A stretch of 64,000 nucleotides of DNA from Crambe crambe (lineage: Eukaryota; Porifera; Demospongiae; Poecilosclerida; Crambeidae): NCBI GenBank assembly GCA_963924555.1, contig OZ004586.1:2934501-2998500 (forward strand), given 5' to 3'. Shown piece after piece: positions 1 to 64,000 of this stretch. The notes under the pieces were generated by a model, which was not told where the DNA came from, did no database searches, and worked only from the letters and a program-made list of their open reading frames with translations. Numbering within the stretch: position 1 is the stretch's first letter; every line of letters starts with the position of its first letter. Made by a program: the position numbers and the translations under genes.

Positions 1-137
1 TTTATTTTTGAGATGACCATTGGGTATAATATATAACCATTGGGTTTAGCGATGTCATAACAGACATTGGATAAACTAATAGATGCTTGCCCAAAATAAT
101 TATGAACATTCCTTCTGCACTTCAAATTTTTTTCTAG

Positions 138-419
138 TGACACAGTGACCAGGAGTGGAATATTCTGTGCCATAGCCACCATCATTGACCGATGCAAGAC
201 AGAGGGAGTGGTGGATGTCTTCCAAGTGGTAAAAGCTCTCCGTGTCCAGAAACCAGGGGCTGTGCCAACTCTGGTGAGTTGTATAGCAGGAAGATGTCTT
301 GCTAACTCTTTATGGAGATACAATCATTCATTATGCAGGCAAATTACAAGACCTTATTTGATGCCACGCTTATATTCTTAGACTCATTTGATACTTATGC
401 CAACTTTCAAAACATTTAG
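138..419 (+). CDS. Gene A, 3' end of a receptor tyrosine phosphatase (D2 C-terminus), partial
   Basis: These are the last two coding exons (138-273 and 339-419) of a long receptor phosphatase whose rest lies left of the window. The first starts in phase 2 after a TTTCTAG acceptor and encodes S-D-T-V-T-R-S-G. In the other copies this completes the D2 loop [10 protein letters not shown], with the HC on the preceding exon. It continues through the [10 protein letters not shown]-loop region. The last exon begins [11 protein letters not shown] and ends FQNI-stop. Both exons match the ends of genes C, D, E and G almost base for base, including intron length class. The family role is the second, usually non-catalytic, PTP domain of a membrane phosphatase. 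Confidence 0.85.
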
Positions 420-890
420 CTAATGCATTTAGCTGGGTATTTGTAACTAGCTAGTTATACATGTTGTTTGTTTGTTTGTTGCAAAGTGATTCTATCCATA
501 TTAGCTATTAGAAGATACTAAGGACCACATGTGAGGTCACAATGTTGATTTATCAGGGACATTAGAGATGTTGAGGCTAGTAAAACTATAGCCTCACCAC
601 TTTATTGGGGACAATTATATCCAAAATCCCCCTCTAATTGCATAATCTAAGAGGCCTAAAATCTTCCCAGGGGCATGCTCCCAGACTCCCCTATATACGT
701 AGATGGCATGCTTTAGCATGCAATTGTATTGGCCTCACCACTTCAATTTTGTCACTGAATAGATGTTATGGCAGAGTTTTATCTAACTTCTCACCATTAA
801 GTTTAGCTATAGCTAGGGACCAAGGAATAACACTATAAAGCTAGCTATAGCTAATAGTAAAATAACAGTATGCGTTTCAAAGGTAAACAA
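420..890. repeat. Duplicated 3' flank of long receptor genes
   Basis: No gene is seen. The stretch holds a flank found after every long gene: a (GTTT)n-like run, the words CCCATGTGAGGTCACAATG (ACATGTGAGG here), then a block near 590-735 with GAGGCCTAAAATCTTCC and GGCATGCT. Matching blocks lie near 12840-13035, 24790-24975, 34620-34815 and 52310-52510. They mark the ends of the tandem duplication unit. Confidence 0.7.
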
Positions 891-893
891 AAA

Positions 894-966
894 CCCACAC
901 AGCTAGGGCATAGATACTATGGCTAGGGACATACATACCAGGTTATTACTATTCAGTAAGGTGTGG
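894..966 (+). promoter_or_regulatory. Shared receptor promoter module, gene B copy
   Basis: A forkhead-like GTAAACA (about 882-888) is followed by CCCACACAGCTAGGG (894-908) and GGTGTGG (960-966), 71 bases before the gene B start codon. The same ordered words occur upstream of genes C, F, G, I and J. The reverse of GGTGTGG is a CACCC-type box. Promoter function is inferred from conservation and position. Confidence 0.5.
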
Positions 967-1030
967 TTTCATTTCATTCTATACCAAGTGAGTTAGTTAG
1001 CAGGCTACTTCCCTCTCACACCAGAAGACC

Positions 1031-3551
1031 ATGTTGAAGAGCAGTATCACAGTGCTAATGATGATACTATGTCTAGTATCAATTCTCATTATGTCAGTGC
1101 AAAGTCAAGGTAAACTAGCTACTATGAGTCTATGATTTGTCTCTAACAAGATCATGTTAGTCTATTGTAGCTAGTTCTGATGTAGAAATCCATCTAGCTA
1201 AAGCAGAAACACCAATATTCCTGCCAGGGATGAAACAGTTGATACTCTACGATAAATCAACAAGTAGATAGTTCTAGGTTCTTACGTTTTTTCATTAAAA
1301 TTCCTTCACACAACTACAAATGGTCTATACCATGTTGAAGAGCAGTGTATTTATAATGGTGATGTTATGTCTAGTATCAACTCTCATCATGTTCATATCA
1401 CATACAAGAGTGGTAGTTATGAGTAACTGGTTTGATATTTGCAGGACAAGCTCCTACTAACTTCATGGTTAGACAGACTGGGATAAATAAATTGAGAGTC
1501 TCCTGGACACCATCACGCTTTTCTCCTAGTAGGGGATACATAATAACGATAGGTGACACAAGACCTACAGGCTCCAGTGCTGGCATACGAATAGTAAAAG
1601 AAACATCTAGTCGTGATGTAGGACAGCAACCTGGTACAGTTACTTATTGGCTTGTTGCACTTTATACAACTGAAATAGTAGTAGGACCTGTGAGTGGCAC
1701 TGTAAGAGGTGAGGAAATGTCATAATCAGTAGCTAACTAACTAAAATGTTCAATCAGATTTCAGCAGGCCAATAAATATCACATTCTCATCACTAACTGC
1801 CACTTCTGTGACCATATCCTGGACCAAACCTCCATTCAGTCTCCGTCTCCCAATGGATGTGTATAGAGTAGAACTAAGTGGTGTACTACAGTTTTGTCAA
1901 GAAGTTGAGGATCACAAATCTAAGATGACCACTGGTATTTCCACAGTGGAGTTTACTAACCTACGGTTATTCAGTATTTACAGCGTAACCATTACTGTTG
2001 TATTACCAAGTGGATTCAGTGCTCCTCTGACACCAACTGTAGAGTTCACTACAAAGGCAGCTGGTACGTATGACCATGCAATGAAATATGTAGCTAATAA
2101 TACTAATGGTTTTCTCTGCTGCAGCACCTACTGCTCCCCCACGCAACATACATACTCCCTCTACCACCTCCAGAAGTGTCAGTGTGTCCTGGTCAAAAAT
2201 TGATTGTATTGAACGCAATGGTCCAATCACTAGCTACACAGTGGAATTCCAAGAAGCTCTGATCCCTGGTGTGGTGGTGAATAGGACCTTCACAGCTAGT
2301 GGACTCACTCCTTACACAAACTACACCTTCAGAGTTGCTGGAGTCAATAACAATGACACTGGACCTTTTACTAATGTAATCAGCATTCAGACAGAAGAAG
2401 AAAGTTAGTACTATCTTTATAATTAAAACTAGTGATACTAAAGTAGCTATAAACTAACTTGTAATAAAAATTGTATAGGTCCTGGTCCTGTGTCTAACCT
2501 CGCTGGTACTCCTAAGTTCACTTCCATTGTACTCACTTGGAGTCCACCTCAAGAACCTAATGGAGTCATCATCAGTTATGAAGTCACTTACACAGTCAAT
2601 GGCAACAATACTGTCAGAGTCAACACCTCAGACTTGAGCACTACATTCACTATCCCATCATTGACTCCACAAACAAGAATCTCTGCTATTACAGTCACTG
2701 CTTACACAAGAATAAATCGAGGGGAACCTGCTAATTTGCCTGATCAAACTACACTCGAGTTACGTGAGTAATTTCCCCTACATGCTTCATAATATACGTG
2801 TTGCATTGATGCCACTTGCAGCTGTAGTGATGAATGTCATGGTGGAGATGTTATCTAATACTTCAGTTAATGTTTCATGGGAAAGTATTGACACTTCAGA
2901 GCTCACCATAAGCTACAGAGTCTACTATTATCAACTTGGAAATATAAATGTCTTTGTCAATGCTTCAAGCAACTCTATTGTTATTGATAATCTTACATGT
3001 AATGTGGAGTACTTGTTTTATGTGGTGGTTATTGCTGAAGTTCATGGGCAAAAATTTACTGGACAGAGATCATTGTCTGTGATGATTAGGGCTGTGTCAA
3101 CTGAATGTATGTATGTCATGGAACTGCTTCATGTAGTTATAATTGTGTTCTTTATAATTACAGCTCCTCCACCTGCTTACAGTGCACCAGTTGGCGTCAG
3201 CAGAATAGAATTATCTGTTGCTGTTGTCATTACCTTTCTCTTGACTATCATACTTAATACTTCCATCATCTTTGTCATTTATTGTATCTACCATCATCAT
3301 GATGCAGGAATAAAGAAAGAGTGAGACTGCAGCTGTTGTTAATATGCAATCCCCACTAATATTGTTAGCGTTAGCTAATATGATAAGACAGGTAGCTATA
3401 GCACCTTCAGCTCAAAATAGTGCTAGCTCTACTAATCGCTCAATGTAATATGTATAGCTGTGCCCTTTGTTTCAGAAATAAACCATCTCAAGAAGTTCAA
3501 TATGAAACTGTGATCTCCAGCATCAATAATACAGTTAGGTATGTACTGTAG
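1031..3551 (+). CDS. Gene B, short FN3 receptor with tyrosine-motif tail (last exon deleted)
   Basis: Type I membrane protein. Exons: 1031-1109 (signal peptide MLKSSITVLMMILCLVS), 1445-1708, 1758-2063, 2125-2403, 2479-2763 and 2822-3106 (five FN3 domains), 3164-3320 (membrane helix around ELSVAVVITFLLTIILN, then the basic-rich start of the tail), and 3476-3538 (tail with V-Q-Y-E-T-V). Every ectodomain exon is phase 1 at both ends. The ectodomain is nearly identical to gene F and, through FN3-4, to gene C. Relative to F, about 600 bases containing the last coding exon are missing. If intron 8 is retained, translation would stop at TAG 3549-3551. The tail motif fits the ITIM pattern [SIVL]-x-Y-x-x-[ILV]. 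Ligand unknown. It may be a decaying gene because of the missing end. Confidence 0.75.
1332..1399 (+). pseudogene. Duplicated signal-peptide exon inside intron 1 of gene B
   Basis: A second copy of the signal-peptide exon starts with ATGTTGAAGAGCAGTG at 1332 and continues into the same Leu-Val-Ser-Thr-Leu-Ile pattern. No usable GT donor follows at the matching place, so it is read as a dead copy or an alternative 5' start. Gene F carries the same copy at 35708-35776. Confidence 0.55.
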
Positions 3552-3780
3552 GTAGTGGATCAAGGTAGGTTATCAGAATTGTTTAGACTATGGATGTATG
3601 CATGCCTGTAGCTATAGTGTCTGTTAATATAAATGTTAACATTGTGCACTAACTAGTCCCCATAATTCATGATGAGATGTAGAAGAGGTTGGAAAGTTAC
3701 AAGGGCCACCCTCCTCAAGTGGGTGGGATACCTGACCCATCCAGGCCCTATATGTAGAAGTAGCTAGCTGGTTATGGGAT

Positions 3781-3876
3781 ACAATCATTTATTATATGCA
3801 GGAAAATAACAAGGCCTTATTTTGATGCCACATCACTTAGCTATGTTCTTGGACTCATTAAATTTTGAGACTTCAC
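3781..3876 (+). pseudogene. Relic of the long-receptor terminal exon downstream of gene B
   Basis: TATGCAGG followed by AAAATAACAAGGCCTTATTTTGATGCC and then TTCTTGGACTCATT lines up with the acceptor and last exon of the long receptors ([16 protein letters not shown]). It carries indels and no open frame. A matching relic lies at 38701-38800 after gene F. It indicates that the short genes sit in units that once ended like long genes. Confidence 0.65.
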
Positions 3877-4880
3877 TCATAATGCATGGATCATCATCAC
3901 ACACATGCATGCATATAAAATAGATCACACCATACTGATCTATTTATATTGCCACTAAAATAGCTAATGATTACTTAGCTATAGCTATAAATGTTTGCAT
4001 AGTTTCAAAGGAATCTTGCAAACTGACACAAGTTAATGACAAGTGTACATAGCTACACAAACTTGCATTTTGCATGCATATAAAATATATCACATCATAC
4101 TGTATATTATTCATTGCACCTTCCTTGGACTACTGGCTAGAAAAAAGAAACAATTATGTCAATGAAGGATCAAATGCAGAGCCTCCAAGTAGCAACCAAA
4201 AAAATGAATACTAAGATAAACAGATCTGCATATTTTTAGTGTACCTTGCATATTAAATAGCTAGAATTTTTATTCAGAAGAATCAGAATTGTGGACATGG
4301 TTGTAACACATGATTATCTGGTAATATAGGATCAGCATCAGCATAGTATACCACAGTGGAATTTTTAGCCCAGCAATTTGCATATTTTGAAGAAGATTTG
4401 CATACTTGCATATTGATCATGATTTTTGCATATAAATATGCATAAAAACATACACTTGGAGGCACTGCAAATGTGTGCTCTAACACTGGAATAATAGTTA
4501 GCACCCAGACCAGCAGTGATGTATAGTTTCACACCAGATTACTGTGCACTGCTAAAGAAGAAGAAGGAAAAAAAAAAAAAAAAAAAAAAAAAAACTGCAA
4601 GCAGTTGATCTCATAACATAGCTAGATCCAACTTTCGAATTTACATTATGTGTGTAGCTATGTGCATATGTGTGTGTGTGCATGCATGTGTGTGCATCTA
4701 TTTTTGTTTCATTCCCATTAAGAACAAATGAACTTACAGTAGTTCATGGAACAGATTGCAAAGGTTACTATAATACCCATGTGAGGACACATGATACTGT
4801 TATAAACATGCTAATATCGGCCTGTGTTGGGATCATTAATTAATGAACATGTACAAATGAATCTTTCAAAGTATACAAAA
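3877..4880. other. Intergenic region between genes B and C
   Basis: No coding sequence is recognised. It contains an A27 run (4568-4594), a TG/CATG-rich stretch near 4655-4700, and a weak copy of the long-gene 3' flank (CCCATGTGAGGACACATGATACTG near 4779). Gene G is preceded by a shorter form of the same sequence (38800-39040). Confidence 0.6.
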
Positions 4881-4942
4881 CCCACATAGCTAGGGGCCAT
4901 AAATGGATGATTTACTATAACTACAGTATATATAGGGTGTGG
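4881..4942 (+). promoter_or_regulatory. Shared receptor promoter module, gene C copy
   Basis: CCCACATAGCTAGGG (4881-4895) and GGTGTGG (4936-4942) with TATATAG directly before the latter, 84 bases before the ATG at 5026. The forkhead-like word seen in B, F and I is altered here (GTATACA). Confidence 0.5.
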
Positions 4943-5025
4943 CTTTATGACTTCATTCTATCCTTGCTTCCTACTCATATCAAGTGAGTTAGCTAAATCT
5001 ATTTACCCTCTTACACCAGAAGACC

Positions 5026-8000
5026 ATGTTGAAGAGCAGTGTGCTAGTTACAGTACTAATGATGATAGTATGTCTAGTATCAACTCTCGTCATGTCAGTC
5101 CAGAGTCAAGGTGAGTGCACAGACTGCTATGTCTTTAACTTGAGCAATAGCTACTTTTAGCTATTAGCTATACAGTGTGTGTGTTAGACTGTAGCAGCTA
5201 GTATCATATACGAGAGTGGAGTAACTGGTTTGATATATGCAGGACCTCCTACTAACTTCATGGTTAGACAGATTGGGATAAATAAAGTGAGACTCTCCTG
5301 GACACCATCACGCTTTTCTCCTAGTAGGGGATACCTAATAACAAGTGACACAAGACCTACAGACTTCAGTGCTGGCATACGAATAGCAAGTGGAATGTCT
5401 ACTAGTCGTGATGTAGGACAGCAACCAAATACAGTTACTTATTGGCTTGTTGCACTTTATATGACTGAAATAGTAGTAGGACCTGTGAGTGGCACTGTAA
5501 GAGGTGAGGAAATGTCATATATGTACAATCAGTAACTAACTAAAATGTTCAATCAGATTTCAGCAGGCCAATAAATATCACATTCTCATCACTAACTGCC
5601 ACTTCTGTAACCATATTCTGGACCAAACCTCCATTCAGTCTCCCAATGGATGTGTACAGAGTAGAACTAAGTGGTGTACAACAGTTTTGTCAAGAAGTTG
5701 AGGATCGCAAATCTAAGATGACCACTGGTATTTCCACAGTGGAGTTTACTAACCTACAGGTATTCAGTATTTACAACGTAACCATTACTGTTGTATTACC
5801 AAGTGGATTCAGTGCTCCTCTGACACCAACTGTAGAGTTCACTACAAAGGCAGCTGGTACGTATGATCATGCAATGAAATATAGAGCTAATAATACTAAT
5901 GGTTTTCTCTGCTGCAGCACCTACTGCTCCCCCACGCAACATACATACTCCCTCTACCACCTCCAGAAGTGTCAGTGTGTCCTGGTCAAAAATTGATTGT
6001 ATTGAACGCAATGGTCCAATCACTAACTACACAGTGGAATTCCAAGAAGCTCTGATCCCTGGTGTGGTGGTGAATAGGACCTTCATAGCTAGCGGACTCA
6101 CTCCTTACACAAACTACACCTTCAGAGTTGCTGGAGTCAATAACAATGACACTGGACCTTTTACTGATGTAATCAGCATTCAGACAGAAGAAGAAAGTTA
6201 GTACTATCTTTATAATTATAACTAGTGATACTAAAGTAGCTATAAACTAACTTGTAATAAAAATTGTATAGGTCCTGGTCCTGTGTCTAACCTCGCTGGT
6301 ACTCCTAAGTTCACTTCCATTGTACTCACTTGGAGTCCACCTCAAGAACCTAATGGAGTCATCATCAGTTATGAAGTCACTTACACAGTCAATGGCAACA
6401 ATACTGTCAGAGTCAACACCTCAGACTTGAGCACTACATTCACTATTCCATCATTGACTCCACAAACAAGAGTCTCTGCTATTAAAGTCACTGCCTACAC
6501 AAGAATAGGTCGAGGGGAACCTGCTAATTTGCCTGATCAGACTACACTTGAGTTACGTGAGTTATTTCCCCTATACATGCCTCATAATAATATACGTAAT
6601 GTATTGGTGCTACTTGCAGCTGTAGTGATGAATGTCATGGTGGAGATGTTATCTAATACTTCAGTTAATGTTTCATGGGAAAGTATTGACATTTCAGAGC
6701 TCACAGTAAGCTACAGAGTCTACTACTACTATAATCAGTCTGAAAATATGGATGCCTTTGTCAATGCTTCTAGCAACTCTATTGTTATTGATAATCTGAT
6801 AAGTAATGTGGAGTACTTGTTTTATGTGGTGGTTATTGCTGAAGTTGATGGGCAGATACTTATTGGACGGAGATCAATGACTGTAATGATAGTGGCTGTG
6901 TCAACAACTGAATGTATGTTATGTTACCATGATTGGCTCATAATAACTATTTTTAATTTAGCTCCTGGCAGTACAACAGTTGGAATCATAGTAGGAGTAA
7001 TACTCCTGATCATTAGCATTGCCATAGTAACTGTACTGGCAATTTTCCTAGGATTTTGGTTTAAAAGGTATAGTCACATCTGTAATAATAATTACACTGT
7101 ACATTATTATTTTGTAAAAGACAAAATGGAAAACCTGACAAGAATATTGCAGTAGGATATGCAACGCCAAGATCAACTATAGTAACCATACCGGAGCATA
7201 CTTCAGGTAATGAAGGGGTTTTAATTTCTCACTATTATGACGATGTCAGCCACGATAGCTAATTATTACCCGCAGGATCAGAGATTGAAGATTTTCCTGT
7301 GGATAAAGTTTTAGTGGAAGGTGAAGGTGTATCATTCAAGGTGGCAGTGAGGGGAGACCCAGAACCGACACTCACCTGGTACCATGAAGGAAATGAATTG
7401 ATATCTGATTACTCCCTTAAGATCCAACCTGACGGCACTCTAGTGATAGCCTCAGCTGAGCTCAGACACAATGGAGTGTATAAGTTATTGGCATGGAACA
7501 GCAGTGGTATAGCTGAAAGAAAGCTTAACCTCACTGTCCAACAGGAAGGTGGAGAGATAAATGCTCCCTCGAAGGGGAATATAGAGGTTGACTTCACAGC
7601 TGTACCAGTGGCTGACTTTGGGGATTATGTGGCAAAGAATCATTCAAAGTCAGATGCAGGGTTCAGAAAACTATACGAAGTAAGACCACATGGACACATA
7701 AATATACTGTTATCAGACTATTAGATTGCACAGACTCAGCCTGAATCTAATCCTCATAATTTTGATGAATAATCTTAGAGTCTTGATAATGGTGATGAGC
7801 ATCCTAAAACTGTTGGACTCTGCAAAGAAAACAAGAAACTGAATCGATTTGTTAATATCACTGTGTGTAAGTGGTTAGTGGATAGATACAAGCCTTATCA
7901 ATTTTTCATGATGCCATTTATCACATGTAGATGACCATAATCGTATAATACTTAATGCCCTACCAGAGTATGAAGATTGTCAGAGGGAGTTCATCAATGC

Positions 8001-11000
8001 CTGCTATGTCGATGTAAAGAAGTCTCAATCCTTGCATGATATGTGATCTTAGTAATGTAGCCACACACAGTATACGTAGCTAGTTAGAGTGATTAGTTAT
8101 TTTTGTTATAGGGGTATTCACAGCTGCAAAGATTCATAACAACTCAAGGTATTACTCATCAATACATGACTTGTTGAAGCATCATTTGTGATCTCCACTG
8201 TGTTAATTGTGCAGGTCCTAAAGATTGCACACTTGTTGATTTTTGGAGACTAGTTTGGCAGGAGAGACCTCTAACCATTGTCATGGTAACCAACATCAAG
8301 GAAGGTAGCAAGGTTAAATGTGAGCAGTATTGGCCAGACAGTGGAAGCAAGAATTATGGTCCCTTCAAGGTCACCCTGATGGAATACCAGGTGTTTGCTG
8401 ACTACATCATCAGGACATTTCAAGTTAATGTGAGAAAAGCTACACACAGTGATCCACTGAATTGGTCATTGCAGCCATCTTTATTGCTACATGCATGCAT
8501 GTATGCATGCAGTTAGAAGGCAGTTCTGCAAGTCGTCCTTGGAAACTTAATCAGTTTCACTTCACATCCTGGCCTGACCATGGAGTGCCTGAATATGCCA
8601 CTTCAATGTTGTCCTTTCATCGCAGGATCCTCTCACAGCACAAGAGCAGAAGAGGCCCCATGTTAGTACACTGCAGGTAAACATTCATGCATGATGTTTT
8701 TGGAGGTCAGAGACTTGGCTTTTAGTTGAGGTGCTTTATGGATTTACGTATATGGACTGTTTGAGTCCTGGAAACTGCAATTTTGATAACAATGACAACA
8801 AGCATCTGTAGTGCTTAGGAATATTTCTAAGAATGGTAACTAGCAACATGTTTCTTCTAGCTATGATGAATGATGAACCACAAACACCACTATACAATAT
8901 ATGGCATACAAACACACTATAGATTCCTTTGTAGATATTCCAATGCATCTGTAATGTTACCATAATGGTTCTTCAGTATTTTTTTTATAGAAGTGAGACT
9001 AAACAATTCGGAGTTCTTATGACTTAGTGACAATTTTTGAGTCCAAATATGTGTAGCTATGATAACTATGAAGACCAGCATCTGTAGTTAATGCGTTTGG
9101 GGATTTTCTAAGAATGGTAACTGTTTTTGAGTTCTTTTAGAGCCATTAAGAAAGTTTTGACAATAGCAAAACACATTAAGCAATAAACAGTTACATAGTA
9201 TATCTAAAGAGTTGGTACTTAAGGTTGTTCATTTAGTAAATTGCATTGTGTTTGTGTCTTATGTAACTAAAAATTAAAAAAAAACATTATATGTAAACCA
9301 GCTATAGAAATAGTGTACAATGCATGAGAAAAAACTTAGCTACTGTTTGCTTATCTACATCATGCAGTGTTTGAGTGAACTGGTACATTCATCTGTATTG
9401 ACTATCATAACATTATACATGCAGTGCTGGAGTGCTGGTACAGTACATTCATCTGCATTGACTATATTACGTACATGCAGTGCTGGAGTACTAGTACAGT
9501 ACATTCATCTGCACTGACTATATTACATGCAGTGCTGGAGTGGGGAGAACTGGTACATTCATATGTATTGATATTGTTCTTGAACAAGTCAAGAAGGAAA
9601 ACAAAGTGGACATTGCAGGGACCATCAATAAACTGAGGCATCAGCGCATGAAGATGGTCCAGACTCCAGTAAGGCTTAGGATGCGTATACAAATGATTAG
9701 TTATAGCAAAACTAATATCTTTCCCCCAAAATGTCATTCCAAAATAAGTATCCTAAAATTAATTTTACCTATACATACTTCTTCATAAAGGAGCAATACA
9801 TTTTCATCCATGATGCTATCTTGGAGTCAGTGATGTGTGGGGACACTGAGATAAATGCCACTAACCTCAGATCCACACTGATGAAGATGAACAAGAAGAA
9901 CAAGAAAGATAACTTAATGAAGCTTGAGACACAATTCAAGGTCTAAAGAGAGTTCTTGACCATATAAGACTAAACAATGCTCTCTCATTTTACAGGTGTT
10001 GAATCTTGTATCACCTAAACAGAGTGATGTCATATGCACTGCTGCACTCCAACACTCAGATAAGAATCGCCTCAAAGATTTCCTACCATGTAATTATTTA
10101 ACATTTAAGCAATGTGATGTATAATTATTCACATGTACACAGCTGATAAGCATCGTGTGATTTTGAGTGGAGAGTATCCTGACTACATACATGCTGTTGC
10201 TGCCAATGTAAGCTCATTAACTTCATAATAATTTATACTGAAGTATGTAACAGATGCTAGTTTTATCTCATTTTGTAATTTTGTATCAATTGTTGGCTTT
10301 TAAAGATGCTTTTTCAAAAATCTAGTCTCCAAGCATGCTAAGTAATATATTAACTATTCAGCACGTGCTATTGAAGGTTCTGTTGCATGCACTTCATGAT
10401 CTTACACATTATTATGTACATGCAGGCCTACAAGCAAAAGAAGGCTTATATCATAGCAGAGGGCCCAATGTCCTCCACCGTCAGAAACATGTGGAAAGTC
10501 ATCTGTGATAGGAAGTGTGGGGCAGTCATCATGTTATCCAACCTTATCGAGAATGGAATGGTATGTGCACATGTGAATCATAAGTAGGTACACACTATAA
10601 ATATGACTGTATGTACATATAGTATTAGCTATGCCTACAGAATATGAATTTTACTACATTAATGAAGTGCAGAGATTGTCTACTGTATGATGCTAAGTAG
10701 TGAAATTTCTTTGCTAAGTAATAGCATACCGTAAATCTGGAAAATTTCGTAGTAGATTTAATTTCGTAAGTGACGAAAATAAAAAACATGAAATTTTCTA
10801 TCAAACGAACAATAATAAAGTACGAATAAATAGAGCAATGAAAATTTGGATAAACGGTCAAATCCACGTGCACGTGTGTTGATCGCGATCGATTGAATTG
10901 GAAAGCCAAGATATCTCTAAGGAAGTTTCTCAAGGCTAGAGATGGACTCCCAGACCCCAAGGGTTCACTCTCCATGCCCTCAGCAACAATTTCTTTGGCG

Positions 11001-12712
11001 AAAAGCAAACAAAGTCTGTGACAGTATTATGTTTAGTTGTGTATTTCCATTAGTTACTAATAAAAACACATGATACATGCGCGCGTGCGTTATTTTGAAT
11101 CCATGTTTAACGTTTACGAAATGAATTTTACACGAAATATTTCATCCCGAATATTTTTCTACATGAAAATTTCCCGATTTACGGTATATCTATTGATGTG
11201 GCCACTTAGCTAAATATGTGATCATGACATCTGATAAACAATTTATAGGAGAGTAGTTGTCAGTACTGGCCAGTGGAGGGGGAAATGGCTCAATTTGGGG
11301 AGTTCAAAGTGGATCTTATCAATCAGGAGGAGTTAACTGGGTTCACCATCAGGACACTTGACATCTTACAATATAAGGTGGCTATTATTGTCTGGCATAC
11401 AAATAATGTCTATCCTGATGAAAATTTCAGATATGTACGTAGCTAGTAAGTATTTCTTCCATGTTTCAGTATTTGGATCTAACTTTAGAAAAAATATTCA
11501 GCAGGGGCGTAAGTGGTAGGGGGGCTGATGTATGTGTGCGGGAAAATTTTTAGCTGACCACGCCCACTTTCCTTAACCACACCCATTTTTGGATACCAGT
11601 GTACCGTTGTGGCATCAGTGCTTGTGATTGCATGAGGTCTTTGAAGATGGACTAGCATCATCACTTGCAAATATTTATAATGTATGCAATCTTACATAGA
11701 TAGTTACCTGCATCAATTTGAGAACTGAATTGGAGTGATGAATTCTCCTCTGTGCCATAGTAGAGCCAGGTGTTTACTAATACTTAATTAACCAATGTCA
11801 TCCTGTGATGTTAATACTTATCTAGGTGTTATTAACACTTAGTTGACATGCAGCATCTGTTTTGCATATACTAATGCCTATGTGCAGGTAGTATCCGCTA
11901 TGATCACCTTTTTTCAACTGAAATTAGCTATTTTTAGGTAGCAATTCATCTATTCATATTAGACCAAAAAGACCCACCAAGTGATTCAGTTCCACATCAC
12001 ATGCTGGAGACCAGATGGAGTGTGTTATAACCTCAAGAGTGTGGTGGATGTTGTGGAGGAGCTCTCCAAAATACAAAGGAAGACGGGAAACAAACCTGTA
12101 TTCATACACTGCAGGTATACTCACATAGCTAGCTATTGTATCACTTACCATGAATCCTTTCCTTGGCATTAATTGCATGTCAAATTGGTAAGGGATCATC
12201 AATGGTGTACAGTTATAGGATGCAGTTTATTCTTGTGACAACCATTGGGTTATCATTATTTTTATGATGACCATTGGGTATAATATAACCATTGAGTCAC
12301 AGTGATACGTAGCAATGGAGTTTCATTATCACAACAGACATTGGATAACTGATAAACTAATAGATGCTTGCCCAAAATATAAGTTAGCAATGAACATTCC
12401 TTCTGCACTGCTATTTTTTCTAGTGACACCGTGACCAGGAGTGGAATGTTCTGTGCCATAGCCACCATCATTGATCGATGCAAGACAGAGGGAGTGGTGG
12501 ATGTCTTCCAAGTGGTCAAGGCACTTCGTGTCCAAAAACCAGGGGCTGTGCCCACTCTGGTGAGTTCCTTTGTGTCATCTATGCATGCAGCTAGCTCTTC
12601 ATGGAAATATATACAATCATTCATTATGCAGGCAAATTACAAGACCTTATTTGATGCCACACTTGTATTCTTGGACTCATTTGATACTTATGCCAACTTT
12701 CAAAACATTTAG
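5026..12712 (+). CDS. Gene C, long receptor tyrosine phosphatase (5 FN3 - TM - cytoplasmic Ig - PTP D1 - PTP D2)
   Basis: Exons: 5026-5110, 5243-5503, 5557-5856, 5918-6196, 6272-6556, 6620-6913, 6962-7067, 7121-7206, 7276-7679, 7779-7866, 7931-8013, 8112-8148, 8215-8429, 8513-8676, 9533-9668, 9791-9940, 9996-10089, 10143-10207, 10426-10560, 11249-11377, 11963-12114, 12424-12559, 12632-12712. All phases close, giving about 1254 residues. Layout: signal peptide 1-28, FN3 domains about 29-501, helix about 510-533, Ig about 575-660, D1 about 701-990, D2 992-1254. D1 has [14 protein letters not shown] (Asp863) and [10 protein letters not shown] (Cys895), as expected of an active phosphatase. D2 keeps C-x5-R (Cys1182, Arg1188) but its loop reads CWRPDG. 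The protein should remove phosphate from tyrosines at the plasma membrane. Oddities: broken copies of the active-site exon in the intron before 9533, an altered acceptor at 7120, a weak GTCTAA donor after 9940, and a cytoplasmic half more diverged than those of D, E and G. Confidence 0.85.
9361..9525 (+). pseudogene. Three tandem broken copies of the PTP active-site exon start
   Basis: CATGCAGTG plus a decayed copy of the first 45-50 bases of the [10 protein letters not shown] exon occurs at 9361, 9418 and 9474, just before the real acceptor and exon at 9526-9533. Unit lengths are 57, 56 and 52 bases. Spliced in the normal phase, each copy reaches a TGA quickly: the first has TGA as its second full codon, and the other two lose the GGRT frame. 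They are dead duplicates of a catalytic exon edge. Confidence 0.75.
10727..11186. mobile_element. MITE-like element with TACCGTAAAT termini in a gene C intron
   Basis: The left end reads TACCGTAAATCTGG and the right end reads CCCGATTTACGGTA, an inverted repeat flanked by or ending in TA. The 460-base interior is unlike the neighbouring introns, with a GC-richer core near 10860-10990, and the element is absent from the matching intron of D, E and G. TA ends suggest a Tc1/mariner-type non-autonomous element (inference). Confidence 0.6.
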
Positions 12713-12839
12713 CTAATGCATTTAGCTGGGTAGTTGGTTACTCATGTAACTAGCTATACATGTTGTTCGTTTGTTTGTTGCAAAGTAATGAATTGTTATT
12801 AGAAGATACTAAGGACCCCATGTGAGGTCACAATGCTGT

Positions 12840-13131
12840 TATGTATTTATCAGAGACATTAGAGATGTTGAGGCCAGTGAGACTACTATAACCTCACCAC
12901 TTTGTGGGGATAATTATAATAATCCAAAATTCCCCTCTAATTGCACCAGATTGAATCTATGTAAGAGGCCCCAAAATCTTCCTGGGTGGCATGCTCCAAG
13001 ACTCCCTAGATGGCATGGCATACTGTCATTGCTGTGTGATCACAATGATAATATGGCCTCACCTCTTCAATTTTGCCAATATTATGGCAGAGTTTTATCT
13101 AACTTCTCACCACTAGTTAAGTTTAGAAATG
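12840..13131. repeat. Duplicated 3' flank after gene C
   Basis: Same block as after genes A, D, E and G: CCTCACCACTTTGTGGGGA, GAGGCCCCAAAATCTTCC, GGCATGCTCC and GATGGCATGGC. No coding potential is seen. Confidence 0.65.
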
Positions 13132-13335
13132 AGGTGTCATTGCTACACCAAAAATGGGTTCAAAACTGTGTGAAAATGACACCCCGCCATTTGACACAGT
13201 AAAAAGTGTGCCCACAGTACCAAAAGGTGCACCATGACACTCTATGGTGTCACAGTAACATAGCAAGTGTGCTACAGTGGCATGAAGATGTACGTGGTGT
13301 CATGCTGCAGCGACACCCCATTTTTTACAGTGTAG
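13132..13335. mobile_element. MITE-like insertion, copy 1 of the GGTGTCATTGCTACACC family
   Basis: Begins GAGGTGTCATTGCTACACCAA and ends CACCCCATTTTTTACAGTGTAG. The ends are partly complementary (CTACACTGTAAAAAATG versus CTACACCAAAAATG). A second copy lies at 34950-35157 in the matching place after gene E and is missing after gene A, so it moved or was duplicated after the A-type unit split. Confidence 0.55.
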
Positions 13336-13689
13336 AGGACCCGGAACGGGAGTTTGAAAGTATATATAGCTACTAAAATTTAATTTGTAGAACAAACTGA
13401 TTATAGTTAGCTAGAGCATAAATTCTCAACTCTCTATGCAGTCCAACTAAGCACCGAAGAACTATAAACCAAGAAAAAACACGCACAAATCAAGAAAGCA
13501 AGAAAAGATATGCACAAAACCAATAACCACTATCCAACAAAAGCACACACAGCAATGATACAAAGTACTAATTAATTATACAAAACTACTAACCCACAGT
13601 CCCCACAGAAATTATTCACTAGACCAATCTTCGTGAACAGTCGTCTACTCCTAAGTGTATGCTCCACATCTTTTTTCCCCTCCTCCTAG

Positions 13690-14535
13690 ATCCTCGAAAT
13701 AGGCCCCGCCATAATTACTATTCCAGCATAATTTAGAGAATAATAGACCTTTCTACATAATAGAATAATTCTAGAATAATTGGAAAATTTGGGGGAATAT
13801 ATAATTAGCTACACTGTAAAAACAAAAGTGTTTACTGCACACTATTTTGTCTCAGTTTTGTTTTTAGTGTGTGTATTGGGACAATTTAGTGTGCAGTGCA
13901 CACTTTCATTTTTACAGTGTATAAATTGGCTTGGCTTTTGATATTATTTTTGTTGTATCATCTTCACAGGTAATGTTTACATGTAGATGGTGTAGTAAGC
14001 AATTTACGTAGTGCTAGTATAGCTGAGCTTGCATGGCTTGGCCTGCTCGATAGTAGCAGAAGATATTCTAGTTCAAGAGCTGTTGTTTAATTGCCTTCTG
14101 GATAGATTGGAGAATCTGATTTAGCACGTAAAAGAAAGGTACAAACCAATCCATGTAAGGGAGTCAAGAGAAGTAAAGGTGCTGCTTCTTTTGAACCACA
14201 GAATGTTTCTCTCTCATCTAGAATTAAAGAATTCCCTGATCAACATCTTTCGATCAATAAGGGTGAACTGTTGTGATGCATGCAGAGAATTCCTGTCCCT
14301 AAAACGTGTTTTTTCCATAACAATTTTATGAATAAACAAGCATCCTCACTGCAAGACTATATAGAAACATCTGTCATGTTACAATAATAACACATGATTT
14401 TACTGTGTCACAAACACTTAGAATTCGATGGAATAATAGCCTTTCTTTCCAGAAAAATTGGAAGTTTGGGCGGAACAATTACCAGTTTTTTGAGAATAAA
14501 AGAATAGAATAAAAGGGAAGGCAGGGCCTATCCTC
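13690..14535 (+). mobile_element. Decayed DNA transposon carrying a zinc-finger-like transposase fragment
   Basis: Imperfect inverted ends (CGAAATAGGCCCCGCC at about 13694 and GGCAGGGCCTATCCTC at about 14521) enclose a broken reading frame near 14130-14330. It reads RIKEFPDQHLSINKGEL, then after a one-base shift C-D-A-C-R-E-F-L-S-L-K, a pattern typical of BED/hAT-related zinc fingers in animal transposons. A second small inverted-repeat element is nested at 13811-13922. No intact protein remains. Confidence 0.4.
13811..13922. mobile_element. Short MITE with ACACTGTAAAAA termini
   Basis: About 110 bases bounded by ACACTGTAAAAA and TTTTTACAGTGT, with inner GTGTTTACTGCACAC and GTGTGCAGTGCACAC also partly complementary. 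It looks like a foldback-type non-autonomous DNA element. Confidence 0.55.
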
Positions 14536-14786
14536 AAACCAAATAGGGAGCTCATAATCGTGTTCTTAGCAGTGCTGCTAACATCTTTAGAGCATTCTAT
14601 GTACTAAATAACTGATTCTGTACACAATGTTTGCATTGTACTAGCTATAAAAGTATTCTAGTGGATATCAGATAATTATGGTCTCACCAATGACGGATGA
14701 GATTACGAAGTGTTATAGGAAGAGATAGAAACATAGTCTCGCGGGCCTATTATGACAATGTTGACTTCACTGTACGCGCAGTTTGG

Positions 14787-14793
14787 GGTGTGG
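14787..14793 (+). promoter_or_regulatory. GGTGTGG box before gene D
   Basis: GGGGTGTGG lies 60 bases before the proposed gene D start at 14847. It is the only word shared with the promoter module of the other receptors. The CCCACA and GTAAACA parts are absent. Confidence 0.3.
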
Positions 14794-14846
14794 TTAGCGT
14801 TAATTTAAGGCTTAAAAAGTGCTATGCAATAGAATGTAATGCTCCA

Positions 14847-17800
14847 ATGAGAATGTCTCCATTTAAAATATTAATGATATTGTGCCTCTGCCCTTACAAA
14901 GGTATGATAATTATGAGATGAGGTAGTTATTTAACATGCTTAGCATTAATAGCTTAGTTAGTACGCAGCTGTTACTTGACTGGCAATTAGACAGACCCTG
15001 GGAGCAGTCATTGTTAGGAGTCCAACTGCTGTTTGAGTTAGCTAGTTACACTAGCTAGCTAGTAAGTTAGTTCTAACTGTTGCAATGCATGGCTAGTAAC
15101 CTGCAAGACATACATAGTTTAGCTACTGAGACTGTTATTAACTACTTTTCTTGTTTCTTATAAAAGGTACTTCACAGCTAATATTGACTGCTATGCCTGA
15201 CTTGACTAACTCGAGAATATGTCCTGGACTGGTTCGGTTCACTTGTGCCAGTGATCGAGCACCTCTAGGACTATCATGGGTAATAAATGGCAGTGTTCAA
15301 GAGTCATACATATACCTATCAAGTGATACCTTCCCGAAGTCATTGAACATTAACTTTCCGAGTCCACTCACTGGAGTAGAATTACAGATCATCAGTGCTC
15401 ACATTAATAGTGATAGGCAAACTGTTAATATACGTTCTACATTGACAGGCAATGCAACAGTTCTCAGAGGCTTGGCCATTGAATGTGTGGCCCTGACTAC
15501 ACGCAGTGGAAAATTAACTGTCAATGTCAGAGGTATGTGCAAAAATAGAGATCTATTTATTGGGCTAGAACTAGGGGCTAGGGACTAGGGCGAGGTGGAT
15601 AAAAGATAATCATGTATGGTTACAAAAATCATTGAATCCTGCTTGATAATAATAATATCAAATAGATCCACCTCCTCACCCTTCTATTTCTGATGAAAAC
15701 TGTTTCATTCGTGGAAGGTCAGAGGTCTACCTCCAATGGTCTTCATCTTTTACCTCTCAATATGTTGTGGAGAGTTATCGTGTACGAGTGAGTCCTGTTC
15801 CTTCCTCCTGTTCTGGTGAACAGGTATTGAGTCACAATGAGGATTACAGCTGCTCTGGATTGGATCTGGGGACACGCTACTCCTTCACTGTCAGTGCCAT
15901 CAACTGTGGGAACCAAGAAGGAACAAGAGACACCTTGACTATCCAACCACAAGGTGATTACGTATATAGCTAGATGTCTTTCTTCAATGCTGTTGATTTA
16001 TTTTGCAGTTCCACAATCTCCTGTGATCCAGGCAGTAAGACCTGTGTACCAAAACAGTATGCTGCAAACACTTTATATAGAGTGGAATCAACAGGTAAGT
16101 TTATACATAACTATGTTAAACTTCTCTACATAGATACTAGCTTAAAAATTCTGACATTTCGGCCAAGTGCTCAGCTTCCTATGTAACTACTCCATAGTAG
16201 CTAAAGTGAAACCTCCAAAATTAATAAAGAACACTCTAAAGGACAAACTCTAAAAGAGGATGCTTGTAATCATTTTAATCTCTGCTTACATATATAAGGG
16301 ACATCTCTCTGCTTGGTCTCGACTTATATCTTTTTACAGAAAATAATACTTTTTTTTCTAGCCCACGTTGATCTCAGCAAGCTGTTCGTTGGATATGTCT
16401 ATTAACACCACTGTTGTTTTGGAAGATAGTAGTGGAAGAAGGATAGAAGAGAGGATGATAAGATGCAGCAGGGTTAATTGCTCTACTTCCTTCACTCCCT
16501 CTTCTTCTAATCGTTCTGTGAGCTATCGTGTCCGCATCAGCAGCACTAATGTCTTTGGAGAATCTTCTTCTTCTGCAGTATCAGACATAATAAGCGAGTT
16601 CATTAATGCCACCATTCCTTTTAATTTCAGCTGTGCTTCATTTTTAAGTAAATTAATACGTTTTGTTATACAGGTGTTTCTGATCAATATATCATGCTTT
16701 CATGGACATTTGAGAACTGTGTGACCACAATTGTCTGCCTCCCTCTTCGAGTTATTGATGAAGAAGAGACTCGATGTGTGATGCAGTATGGTACAGATCC
16801 ATCCTTTCAGGTTTTGAGTTCCACTATTATTGTCCCCCTCAATATCTCCACCCCACTTCCACTCATGGAACCATTTACACCCTATTACTACGAACTCACC
16901 ACTACAAACTCCTCATCAACTGTAAGAGGGAATTTTACCACTGAAAAATGTAGGTTTGACATTATTTTAAACATTATTATATGGTTAGTGGTTTCACCAA
17001 ACAATATACACTATAATTATAATGATCAGTAGCCAGCTACATTATAATTGTGACAGGTATTCTTCTTCTTTTTTTTTTCTTTTTTTTTTCCAGCTCCCAT
17101 ACATAGCTAAGTCATAATCATTAGCTAGCTAGTAGCCTTGGGACTGTATAGAGATAGCTAGTCTAGGTAAAAAAAATTGTTTGAATGATGAATTCCTATC
17201 TGGATTACCACAAAAGTTATTGTTTTAGCACGCCCTTTTATGGTATAGAATAATCATGACTGTATAATCTTGTACCTACACTGCATCACATGCAGTTGCT
17301 GAATGGTTGACTCGGAGCAATATAGTCTTATTGGGAGTAGGAATGTTTATACTAACATTGGTTATTGCACTAAACATCATCACAATGTGCCTGCTAAGAA
17401 GAATATTCCCAAAAGGTACTTACGTACGTATTCCAAGTCAGTACTTTTTATCAAGGTTGATTAATGGATCAATATTCATTATTTTATGTATAACTGCAGT
17501 GACTCGGAGTATCTTTGGATTTTCAACTTTTTTACTGGTGGTGGCGGATGTTCTTATGTGTGTGTCTGTTGTGCTGTGGATAGTGCTGGGCATCGTGGCT
17601 GGACAACAAAAAAGTGCACACCATAGCTAAGTACCACCATAACACTGTTACTATCCTTGGGACTGAAATTATAGATGGAGATATCCGACCATTATAAATC
17701 ATGCAGGATAAGTTTAGGAAGCTGCTTCATGTTTAGTCCTAAGGATAGTAGCTAATCAAAGAGCTAATATGTAAGAAAGAGCAGGGACATTGCTAATAAC

Positions 17801-20800
17801 TTTCTTGGCCAATTAGCTAGTACAGTCTGAAGGAAAATTATTAGGATGGGAAATCAATGACTGTTTGTATAATTGCTACATACCATACAAATATCACTAA
17901 TCTGATTGGTTGTATTTACAAATTATTTTTTAGCAGTTTGTACTTGACAATAATCGTGTGGACTCATGATATTTCTTGTTATTCATAATAACTATATGCA
18001 CTTAATAATAACTAGCTGTCAACTTTTATTATTTTGGACTAATGACAGGATAATACTGTCACATATTTTGTATATAGCTATGTAGTGTGTGTGTGTGTGT
18101 GTGGGGGGGGGGGGGGGGAGGGGGGAGGAGGATGTTTGATAGGAAAGATATGAAGTTGCAGGTTTCTGAGTCAACTCCTTGAATTGTGGGCAGTGGCAGT
18201 GTTCAACTTAATGACTAGAGCTATGATCTTATCATAGTTTAGTGTATTTTGGGACTTTCTACATACATTCAGGACAGGTATATACTTCCCAGTGGCTACC
18301 CACATGGTGTACTTATAGCTCTACCTGTATGTACGTATGTTCATTTAATCTTAAGCTGATCCTTTCCCAAATAATTATGCATGCAAGTGTACTAATAATG
18401 CCACCAGTCTAAATAAGAAGATGATAACTTTAATTTTTCTATAATCCTCTAGATACCTGTGACCTCAAGTGGCAGTCGTCTAGAGATGGTCTAATTCTCT
18501 CAGCATTAATCTTTTCCACCATAAGTTTCGTAGTGTTGTTAATAAACACAACATTAGCAAAAAAGTTAGGTAGGTTTTAGAGATGACGGTTGAACACTTC
18601 GTGGGTGTGTGTCTCTAGAGTACCACAATGAGATATCCTAGCCTGAAGCCTGAAGGAAACTTGATAAGGAAATTTATAGGATACATAAGGGCATGGCATG
18701 TTTCCTTATTTCCTATTCAAAATAATTATGAAATGTGTTGTGGCCTTGTGTGCATGTAGTATTGCAGTAGTACGTAGGCCTAAACCAGATAATATTGTAA
18801 CTATACTGGAGTATACTTCAGGTAATGAAGAAGTTAAATTAATTGATAGCCATGAATTATTACCTACAGGACCAGAGATCGAAGATTTTCCTATGGACAG
18901 AGTTTTAGTGGAAGGTGAAGGTGTGTCCTTCAAAGTGGCAGTGAGGGGAGACCCAGAACCGACACTCACATGGTACCATGAAGGAAAGGAATTGACATCT
19001 GATTACTCCCTCGAGATTCAACCTTACGGCACTCTAGTGATAGCCTCAGCTGAGCTCAGACACAATGGAGTATATAAGTTATCGGCAAGGAACAACAGTG
19101 GTATAGCTGAAAGAGAGCTCAGCCTTACTGTCCAACAGGAAGGTGAAGAGATAAATGCTCCCTCAAAGGAGAGTATAGAGGTTGACTTCACAGCTGTACC
19201 AGTGGCTGATTTTGGGGGTTATGTGGCAAAGAATCATTCCCAGTCAGATGCAGGGTTCAGAAAACTGTACGAAGTAAGTTCAGAGTGATTATGTATAACA
19301 CTGTTGTCAGTCTATTCTGACACATGAAATTGCACATGCACACTCTAACATCTTCAAGCTCAGATTTCAGGATCAGTTTTGATGAATATACACTGTCAAT
19401 CTTAGAGTCTTGATAGTGGTGATGAGCATCCTAAAACTGTTGGACTCTGTGAAGAAAACAAGAAACTGAATCGATTTGCTAATATCACTGTGTGTAAGTG
19501 GTTAATTACTCTATACAATATTATTATTGTAATCATTTTCACAATGCCATATAATGTCTCATGTAGATGATCATAATCGTATACCACTCAATGCCCTACC
19601 AGAGTATGAAGATTGTCAGAGAGAATTCATCAATGCCTGCTATGTCGATGTACGTACGTATGTAAAGAAGGTCTTACAGTGGAACCTCCAAATAATGGAC
19701 ACACTTGGGACCCCATAGTAGAGAGGTTGTCCTCTTTTGGAGGTTATAGAGTGTATAATTATACAAAGGTTTACTTTTAGTTTATCATTAATTTTTTTGA
19801 GGAATTTGTCCTCTTTCAATGTGTCCTCCATCGGAGATTCCATTATAATCCATGCATAATATGTGATCCTAGCAATATGTATGTCAAATTAGTTTGAGTG
19901 ATTATTTTTGTTATTGATTTCATTGTAGGGGTATTCACAGCTGCGAAGATTCATAACAACTCAAGGTATGTACATATAGCTACTCAAAAAATGCATGATG
20001 ATAGTGGATTAAAGCAACATTTCTGGGAACCATGACAAACTACAGTAATAATTTAGTTCGATCCCACAAATAAACAACAGCCCCTTGCTCTGTGCATGAT
20101 TTGTACTCATGCTTGACCCAAAATATAGGTACATATGAAATTCAAAATTATTATGACCAAATTCAACAAGGAACGATTGGAATGTATAAAGATCACATAC
20201 TTATAATATTATTTGTTTGGGATTTACAGATTATCGTATTGGCTTATTCATTTCTCTTCACGCATGCACATTATTAAAGTGGCATTTTATGACCTCCTCT
20301 TTAAGATGACACAGAATAGTTACAAGATTCACTGGCTATACATAATTTCCATTGTGTTGATTGTATATGTAGGTCCTAAAGATTGCACTCTTGTTGATTT
20401 TTGGCGACTCGTTTGGCAGGAGAGACCTCTAACTATTGTCATGGTAACCAACATCAAGGAAAGAAACAAGGTCAAGTGCCAGCAGTACTGGCCAGACAGT
20501 GGAAGCAAGCACTTTGGCCACTTCAAGGTCACCCTGGTGGAATACCAGGTGTTTGCTGACTATGTCATCAGGACACTGCAAGTTATTGTGAGTGAGGCAT
20601 ATTATTTCAAATAACATGTTTCGATGATTCTCTTGACCTATGCAGTTAGAAGGCAGTTCTGCAAGTCGTCCTTGGAAACTGAAGCAGTTTCACTTCACAT
20701 CCTGGCCTGATCATGGAGTGCCTGAATATGCCACTTCAATGCTGCATTTTCATCGCAGGATCCTCTCACAGCACAGGAGTAGCAAAGGCCCAATGATAGT

Positions 20801-23800
20801 CCATTGCAGGTGAGGACATAATTATTATAATTGTTAGCTGCATATATAACTTGCTAGTAATTATCTCTGCTAATCACAACTGAAAAATGAAAAGTAATTA
20901 TTGCAATTGCTGATAAGTTACACGGTGCTTCATGCATGGATCCAACCACATATTGGCATGTATGTTTATGTGGTTTATACACACTGCAGCTTTTGTGTGT
21001 GATACAGTTTATAGTCTGTCTTAATTGTTTCTAGAAGCCCTACCTGGAGCCACCTAGCTATAGTCGTACAAGGCTCCATTAGTCATTAGTCTCCATGATA
21101 TTATCATAATCATTATTTAAAATAGCACACACTGTTTTCTATACTATAGCAAAGAGTTAAACATAACCACAGATGATACTCAGCATTGCCTTCAATGGTT
21201 AATGATTGACCAGTAATCACAATAAATATTCAAGCACACAATATTCATACACAATACCAGGTATACATGGCTGTGTTGGTAAAGCCTCCCATCCCAATTA
21301 AGGAATGCACATCATCATTAGCTAATATTTGATTAGTTTCTACAGTTATCTGTTTATACACATGCATGCAGTGCTGGTATTGGACGTACTGGTACTTTCA
21401 TTTGCATTGACAATGTCCTGGAGCAGATCAAGAAGGAAAACAAAGTGGACATTGCAGGGACCATCAATAAGTTGAGGCATCAGCGCATGAAGATGGTCCA
21501 GACTCCAGTAAGTAGTTACCTCCCCATGATGGAGCTCCCAGTAAATCAGAAATCAGTCATTATGCCACAAGGCTATGAGATGAAATAATCCTATTAGAAG
21601 GTTTAAGTGAACACAGGGTAACATTATTATCTCACAAGAGCCAGTATTCATACTTTCCTTGGTATCCACTTGTGCATGTCTATGCAAGTGACATGGTCAC
21701 ATGGGACATTTGGTGGCCGTGGTTAATGGGCATTCTTTCAGACCACACAATATGTATATCTCATGGATGCACCCAGTCATAATAGTTCTGACTCTACTGT
21801 AGCTACTGCTGGTAGCTTACAAGGGCCACAGAAATTCATGTTATAGTTATACAGAATATTCAATGTTATAATTATACAAAACAGCAGCTGCTCCTGCAGT
21901 TTTGTAAACCATAACATAAAACTCTCCCCCAAACCTTCCAACAACCATGCATAACCAGCAATAGACTATTATTGATCTGTGCATGTTCAATATTTCTTAT
22001 GATCACACCTACATAGGAGCAGTATATTTTCATCCATGATGCCATCTTGGAGTCAGTGATGTGTGGGGACACTGAGATAAGCAGTAGTAACCTCAGGGCT
22101 GCTTTGAACAAGTTAAACAAACGGAGTGGGAGAGATCGAACAACAAACATGGCCACACAATTCAAGGTAATGCTCTATACAATTACAGAGGAAACTCCAA
22201 ATAATGGACACTCTTGGGACCCAGCATTTCATCCATTGTAGCTATTCTGAGAGGTTGTCCTCTTTTGGAGGTTATTATAAAGTGTATAGCTACATACAAA
22301 GGCATTTTAAGTTGAAAGGTTTGTCCTCTTTCAGAGTGAAGGTTCCACTGTAATTACAAGATTCACGTACAAAAAATTCAATGATAAAGAATTTTAATTA
22401 TCACTATCAGGTATTGGATCTCGTATCTCCTAAACAGAGTGATGCCATATGCACTGCTGCACTTCAGCATCCTGACAAAAACCGCTCCATGGAATTCCTG
22501 CCATGTGAGTATAAAGAGCAGTACGTAGCTACACTGGAACTCCACTTCAATTGGAATTCTTAAAATTGGATCCAACTTAAACACAATCTCAAAGAGAAGG
22601 TCAAATCTTATTGCATCATTATTTGCAGCTGATAAGTACCGTGTGATTTTGAGTGGAGAGTATCCTGACTATATACATGCTGTTGCTGCTAATGTAAGCT
22701 CATAAGGGCAAGTAGAGTGAGCACTGTAAATTTCAGCTTAGACATGTATAATTATATTCATATAGGCTTATAAGCAAAAGGAGGCTTATATCATAGCAGA
22801 GGGTCCAATGTCCTCCACCATCAGAAATATGTGGAAAGTTATCTGTGATAGGAAGTGTGGAGCAGTCATCATGTTGTCTGACCTTATTGAGAATGGAATG
22901 GTGTGTTTATATATACAATCTTCAACAGGCTCAATACATACAGTGAATTGCAAGTTGGTTGTCCAAAAGATGCAAAATCTAAAGGAGCTGTGTAAACTTG
23001 AATAGATGTGTGGCTTTTCCTCAATAGGTCAAGTTTTTATTGCAGTCAATTTGTGCTTAATATTTGGACAACCAGCTTGCAATTCACAGTACAGTGAATT
23101 GCTAGTTGGTTGTCCAAAAGATGCAAAATCTAAAGAAGCTGTATAAACTTGAGGCTGTTCCTGAATAGATGTGTGGCTTTTCCTCAATAGGTGCAAGTTT
23201 CATTGCTGTCAATTCACTGTAACACAACAGGCTAAAATAATTCAACAGTCCCATGCAAGGTTAATCTCTATAAGTCCAATGATTAAGGAAAGTGAGACTT
23301 ACGGCACTGGCATAAGTATAAAGGATCAGGGGTTAGGGAACTGCTCCTTACCAAGATGGCTAGCTATAAGCAACACAATCCTTCGGCAACCAAGGTTGAT
23401 AGTGATGGCAATGGCTTGCAAGTGTATAGCTAGAACCTTTAATTTCCATTATGATTAATGGATACGTATGATGATATTACAGGGGTGTATCCACCACTCC
23501 GGTTGGTCCGGTTTTCACCGGACCACTTTTGATTATAATTTTATCCCATACCTGCAGAGTTAGCCAAGTGATTATGTGTATATGAAGCACAATGACCTTC
23601 AAGAATATATTAGCTTTATTGAAACTCCTGATAAGTGGGTGAAGGATAAAGTGGGTGAAGGATAAAATGGGCATGGTGATCCCATGCACAAGCACACCGG
23701 GCCACTCAAAATTCTGTTGATACACCCCTGTATTAATACAGGAGAGTAGTTGCCAGTACTGGCCAGTAGAGGGACAAGTGGCTCAGTTTGGGGAATTCAC

Positions 23801-24690
23801 AGTGGAATTGATCGGTCAAGAGGATTTGAGTGGGTTCACTATTAGAACACTTGAGATCCAACAGAGCAAGGTACGTACATATAGGGTTGAACTACACACA
23901 TACTGAATTAACATACGAGATTATTCCATTACTATAGGCCAACAAGGCCCATCATGTGACTCAGTTCCACATCACTTGCTGGAGACCAGATGGAGTGTGT
24001 TCCAACCTCAAGAGTGTGGTGGATGTCGTGGAGGAGCTCTCCAAAATACAAAGGAAGACGGGAAACAAACCTGTATTCATACACTGCAGGTATACTCACA
24101 TAGCTAGCTATTGTATCACTTACCATGAATCCTTTCCTTGGCATTAATTGTACGTCAAATTGGTAAGGGATCATCGATGGTGTACAGTTATAGGATGCAG
24201 TTTATTCTTGTGAGCACCATTGGGTTATCACTAGAAGTAGTTTATTTTTGTGATGACCATTGGGTATAATATAACCATTGGGTTATAAGTTTCATTACAA
24301 CAACAGACATTGGATAAAACATGCCCAAAATATAAGTTAGTAATGAACATTTCTTCTGCACTACTATTTTTTTTTCTAGTGACACGGTGACCAGGAGTGG
24401 AATGTTCTGTGCCATAGCCACCATCATTGACCGATGCAAGACAGAGGGAGTGGTGGATGTCTTCCAAGTGGTCAAGGCTCTCCGCATCCAGAAACCAGGG
24501 GCTGTGCCAACTCTGGTGAGTTGTATTGCAGGAAGATGTCTTGCTAACTCTTTATGGAGATACGATCATTCATTACAATCATATGCAGGCAAATTACAAG
24601 ACCTTATTTGATGCCACACTTAAATTCTTGGACTCATTTGATACTTACGCCAACTTTCAAAACATTAAGCTAATGCATTTAGCTGGGTAG
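14847..24690 (+). CDS. Gene D, receptor tyrosine phosphatase with a different ectodomain (Ig - 3 FN3 - TM - cytoplasmic Ig - D1 - D2)
   Basis: Ectodomain exons: 14847-14901 (signal peptide [15 protein letters not shown]), 15167-15532 (Ig with RFTC..SW..IECVA, so both cysteines kept), 15666-15953 (FN3), 16009-16094 with 16362-16647 (FN3), 16674-16949 (FN3), 17296-17415 (helix [18 protein letters not shown]). Two more hydrophobic exons follow: 17500-17630, which ends in a stop, and 18453-18569. Cytoplasmic exons: 18760 (or 18690)-18821, 18870-19273, 19406-19493, 19567-19649, 19929-19965, 20373-20587, 20646-20809, 21372-21507, 22017-22166, 22411-22504, 22629-22693, 22766-22900, 23742-23870, 23938-24089, 24380-24515, 24589-24690. 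D1 has WPDHG and [11 protein letters not shown]2 has [10 protein letters not shown]. The join between helix exons and 18760 does not close in phase, so 14847-17630 could be a separate gene. The usual stop is AAG, adding seven codons. Confidence 0.65.
18084..18129. repeat. Microsatellite (GT)n-(G)n
   Basis: A run of GTGTGTGTGTGTGTG passes into an almost pure G tract in the gene D intron. This is a simple repeat that may be length-variable or poorly assembled. Confidence 0.9.
19677..19846. mobile_element. MITE of the CAGTGGAACCTCC family in a gene D intron
   Basis: Starts CAGTGGAACCTCCAAATAA and ends with the inverted form around TCCATCGGAGATTCCATTATAA. Matching copies sit in the same intron of E (29962-30125) and G (42257-42424) but not in C (8014-8111). 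A related copy is in the intron after the EQYIF exon of D (about 22186-22350), E (about 32306-32400, shortened) and G (about 49978-50128). The ends resemble pogo/Tc1-type termini (inference). Confidence 0.6.
22953..23215. repeat. Direct and inverted repeat cluster in a gene D intron
   Basis: GTGAATTGCAAGTTGGTTGTCC and its reverse complement alternate with copies of GATGCAAAATCTAAAGGAGC and TGTGTGGCTTTTCCTCAATAG. The same family is expanded in the matching intron of gene G (50695-51165) and absent from C and E. A transcript of this intron could fold on itself. Confidence 0.65.
23480..23730. mobile_element. MITE with CAGGGGTGTA termini and 5-bp target duplication
   Basis: Ends are CAGGGGTGTATCC and its inverse GATACACCCCTG. 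It is flanked by TATTA on both sides. Genes E and G have the empty site (GATATTAATACAGGAG), so insertion into gene D is directly visible. It lies only 11 bases before the acceptor of the ESSCQYW exon (23742). CAGGG-type ends suggest hAT ancestry (inference). Confidence 0.75.
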
Positions 24691-25087
24691 TTGGCTACGT
24701 AGCTATACATGACAACATAGCTGTTCGTTTTTTGCAGTTCATGAAGCAGATTGCAAAGGCATGAAATTGATTTCATTAGAAGATTCTAAGGACCCATGTG
24801 AGGACATGATGCTATCAGGGATATTAGGCTGGTGAGACTATAGCCTCACCACTTTTTGGGGACAATTATATCCAAAACTCCCTTCTAATTGCACCAGATT
24901 GAATCTAAGAGGCCCAAAAATCTTCCTGGAGGGCATGCTCCCAGACCACTCTAGGTGGCGTGCTTTGCATGCTGCATGATCACAATGATAATATGGCCTT
25001 TTGCCACTGAATAGATCAGAATTTATCATAATTAGCCATTAAGTTTAAGAATCACATAACAATTAGCATTTTAAAGGTAAACAAAAG
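24691..25087. repeat. Duplicated 3' flank after gene D
   Basis: Holds CCCATGTGAGGACATGATG, CCTCACCACTTTTTGGGGAC, GAGGCCCAAAAATCTTCC and GGCGTGCTTTGCATGC, as after the other long genes. No coding sequence is seen. Confidence 0.6.
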
Positions 25088-25156
25088 CCCACACAGCTAG
25101 GGACATAGACATACATACATACATACCAGGGTTTATTACTATACAGTAAGGTGTGG
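25088..25156 (+). promoter_or_regulatory. Orphan copy of the receptor promoter module
   Basis: GTAAACA (about 25078), CCCACACAGCTAGGG (25088-25102) and GGTGTGG (25150-25156) are all present, followed by the usual leader-like CTTCCTATTCTACTCCAGTG. No signal-peptide exon follows within 100 bases. The gene E start is 1.7 kb downstream, so this is either gene E's distal promoter with a 5' untranslated exon or a leftover of a lost gene. Confidence 0.45.
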
Positions 25157-25418
25157 TTTCATTTCATTCTGCAACACTTGCTTCAGTATTGCACTTCCTA
25201 TTCTACTCCAGTGAGTTAGTTAGCTCACAATTCAACCTCTGATAAAGTGAAAGGACAGCTAAAACGTGCTAAGAGTGACTGCTAATAGATTTTCACCTCT
25301 GAAATAGGAGAGCCTCTAATAATTATTCTACTATTAGGAGGTTTCAATATTATAGTCAGATGCCAGTAGCTATTATGGTATAGATGTCAATTAGCTACAA
25401 TAATTCCATTCATAGGCT

Positions 25419-25517
25419 TGATGTAGGGATGATAGTAAGTCAAACCTTTTTCTTTCCACAATTTCTTCCCTTGTTTCTTTATTTTTTTGTACACTGTTTT
25501 TTGTCATCCCTACATCA
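25419..25517. mobile_element. Short MITE with perfect 14-bp inverted ends
   Basis: TGATGTAGGGATGA at 25419 and TCATCCCTACATCA ending at 25517 enclose a T-rich interior of about 70 bases. Confidence 0.65.
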
Positions 25518-26858
25518 CCTTTCATTTTAAAAATGTTTTTTTCCCTTACTTGTTTTCTCTCTTTTTTTTAAATTAAATTTTTAGCACTAGCTCTCCTGCT
25601 TAAGTCCTTGGTAGCTACATGTCAAAGGGTGGACTAGCTACATATATAAGATCATGAAACTTTGAGGAGACATAGCTATTATTATGACAAATTGCTCCTC
25701 CCCCACATCCCACTGCATGCAGCACATGTGGGGTATGAAATATAATTTTGTACTTGATAACCATGGACAATCGACCACACAGCATGCATTATAAGCATGG
25801 TGTGATTGATTGCCCCTCTTTGTTAAAGAGGAAAGTGGCAATTGGACTGTTTCGCTCTATTTGGAGCTCTTCAGCATGGTGCAACCAAGTACATAGAACA
25901 CATTCAGGTTTATAAAATTGTCTCAGTACTCTTCTAATCACTGTCAGAGCAGTCAAGTTCACTGCCCTCTGCTTTAATTTATATGTACAAGTTAAAATCA
26001 AAATGTTCGCACAATTAAATTTCGTTTTTGATAGAACAACTGAATCTGACATGATAATGCCTTGCATTTTTGCATGAATAGCCAGCTGCAAACCTTGACG
26101 TGCATGACCCTCCATAGGACTAATAGCTATAAAATGAAGTTTGATTTTCTCAGGAAACAGTAAGATGTAGCTGCTATGACTGCTTACCCCGTATTCTTAT
26201 AAAATATAATTTTGGAGCCTGAAAGATTAAACAGTGAAGAACAGTAAAAATGCATTATATATAGCTGTAAACCCGAGTTACTTGATGTGCATGAGCACAA
26301 ACTTTAAATGTGAAATAAATTTTGCACCTATGCATTATGTACTTCATAAGTTTCAGTGTTTACCACATGATTGAGAGGGTGCTATCTTGGCAATTTGCAT
26401 CCTATTACAGCTGAATACATTGATTTTTAATGGACCACCTGATGGGTATTAGCAGCTTTACATGTGCACCATGGTTGGTATGGCTACATAGCTACGTAGC
26501 AAGGTTCTGCACAAATCATCTTATTGAGTTTCAAATCAAAATTTAATTACAGGAACAGTGGAAATATGATGTGCTAATTAAATTATTAAATGTTTAAATG
26601 GCACATCTAAATGCAATCGATCGTCTAGCTTGACAAAAGATAGATACATTCTTAGTAAAATTGTCCAAGTACTCTGTTGTTTTATAATCAGCCATGTATT
26701 GTGGCTATAAATGGAATCTATGACTAAAGATGAAGTATGCGAGTTGTGCATGCATACGCATAGCCATTATGATAGCTAACAGGAAATGATTATTATGTGC
26801 TTCCACCATGCTACACATAGCTAACTAGCTCATCACAAGTTCTTAGCAATAGTTAATC
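25518..26858. other. Intergenic stretch before gene E
   Basis: No gene is supported. A 108-codon open frame on the minus strand (25789-26115) has no recognisable domain and no partner exons. The rest is AT-rich with scattered TAGCTA words. Confidence 0.5.
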
Positions 26859-29800
26859 ATGTTGAATGGTGTACTACTTCTAACTCTTGGATTTGTGTCC
26901 ACTCTCTTATCTGTACAGAGTCGAAGTGAGTGCTAAAAAGACTCAGTAGCCACCAACTAGCAAAAAAAAATTCATGCATGATGATGATTTAGCTAGAAGA
27001 TATTATTCACATAGCTAGAGATCTCAGGCCAATTGTTCCTACATGTGGAATAAGACTAGGATAGTTAGTTATCAAGAAAGATTAGTAGTGTATGGCTATG
27101 TATGCAGCACAAGCTCCTACTGATCTCATGGTTAGTCAGATTGGGATAAATAGAGTGAAAGTCTCCTGGACTGTACCACACAATGCTCCTGGAAGGGGAT
27201 ACCGAATAGTAATAGGTGACACAAGACCTACAGGCTCCAGTGTGGGCATAGATGTAGCATTAGGAGCAAATAGTCGTGATGTAGGACAGCAACCTGGTAC
27301 AGTTAATTATTGGCTGGTTGTACTTTATGGGACTCCAATAGTAGTAGGACCTGTGAGTGGCACTGTGAGAGGTGAGGAAATGCAACTTATTATGTACAAT
27401 CAGTAACTAATGAGTGTTCTATCAGATTTCAGCAGACCAATAAATATCACTTTCTCATCACTGACTGCCACATCTGTGACCATATCCTGGACCCAGCCTC
27501 CATTCAGTCTCCCAATGGATGAGTATAGAGTAGAACTCAGACGACTAACTGATGCAAGGCAGTTGTGTACAATGGTTGAGGATAATATGTCTAAGATGAC
27601 TGGTGTAATTTCCACAGTGGAGTTTACTAATCTACAGGAATTCAGCATTTACAATTTAACAATTACTGTTCCATTAACAAGTGAATTTAGTGCTACTCTG
27701 ACACCAACTGTAGAGTTCACTACAAAGGCAGCTGGTATGATAATACACTGAAATTACATATGCTAATGGTTTGTTCTACTGCAGCACCTACTGCTCCCCC
27801 ACACATCATAAACTTTCCCTCTGCCACCTCCAGAAGTTTTAGTGCGTTCTGGACAAAAATCAGATGTATCGAACGCAATGGTCCAATCACTAACTACACA
27901 GTGGAATTCCGAAAAGTGGGAGGGGCTCTGATCCCTGGTGTGGTGGTGAATAGGACCTTCACAGCTAGTGGACTCACTCCTTACACAAACTATACTTTCA
28001 GAGTTGCTGGAGTCAATGACAATGGCACTGGAGTCTTTTCTAATATAATCAATATGCTGACAGATGAAGAAAGTAGCTAATAAATCTAGCTATTAATTTT
28101 GTGACATTAACTCTACTATAATATTATTCCTTATGTGTAGCTCCTGGTCCTGTGTCTAACCTCACTGGTACTCCTAAGTTCACTTCCATTGTACTCACTT
28201 GGAATTCACCTCAAGAACCTAATGGAGTCATCATCAGTTATGAAGTCACTTACACAGTCAATGGCAACAATACTGTCAGAGTCAACACCTCAGACTTGAG
28301 CACTACATTCACTATCCCATCACTAACTCCACAAGCAAGAGTCTCTGGTATTATAATCACTGCTTACACAAGAATAGGTCTAGGAGAACCTGCTAATTTG
28401 CCTGATCAGACTACACTTGAGTTACGTGAGTATTTGCCCTTGCATTCCTAGCTCATTATTATTCAATTATTGCAGCTGCAGTGATGAATGTCATGGTGGA
28501 GATGTTATCTAATACTTCAGTTAATATTTCATGGGAAAGTATTGACACTTCAGAGCTCACAATAAGCTACAGAGTCTACTATAATCAACCTGGAAATATG
28601 GATGCCTTTGTCAATGCTTCCAGCAACTCTATTGTTATCAATAATCTGACAAGTAATGTGGAGTACTTGTTTTATGTGGCGGTTATTGCTGAAGTTGATG
28701 GGCGAACATTTATTGGACAGAGATCAATAACTGTAATGGTTGGGGCTGAATGTACGTACATAATGTTAGTTACTGAACTGCTTCATTGTAATGTTCTTAA
28801 CTCGTGTAGCTTCTACATTAGCAATATCTACATCATCACCACCTGCCAATAGTGCACCAGTTGGAGTCACTGTAGGAGTAATACTACTGATCATTAGTGT
28901 TGCCATAGTAACTGTACTGGCAATATTCCTAGGATATTGGTTTAAAAGGTAAACTAACTGAATATTTTACCTGCACAATTATTGGGATGAAAACTTTTTG
29001 TAGGAGACAAAATGGGAAATCTGACAAGAGTATTGCAGTAGTAGGATACACAAAGCCAAAACCAAATATTGTAACCATACTAGAACATACTTCAGGTGAT
29101 GAAGAGGTTAAAAGTTATTTGATAGCCATGAAAATAGATATTACCTACAGGACCAGAGATCGAAAATTTTCCTGTGGACAGAGTTTTAGTGGAAGGTGAA
29201 GGTGTGTCATTCAAGGTGGCAGTGAGAGGAGATCCAGAACCGACACTCACGTGGTTCCATGAAGGAAATGAATTGATATCTGATTACTCCCTTGAGATCC
29301 AACCTGACGGCACTCTAGTGATAGCCTCAGTTGAGCTCAGACACAATGGAGTGTATAAGTTATCGGCAAGGAACAGCAGTGGTATAGCTGAAAGAGAGCT
29401 CAGCCTAACTGTCCAACAGGAAGGTGAGGAGATAAATGCTCCCTCAAAGGAGAGTATAGAGGTTGACTTCACAGCTGTACCAGTGGCTGACTTTGGGGAT
29501 TATGTGGCAAAGAATCATTCCCAGTCAGATGCAGGGTTCAGAAAACTGTACAAAGTAAGTTCAGAGTGATTATACGTAAGTAACTAATTATGTATACACT
29601 GTCGTCAGTCTATTCTGACACATGAAATTGCACATGCACACTCTTAGTCTGAATAACATCTTCAAGCTCAGTTTTCAGGATCAATATGCACTGTCAATCT
29701 TAGAGTCTTGATAATGGTGATGAGCATCCTAAAACTGTTGGACTCTGCAAAGAAAACAAGAAACTGAATCGATTTGCTAATATCACTGTGTGTAAGTGGT

Positions 29801-32800
29801 TAACTAGTCTATACAATATTATTATTGTAATCATTTTCATAATGCCATATAATGTCTCATGTAGATGATTATAATCGTATAACACTCAATGCCCTACCAG
29901 AATATGAAGATTGTCAGAGAGAATTCATCAATGCCTGCTATGTCAATGTAAGAAGGTCTTACAGTGGAACTTCCGAATAATGGACACACTTGGGACCCCA
30001 TAGTAGAGAGGTTGTCCTCTTTTGGAGGTTATTTTATATAGAGTGTAAAGTTTTACTTTTAGTTTACTCCTTTTTGAGGGATTTGTCCTCTTTCGGTGTG
30101 TCCTCCATTGGAGATTCCATTGTAATCCATGCATAATATGCGATCCTAGCAATAAATTATGTCTGAGTGATTGTTTTTGTTATTGATTTCATTGTAGGGG
30201 TATTCACAGCTGCGAAGATTCATAACAACTCAAGGTATGTACATATACTCAACAAATACATTAATTTTCATGATGACAGTTGATTATTAAAGCAACATTT
30301 CTCGGAACCATGACAAACTAATAATATGTAGTTTGATCTCGATGAATAAACAGGTCCTTGCTCTGTGCATAGACATTAATTTTACTCATCATGCTTGACC
30401 CAAAATATAGATATGAAATTTTGTTAGCATGCAGAACATATTAATTATGATACAAGGAATGATTGGAATGTATAAAGATCACATATATACTTTATATGGT
30501 TGGAATTTACAGATTATTGTACTGGCTTATTCATTTCTCTCCATGCACATTATTAAGTGGTATTTGATTACCTCCTCATAATCTTAACTTTAAGATGACA
30601 CAGAATAATTACAAGACTCACCAACTACATAAACTCCACTAAATTATCAATGATTGTATATAGGTCCTAAAGATCGCACTCTTGTTGATTTTTGGCGACT
30701 TGTTTGGCAGGAGAGACCTCAAACCATTGTTATGGTAACCAACATTAAGGAAGGCAACAAGGTCAAGTGCCAGCAGTATTGGCCAGACAGTGGAAGCAAG
30801 CACTTCGGCCACTTCAAGGTCACCCTGGTGGAATACCAGGTGTTTGCTGACTATGTCATCAGGACACTACAAGTTACTGTGAGGCATGCTATTATCTCAT
30901 ACGTACATACAAATTAACATGGTCTTTCTAAGCAGTTAGAAGGCAGTTCTGCAAGTCGTCCTTGGAAACTGAAGCAGTTTCACTTCACATCCTGGCCTGA
31001 CCATGGAGTGCCTGAATATGCCACTTCAATGCTGTCCTTTCATCGCAGGATCCTCTCACAGCACAGGAGTAGCAAAGGACCAATGATAGTCCATTGCAGG
31101 TGAGAGATACATGCATAACTAGATAGTAATTTTCTGTGCAAATTGAAATGATCACAACTGAAAAATTGCTATTGCTACAGTGTACTTTATATAGTGTAGG
31201 CTCTATTCAGTGTTCCAATTTGTCTCTAGAAGTACTATAGCTAATTACATATGCTGGCACTTGAGATAACCCAGGCACGCACTTGTCATAGGGCACAGGT
31301 AGGTTATAACATGTCAGGCAGTTGAAAGAGATGTGTATAAACTATAGCACAATACCTCCTTCTAATTATTAGCTATCAGATTCTCATAATTATACTTAAT
31401 CAGTTTTCTAATTTTGTTATCTGCATTGTACACAGTGCTGGAGTTGGACGTACTGGTACTTTCATTTGCATCGACAATGTTCTGGAGCAGATCAAGAAGG
31501 AAAACAAAGTGGACATTGCAGGGACCATCAATAAGTTGAGGCATCAGCGCATGAAGATGGTCCAGACTCCAGTAAGTAGTTACCTCCCCATAATGGAGCT
31601 TCCAATAAATCAGAAATCATGCAGATTCATTAGCCCATTATAAATTCTGGAAATAATCAGAGAGTACAATAGTACTCTCTAAGTAGGGTTGTCCAATTGG
31701 ACTTACTATCTCATGAGAGCCAAGTAATTCACATCACTTGGTATCCACATGGGTATACATGCACACACATAATTTAATGAGGCATCCATTCTTATCATAT
31801 CATAAAACCACGTACACTATATACGTATCTTATGGATGCACCTTTACCCTTTAGCTATGGCTCGTAAGATTTGTTTTGATTGAACTGCATAGGTATATAG
31901 TGGTTTACAAGGATCACAGAAACCTCCTCTTCATATTATACAGAATATCAGCTGCTTCAATGTTATGATTATACACATAAAAGCAGCTGCTTCATGTAGT
32001 TGTATAAACCATTACAAAGTGCTCTCCCCAAAACCTTCCAACAATCATGCAACCATCAATGGACAGTAGTACTTGTACAATGGTACTACTGATCATTATT
32101 AAATTTTTCTAGCTACACCTTAACTGATCTATAATAGGAGCAGTATATCTTTATCCATGATGCAATCTTGGAGTCAGTGATGTGTGGGGACACTGAGATA
32201 AACAGTAGTAACCTCAGGGCTGCTTTGAACAAGTTAAACAAACAGGGGAGAGATCAAACAACAAACATGGCCACACAATTCAAGGTAATGCTCTATACAA
32301 TAACAGAGGAAACTCCAAATAATGGACACTCTTGGGACCCATGCAGCATTTTGTCCTTTGTAGCTAGTCTGAGAGGTTGTCCTCTTTTGGAAGTTATTTG
32401 TTTTACATTCAAATTTTATCACTGTATCAGGTATTGGATCTCGTATCTCCTAAACAGAGTGATGCCATATGCACTGCTGCACTTCAGCATCCTGACAAAA
32501 ACCGCTCCATGGAATTCCTGCCATGTAAGTATAAGAACAGAAGCTACACTGGGACTCCACTTCAATTTGAATTCTTAAAATTGGATCCAACTTAAACACA
32601 ATCCCAAAGAGAAGGTCAAATCATGATCCCTCTTATTGCATCATTATTTGCAGCTGATAAGCATCGTGTGATTTTGAGTGGAGAGTATCCTGACTACATA
32701 CATGCTGTTACTGCCAATGTAAGCTCATAAGGGCAAGTAGAGTGAGAGAATTGTTATTACTGTACCATATTTCTGTATGCTAAATTAATTTTGTCCTGAT

Positions 32801-34517
32801 ATTGTTGATCATCTCAGACACGTAAGGCTGCGGGAGTTTTCTATAATAATAATTTTCATGCTACATTAATTTTGTCCTAACATTGTTAATCACATCTTCA
32901 CATCTCAGACACATAAAGCTGCTTATAAGTAGCTAGAAGGAGTGAGGGAGATTTCTACAATAATAATTTTCATGCTACATTAATTTCATCCTAGCACTGT
33001 TCAATTCAAGCTTAGACACAATTATATTCATATAGGCCTATAAGCAAAAGAAAGCTTATGTAATAGCAGAGGGTCCAATGTCCTCCACCATCAGAAACAT
33101 GTGGAAAGTTATTTGTGATAGGAAGTGTGGAGCAGTCATCATGTTGTCCGACCTTATTGAGAATGGAATGGTATGTTTATACAATGTTTACATTACGCAA
33201 CAGGCTACATTTACGCAACAGGCTATAATTCAACAGTTGATAGTAAAACAGTTCTTTCAGTAATAATGACCTTCCCATGGAAGGTTAATCTCTATAAGTT
33301 CAATGATTAAGGGAAGTGAGACTTACAGCACTGGCATAAGTATAGGATCGGGGTTAAGAGGAGGACTGCTCCTTACCTTGATAGCTATGTGTAGCACAAT
33401 CCTTCTGCAACTAAGGTTGACTTGTCATAGTGATGGCAATGGTGTATAGCTAGAAATTTAACTTCCTTATTTCATTATAAAAATTTAAATGTATGGCTGA
33501 TGATGATATTAATACAGGAGAGTAGTTTCCAGTACTGGCCAGTAGAGGGACAAGTGGCTCAGTTTGGGGAATTCACAGTGGAATTGATCAGTCAAGAAGA
33601 TTTGAGTGGGTTCACTATTAGAACACTTGAGATCCAACAGAGCAAGGTACATATAGGGTTAAACTACATACTGAATTAACATACGAGATTATTCCATTAC
33701 TATAGGCCAACAAGGCCCATCATGTGACTCAGTTCCACATCACTTGCTGGAGACCAGATGGAGTGTGTTCCAACCTCAAGAGTGTGGTGGATGTTGTGGA
33801 GGAGCTCTCCAAAATACAAAGGAAGACGGGAAACAAACCTGTATTCATACACTGCAGGTATACTCACATAGCTAGCTATTGTATGACTTACATGAAATCC
33901 TTTCCTTAATTGTATGTCAAATCGGTAAGGGATCATCGATGGTGTAGAGTTATAGGATGCAGTTTATTCTTGTGACGACCATTGGGTTATCACTAGAAGT
34001 AGTTTATTTTTGTGATGACCATTTATTTTATTTTATTATTTATTTTATTTTATGACCATTTATTTTATGTAGAAGTAGTTTATTTTTGTGATGACCATTG
34101 GGTATACAATTGAGTTTCATTATCACAACAGACATTGGATAAACCTATAAACTAATAGATGCTTGTCCAAAGTATAAATTAGCAATGAACATTCCCTCTA
34201 CACTGCTAATTTTTTTCTAGTGACACAGTGACCAGGAGTGGAATGTTCTGTGCCATAGCCACCATCATTGACCGATGCAAGACAGAGGGAGTGGTGGATG
34301 TCTTCCAAGTAGTCAAGGCACTTCGTGTCCAGAAACCAGGGGCTGTGCCTACTCTGGTGAGTTCCTTTGCGTCATCTTATTCCACACTACATAAGTAGCT
34401 AACTCATGGATTGAGATACAGTCATTCATTATGCAGGCAAATTACAAGACCTTATTTGATGCCACACTTGTATTCTTGGACTCATTTGATACTTATGCCA
34501 ACTTTCAAAACATTTAG
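26859..34517 (+). CDS. Gene E, long receptor tyrosine phosphatase (5 FN3 - TM - cytoplasmic Ig - D1 - D2)
   Basis: Exons: 26859-26925, 27108-27371, 27426-27734, 27785-28072, 28141-28425, 28476-28751, 28822 (or 28810)-28948, 29004-29095, 29151-29554, 29704-29791, 29865-29947, 30198-30234, 30664-30878, 30936-31099, 31436-31571, 32138-32284, 32431-32524, 32654-32718, 33036-33170, 33518-33646, 33706-33857, 34221-34356, 34437-34517. Phases close, giving about 1257 residues. Signal peptide [18 protein letters not shown] differs from the other copies. Helix core [20 protein letters not shown]. The Ig after the helix has [22 protein letters not shown], with V and L where the two disulfide cysteines normally stand. 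D1 has WPDHG and [10 protein letters not shown] (Cys899). D2 has C-x5-R (Cys1185) and CWRPDG, and reads ESSFQYW where the others have ESSCQYW. Predicted membrane phosphatase; ligand unknown. Confidence 0.87.
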
Positions 34518-34949
34518 CTAATGCATTTAGCTGGGTAGTTGGTTACTCATGTAACTAGCTATACATGTTGTTTGTTTATTCGCTGCAAAGTAATGAATTG
34601 TTATTAGAAGATACTAAGGACCCCATGTGAGGTCACAATGCTGTTATGTATTTATCAGGGACATTAGAGATGTTGAAGCCAGTGAGACTATAGCCTCACC
34701 ACTTTGTGGGGACAATTATAATAATCCTCTAATTGCACCAGATTGAATCTAAGAGGCCCCAAAATCTTCCTGGGTAGCATGCTCCAAGACCCCCTAGATG
34801 GCGTGCTTTGCATGCTGTCATTGCTGTGTGATCACAATAATAATATGGCCTCACCTCTTCAATTTTGCCACTGAATAGATGTTATGGCAGAGTTTTATCT
34901 AACTTCTCCCCACTTATAGTAATTAGTTATAGCTAAACTTAACTTAAAT
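34518..34949. repeat. Duplicated 3' flank after gene E
   Basis: Matches the flanks after A and C (CCCATGTGAGGTCACAATGCTG; GAGGCCCCAAAATCTTCCTG; GATGGCGTGCTTTGCATGC). No coding potential is seen. Confidence 0.65.
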
Positions 34950-35157
34950 GGGGTGTCATTGCTACACCAAAAATAGGTTCAAAACTGTGCGAAAATGACA
35001 CCCCGCCATTTGACACATACAGTAAAAAGTGTACCCACAGCACCAAAAGGTGCACCATAACACTCTATGGTGTTACAGTAACATAGCAAGTGTGCTACAG
35101 TGGCATGAAAATGTACGTGGTGTCATGCTGCAATAACACCCCATTTTTTACAGTGTA
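34950..35157. mobile_element. MITE-like insertion, copy 2 of the GGTGTCATTGCTACACC family
   Basis: Begins GGGGTGTCATTGCTACACC and ends CCATTTTTTACAGTGTAG. It is inserted between the long-gene 3' flank and the promoter module of gene F. The paralogous A-B interval (about 800-860) is empty. Confidence 0.55.
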
Positions 35158-35215
35158 GGGACCACTAAGCTAGAGTAAAATAACAGTATACGTTTCAAAG
35201 GTAAACAAAAATTAA

Positions 35216-35267
35216 CCCACACAGCTTGGGACATAGACATACATATGTACCAGGTCAGAAGGTGTGG
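35216..35267 (+). promoter_or_regulatory. Shared receptor promoter module, gene F copy
   Basis: GTAAACA (about 35201), CCCACACAGCTTGGG (35216-35230) and GGTGTGG (35261-35267), 98 bases before the ATG at 35365. Confidence 0.5.
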
Positions 35268-35364
35268 TTTCATTTCATTCTACAACACTTGCTTCAGTAT
35301 TGCACTTCCTATTCTAGTCCAGTGAGTTAGTTAGCAGGCTACTTCCCTCTCACACCAGAGGACC

Positions 35365-38300
35365 ATGTTGAAGTGCAGTGTGCTAGTCACAGTACTAATG
35401 ATGATACTACGTCTAGTATCAACTCTCATCATGTCAGTGCAAAGTCAAGGTAAACTACTATGAGTCCATGAAAATTTTGTCTCTAACTAGTCTATTGTAG
35501 TTCTGATGTAGAAATCCATCTAGCTAACAGAAACACCAAGGTATTCCTGCCAGGGATGAAGCAGCTGATACTCTAAGATAAATCAACAAGTAGATGTATG
35601 TAGTTCTAGGTTCTGTAGAAAAGTTATGTTTTTCGCATTAAAATTCCTTCACACAATTACAAATGGTCTATACCCAGTGAGTTAATTTAGTTAACAATCA
35701 GGGGACCATGTTGAAGAGCAGTGTGCTAGTAGTATTAATGGTGATGCTAAGTCTAGTATCAACTCTCATCATGTCACAGTTATGAGTAGCTAATTGGTTT
35801 GATATATGCAGGACCTCCTACTAACTTCATGGTTACACAGGCTGGGATAAATAAAGTGAGAGTCTCCTGGACACAATCACGCTTTACTCCTAGTAGGGGA
35901 TACCTAATAGCAATAGGTGACACAAGACCTACAGACTTCAGTGCTGGCATACGAATAGCAACTGAAACATCTAGTCATGATGTAGACCAGCAACCTGGTA
36001 CAGTTACTTATTGGCTTGTTGCACTTTATATGACTGAAATAGTAGTAGGACCTGTGAGTGGCACTGTAAGAGGTGAGGAAATGTCATATATGTACAATCA
36101 GTAACTAACTAAAATGTTCAATCAGATTTCAGCAGGCCAATAAATATCACATTCTCATCACTAACTGCCACTTCTGTGACCATATCCTGGACCAAACCTC
36201 TATTCAGTCTCCCAATGGATGTGTACAGAGTAGAACTAAGTGGTGTACAACAGTTTTGTCAAGAAGTTGAGGATCGCAAATCTAAGATGACCACTGGTAT
36301 TTCCACAGTGGAATTTACTAACCTACAGGTATTCAGTATTTACAACGTAACCATTACTGTTGTATTACCAAGTGGATTCAGTGCTCCTCTGACACCAACT
36401 GTAGAGTTCACTACAAAGGCAGCTGGTACGTATGACCATGCAATGAAATATGTAGCTAATAATACTAATGGTTTTCTCTGCTGCAGCACCTACTGCTCCC
36501 CCACGCAACATACATACTCCCTCTACCACCTCCAGAAGTGTCAGTGTGTCCTGGTCAAAAATTGATTGTATTGAACGCAATGGTCCAATCACTAGCTACA
36601 CAGTGGAATTCCAAGAAGCTCTGATCCCTGGTGTGGTGGTGAATAGGACCTTCACAGCTAGTGGACTCACTCCTTACACAAACTACACCTTCAGAGTTGC
36701 TGGAGTCAATAACAATGACACTGGACCTTTTACTGATGTAATCAGCATTCAGACAGAAGAAGAAAGTTAGTACTATCTCTATAATTATAACTATCGATAC
36801 TAAAGTAGCTATAAACTAACTTCTAATAAAAATTGTATAGGTCCTGGTCCTGTGTCTAACCTCGCTGGTATTCCTAAGTTCACTTCCATTGTACTCACTT
36901 GGAGTCCACCTCAAGAACCTAATGGAGTCATCATCAGTTATGAAGTCACTTACACAGTCAATGGCAACAATACTGTCAGAGTCAACACCTCAGACTTGAG
37001 CACTACATTCACTATCCCATCATTGACTCCACAAACAAGAATCTCTGCTATTACAGTCACTGCTTACACAAGAATAAATCGAGGGGAACCTGCTAATTTG
37101 CCTGATCAAACTACACTCGAGTTACGTGAGTAATTTCCCTTCATAATATACGTGTTGCATTGATGCCACTTGCAGCTGTAGTGATGAATGTCATGGTGGA
37201 GATGTTATCTAATACTTCAGTTAATGTTTCATGGGAAAGTATTGACACTTCAGAGCTCACCATAAGCTACAGAGTCTACTATTATCAACTTGGAAATATA
37301 AATGTCTTTGTCAATGCTTCAAGCAACTCTATTGTTATTGATAATCTTACATGTAATGTGGAGTACTTGTTTTATGTGGTGGTTATTGCTGAAGTTCATG
37401 GGCAAACATTTACTGGACAGAGATCATTGTCTGTGATGATTAGGGCTGTGTCAACTGAATGTATGTATGTCATGAAACTGCTTCATGTATGTAGTTATAA
37501 TTGTGTTCTTTATAATTACAGCTCCTCCACCTGCTTACAGTGCACCAGTTGGCATCAGCAGAATAGAATTATCTGTTGCTGTTGTCATTACCTTTCTCTT
37601 GACTATCATACTTAATACTTTCATCATCTTTGTCATTTATTGTATCTACCATCATCATGATGCAGGAATAAAGAAAGAGTGAGACTGCAGCTGTTGTTAA
37701 CCATGCAATCCCCACTAATATTGTTAGCTAATATGATAAGACAGGTATAGCACCTTCAGCTCAAAATAGTGCTAGCTCTCAATGTAATATGTATAGCTGT
37801 GCCCTTTCTTTCAGAAATAAACCATCTCAAGAAGTTCAATATGAAACTGTGATCTCCAGCATCAATAATACAGTTAGGTATGTACTGTATGTAGTGGATC
37901 AAGGTAGGTTATCAGAATTGTTTAGACTATGTATGTATGCATGCCTGTAGCTATAGTGTCTGTTAATATAAATGTTAACATCGTGCACTAACTAGTCCCC
38001 GCAATTCATGATGAGATGTAGAAGAGGTTGGAAAGTTACAAGGGCCACCCTCCTCAAGTGGGTGGGATACCTGACCCATCCAGGCCTTGAATACTTATCC
38101 CTCTTGACTGGGGACCACTTGTCTGTGGAAAATTAAAGTTGCCCCTGTTTCTCTCCTGGCATTCAGACTGCATAGTCTATGCTCATGCGAGACCCATGCA
38201 TGTACAAAACCTCATGGCTGGGGAGTGCCCCACTTCCTGTTAACCTTTATATAATCAAGTAATCAAATTTGTACTTTTCTTATCACAGAGGTCTTGCTGG

Positions 38301-38385
38301 TGGAATGGAAATGGATATTTGTGTAGCATATGGACATGTAAACAACACAAATGCCGCAAATATCAGAGAAAGTACATTTAAATAA
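35365..38385 (+). CDS. Gene F, short FN3 receptor with two ITIM-like tyrosines
   Basis: Exons: 35365-35449 (signal peptide), 35812-36072, 36126-36425, 36487-36765, 36841-37125, 37176-37460 (five FN3), 37522-37678 (helix ELSVAVVITFLLTIILN and IYHHHDAGIKK), 37815-37877 (V-Q-Y-E-T-V), 38289-38385 (V-A-Y-G-H-V, ending STFK-stop). About 603 residues with all phases closing. The ectodomain is almost identical to gene B and very close to long genes C and G, but the tail has no phosphatase. Both tail tyrosines fit [SIVL]-x-Y-x-x-[ILV], the pattern that binds SH2 domains of phosphatases when phosphorylated in vertebrate inhibitory receptors. Whether it works this way here is inference. A dead signal-peptide exon copy lies at 35708-35776, and a relic of the long-gene terminal exon lies downstream. 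Confidence 0.82.
35708..35776 (+). pseudogene. Duplicated signal-peptide exon inside intron 1 of gene F
   Basis: ATGTTGAAGAGCAGTGTGC at 35708 repeats the first exon but lacks a GT donor after the CATCATGTCACAG end. It is the counterpart of 1332-1399 in gene B, so the duplication predates the split of B and F. Confidence 0.55.
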
Positions 38386-38650
38386 AGAAAGTGAATATTA
38401 ACTGTAATCAAGAACAGCAGCTAGTGTATTTTACTTAACTATTATCATTTTAGATAGATAGCTACAAGATGTGAGATTTTTTGCCGGCTGGCTGAATTAT
38501 GTCTACACATCAATGTACACACATTACTTTTTATAATAAAAGTTGTATATACAGCAGCTACTTAGTGGATGACATCTTCCTAGAGGGAACTCACTATATT
38601 TTATTGAGTTAAGTTGGATACACTATGGTGGCACCTTTTTTCCTGCTTGG

Positions 38651-38666
38651 AGGGGGGGGGGGGGGG
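38651..38666. repeat. Poly-G tract
   Basis: About 16 consecutive G after GCTTGGA. Simple repeat in the F-G interval. Confidence 0.85.
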
Positions 38667-38700
38667 ATCCCTACATGTATAGCTGCATGGTTACAATCAT

Positions 38701-38800
38701 AATTATGCAGGAAAATAACAAGGCCTTATTTTGATGCCACACTTAGCTATGTTCTTGGACTCATTAAATTTTGAGACTTCACCAACTTTCAAGACATTTT
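38701..38800 (+). pseudogene. Relic of the long-receptor terminal exon downstream of gene F
   Basis: AATTATGCAGG, AAGGCCTTATTTTGATGCCA, GTTCTTGGACTCATT and CCAACTTTCAAGACATTTTA follow the same order as the last exon of the long genes (TATGCAG acceptor through FQNI-stop), with small indels that break the frame. It supports derivation of the short genes from a long one. Confidence 0.7.
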
Positions 38801-39042
38801 AAAATTTACATTATGTGTGTGTGCGCATGCATGTGTGCATGCATGTGTATGCATGTATTTTTGAACTATTACAGTAGTTCATGGAACAGATTGCAAACGT
38901 TACTATAATACTAGAAGATACTGAAGGATCCCATGTGAGGACACATGATACTGTTATAATATGAACATGCTAATATCGGCCTGTGTTGGGATCATTATTA
39001 ATTAATGAACATGTACAAATGAATCTTTCAAAGTAAGCAAAA

Positions 39043-39104
39043 CCCACATAGCTAGGGGCCATAAATGGATGATTTACTATAACTACAGTATATATAGGGT
39101 GTGG
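39043..39104 (+). promoter_or_regulatory. Shared receptor promoter module, gene G copy
   Basis: CCCACATAGCTAGGG (39043-39057) and TATATAGGGTGTGG (GGTGTGG 39098-39104), 78 bases before the ATG at 39182. Nearly identical to the gene C copy. Confidence 0.5.
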
Positions 39105-39181
39105 CTTTATGACTTCATTCTATCCTTGCTTCCTACTCATACCAAGTGAGTTATCTATTTACCCTCTCACACCAGAGGACC

Positions 39182-42100
39182 ATGTTGAAGAGCAGTGTGC
39201 TAGTTACAGTACTAATGATGATAGTATGTCTAGTATCAACTCTCATCATGTCAGTCCAGAGTCGAGGTGAGTGCACAGGCTGCCATGATTAAATGATATC
39301 TACTTTTAGCTATTATACAGTGTGTGTGTGTGTGTGTGTTAGACTGTAGCAGCTAGTATCACATACAAGAGTGGAGTAACTGGTTTGATATATGCAGGAC
39401 CTCCTACTAACTTGATGGTTAGACAGGCTGGGATAAATAAAGTGAGAGTCTCCTGGACACCACCACGCTTTTCTCCTAGTAGGGGATACCTAATAACAAC
39501 AGGTGACACAAGACCTACAGACTTCAATGCTGGCATATTTGTAACTGGAGCATCTAGTCGTGATGTAAACCAGCAACCTGGTACTACTAATTATTGGCTT
39601 GTTGCACTTTATATGACTGAAATAGTAGTAGGACCTGTGAGTGTCACTATAAGAGGTGAGGAAATGTTGTATATTTACAATCAGTAACTAACTAAAATAT
39701 TCAATCAGATTTCAGCAGGCCAATAAATATCACATTCTCATCACTAACTGCGACTTCTGTGACCATATCCTGGACCCAGCCTCCATTCAGTCTCCCAATG
39801 GATGTGTATAGAGTAGAACTAAGTGGTGTACGACAGTTTTGTCAAGTGTTTGAGGATCGCAAATCTAAGATGACCACTGGTATTTCCACAGTGAACTTTA
39901 CTAACCTACATGTATTCAGTATTTACAGTGTAACCATTACTGCTATATTACCAAGTGGATTCACTGCTACTCTGACTCCAACTGTTACAGTAGAGTTCAC
40001 TACAAAGACAGCTGGTATGGCAATGCAAAGAAATTATAGCTATCATTAGAATTATGTAGCTAATGGTTTTCTCTTTTGCAGCACCTATCGCTCCCCCACA
40101 CAACATACATATTCCCTCTACCTCCTCCAGAAGTGTTCATGTGTCCTGGTCAAAAATTGATTGTATTGAACGCAATGGTCCAATCACTAACTACACAGTG
40201 GAATTCCAAGAAGTGAGAGGGGCTCTGATCTCTGGTGTGGTGGTGGATAGGACCTTCACAGCTAGTGGACTCACTCCTTACACAAACTACACCTTCAGAG
40301 TTGCTGGAGTCAATAACAATGACACTGGACCTTTTACTAATGTAATCAGCATTCAGACAGAAGAAGAAAGTTAGTACTATCTTTATAATTATAACTAGTG
40401 ATACTAAAGTAGCTATAAACTAACTTCTAATATAAATTATATAGCTCCTGGTCCTGTGTCTAACCTCACTGGTACTCCTAAGTTCACTTCTGTTGTACTC
40501 ACTTGGAGGCCTCCTCAAGAATCTAATGGAGTCATCATCAGTTATGAAGTCACTTACACAGTCAATGGCAACAATACTGTCAGAGTTAACACCTCAGACT
40601 TGAGCACTACATTCATTATCCCATCATTAAATCCACAAACAAGAGTCTCTGGTGTCACAGTCACTGCTTACACAAGAATCGGTAGAGGAATATCTGCTAA
40701 TTTGTCTGATCAGACTATACTTGAGTTACGTGAGTTATTGCCCCGGCATGCCTCATATTATAATCATTGATGCCACTTGCAGCTGTAGTGATGAATGTCA
40801 TGGTGGAGATGTTGTCTGATACTTCAGTTAATGTTTCATGGGAAAGTATTAACACTTCAGAGCCCACCATAAGCTACAGAGTCTACTACTACTACAATCA
40901 ATCTGGAAATATGGATGTCTTTGTCAATGCTTCTAGCAACTCTATCGTTATTGATAATCTGACGAGTATTGTGGAGTACTTGTTTTATGTGGTGGTTATT
41001 GCTGATGTTGATGGGAAGACATTTATTGGTCAGAAATCAATAACTGAAATGGTTGGGGCCATGTCAACTGAATGTATGTTACGTTACTAAAATGATTCAT
41101 GATTTGCTCATAATAATTATGATTAACAAACTTAATTTTTTTAGCTCCATCATCTTCTGGCAATGCAACAGCTGGAATCATAGTAGGAGTAATACTCCTG
41201 GTCATTAGCATTGCCATTGTAATTGTACTGGCAATATTCCTAGGATTTTGGTTTAAAAGGTAAACTAGCCAGCTATATACGATGATGTATATTTACAGTT
41301 TGAATCAAAATTATTGTAGAAGACAAGATGAAAAACCTGACAAAAATATTGCAGTAGGATATGTAAAGCCAAGACCAACAATAGTAACCATACTGGACCA
41401 TACTTCAGGTAAGGGGTTAATCAAAAGTTGATAATGACTGCCATGAAATTATCTACAGGACCAGAGATAGAAGATTTTCCTGTGGACAAAGTTTTAGTGG
41501 AAGGTGAAGGTGTATCATTCAAGGTGGCAGTGAGGGGAGACCCAGAACCAACACTCACCTGGTACCATGATGGAAATGAATTGATATCTGATTACTCCCT
41601 TGAGATCCAACCTGACGGCACTCTAGTGATAGCCTCAGCTGAGCTCAGACACAATGGAGTGTATAAGTTATTAGCAAGGAACAGCAGTGGTGCAACTGAA
41701 AGAGAGCTCAGCCTTACTATCCAACAGGAAATAAATGCTCCCTCGAAGGAGAGTATAGAGGTTGACTTCACAGCTGTACCAGTGGCTGATTTTGGGGATT
41801 ATGTGGCAAAGAATCATTCACAGTCAGATGCAGGGTTCAGAAAACTGTACGAAGTAAGTTCAGAGTGATTATACATTAACTAATTATACACTGTTGTCAG
41901 TCTATTCTGACACATGAAATTGCACATGCACACTCTTAGTTTGAATCAGATCTTCAAGCTCAGATTTCAGGATCAATTTTGATGAATATGCACTGTCAAT
42001 CTTAGAGTCTTGATAGTGGTGATGAGCATCCTAAAACTATTGGACTCTGCAAAGAAAACAAGAAACTGAATCGATTTGCTAATATCACTGTGTGTAAGTG

Positions 42101-45100
42101 GTTAATTACTCTATACATTATTATTATTGTAATCATTTTCATGTCTCATGTAGATGATCATAATCATATAACACTCGATGCGCTACCAGAGTATGAAGAT
42201 TGTCAGAGAGAATTCATCAATGCCTGCTATGTCAATGTACGTACATATGTAAAGACGGGAACCTCCGAATAATGGACACACTTGGGACCCCATTATAGAG
42301 AGGTTGTCCTCTTTTGGAGGTTATTTTATATAGAGTGTAATTATATAAAGGTTTAATTTTAGTTTATCCTTTATTGAGGGATTTATCCTCTTTCGGTGTG
42401 TCCTCCATCAGAGATTCCATTATAATCCATGCATAATATGTGATCCTAGCAATATGTTTGAGTGATTATTTTTGTTATTGATTTCATTGTAGGGGTATTC
42501 ACAGCTGCGAAGATTCATAACAACTCAAGGTATGTACATATACTCAACAAATACATTAATTTTCATGATGACAGTTGATTAATTTTATTTCAAAGCAACA
42601 TTTCTGGGAACCATGACAAACTAATAATATGTAGTTTGATCCCAATAAATAAACAGGCCCTTGCTCTGTGCATAGACATTTACTCATCATGCTTGACCCA
42701 AAATATAGATTATGTTAGCAGAACATAATCATCATGATACAAGGAACGATTGAAATGTATAAAGATCACATACTTATGTATGGTTGGGATTTACAGATTA
42801 TTGTACTGGCTTATTCATTTCTCTCCATGCACATTATTAAAGTTGCATTTTATGACCTCCTCTTAAGATGACACAGAATAGTTACAAGACTTACTGGCTA
42901 CATAATCTCCACGGAGTTGATTGTATATGTAGGTCCTAAAGATCGCACTCTTGTTGATTTTTGGCGACTCGTTTGGCAGGAGAGACCTCTAACCATTGTC
43001 ATGGTAACCAACATCAAGGAAGACAACAAGGTCAAGTGCCAGCAGTACTGGCCAGACAGTGGAAGCAAGCACTTTGGCCACTTCAAGGTCACCCTGGTGG
43101 AATACCAGGTGTTTGCTGACTATGTCATCAGGACACTGCAAGTTACTGTGAGGCATACTATTATCTCATATACATACAAATGAACATGGTCTTTCTATGC
43201 AGTTAGAAGGCAGTTCGGCAAGTCGTCCTTGGAAACTGAAGCAGTTTCACTTCACATCCTGGCCTGACCATGGAGTGCCTGAATATGCCACTTCAATGTT
43301 GTCCTTTCATCGCAGGATTCTCTCACAGCACAAGAGTAGCAAAGGCCCAATGATAGTCCATTGCAGGTGAGACATAGTTAGCTGCATAACTATAGCTAGT
43401 AATTATCTCTGCAAATCACAACTGATAAATGAAATTGCAGTTGCTGATAATTTGGCTTACATGATGCTTATTATGTTTATGTGGTTAATTCTAGAAGCCC
43501 TCCCTGGAGCCACCTAGCATTAATTGTATTTGCTGGTACTTGAGATAACTCATACAGCAAGGCTCCATTAGTCTCCATGATGTTATCATAATTATTATTT
43601 AAAATAGCACACACTGTTTACTTTACTATAGCAAAAAGTTAAACATAAACAGATGATGTAATAATTGACCAGTAATCTCAACTAATACTCAAGCACACAA
43701 TTAATAGCTGCAAATTATTCATACACAATTCCAGGTGTACATGGCTATGTTGGTAAAGCTTCCCATTCCAAGGAATGCACATCATTATTAGCTAACTAAT
43801 GAGTCGATTAGTTTCTGTTTATACACATGCATGCAGTGCTGGTGTTGGACGTACTGGTACTTTCATTTGCATTGACAATGTTCTGGAGCAGATCAAGAAG
43901 GAAAACAAAGTGGATATTGCAGGGACCATCAATAAGTTGAGGCACCAGCGCATGAAGATGGTCCAGACTCCAGTAAGTAAGGATACCATCCTCATAATGG
44001 AGCTTCTAGTATTAAACAGAAATCATTCATTATGCCACAAGACCTATTAGAAGTTTTAAGTCAACACAGGGTCACGTTATTATCTCACAAGAGTCAGTAT
44101 TCATAGCTACTTACGGATCCCTATTAGCTTTCCTTGGAATCCAATTGTGCATGCCTATGCAAGTGACATGGTCACATGGGACATTTGGTGGCCGTGGTTA
44201 ATGGCATTCTTTCAGACCACACAATATGTAAATATATCTCATGGATGCACCCCTTGCTTGTAAGATCAGTTAATAAATCTGATTCTACTGCATAGGTAGC
44301 TAGTAGCTTACAAGGGCCACAGAGTTCATGTTATACGCACATACAGGTAGTTAGCTATAGAGAATATTCAATATACAATAAACATCAGCTGCTCCTGCAG
44401 TTATGTAAACCATAACAAAAGCTCTCCCCCAAACCTTCCAACAACCATGCTGTTAGGGATACACCCCTAACAGTTACATAGGACAGAATGCAGGACATGG
44501 ACAAACAACATTAACACACAATCAGCACATTTTGAGTTAAGCTTTATGCTCATCCTCACATGATTCTATGATTAGATCATCTTGCTAATATAAGAGAGCA
44601 AATTCATTCTTTTGTTTTCTGGTTCACTTTTGCTTGAAAAGATATTTATTCTCAAAACTTGACTATTGTTAGCTTCATAGCCAGTCGACAAGTGGACCCA
44701 TTGTGATAGGGGTAGTAGATCCCTAACATTTGGTGGCAGCGATTCGGGACTTGTGTCTGGCAGCGGAAGCCGAAGAAACGAGATCTAGAGGTATAGCTAA
44801 CTCACCTTTTTGTATGAGAGAGGATTATGTCGGAGAACCAAGCAGCAGAGCTCCCCCGCAGATCTAGCCTCAGGACAGCCAAGGCCAAAGGCGGACAGGA
44901 GGAGGCAGCACCACAACCTGTTGGTATGGAAGCTGTCCTCAGACTCTTCCAAGAGTTTCGAGCAGATGATGCCAGGAAAGAGGAGACAAGGCGTGAGGAG
45001 GAAAGACTCAGGGAGGAGCAGAGACGCCTAGATGACCAACGTAGACGTGAAGAAGAGGCTGCACGGAGACAGCAAGAGGGTGAACGAGCAGCTCAGGTGC

Positions 45101-48100
45101 AGCAGACAATCCTAGCTATGTTGGCAGCACAGACTGAGAGAGAAGAAACCCGCCGTGTGCAAGATGCCGAGAGGCAGCGCCTAGAGGAAGAACGTAGACA
45201 ACAGGAGCTGGTACTCAAACTCCAGGAAGATGAACGGAGACGCCAGGAGGAAAGAGCGCGGCGAGAAAGAGAAGCTGAGCAGAGAAAGCAGGACGAAGAA
45301 AGACGAGAGGCAGACAGAAAAACAGCTCTGAGGCAAAGAGATACTCCGAGGATGTCTGCCATGACAGAAGACGCAGATATTGAGGACTTCATAGCAAACT
45401 TTGAAATACATATGGAAGAGATCCAGATGGAAGCAGATAGGTGGATGAGTTACCTGAGACCACTTCTCAACAACAAGGCCAGGGATGCACTTGCCATGCT
45501 GAGTGTAAACGGCCAGCGGGATTACCAAACAGCCAGGAACAGGATCTTGGACTTCTGTGGCATCCGCCAAGAGCGACTGGGCGACCAGTTCTGGAATGCC
45601 ACAAGACCTAAGGGTGACTCCTACACAAGAGCTCTGACCAGGTGGTCAAGACTCCTGACCCGCTACATTGAGGGAGCAGAGACCATAGCTGAAGTCAAAG
45701 ACAGGATACTGAAGGAAAAGTTACTCCAGACTCTACCCTCAGCAGCAGCAGCTCACGTCCGGGACAAGGACCCAGACACAGCAGCAAGAGCAGCAATCTT
45801 AGCAGACCGATTTTTTGAGGACAGGCATTCTTACCCCGACCATCCAAGATGGCAGAAGAAATTCTTCACGCAGAAGCAGACAGGGAGTACGGACACACAA
45901 CCTACGAAGTATGAAGATTCAACTCCTCCAAGGCCAGTGAAGACAGCAAGTCCTACCCCGTTAAAGACGCCCTCAGAAAAGGCCAAGGGAATACAGTGCT
46001 ACAACTGTAAGGAATATGGACATATCTCAGCAAGATGCCCCAAGAAGGTAATGATGATTGAGGAGTCGATGACAGCTACCTTTGACAGCAAGAATAATAA
46101 GCCAAACATGATAGAAGGTCAAATTGAAGGAGTAGTTTACAAGGACATGCTCCTGGACTCGGGTGCTGATGGAACAGTGGTTCACCGGCGAGTAGTACCC
46201 AAGGATGCCTACACCGGGAAGAGACGTTGGGCAGTTGGTGTGACAGGGAAACCAAAGGAATGTCCTACAGCTCGAGTTAAGTTCCAATTTGGAGAACATG
46301 AGACAACCTTGGAAGTCTTGGTGATGGAGCCAAAGTTCAGTGCCCTATTGGGTTGGGATCTACCATTCTTCCCTTCTCTCATGAAGGAGGTGGTGGATAA
46401 AGCAGTTGCCAGTCAGATATCAGTCCAGGCAGTTTCAACTCGTGCCCAGGCTCAGAAGGTGGCTATCCAGGAAAAACAGAATGAAGCTGACACAGCATCT
46501 TCAGGTGCTACTACAACCCCACTGGAGTTAAAAGAAGACGTGGAAGAGCTACCCAATTTTTCAGACGACATGTTCTTACCCCCAAGACCAGAAAAACAGA
46601 AACAAACCAAATCCCAGAAACGAGAGAGAGCAAAATGTTTCCAAAGCACTTTGTTGGCTGAAGATGGCATGGAAAAGGTCGGGACAGAGCAACTGAAGGT
46701 AGCCCAGAAACAGGACGAAACTCTTCAGGACCTGTGGACACAAGCTCAGTCAGATAAAGACTCTACATTCATGGTGGAAGATGGTGTTTTACTCCATGTT
46801 AGCACTAACAAGCAAGATGAAACATTTACTCAAATTGTGGTACCTGCTAGATACAGGTCGTGGATATTCAAACTAGCACACAGAGCACCAATGGCAGGTC
46901 ATTTCGGTACCAAGAAGACGCAGGAGAAAATCCTACAACAGTTCTACTGGCCGAAACTTGGAGCAGACGTTTCCAGATGGTGCAGAGAATGCCAAGAATG
47001 TCAAAAGGGCAACAAGACCCTGCAGAAGAAGGCAGAACTGATACCTTTGCCTGTGATAGACCAACCGTTCAAGCGAGTGGCGATGGACATTGTTGGCCCA
47101 CTGAGGCGTACTACGACAGGTTTCAAATATATCTTAACCTTCATGGATTTTGCCACTCGCTATGCTGAGGCAGTACCACTCAAGAAGATAGACGCGGAGA
47201 CAGTGGCAGATGCTCTATGCCAGATTTTCACAAGACTTGGTATACCAGATGAGATCCTCAGTGATCAGGGCTCAAATTTTATGTCTACCCTGATGGCAGC
47301 AGTCTTCAACCTGCTCCAGGTCAAGCACATTCGCACATCACCCTACCATCCACAAACAGATGGAATGCTTGAACGATTTCATGCAACTCTGAAGGCCATG
47401 TTACGGAAGACATGCCCAGCATCGAAAGAATGGGACAGATGGCTGCCATACGCCTGTTTTGCTTACAGAGATACTCCCCACTCAGCTACAGGATTCAGTC
47501 CCTTCGACCTGATGTTTGGAAGACAGGTCAGAGGCCCACTTACCATTGTAAAAGAACAATGGACAGGAAAGGAGAAAACACCAGAGTCCATTGTTTCGTT
47601 TGTTCTCCGCTTACAAGAGAAGCTCCTGGAGACAGCAGAGATTGCAAAAGAAACTGAAGCAAAATCCAAGGCGGCCAGCAAGAAATGGTATGACCAAAAG
47701 GCTCGTGATCGACACTTCGAGGTAGGCACACAAGTGTTAGCCCTCATACCAGATGGACAAGACAAGCTCTCAGCTCAATGGCATGGACCATACACCATCC
47801 TTGAACAAGTATCACCAGTTTCCTACAGGATTGAGACGCCGGAGAGGAAAAAGAAGACCAGACAGTTCCATGTGAACATGCTCAAGAAGTGGACGACTCC
47901 TACTAATGTGATGAACGCGATGGTGGCTCAAGAGGCCGAGGATGATGATGAAGGGGAACTTCAGCTATACATGCTGGACACAGAATTGGTTGGAGAAACT
48001 GTGATCAATGCCAACCTATCACCCCAGCAGAACGACGAGCTACAGCAGCTACTTGGAGAAGTCACAGCTACCCTGAGCAACACCCCAGGATTGACAGATA

Positions 48101-51100
48101 TGGCTGAACATACAATACCTACAGGTGATACACGACCAATTCACCAACACCCCTACAGAGTTCCTATGGCTTGGCAAGGACAAGTAAGGCAAGAAATACA
48201 ATCAATGCTAAAACTTGGAGTCATTGAGCCCTCCGACAGTCCTTGGGCCTCACCCATTGTGCCAGTGAAAAAGAAGGATGGAACAATCAGACTGTGCATA
48301 GACTACCGGAAGCTAAATTCAGTAACCTCAGATGACACCTACCAGATGCCCCGTGTGGACGAACTCATAGAAAACTTGGGAGATGCAGTTTACATCACTA
48401 CCTTGGATTTGACAAAGGGATATTACCAAGTCCCAGTGGCTGAAATGGACAGGGAGAAGACAGCCTTCACCACTCCCTTTGGCAAGTACCGGTTTAGAGC
48501 CATGCCCTTTGGCTTGAAGGGAGCACCCACAACCTTTCAAAGGATGATGGACCGAATCCTTGGAGATTGCTGCAAGTATGCAGCCGCTTATTTGGATGAT
48601 GTGATCATCTTCAGCAGAGACTGGGACAGCCACCTGAAACACATCAGAGATGTCTTTGATAGGCTCTCCAGGGCTGGCCTAACTGTCAAGCGTAAGAAGT
48701 GTCAATTTGCCATGAGAGAATGCTCGTACCTGGGTCATATTGTAGGATGTGGCCTAGTCCGACCAGAGACTGCAAAGGTAGAAGCTATCCGTGACTTCAA
48801 AGTACCCCAAACAAAAAAAGATGTCAGAGCATTCCTTGGATTGGTCGGCTATTACAGAAAATTTATTCCCAACTTCGCTGAAATTTCTGCTTGTCTCACA
48901 GACCTCACCAAGAACATTGCTCCAGCCAAAGTGAGGTGGCAACCACAGCACCAGACAGCCTTCAACAAGCTCAAACTCAGTCTACAGAAAGAACCTATTC
49001 TAGTCTGCCCAGACTATACCAAACCATTTTGGCTCCAGACAGATGCCTCGGACAAGGGAATCGGAGCAGTTCTCAGCCAGAGAGACAACACAGGTACAGA
49101 CCACCCAGTCGCTTTCTATTCTAGAAAACTATTGCCAAGGGAAATCAAGTACTCCACAACAGAAAAGGAATGTTTGGCTATCGTGAATTCCCTCAAACAC
49201 TATGCAGTCTACCTGCTGGGGCGACAGTTTGTTATTCAGACTGACCATGGAGCTCTGAAGTTCTTGCACACCATGAAAAATTCAAATGGACGGCTAACCA
49301 GGTGGGCACTCGCTCTTCAGCCATTTAGCTTCACCGTCATGCATCGACCAGGAAAAATCCACGGTAACGCCGATGGCCTATCCAGACAGAGTTGGGGAGA
49401 AGACACTGAACGGACTGACGATGTCAGTCCAGAAGAAGGGGAGGGGAGTGTTAGGGATACACCCCTAACAGTTACATAGGACAGAATGCAGGACATGGAC
49501 AAACAACATTAACACACAATCAGCACATTTTGAGTTAAGCTTTATGCTCATCCTCACATGATTCTATGATTAGATCATCTTGCTAATATAAGAGAGCAAA
49601 TTCATTCTTTTGTTTTCTGGTTCACTTTTGCTTGAAAAGATATTTATTCTCAAAACTTGACTATTGTTAGCTTCATAGCCAGTCGACAAGTGGACCCATT
49701 GTGATAGGGGTAGTAGATCCCTAACACATGCATAACCAGCAATAGACTATTATTGATCTGTGCTTGTTCAGTATTTCTTATGATCATACCTTAACTGATC
49801 TACATAGGAGCAGTATATCTTCATCCATGATGCCATCTTGGAGTCAGTAATGTGTGGGGACACTGAGATAAACAGTAGTAACCTCAGGACTGCTTTGAAC
49901 AAGCTAAACAAACAGAGTGGGAGAGATCAAACAACAGACATGGCCACACAATTCAAGGTAATGCTCTATACAATAACAGAGGAATCTCCAAATACTCTTG
50001 GGACCCAGCATTTTGTCCTTTGTAGCTAGCCTGAGAGGTTGTCTTTGGAAAGTGTATACATACAAAGGTATTTTAAGTTGAGAGGTTTGTCCTCTTTCAG
50101 AGTGTTCTTTATCAAAGGTTCCACTGTAATCACAAGATTTACGTATAATAATAAAGAATTCATTGTATCAGGTATTGGATCTCGTATCTCCTAAACAGAG
50201 TGATGCCATATGCACTGCTGCACTTCAGCATTCTGATAAAAATCGCTCCATGGAATTCCTGCCATGTGAGTATTGTGTAGCTATACTGGGTTCAATTTGA
50301 ATTCTTAAAATTGGATCCAACTTAAACACTATCCCAAAGAGATGGTCAAATCATGATTGCATCATTATTTGCAGCTGATAAGTACCGTGTGATTTTGAGT
50401 GGAGAGTATCCTGACTACATACATGCTGTTGCTGCTAATGTACGTAAGCTCATTAGGGCAAGTAGAGTGAGCACTACTGTAAATTTCAGCTTAGACAAAA
50501 TTATATTCATGTAGGCCTATAAGCAAAAGAAGGCTTATATCATAGCAGAGGGTCCAATGTCCTCCACCGTCAGAAACATGTGGAAAGTTATCTTTGATAG
50601 GAAGTGTGGAGCAGTCATCATGTTGTCTGACCTTATTGAGAATGGAATGGTGTGTTTATAATTATATTCAATCTTTAATTACACAACAGGCTCAGTACAT
50701 ACAGTGAATTGGAAGTTGGTTGTCCAAATCTCAAGGAGCTGTGTAAACTTGAGGCTGTTCCTGAATAGATGTGTGGCTTTTCCTCAATAGTTCAAGCAGT
50801 CAATTTATGCTTTACATTTGGACAACCAACTTGCAATTCACTGCATGTACAGTGAATTGCATGCAAAATCTAAAGGAGCTGTGTAAACTTGAGGCTGTTC
50901 CTGAATAGATGTATGGCATATTTTTCATTGCAGTCAATTTGTGCTTTAAATTTGGACAACCAACTTGCAATTCACTGAGGCTAAAATAAATCAACAGTTG
51001 ATAGCAAAACAGTTCTTTTAATGATAACGTGAATTGCAAGTTGGTTGTCCAAAAGATGCAAAATCTAAAGGAGCTGTGTAAACTTGAGGCTGTTCCTGAA

Positions 51101-52226
51101 TAGATGTGTGGCTTTTCCTCAATAGGTGCAAGTTTTATTGCAGTCAATTCACTTTAACACGACAGGCTAAAATAATTCAACAGTTGATAGCAAAACAATT
51201 CTTTTAATGATAACAACCTTTAATTTCCGAATTTATATGGCTAATGTACATGGTGATATTAATACAGGAGAGTAGTTGTCAGTACTGGCCAGTAGAGGGA
51301 CAAGTGGCTCAGTTTGGGGAATTCACAGTGGAATTGGTCGGTCAAGAGGATTTGAGTGGGTTTAATATTAGAACACTTGAGATCCAACAGAGCAAGGTAC
51401 GTACATGTAGGATTAAACTACACATGTACTGAATCAACATATGAGATTATTCCATTACTATAGGCCAACAAGGCCCATCATGTGGCTCAGTTCCACATCA
51501 CTTGCTGGAGACCCGATGGAGTGTGTTCCAACCTCAAGAGTGTGGTGGATGTTGTGGAGGAGCTCTCCAAAATACAAAGGAAGACAGGAAACAAACCTGT
51601 ATTCATACACTGCAGGTATACTCACATAGCTAGCTATTGTATCACTTACTTGAAATCCTTTCCTTGGCATTAATAGTATGTCAAATTGGTAAGGGATCAT
51701 CGATGGTGTACAGTTATAGGATGCAGTTTATTCTTGTGACCACCATTGGGTTATCACTAGAAGTAGTTTATTTTTGTGATGACCATTGGGTATAATATAC
51801 GTATACTGAACCATTGGGTTATAGTGATAATAATGGAGTTTCATTATCACAACAGACATTGGATAAACCTATAAACTAATAGATGCTTGCCCAAAATATA
51901 AGTTAGCAATGAACATTCTTTCTGCACTGCTAATTTTTTTCTAGTGACACAGTGACCAGGAGTGGAATGTTCTGTGCCATAGCCACCATCATTGACCGAT
52001 GCAAGACAGAGGGAGTGGTGGATGTCTTCCAAGTGGTAAAGTCTCTCCGTGTCCAGAAACCAGGGGCTGTGCCAACTCTGGTGAGTTGTATTGCAGGAAG
52101 ATGTCTTGCTAACTCTTTATGGAGATGTATATATTCATTATGCAGGCAAATTACAAGACCTTATTTGATGCCACACTTATATTCTTGGACTCATTTGATA
52201 CTTATGCCAACTTTCAAAACATTTAG
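39182..52226 (+). CDS. Gene G, long receptor tyrosine phosphatase carrying an intronic LTR retrotransposon
   Basis: Exons: 39182-39266, 39398-39655, 39709-40014, 40082-40369, 40445-40729, 40783-41073, 41145-41259, 41320-41408, 41459-41853, 42006-42093, 42154-42236, 42493-42529, 42933-43147, 43203-43366, 43837-43972, then after the 5.3-kb insertion 49808-49957, 50172-50265, 50375-50439, 50515-50649, 51268-51396, 51464-51615, 51945-52080, 52146-52226. About 1258 residues, phases closing throughout. Signal peptide, five FN3, helix [20 protein letters not shown], Ig without disulfide cysteines, D1 with WPDHG and [10 protein letters not shown] (Cys899), D2 with C-x5-R (Cys1186). Promoter and ectodomain resemble gene C. 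The cytoplasmic half and its intronic MITEs resemble D and E, so the gene looks mosaic. The insertion lies in a same-sense intron between the active-site exon and the next D1 exon, leaving the splice sites intact; effect on expression unknown. Confidence 0.85.
44451..44728 (+). repeat. 5' LTR of element 1
   Basis: 278 bases, starting TGTTAGGGATACACCCCTAA and ending ATCCCTAACA. I found no difference from the 3' copy at 49449-49726. The first 22 bases are self-complementary (TGTTAGGG..CCCTAACA). A TATAAGAGAG word near 44600 could serve as the internal promoter (inference). Confidence 0.93.
44729..44760 (+). promoter_or_regulatory. Primer-binding-site region of element 1
   Basis: Directly after the 5' LTR, the sequence TTTGGTGGCAGCGATTCGGG sits where reverse transcription is primed by a tRNA 3' end. 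TGG followed by an acceptor-stem-like stretch fits; I cannot assign the tRNA. Confidence 0.5.
44827..49479 (+). CDS. Gag-Pol polyprotein of element 1 (Gag-PR-IN-RT-RH order)
   Basis: One uninterrupted frame of 1550 codons. Residues about 40-180 are a charged coiled coil rich in Glu and Arg. The gag core follows, then a zinc knuckle C-x2-C-x4-H-x4-C (Cys391 to Cys404). The aspartic protease has D-S-G at 444-446. Integrase comes next: HHCC with His685, His692, Cys722, Cys725, and catalytic Asp754, Asp813, Glu849 (D-x35-E). Reverse transcriptase follows with YLDD at 1255-1258, then RNase H with Asp1406. Gag and Pol are joined with no stop or frameshift. The stop codon lies inside the 3' LTR (31 bases in). 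All catalytic residues that I looked for are present, so it may still be active. Confidence 0.93.
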   Translation: MSENQAAELPRRSSLRTAKAKGGQEEAAPQPVGMEAVLRLFQEFRADDARKEETRREEERLREEQRRLDDQRRREEEAARRQQEGERAAQVQQTILAMLAAQTEREETRRVQDAERQRLEEERRQQELVLKLQEDERRRQEERARREREAEQRKQDEERREADRKTALRQRDTPRMSAMTEDADIEDFIANFEIHMEEIQMEADRWMSYLRPLLNNKARDALAMLSVNGQRDYQTARNRILDFCGIRQERLGDQFWNATRPKGDSYTRALTRWSRLLTRYIEGAETIAEVKDRILKEKLLQTLPSAAAAHVRDKDPDTAARAAILADRFFEDRHSYPDHPRWQKKFFTQKQTGSTDTQPTKYEDSTPPRPVKTASPTPLKTPSEKAKGIQCYNCKEYGHISARCPKKVMMIEESMTATFDSKNNKPNMIEGQIEGVVYKDMLLDSGADGTVVHRRVVPKDAYTGKRRWAVGVTGKPKECPTARVKFQFGEHETTLEVLVMEPKFSALLGWDLPFFPSLMKEVVDKAVASQISVQAVSTRAQAQKVAIQEKQNEADTASSGATTTPLELKEDVEELPNFSDDMFLPPRPEKQKQTKSQKRERAKCFQSTLLAEDGMEKVGTEQLKVAQKQDETLQDLWTQAQSDKDSTFMVEDGVLLHVSTNKQDETFTQIVVPARYRSWIFKLAHRAPMAGHFGTKKTQEKILQQFYWPKLGADVSRWCRECQECQKGNKTLQKKAELIPLPVIDQPFKRVAMDIVGPLRRTTTGFKYILTFMDFATRYAEAVPLKKIDAETVADALCQIFTRLGIPDEILSDQGSNFMSTLMAAVFNLLQVKHIRTSPYHPQTDGMLERFHATLKAMLRKTCPASKEWDRWLPYACFAYRDTPHSATGFSPFDLMFGRQVRGPLTIVKEQWTGKEKTPESIVSFVLRLQEKLLETAEIAKETEAKSKAASKKWYDQKARDRHFEVGTQVLALIPDGQDKLSAQWHGPYTILEQVSPVSYRIETPERKKKTRQFHVNMLKKWTTPTNVMNAMVAQEAEDDDEGELQLYMLDTELVGETVINANLSPQQNDELQQLLGEVTATLSNTPGLTDMAEHTIPTGDTRPIHQHPYRVPMAWQGQVRQEIQSMLKLGVIEPSDSPWASPIVPVKKKDGTIRLCIDYRKLNSVTSDDTYQMPRVDELIENLGDAVYITTLDLTKGYYQVPVAEMDREKTAFTTPFGKYRFRAMPFGLKGAPTTFQRMMDRILGDCCKYAAAYLDDVIIFSRDWDSHLKHIRDVFDRLSRAGLTVKRKKCQFAMRECSYLGHIVGCGLVRPETAKVEAIRDFKVPQTKKDVRAFLGLVGYYRKFIPNFAEISACLTDLTKNIAPAKVRWQPQHQTAFNKLKLSLQKEPILVCPDYTKPFWLQTDASDKGIGAVLSQRDNTGTDHPVAFYSRKLLPREIKYSTTEKECLAIVNSLKHYAVYLLGRQFVIQTDHGALKFLHTMKNSNGRLTRWALALQPFSFTVMHRPGKIHGNADGLSRQSWGEDTERTDDVSPEEGEGSVRDTPLTVT
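49431..49448 (+). other. Polypurine tract of element 1
   Basis: AGAAGAAGGGGAGGGGAG immediately before the 3' LTR, the expected primer for plus-strand DNA synthesis. It is also translated as part of the Pol C-terminus. Confidence 0.85.
49449..49726 (+). repeat. 3' LTR of element 1
   Basis: 278 bases, same sequence as the 5' LTR as far as I can read, TG..CA ends. It contains the gag-pol stop codon at 49477-49479. Confidence 0.93.
50695..51165. repeat. Expanded direct/inverted repeat cluster in a gene G intron
   Basis: At least three rounds of GTGAATTG(C)AAGTTGGTTGTCC, CTAAAGGAGCTGTGTAAACT and GAATAGATGTGTGGCTTTTCC alternate with the reverse complement TTGGACAACCAACTTGCAATT. It is larger than the matching cluster in gene D. 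Confidence 0.7.
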
Positions 52227-52309
52227 CTAATGGATTTAGCTGGGTAGTTGGTTACTCATGTAACTAGCTATACATGTTGTTTGTTTGTTTGTTGCAAAGT
52301 TATTAGAAG

Positions 52310-52515
52310 ATACTAAGGACCCCATGTGAGGTTACAATGCTGTTATGTATTTATCAGTGGCGTTAGAGATGTCGAGGCCAGCCTCACCACTTTTGGGGGA
52401 CAATTATATCGAAAATCCCCACTAATTGCACCAGATTGAATCTAAGAGGCCCAAAAAATCTTCCTGGGGGGCATGCTCCCAGACCCCCCTAGATGGTGTG
52501 CTTTGCATGCTGCGT
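52310..52515. repeat. Duplicated 3' flank after gene G
   Basis: Carries CCCATGTGAGGTTACAATGC, GAGGCCCAAAAAATCTTCC, GGCATGCTCCCAGACCCCCC and GTGCTTTGCATGC, as after the other long genes. Confidence 0.65.
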
Positions 52516-52631
52516 GATCACAATAATGATATGGCCTTGCCACAGAATAGATGTTATGGCAGAGTTTATCACCATTTATAGTAATTAGCTATAATACATT
52601 TAGTTTAGCTATAGCTAAGGATCATAATTCA

Positions 52632-52831
52632 TAGGCGTAGGAACCAGGGGCTATAGCCCCCCAATATTTTCTAGCTAATCAGTACAGTTATTCCGATAAT
52701 TATTGTGTAAGGGTTAAAATTTTGCTTCGTGCTCCACGTGGGAGGAGGCACATCCCCTCCCCCCGGCCATGCAGTCTACTATATAGTTCAAAATCTAGCC
52801 CCTCCAAAGTGAAATTGCTTCCTACACCTAT
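52632..52831. mobile_element. MITE with TAGGCGTAGGAA termini
   Basis: TAGGCGTAGGAACCAGGGG at the left and CTTCCTACACCTA at the right form imperfect inverted ends of a 200-base element with a C-rich interior. It borders the broken receptor copy that follows. Confidence 0.55.
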
Positions 52832-52845
52832 GTAATTGGACCTTT

Positions 52846-53830
52846 CCTACACAAACTACGTATACCTTCAGAGTTGCTGGAGTTAATGACACAGTTAATG
52901 GCAACAATACTGTCAGAGTTAGCTAACACCTCAGACTTGAGCACTACATTCATTATGGAGAGACTATTATGAGACTATTATCAAAGGTTTAAACATTAGA
53001 AGTGGTACCTCTTACATCTCCAAGTAAGTGCATAAAGAGCTACAGATGTGGAAGTAATTAGCTACTATACCATTACATATTCATGGGGTATGTAAAAGTC
53101 TATAATATGATTAGCAAAATTTACTAGTTATTGCATGAAAAACTCTATTTCTCTAAATAGTTATCACTTATAGAGCTAGCTAGCTACATTCCTGCAGGTG
53201 CAAGTGTGACATTCAATAGAACAGAATTGTCTGTTGTTGTTGTCATTACCTTTCTCTCGACTGTCATACTTAACACTTCCATCATCTTTGTCATTTACTG
53301 TAGCTATCTACCATTGTCACAAAGAAGGAATAAGGAAAGAGTGAGTAGCTACATATTTAAGCTATCAGTAATTACGTAATTAGGCAGGCCCTATACCAAT
53401 CATTGTAAATACAGTCAGCTCAGATAATGAGTATGCTCAATGTAGCTATATGCTACAGGAAATTCCTCAGGGCATGTCAGTGCATGTCCTTACACTTACG
53501 TAGCATGTAGCCATTATTATGAACTTGCACTGCTTTTTTTATTTGAACAGAAATGAACTATCAAAAAGAAGTTCATTACGAAACTGTGACCTCTAAGTAA
53601 GTTATACTTTAGTATCAACAATGCAGTTATACACAGGCATGTAGTGGATCAAGACAGGCCATCTGTAGTTAGCTCTACTTGTATCAATTAGTTATAAGTC
53701 TGTAATTAATTTGTACGTATTATGACAAAATTGCTGGTAATGGAATGGAAATGGATATTTGTGTGGCATATGGACATGTGGCCGCAACACAAAGTGCCCC
53801 ACTGCCTCCAGCAGAGAAAGTATAGCTACG
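52846..53830 (+). pseudogene. Gene H, collapsed short FN3 receptor
   Basis: Fragments of FN3-3 (ACAAACTACG..TTCAGAGTTGCTGGAGT), FN3-4 (GGCAACAATACTGTCAGAGTT, then GACTTGAGCACTACATTCATT) and FN3-5 (GAGAGACTATTATG..GTGGTACCTCTTACATCTCC) are fused by internal deletions. The helix exon (53198-53340) follows, with a 4-base insertion after TACTGTAG that shifts the frame. The tail exon near 53550-53597 has an extra A that breaks the YETV frame. The last exon near 53735-53825 is still readable as MEMDICVAYGH..PLPPAEKV-stop. It is closest to gene I. The signal peptide and first two FN3 domains are gone. Confidence 0.75.
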
Positions 53831-54407
53831 TATGATAACATTTAGCTAAGTAGCTAGCTAACTGTGTTATTAGAAACAGTTTATTTTATTGCTTTAATTG
53901 GCTATAACTAAAGTTAAGTGTGTTATTTTATTTAGCGGATTACATGATGAACATGATAACATTATGATGTGTGTATTTTTTGAAGCTTCACCTCCTTTAG
54001 CTGTCATAATATAGCATGCTGGTACTTTATAATGGCTATACGTAGCTATGTTTATTAGGCACTTTGATCGTTCTATAGCTATAACTGCTATAACTTTCTC
54101 ATTTCTTAATCAAAATTAATTTCAAATTTCAAACACCAGCAATCAGCATGCATGGAACAGATTGCAAAGTTAATGAAATTCATAAAGATACATGTAGCTA
54201 CCATTGTGAGAACACATGATACTATTATATACATAATGTTATGACAGTTCTATCTACAACTTATAGCTATAGGAAGTTGGGACTGGTGTTTTTAGATTTA
54301 CATAAATTGTCATTATGAATGTGTATTGTAACTTGCTACTACGTAAGCTAGTTACGTAGTATTATTATTGACAGAAATAACATTGTATGTTTCAAAGTAA
54401 ACAAAAA
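53831..54407. other. Intergenic between H and I
   Basis: No gene is seen. It contains a weak copy of the common 3' flank (CATGGAACAGATTGCAAAG, then GTGAGAACACATGATACT near 54155-54230). Confidence 0.5.
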
Positions 54408-54467
54408 CCCACATAGCCAGAAGTATAGACACACCCATTAATGAAGTTTCACTACAGTGGGGTGTGG
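54408..54467 (+). promoter_or_regulatory. Shared receptor promoter module, gene I copy
   Basis: GTAAACA (about 54397), CCCACATAGCCAG (54408-54420) and GGGGTGTGG (GGTGTGG 54461-54467), 82 bases before the ATG at 54549. Confidence 0.5.
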
Positions 54468-54548
54468 CTTTATAATCTATTACACTTTCCTACTCTAGAC
54501 CCAGTGAGTTAGTTAGTAGGCCACCTCATAGTTCACCACCAGAGGACC

Positions 54549-57302
54549 ATGTTGAAGAGCAGCATGCTAGTCACAGTACTAATGATGTTGCTATGTCTAG
54601 TATCAACTCTCATCATATCAGTGCAAAGTCAAGGTGAGTGCATAGGCAGCCATGAAAAGCTGAATGATTAAAATAATAGTGTCTCTAACTTTCTAACAAG
54701 AGCAAGTTATACATAAAAAGACACATTTTAAGAGTGTCAGAGGAGGAAAACTGATGGTGTGTGATAGCTAGTATAGTTATATATGAGGGTTTGATATTCA
54801 TGCAGGACAATCTCCTACTAACCTCATGGTTAGACAAGTTGGGATAAATAGAGTGAGAGTCTCCTGGACACCACCACCCAATCCTCCTAGAGATGGATAC
54901 CGAATAACAATAAATGCAGACTTCGGTGCTGGCATATCAGTAGCATCTACAGCATCTAGTCATGATGTAGCACAGCAACCTGGTACTACAGTTAATTATT
55001 ATCTGGTTACACTTTATGGGATTGTAACAGTAGTAGGACCTGTGAGTATCACTGTAAGAGGTGAGAAAATGTGTACGTAGCTACAAAATTATCACTATCT
55101 TCAACCAGATTTTACTACACCAATAAATATCACTTCATCATCACTGACTGCCACATCTGTGACCATATCCTGGACCCAGCCTCCATTCAGTCTCCAAATG
55201 GATGAGTATAGAGTAGAACTAAGACGAGTAACTGGTGCAAGGCAGTTGTGTATAAATATTGAGGATTACAAGTCCAAGATAACCACTAGTAGTGCTTCTA
55301 TTCCATCAGTAGCTTTTTCTAACCTGCACGAATTCAGTATTTACCAAGTAACAATACTTGTTATAATAACAAGTGGATTCAATGCTACTCTGACACCAAC
55401 TGTAGAGTTCACTACAAAGGCAGCTGGTATGGACATACACTACATGTAACTATTAATAATGCTAATGGTTTGTTCTACTGCAGCACCTACTGCTCCCCCA
55501 CACAACATAAACTTTCCCTCTACCACCTCCAGAAGTGTCAGTGTGTCTTGGACACAAATCAGATGCATTGAACACAATGGTCCAATCACTAACTACACAG
55601 TGGAATTCCGAAAAGTGGGAGGGGCTCTGATCCCTGGTGTGGTAGTGAATAGGACCTTCACAGCTAGTGGACTCTCTCCTTATACAAACTACACCTTCAG
55701 AGTTGCTGGAGTCAATGATAATGGCACTGGACCCTTTTCTAATGTAACCAGTATTCTGACAGAAGAAGAAAGTAATAAGCTAGTTAGCTATTTATAATTG
55801 TTACATTAAGTTCAGTTAATGTATAGCTCCTGGTCCTGTATCTGACCTCACTGGTACTCCTAAGTTCACTTCCATTGTACTCACTTGGAGTCCACCTCAA
55901 GAACCTAATGGAGTCATCATCAGTTATGAAGTCACTTACACAGTCAATGGCAACAATACTGTCAGAGTCAACACCTCAGATTTTAGCACTACATTCACTA
56001 TCCCATCATTGACTCCACAAACAAGAGTCTCTGCTATTACAGTCACTGCTTACACAAGAATAGGTCGAGGAGAACCTGCTAATTTGCCTGATCAGATTAC
56101 CTTTGCAGCACCATGTATGTAATCCCTTATTATAAATCCACTCACTCACTGTTTCATTTCATTTCTCAGCCATGGTGATGAGTGTAGAAGTAGAAGCCCT
56201 GTCTCATTCCTCAGTCAAAGTGTCCTGGGACAAGTCTCAGTCTAATGTCCTTACCATTACAAACTACACAATGTACTATGGACTGAAGGAGGTTGATGAG
56301 AGAGAGAGGAGTCAGCTATTTCTCTCAGTTTCCAGTACCAGAGATTTCGTGGTAGTTGATAACTTGTCCACTGAGTACCAGTTTCAGGTCGCTGCTACTG
56401 CTGAAGCCAATGGAGAGACTATTATGGGACAAAGGTCAAAAGTTCAAACATTAGAAGTGGTACCTCTTACATCTCTAAGTAAGTGCATATAGAAAGAAAT
56501 TCTCATTAGCTACTATATTCATGGGGTGAAATTCTGTAATATGATTAGCAAACATTTACTAGTTAGCTACATGTACTGCATCATTAATTTACTTCTCTAT
56601 ATAGTTATCACTTAATACATTCCTGCAGGTGCTATTGTGACATGTAGTAGAACAGAATTGTCTGTTGCTATCATTGTTACCTTTCTCTTGACTGTCGTAC
56701 TTAACACTTCCATCATCTTTGTCACTTACTGTATCTACCATCGTCACAAAGAAGGAATAAGGAAAGAGTGAGTAGCTATATAAGCTAACACAGAAGACTA
56801 GTAATTAATCAGGCCACATTCAACCCCTATACTAATCATTTAGACACAGTCAGCTCAGATAACTATACTTTGGAGTATGCTCAATGTATATGGTCCTATA
56901 GCTACAGGAAATTCCTCAATGCATGTCCTCACACTTCTGTAGCTACACATGTAGCTATTATTATGATTTTACACTCCCTTTTGTATTTGAACAGAAATGG
57001 ACCATCGAAAGAAGTTCATTATGAAACTGTGACTTCTAAGTAAGTTACTTTAGTATCGATCAGCAATGCAGTTAGGTATGTAGTGGATAAGACAGGCCAT
57101 TTGTAGTTAGCTACGTATAAGATAAATAATGTTCAGACTATGTTTGTATGTATAATGCTTATAAGCTGTGTAAATTAATTTGTATTATGACAGAGGTGCT
57201 GCTAAAGGAATTGAAATGGATGTTTGTGCAGCATATGGACAAGTGACCACAACACAGAGTGCCCCACTGCCTCCAGCAGAGAAAGTATACGATAACATTT
57301 AA
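54549..57302 (+). CDS. Gene I, short FN3 receptor with YETV and YDNI tail motifs
   Basis: Exons: 54549-54633 (signal peptide), 54806-55060, 55109-55426, 55484-55771, 55827-56114, 56170-56478 (five FN3), 56629-56767 (helix LSVAIIVTFLLTVVLN, then IYHRHKEGIRK), 56995-57039 (V-H-Y-E-T-V), 57194-57302 (A-A-Y-G-Q-V, then a proline stretch and KVYDNI-stop). About 611 residues with phases closing. The fifth FN3 and the tail differ clearly from B and F, so this is an older branch of the short class. VHYETV fits the ITIM pattern; YDNI fits the Y-x-N pattern bound by Grb2-type SH2 domains. Both are short patterns and need testing. It is the best-preserved short gene in the window. Confidence 0.85.
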
Positions 57303-58236
57303 AAATAACAAAGTAGCTAACTGTATTATTAGAAACAGTTTATTTTACACTCTTTAGCTATTACTTTAGATGCCTAGCTAAAGTCAAATGTTTGCCCCAC
57401 AGTGAAGAGAGTGTTATATTTAGAACGCACATACTTAGTAACATAGAGTGTGTGTATTTTCACCCTCTTTAGTTATGTTATTGTAGCTAATTAGCAAATA
57501 TTACATATAATAATATTATAGCATGCTGGTATTTTATATAATTATAATGGCTATAGTTATTCCATTTACTTGGCACCTTGATCATTTACTATAACTTTCT
57601 TAATTCTTCACATTTAAAACACCAACAGAAAGTAGTAGATAATAATACAATCTCTGTTGATGCATTAAACTAGAAATTTGGTCAAGAAAGTTATAGCAGT
57701 TATAGCGAATGACACATCATGCATGTACTCATGTATCTTAGCAGCTATAGCTATACATATGTACATAGCTACAGTGCTGAGGGACACGTACGTACGTAGC
57801 TAAAGAGGACAGCTGAATTTAATTACACTATGACAAACCCTTAACCACAAGTCTTGAATCCAGGCTCTCACGGGTTTGACTGTAGTTCATGGAATAGATT
57901 TCAAAGGTACTGAAGGATCCCATGTGAGAACACATGATGCCATTATCGCAGAGTTTTATCACACTTATAACAACTTATAGTTATAGTTATAGGAAGTTGG
58001 GACCAGAAGCTACGTATACATGTAATAGTCTACTTAAAGCATTTATTCTGAGCAATAATTTAGGACTGTAATACTATTTAGATATAAAGGAAAGGAACAA
58101 AAAAATGTCATTATGTGGTAGTATAATTTAGCTATAATATAATCAGGGCTAAAGGTGCATAGCTAGCTTACTGGCTACACACTAGTATAACACTATATAA
58201 GTATTATCGCAGAAATAACATTGCATGTTAAAAAGT
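57303..58236. other. Intergenic between I and J
   Basis: No gene is seen. It carries a copy of the common 3' flank (GTTCATGGAATAGATTTCAAAGG, GATCCCATGTGAGAACACATG near 57894-57940) and many TAGCTA words. Confidence 0.55.
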
Positions 58237-58316
58237 AAACACATAGCTGAAGTATAGACATAATTAGAAGTATAGACACACCCATAAATAAAGCTTCACT
58301 ACAATATAGGGTGTGG
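58237..58316 (+). promoter_or_regulatory. Shared receptor promoter module, gene J copy
   Basis: GTAAACACATAGCTGAAG near 58235 and GGGTGTGG (GGTGTGG 58310-58316), 80 bases before the ATG at 58390. The CCCACA part is reduced to ACACA. Confidence 0.4.
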
Positions 58317-58389
58317 CTTTATAGTGTATTGTATACTTTCCTCTAGGGAGTTAGTTAGCAGACTACTTACCCTCTCACACCAGAGGACC

Positions 58390-58442
58390 ATGTTGAAGAG
58401 CAGTGTGCTACTTGAAGTACTAATGATGATACTATGTCTAGT
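58390..58442 (+). pseudogene. Gene J, signal-peptide exon cut by element 2
   Basis: ATGTTGAAGAGCAGTGTGC starts a receptor signal peptide (MLKSSVLLEVLMMILCLV) that stops matching the family right after TATGTCTAGT. The next base begins the LTR of element 2. The rest of the exon and all later exons are not found up to the window end, so the gene is broken here or continues beyond 64000. Confidence 0.7.
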
Positions 58443-58710
58443 TGTAACGTAGCCGAAAATATAGTTAGTAAACTTTTTAATGTTAAATACAATAGAACTC
58501 AAGAACTCCCTAAATGATACACAACTCAACCCATTTATACAAAAATCACACATACAGGAAAGAACAGGCACAAGAGAAGATTCTAGAAATACAGCAGGAA
58601 AAATCATGTACAAAAAGACTAACAGCTAAACAGAAATGAAACCACTAATTACCCACAAATAAATAATCATACACTACATGCATACACTAACATACTGTCA
58701 CTCTGTCACA
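58443..58710 (-). repeat. 3' LTR of element 2
   Basis: On the minus strand it starts TGTGACAGAGTGAC, just after an AAGGAGGGAGGA polypurine tract (58711-58722), and ends GGCTACGTTACA at 58443. Length 268 bases. The outer edge falls exactly where the J signal-peptide exon stops matching its paralogues. Confidence 0.75.
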
Positions 58711-58721
58711 TTCCTCCCTCC

Positions 58722-59576
58722 TTAAGATGATGGAATGGAGGACTCAGTCTGAATTTCCATCGTCTCATCATTAACTGGTCCACGAGAGAGACTGTCAGCA
58801 TTTCCATTGTTCAGACCCCGTCGATGGGTAACTCTAAACGAGTAGGGTTGTATTGCCAGTGACCAGCGGGTAAGTCGAGCATTTGCATTCTTCATTCGAT
58901 GGAGCCAGGTCAGAGGTTGATGATCGGTTTCAATCAAAAAGTTCTGTCCATAAAGGTATGTATGGAAGATCTTCAAGGCCCAGACAATAGCTAGACACTC
59001 TTTCTCGATGGTAGCATAGTTTTGCTCTCGTTGGTGGAGTTTTCTGCTGGCATAAGCGACAGGATGATCTTTTCCTTCAGAATCAGCTTGACTTAGCACT
59101 GCACCTAGACCTCGTTCCGATGCAGCTGTTTGCAAGGTGAAAGGTTTAGTTGGGTCTGCAACTCGTAACACGGGAGACTTTACCAAAGAGTCCTTCAAGC
59201 TTTGAAAAGACCTCTCCACCAGGGAAGTCCAAATAACTTTGTCTGGCATCTTCTTCTTTGTCAGATCAGTCAAGGGTGAAGCAACTTCGGAAAATTCCGG
59301 CACGAAACGGCGATAATATCCAACCAGTCCAAGAAATGCTCTCACATCCTTCTTCGTTAGTGGTTTTGGATACTCCAACACGGCCTTCAGCTTTCCTGGA
59401 TCCGGCTGTACACACCCACCTCCAATGACATGACCCAGATAATGGACTTTCTTCCGACCAAACTGGTACTTTTCAACTTTCAATGTCAACCCAGCATCTA
59501 GCAGTCTCACGAATACTTCCTGAAGATGTATTAGGTGTTCTTCCCAGGTTTTGCTATGAATGACTATGTCATCCAA
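58722..59576 (-). pseudogene. Element 2 Pol fragment: RT C-terminal part and RNase H
   Basis: 284 codons starting at the L-D-D of the reverse-transcriptase active site. It continues through the thumb ([23 protein letters not shown]) to RNase H (TDHQPLTWLHRMKN, NADSLSR). In the first RNase H motif it has L-Q-T-A-A-S where element 1 has L-Q-T-D-A-S, so the catalytic Asp is replaced by Ala. Separated from the rest of RT by frameshifts upstream. Confidence 0.85.
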
Positions 59577-59777
59577 ATAAGCTCCAGCAACTCTTCACAT
59601 CCTTGCAGTACATGGTTGATCATCCTCTGGAAAGTGGCTGGGGCACTGTGTAATCTGAATGGCATCACTTCAAACTCATAGAGTCCAAAGGGGGTTGTAA
59701 ACGCTGATTTCTCCTTAGATGCTCCAGATAGTGGAATTTGCCAATAGCCCTTGGCTAGGTCTAGCGTGGTGATGTAG
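59577..59777 (-). pseudogene. Frameshifted middle part of element 2 RT
   Basis: RT homology continues here in other frames (TTPFG and MPF motifs are readable), so the gap between the two Pol frames is caused by small indels, not by a large deletion. A short insertion with TAGC near 59778 and a missing base near 59585 fit best. Confidence 0.65.
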
Positions 59778-61781
59778 CTACATAGCAGATCCTATACTGT
59801 CCAGTACCTCCTCTATTCGGGGCATGGGATACGCATCAAACTTTGCCAACTGGTTCAGCTTACGATAATCCACACAGAACCACACTGTACCATCTTTCTT
59901 CTCAACAAGGACTATTGTGGTTGAGGGACGTATAATTTTAGCCTCTAGCATCTTCTGGATCTCGGCCTTTACAACTTCTCTTTTGGAATAAGGGACCCGA
60001 TACGGCTTCTGGTGTATAGGCACTTCCTCTGCAGTGTTGATGGAATGTTCGATCACAGTAGTCCTTCCTGGAGCAGGGCCCAACACCTTTTCCAATTCCT
60101 GTATTACCCTCAATAATTGTTGTCGTTCTGATTTGGTCAAATCTGGAGTCTCAAACTGATCTGTAGCTCTGTTCAACATGTTCCAATCCCATGGAATGAT
60201 ATCTCCTGGCTCTGGGTCTGCTTCTGACTCTCCAACCATGATGGCTAGAAAAGCATTCTTCAAAGGAGACGGAGGGTTCCACCTCTTAAGGAGATTGATG
60301 TGGTAAATCTTCTTCTCCTTCCTCCTTCCTGGTGTTTCCACCTCATAGTCCACAGGTGAAGTTTTTCGACTGATCCGATATGGTCCAACCCATTCCAATT
60401 TCAGCTTGTTGGTGGCCTCTGGAAGTAGTACAAGGACCTCATCATCAACTTTCAGTTCCCTTTCTTTCGATCCCTTATCATAGCATCTCTTTTGCTTCTT
60501 TTGAACTTCCACGGCTTTCTCCTGGACCAAATCTGTCATTTCCTGGAGCTGATCTCGCATCCTGATCACATGAGCAGCCACAGGTATCTCCTCACTTCTT
60601 TCACCAGTCCAGCTATCTCGTAAGACATCAAGTGGACCACGAACACGATGTCCATAAAGAAGCTCGAAGGGAGAGAATCCTGTAGTTTCTTGAGGAGCCT
60701 CCCTGTAGGAAAACAACAAATAAGGTAAATATTCATCCCAATCTTTCTGATTCTGGCTGGTAAACTTTCTCAGCATAGATTTCAGTGTTCCATTGAACCT
60801 CTCAACCAGACCATCTGTTTGAGGGTGGTAGGGAGTCGTCCGGATTCTGGTGATCTGGAGAGTATGGTAGACTTCGTTCAACATGGTAGACATGAAATTT
60901 GCCCCTTGGTCTGTTAGAATTTCTTCTGGGATCCTGACCCTCGAAAAAAGTAGAATCAGTTCCTTCGCAATCTTCGGTGCTTCAGTGCTGGAGAGCGGGA
61001 TAGCCTCAGGATATCTGGTAGCGTAATCACAAATAGTTAGGATATACTGGTTTCCTCTCTTCGTCTTCGGCAGGGGACCAATAAGATCCATGGCTATTCG
61101 GGTGAAAGGCTTCTGTATCAGTGGCATTGGCAACATTGGAGCTCGGGCAGGTCTCCTTCCTCGGCTGCGCTGGCACACTTCACAAGTCTTGCAATACTCA
61201 GTTATGTCTTGAAATGCTCCTGGCCAATAATAGCGCTGCAGGATACGATCTTTGGTTTTTGTAATTCCCAAATGTCCTCCAGTGGGAACGTCATGTGCAA
61301 TCCGAAGCACAAGAGCTCTGCACTTCTCTGGCAATACCAAACATGACCTGACACTGTCAGCTGTCGCTCGCCAAGGATGCCAGTGTTGATAGATCAGGCC
61401 GTCCTTTTGGTAGAAATACACCCTCTCCATGTTCATCTGTTCTTGTTCATTGGGCACCAACATTTGCACCCAGGCTAGAGTCGGATCTTGCTTCTGCCAC
61501 TTTAGTAGCTCTTCCTTGGTAGCCTGCAAAGGGGAAAGATCAGTTAAAGTATTGTCTTCAACAGGAATTTCTACCCCCTCCTCCCTCCTTGGCTGCTCGT
61601 CCCTCTCCACTGCTGAAGTACTGATGGATTCCTCCTGCTGCTCTGGAGTATCTCCGGGTTCACCAGGTATGTCAAAGGGAGTGGAAGGTTCTGCCTCAGG
61701 TTCCGCTGCAAGGGTGGATGCAGCCTGTTCCTCCTGTTCCCTAAGTCTCCTCTGGGCTCTCGTCTCTGCCATTAGTCCCAT
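59778..61781 (-). pseudogene. Element 2 Pol fragment: integrase followed by RT N-terminus
   Basis: 667 codons. Integrase HHCC (A-H-D..G-G-H-L..C-K-T-C-E-V-C), catalytic core with A-M-D-L-I-G-P, L-T-D-Q-G-A-N-F and L-V-E-R-F-N, then the SH3-like tail (GPYRISR). It is followed by the RT start (KPYRVPYS, WFCVDYRKLN, YPMPRIEEVL), where the frame ends. Integrase precedes RT in one frame, which proves the unusual order directly. Confidence 0.88.
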
Positions 61782-61808
61782 CTCTGTTGTTTGGACATCA
61801 TAGACATC

Positions 61809-62021
61809 TCAACCAAGTAGCACAGGTACTATCAGATTGGGAGCTACAACAACTTTGGCCTTTCTGCATGTATCTCCTAGGCAAAGTTCAATCTCTGCTG
61901 TGGGATACTTCTCAGTGTCCCCATGGACACACAAAACTGGGACAGTCTCAGCAGTATTAGCTAACCTTTGATGGATCAACATTGTTTGCACGTACCATGG
62001 TAATACTGGATCCTGTATCAA
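61809..62021 (-). pseudogene. Element 2 protease C-terminal part
   Basis: 70 codons with VPVLCVHG and VPVLLG, the distal part of a retroviral-type aspartic protease, in a different frame from gag. It ends at a TGA where element 1 has Trp in the matching L-G-W-D. Confidence 0.7.
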
Positions 62022-63234
62022 TCAGCATCTGTACTGATCTTCCTTCCAATTTCCCCCGTCGGAGGCACTTTTCACTCTCCGTGTTCCAAGCAACTTCTGA
62101 ACACACATTCCCAAATAGAGCTGGCTTGGCAGTCCCCTCTGGACTCAACTCCTTCCTGTTTGGGCAGTTGTACATCAAGTGTCCCCATTGTCGGCAATGG
62201 TAGCACTGTTTGTCACCACGAGTGTTCACTCGAGCTCTTCCTCCAGTAGTCACTGGTCCATGTTCCTCTTTCTTTGCTCCAGTCTTATCAGGTTTTGTCT
62301 GATGCACTGTTATAGCTGGCTCTGCTGTTCCCTTCCTCTGATGGTGCTGGACTCCTCTCTTCCTGGCTTGAAAGTAGTCTTCTGCCAGCTGTCCCAGCTC
62401 ATCTAGAGTCTTAGGCTTCCTCTCTCTCAACCACACAGCTAGTTCGTCATCCACACTCTGAAGAACCTGTTCCATGATGATAAGTTCTTTGAGAGGAACA
62501 GTTGAATCCTTGGTCCACTTATCGAAGTGATCTGTGAGCCTGCAAATCCACTCCGGATAGTTCTCTTCACTGCACTTCCTATCCTTCCGAAATCGTCTGC
62601 GATGAGTCTCTTCGTTGACATCGTAACGGCGCAGTATCGCCTTCTTCACTTTGTCGTAGTTTCCAGACTCATCAGCTTGCAGTGCAGTATAGGCAGCCAT
62701 GGCTTTTCCTGTGAGTAAGCCAGTAAGCTGCGTGGCCCAAACCTCTTTTGGCCACTTCTGCTGCTTCGCTACCCGCTCGAAGGTAGCGAGGAAGTTCTCG
62801 ATATCGTCTGTTGGTTGAAATTTCTGCAGAGTGGGCTTTGGCAATTTGACTCTTTCACCTGCCTCTCCCCTCGCCCTCAGCTCCTGAATCTCCCTACGGT
62901 GCTCCTCCTTTTGTCGCTCCAGCAAGTCCCTCATGAAGCGTTGCTGATCCTGCTGCTGCTGCAATATCATCCTCTGTTCCTGTAGCATCGCAATCAGTGT
63001 CTCCGAAGAAGCCGTAGCTGCCGGCGAGATTCCTATAAGTGGAGGGGGTCCACCACCTAGCACTAGCGAGTCCAAAGTAAAAAATGATATCGAAGCATAC
63101 AAGTTATAATCATTATTTTTTATGCTCAAAAGAAACTTACACCTTCTAGTAGGTATCTCCGAAATAGTAAAGAGTAATAGTCTGTTGATAGCTAGTTCTC
63201 TATATATAAAACAGCTGCTAGCATGATCATGCAC
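61957..63234 (-). pseudogene. Element 2 Gag and start of protease
   Basis: Open frame with a Gln-rich coiled coil (QEQRMILQQQQDQQ), gag core (PTDDIENFLATFERVA, WATQLTGLLTGKA), zinc knuckle C-x2-C-x4-H-x4-C (CYHCRQWGH..C), and protease L-I-D-T-G-S-S before the frame is lost. Codons upstream of about 63060 are probably not part of the original Gag. Confidence 0.75.
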
Positions 63235-63269
63235 CTCTAAGCAGGTGCTAACCTGTAAACATGTAACCT
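63061..63269. other. Unassigned sequence between element 2 and the palindrome
   Basis: Neither LTR-like nor receptor-like. It includes TATATATAAAACAGCTGC and CATGATCATGCACC. Possibly the remnant of whatever replaced the 5' end of element 2. Confidence 0.4.
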
Positions 63270-63720
63270 AACAAGTGAATGCAAAAAATTTCTTCGAAAT
63301 AAAAATGTGAAGTAGGGATGCTATTATAACTGGAGCTTCATAATGAAAACCAAGTACTGCAGCATCGAAGCAGTATGGCCCAAAAATCTAGCTGGAATAT
63401 GTATTATAACTGCATGCAAGAGAGTGAACTTAGTGAAGTGACCCTTACCCATCATCAAGTACGAGATACTATTCCTACTTCACTCCCTTGGCCCTTGATC
63501 ATGGGAGTGAAGTAGGAATAGTATCTTGTACTTGATGATGGGTAAGGGTCACTTCACTAAGTTCACTCTCTTGCATGCAGTTATAATACATATTCCAGCT
63601 AGATTTTTGGGCCATACTGCTTCGATGCTGCAGTACTTGGTTTTCATTATGAAGCTCCAGTTATAATAGCATCCCTACTTCACATTTTTATTTCGAAGAA
63701 ATTTTTTGCATTCACTTGTT
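63270..63720. repeat. Near-perfect 451-bp palindrome (foldback)
   Basis: Left arm 63270-63487 and right arm 63503-63720 (218 bases each) are reverse complements with only one mismatch found (GTACGAGATACT versus GTACAAGATACT). The spacer is 15 bases (63488-63502). Pairing stops abruptly at both outer edges. It could be a foldback transposon, a recent inverted duplication, or an assembly artefact. Confidence 0.92.
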
Positions 63721-64000
63721 TCCATTCTTTTTTTTTGTGATTATGAAAATTGATAGACGCTAAAGGCTCCCTTGATTGAACTAAATTTATTTAATGATCA
63801 GTATTTCATTCTGTTCAGGGAGGAGAGTTTGAAGGATGATCATCTGCAGTGTAATGGAGTACTGAAAGGAGTGAACATTTTAAAAAGTGAACAGCATTAG
63901 CTAATTGTTACATATGTGATCACTGAAATAATTATTGAGATGGTACGTATGTCTTGCTTGAGGGAGGAGTATGGGGAGTTTATGCATTTGGTGTAGTGAT
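63721..64000. other. Window end without recognised features
   Basis: AT-rich sequence with a T9 run near 63729. No exon or repeat was recognised. Confidence 0.5.

What the first reader, a model, noticed from the sequence alone, without database searches (positions are those of the whole stretch)
138..58442. Tandem paired-receptor locus: phosphatase and tyrosine-tail receptors sharing one ectodomain
Seen: long (A, C, E, G) and short (B, F, I, H) genes lie in one orientation and share nearly identical FN3 ectodomains, while their cytoplasmic parts are either Ig-PTP-PTP or a short tail with V-x-Y-E-T-V. Known: paired immune receptors of vertebrates combine similar ectodomains with opposing tails. 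Inference: long members could dephosphorylate short members that bind the same ligand, giving a tunable recognition system, possibly in self/non-self or cell-contact sensing of a sponge.
Basis: partly seen in the sequence, partly recalled or inferred. Interest (0 to 1): 0.88.

Follow-up and report, generated by a model that had tools for sequence, protein, structure and literature searches.

The report
Sponge receptor pairs: phosphatase versus tyrosine-tail
A sponge chromosome carries long rows of neighbouring cell-surface receptors that share the same fast-changing outer part but end inside the cell either in a phosphatase enzyme or in a short tail with tyrosines, an arrangement also seen in proteins of two other sponges that looks like an independent version of our own paired immune receptors.

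Summary
The finding is real and larger than reported. In the window, three long genes (23 exons each: signal peptide, five FN3 exons, TM, Ig, tandem PTP) and three short genes (same signal and FN3 exons, another TM) model as complete GT-AG genes.

In a sample of the same contig the ectodomain tree does not separate the classes (11 label changes; shuffled mean 10.3). The outermost FN3 shows diversifying change (omega 1.74), while PTP and tail exons are constrained. Neighbouring short and long genes share that outer domain (83% versus 69%; six pairs). A second array sits on C13. Ephydatia and Amphimedon also have both classes, ectodomains 79-90% alike within a species but 26-33% between species.

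Best reading: a demosponge paired-receptor system with a phosphatase as one partner. Ligand, expression, polarity of signalling and any role in allorecognition are untested.

The parts
138..419 (+). Lg0: last two exons (end of PTP D2 and C-terminus) of a long receptor whose front lies upstream of the window
   Evidence: exon matches with AG/GT; FN3, TM and Ig exons upstream in L045
1031..3551 (+). S1: short receptor, 8 exons, 576 aa; signal peptide, five FN3 exons, short-class TM, tail with VQYETV; no last tail exon found
   Evidence: model open, all GT-AG
5026..12712 (+). Lg1: long receptor, 23 exons, 1254 aa; signal peptide, five FN3 exons, TM, Ig, PTP D1 ([15 protein letters not shown]), PTP D2 ([10 protein letters not shown])
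   Evidence: model open, all GT-AG; strong TM segment within residues 501-537
18736..24669 (+). X: Ig-PTP-PTP exons without FN3 or TM exons of this family; either decapitated or joined to the other ectodomain gene at 15142-17630
   Evidence: a similar order at C9 2.7226/2.7250 Mb
26859..34517 (+). Lg2: long receptor, 23 exons, 1260 aa
   Evidence: model open, all GT-AG; Pfam fn3, I-set, two Y_phosphatase stretches
35365..38385 (+). S2: short receptor, 9 exons, 603 aa; VQYETV exon and a degraded last exon (AYGHV kept, VYDNI lost)
   Evidence: model open, all GT-AG
39182..52226 (+). Lg3: long receptor, 23 exons, 1257 aa, with a retroelement in intron 15
   Evidence: model open, all GT-AG; identical 278-bp repeats at 44451-44728 and 49449-49726
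52660..53850 (+). Remnant of a short receptor: parts of FN3, TM, VHYETV exon and last exon
54549..57302 (+). S3: short receptor, 9 exons, 611 aa; tail with VHYETV, AAYGQV and KVYDNI
   Evidence: model open, all GT-AG
54806..55060 (+). Example of the outermost FN3 exon (FNa), the exon type with diversifying change
56995..57039 (+). VxYETV tail exon of S3, phase 2-2
   Evidence: omega 0.41 over 16 copies
57194..57302 (+). Last tail exon of S3 (GAAKGIEMDVCAAYGQV...KVYDNI stop)
   Evidence: omega 0.39 over 18 copies

Best explanation
The locus is part of a demosponge paired-receptor system. Shown from sequence: neighbouring genes code for type I receptors with one shared FN3 ectodomain and mainly two cytoplasmic designs, a receptor tyrosine phosphatase (TM, cytoplasmic Ig, active-looking PTP D1, D2) and a short receptor whose full tail carries two or three YxxPhi motifs. 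Inferred: both members of a neighbouring pair bind the same or overlapping ligands through the fast-changing outer FN3; the short tail is phosphorylated by Src-type kinases and read by SH2 proteins; the long receptor lowers that phosphorylation, either by dephosphorylating the tail when both gather at one contact or by competing for ligand. The cell's answer then depends on the ratio of the two classes. Gene conversion and duplication of short-long units keep partner ectodomains matched while the outer domain diversifies. Which class promotes and which restrains a response is not known.
For: Complete models of both classes. Ectodomain tree of 30 genes (16 short, 12 long, 2 set apart): class needs 11 changes, shuffled mean 10.3, as low in 402 of 500 shuffles. 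Neighbouring short and long genes are sisters with support in L036, L040 and L042/L043 and share FNa at 83% (six pairs) versus 69% over all short x long, 0 of 5000 random draws as high. FNa omega 1.74, 2dlnL 18.5 against omega 1 (29 copies); short alone 2.22, long alone 1.54; last tail exon 0.39, VxYETV exon 0.41, Ig 0.36, the seven PTP exons tested 0.04-0.32. WPD in 8 of 8 readable copies of that exon, the arginine of CX5R in 8 of 9. Upstream sequence of S3 matches that of Lg1 and Lg3 at 73-76% (alignment). A short and a long gene of a second array on C13 share FNb and FNc at 76-86%. Ephydatia and Amphimedon have both classes, 79-90% alike within species, 26-33% between. Tail motif M-x-x-C-x-A-Y-G-x-[VI] shared with Ephydatia; C13 versus Ephydatia tail 0 of 10000 shuffles. 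SH2-kinase genes on C15 and an SH2-SH2-PTP gene on C18 are possible writers and readers.
Against: No RNA, protein or ligand data; no test that the long PTP meets the short tail. Neighbours can resemble each other through local duplication alone. The L045 pair shares FNa at only 66%, and the L035 and L045 pairs are unresolved on the tree. The TM tree (one change) is partly circular, because class was named from the TM match. L034 and L033 have a long-type TM without PTP, L034 with a short-like last exon, so TM and tail are not strictly linked. On C13 FNd and FNe are not shared between the classes (50-53%; one gene of each class). Variable FNa sites are not confined to loops in a moderate model (entropy 0.81 in strands, 0.89 elsewhere; pLDDT 72). 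Tail homology to Amphimedon is weak (hhalign probability 9.5; 15-39 of 2000 shuffles for one tail, 84-531 of 2000 for another; 4536 of 10000 against C13). One array (C9 2.34-2.46 Mb) looks short only.
Confidence: 0.6

Rival explanations
1. Adhesion or tissue-sorting receptors: a homophilic or matrix-adhesion family, the long form signalling like LAR-type RPTPs and the short form a non-enzymatic co-adhesion molecule. Pairing is a by-product of tandem duplication and exon shuffling.
For: FN3 ectodomains with RPTP cytoplasmic parts are typical of adhesion receptors (recalled); the folds nearest to the FNa model include FN3 domains of PTPRD and LAR, though none at E <= 0.001. Tandem arrays duplicate easily.
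Against: Outer-domain omega above 1 in both classes is unusual for a plain adhesion module; the short tail exons are constrained and carry tyrosine motifs; both classes recur in Ephydatia and Amphimedon.
Confidence: 0.2
2. Short receptors are decoys or dominant-negative forms: they take up ligand and deny it to the phosphatase; the tail tyrosines serve trafficking only (YxxPhi endocytosis signals).
For: YxxPhi is also a sorting signal (recalled); S1 and S2 have shortened tails and are otherwise intact.
Against: The motifs come in a fixed context (MxxCxAYGxPhi, VYDN) that recurs on C9 and C13, and the first of them in Ephydatia.
Confidence: 0.12
3. Pathogen or symbiont sensors rather than self/non-self sensors: the same paired design, but the diversifying outer FN3 follows microbial ligands. 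This overlaps with the best explanation and differs in the ligand.
For: Large, fast-changing germline arrays resemble expansions proposed as pathogen-driven for Xenopus FcR-like receptors (PMC2413239, passages).
Against: No test here distinguishes ligands.
Confidence: 0.35
4. The short genes are non-functional 5' remnants of long genes produced by array turnover.
For: One clear remnant in the window (52660-53850), others in L039, L040 and L043; no last tail exon found behind S1.
Against: S1, S2, S3 open end to end; their tail exons do not occur in the long models and are constrained (omega 0.39 and 0.41; the short TM, 0.80, is not distinguishable from 1); the class also exists on C13 and in other sponges.
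Confidence: 0.04

Closest known systems
Vertebrate paired immune receptors (KIR, LILR/PIR, FcR-like)
   Different: FN3 instead of Ig ectodomain; one partner carries a phosphatase itself, where vertebrate inhibitory partners recruit SHP-1/2 through ITIMs (recalled); no adaptor-coupled class shown
Botryllus fester / fester co-receptor (FF/FcoR) pairs
   Same: Neighbouring receptor genes that form cognate pairs; FcoR tails with ITIM, hemITAM and core YxxI/L/V motifs; allorecognition (PMC12065747, passages)
   Different: FcoRs have Ig and sushi domains and no phosphatase partner is named in the passages read; homology was not tested here
Hydractinia Alr family
   Same: Invertebrate recognition genes with ITIM/ITAM motifs on candidates (as cited in PMC12065747, passages)
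   Different: Ig-superfamily ectodomains (recalled); no RPTP partner named in the passages read
Demosponge Ig-PTP-PTP receptors of Ephydatia, Amphimedon, Halichondria, Geodia (database proteins)
   Same: TM, then an Ig without the two usual cysteines, then tandem PTP (read by eye in P0006, P0009, P0012, P0031); 48-56% identity in the 14 best rows; Ephydatia and Amphimedon also have short partners
   Different: Ectodomains differ between species (FN3 plus Ig, or sushi in Halichondria); named only as RPTP or uncharacterised
R3 and LAR-type receptor PTPs
   Same: FN3 ectodomain and PTP; tandem PTP as in LAR-type (recalled)
   Different: R3 has one PTP (PMC5336234, abstract and passages); LAR-type has extracellular Ig (recalled), here the only Ig follows the TM

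Membership tests
Paired receptors | Closely similar ectodomains in two signalling classes | tested here: met
   67-89% in the window; class not separated on the ectodomain tree
Paired receptors | Class-specific TM and cytoplasmic region | tested here: met
   PTP versus tyrosine tail in six complete models; two TM exon types (partly circular); exception L034
Paired receptors | Tandem clustering of both classes | tested here: met
   window and 12 of 20 chosen C9 stretches: L035, L036, L038-L043, L045, L046, L049, L050, the last two with the Ig position
Paired receptors | Rapidly diversifying ligand-facing domain | tested here: met
   FNa omega 1.74; that this domain binds ligand is inferred
Paired receptors | Shared ligand, co-expression and opposite signals | not testable with these tools
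   no RNA or binding data
Paired receptors of vertebrates (Ig superfamily) | Immunoglobulin ectodomain | tested here: not met
   Pfam finds only FN3 before the TM in Lg2 and S1; works like, is not a member by descent
Receptor-type tyrosine phosphatases with tandem PTP | Signal peptide, one TM, two PTP domains, D1 with HCX5R and WPD | tested here: met
   activity not tested
R3 RPTP | FN3 ectodomain with a single PTP domain | tested here: not met
   two PTP stretches
ITIM-bearing receptors | [SIVL]-x-Y-x-x-[ILV] in the tail (consensus recalled) | tested here: met
   VQYETV or VHYETV in S1-S3 and in most tail exons; SHP binding not tested
ITAM-bearing receptors | Yxx[LI]-x(6-12)-Yxx[LI] (consensus recalled) | tested here: not met
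   YGxV and YDNI are 14 residues apart in S3 and the first ends in V
Sponge aggregation-factor allorecognition genes | Calx-beta / Wreath domains (recalled) | tested here: not met
   no such Pfam match in Lg2 or S1 at E <= 0.1

The most novel reading that the evidence does not exclude
An animal paired-receptor system, older than the split of the sampled demosponges and independent of the immunoglobulin-based ones, in which one partner is itself the phosphatase for the other partner's phosphotyrosine tail, with both partners kept matched by gene conversion while an outer FN3 domain diversifies; it would be the germline-coded cell-contact recognition receptor that sponge allorecognition has lacked.
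Probability: 0.25. Interest if true: 0.93.

Novelty: new variant of a known kind. Interest (0 to 1): 0.82.

Why it matters
If right, the paired-receptor logic (one ectodomain, two opposing tails) arose in animals without lymphocytes or Ig receptors of that kind, with the enzyme built into one partner. It would give sponge self/non-self and microbe recognition a concrete set of receptor candidates, make the signalling question testable with two proteins and one tail, and show that ectodomain matching between opposing receptors can persist while the ectodomain itself changes to about 30% identity between species.

Tried and rejected
Single-gene or alternative-end explanation: rejected because each gene has its own signal exon, TM exon and terminal exon. 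Kinase-bearing class on the same array: no listed kinase match on C9 2.3-3.5 Mb, but only 121 of 1944 candidates were scored and the list was cut, so this is a weak negative. Homologues of the short TM and tail by direct protein search: none at E <= 10 among 173 candidates; the short forms of other sponges were found only through the ectodomain. ITAM reading of the tail: spacing not met. Variable FNa positions in loops: not supported. Idea that the short tail descends from the juxtamembrane region of other sponges' long forms (EVQYATI in Ephydatia, GQYEEV in Amphimedon, AIYDNLI in Geodia) against EVHYETV and KVYDNI here: suggestive, not tested. Fold search of FNa: FN3 domains among the best rows, none at E <= 0.001. 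Papers: nine searches, one of them empty (65); no listed title or abstract start described such sponge pairs; the library lacks most subscription journals.

Rows dropped: the selection sets leave out copies with a stop, an N, or a match under 85% of the template; tail exons were found by similarity to the templates, which favours conserved ones. Only seven of fourteen PTP exons went into the selection tests. 30 of 52 gene groups entered the ectodomain tree; eight class labels there were set by hand: five long from Ig exons, one short from its tail exon, two long-TM genes without PTP kept apart. Eight neighbouring pairs were named, of which FNa, FNb, FNc and FNd were readable in 6, 7, 7 and 5. 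The comparison of P0135 with P0044 was uninformative because the hydropathy rule misplaced the TM of P0135.
Full report
What was checked. The window is C9:2934501-2998500 of an unnamed 143-Mb assembly. Six-frame reading, self-comparison and splice-site alignment gave exon models for the receptor genes. Three long genes are complete: Lg1, Lg2 and Lg3, 23 exons, 1254, 1260 and 1257 aa, every intron GT-AG, no internal stop. Three short genes are complete: S1, S2 and S3. All begin with a signal exon of one type (most diverged in Lg2) and five FN3 exons in phase 1-1. Long genes then have a TM exon, a juxtamembrane exon, an I-set Ig exon and fourteen PTP exons. Pfam finds four fn3 stretches, I-set and two Y_phosphatase stretches in Lg2, and in S1 four fn3 stretches and no PTP. 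Hydropathy shows one strong segment after the FN3 exons (3.1-3.5), with weaker peaks up to 1.83 inside FN3 exons of Lg1 and Lg3 (S3). The Ig exon has no cysteine and is taken as cytoplasmic. The same order (TM, Ig without the two usual cysteines, PTP, PTP) is read by eye in proteins of Ephydatia, Amphimedon, Halichondria and Geodia (P0012, P0031, P0006, P0009), so it is a trait of a demosponge family and not of this locus alone.

The tail. The short class uses another TM exon. The last exon is degraded in S2 and was not found behind S1. In short genes of the 20 other C9 stretches these exons recur; the five genes read at 2.34-2.45 Mb go straight from TM to the last exon. In the whole genome the last exon gives 75 matches at E <= 1 (75 of 75 candidates scored): 61 rows on C9, 13 on C13, one on C11, a few overlapping; 56 rows reach E <= 0.001, 55 of them on C9. 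The C13 rows are weak by themselves, but one was read directly. The short TM gives 90 matches at E <= 0.1 of 93 candidates; the best 51 rows are all on C9 and many C13 rows follow. The Ig exon, a mark of the long class, gives 88 matches: 20 at 86% or more (19 on C9 2.71-3.06 Mb +, one at 3.25 Mb -), 16 at 57-63% on C9, 12 at 45-51% on C13; the other 40 are partial or other Ig. The FN3d exon gives 150 matches from 474 candidates, 115 of them on C9. These are exon matches and often lower bounds, not gene counts.

Two classes, one ectodomain. On a tree of FNa-FNd from 30 genes (16 short, 12 long, 2 set apart) the class label needs 11 changes, no better than shuffled labels (mean 10.3; as low in 402 of 500). 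On the TM-exon tree it needs one change, but class was named from the TM match, so that result is partly circular; L033 and L034 have a long-type TM without PTP in reach, and L034 a short-like last exon. Sister pairs with support are neighbours: L036 short and long (99/99), L040 short and long (100/99), L042 long and L043 short with a remnant between (93/88); window S1 and S2 group with Lg1 (100/98) and then Lg3 (100/97). The L035 and L045 pairs are unresolved. Neighbouring short and long genes share FNa at 83% (six pairs: 95, 93, 82, 79, 66, 85) against 69% over all short x long, 0 of 5000 draws as high; FNb 83 versus 75, FNc 89 versus 80; FNd 89 versus 87 is not different. Local duplication alone could give some of this. 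On C13 a short and a long gene from two 3.3-kb stretches share FNb (81-86%) and FNc (76%) while matching the C9 templates at 48-61% there; their FNd and FNe are only 50-53% alike, no closer than FNd is to C9 (51-59%).

Selection. Pairwise counts give dN 0.220 and dS 0.097 for FNa over 29 copies, dN above dS in 406 of 406 pairs (pairs are not independent), against ratios 0.61, 0.74, 0.49 and 0.39 for FNb-FNe, 0.34 and 0.46 for the tail exons, 0.21 for the Ig and 0.02-0.20 for seven PTP exons. Maximum likelihood on one tree per exon gives omega 1.74 for FNa (2dlnL 18.5 against 1); FNb 0.84, FNc 0.88 and the short TM 0.80 are not distinguishable from 1; FNd 0.62, FNe 0.56, VxYETV exon 0.41 (2dlnL 5.6), last exon 0.39 (17.7), Ig 0.36, PTP exons 0.04-0.32 are below 1. 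FNa stays above 1 in short genes alone (2.22, 15 copies), long genes alone (1.54, 11 copies, 2dlnL 5.3), the six window copies (2.47) and gap-free columns (1.75); pN/pS 2.09, codon bootstrap 1.58-2.84. These are paralogues with probable gene conversion, so tree-based values are approximate, and the dS of FNa is itself low. The FNa model is moderate (pLDDT 72) and variable residues are not confined to loops.

Other sponges. Proteins P0124-P0126 have no PTP domain. P0126 is named Ephydatia muelleri and Em0011g883a, from which the other Em0011 names are taken to be that species. Their ectodomains are 89-90% identical to the Ephydatia long forms P0012, P0014 and P0029, as close as two long forms are to each other (89%). 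Their gene numbers (883-930) fall beside those of long forms (928-1146), and P0126 shares a contig length with four long forms. Amphimedon P0131, P0140 and P0142 are 79-81% identical to the long P0032. Between the three species ectodomains are 26-33% identical. The Ephydatia tail has MKSCDAYGEI and CYEVV; C13 here has MSTCMAYGQV and VYDNA; C9 has MDVCAAYGHV and VYDNI. C13 against Ephydatia: 0 of 10000 shuffles; C9 against Ephydatia: 56 of 10000, 7-28 of 2000 for four C9 tails. Amphimedon support is weak: 15-39 of 2000 for P0142, 84-531 of 2000 for the other tail, 4536 of 10000 against C13, hhalign probability 9.5. Two histories fit: an old pair whose ectodomains are homogenised within each species, or repeated origin of short forms by truncation. 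The tail shared with Ephydatia favours the first.

Mechanism. D1 looks active: all 8 readable copies of one exon keep WPD and 8 of 9 of another keep the arginine of CX5R, one reads C. D2 keeps cysteine and arginine but has CSDTVTRSG and W-R-P-D, so it is probably weak or inactive (inference). SH2 and kinase matches in one frame on C15, and a PTP match at C18 6539084-6539980 preceded by SH2 matches at 6540260-6540487 and 6540796-6540942 on the same minus strand, give possible writers and readers. That the long receptor acts on the short tail is inference. Upstream sequence of S3 matches that of Lg1 and Lg3 at 73-76%, and the stretch before the ATG aligns in S1, S2, S3, Lg1 and Lg3, which suggests common regulation; Lg2's upstream differs more.

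Known systems. Similar extracellular regions with distinct TM regions mark paired receptors in the Xenopus study (PMC2413239, passages seen). Botryllus has neighbouring FF/FcoR pairs with ITIM, hemITAM or core YxxI/L/V tails, and that review states that candidate allorecognition proteins of sponges, cnidarians and ascidians are not conserved (PMC12065747, passages seen). The R3 RPTP paper defines R3 by a single PTP and reports such a sequence in Amphimedon (PMC5336234, abstract start and passages seen). The Amphimedon grafting paper has none of the words phosphatase, fibronectin, receptor, tyrosine in its main text (PMC5450542, term search). PMC6208332 and PMC12723187 mention FN3 genes in general terms (passages seen). 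No listing of the nine searches showed a description of these pairs.

Verdict.

Noticed in passing
window 15142-17630 and 18736-24669: A gene of another ectodomain family (one exon scores as FN3; many matches on C5 6.6-8.15 Mb) sits directly before Ig-PTP-PTP exons that lack their own ectodomain; a similar order recurs at C9 2.7226/2.7250 Mb, so a chimeric receptor is possible.
   Followed up: partly
window 44451-49726 and about 58.7-63.3 kb: Retroelement with identical 278-bp direct repeats, hence probably young, inside intron 15 of Lg3; a second element lies on the minus strand further on. Described only.
   Followed up: no
window 1332-1407 and 35708-35789: A second, imperfect copy of the signal exon lies between the signal exon and FNa of S1 and S2.
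   Followed up: no
L033 (C9 3.074-3.084 Mb): One gene with ten FN3d exons in a row and a long-type TM; no PTP exon seen within the stretch.
   Followed up: partly
L034 (C9 3.108-3.118 Mb): A possible third class: long-type TM followed by an exon resembling the short last exon (EDIEMDTCVAYI...), no PTP attached.
   Followed up: partly
C9 2.338-2.456 Mb: A minus-strand array with 21 places matching the short TM and no listed Ig-exon match, apparently short only.
   Followed up: partly
C18 6539084-6540942: Two SH2 matches followed by a PTP match (open frame interrupted as by introns) on the minus strand: an SHP-like gene.
   Followed up: no
C5 1.41-1.66 Mb, C9 1.49-1.61 Mb, C12 1.75-1.84 Mb: Clustered SH2 matches, several closely spaced; possible adaptor expansions.
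   Followed up: no
P0014 (Ephydatia), P0009 (Geodia), P0032 (Amphimedon): Their long forms carry YxxPhi-like motifs between TM and Ig (EVQYATI, AIYDNLI, GQYEEV) that resemble the short-tail motifs here; Lg1-Lg3 have none of that kind in this place.
   Followed up: no
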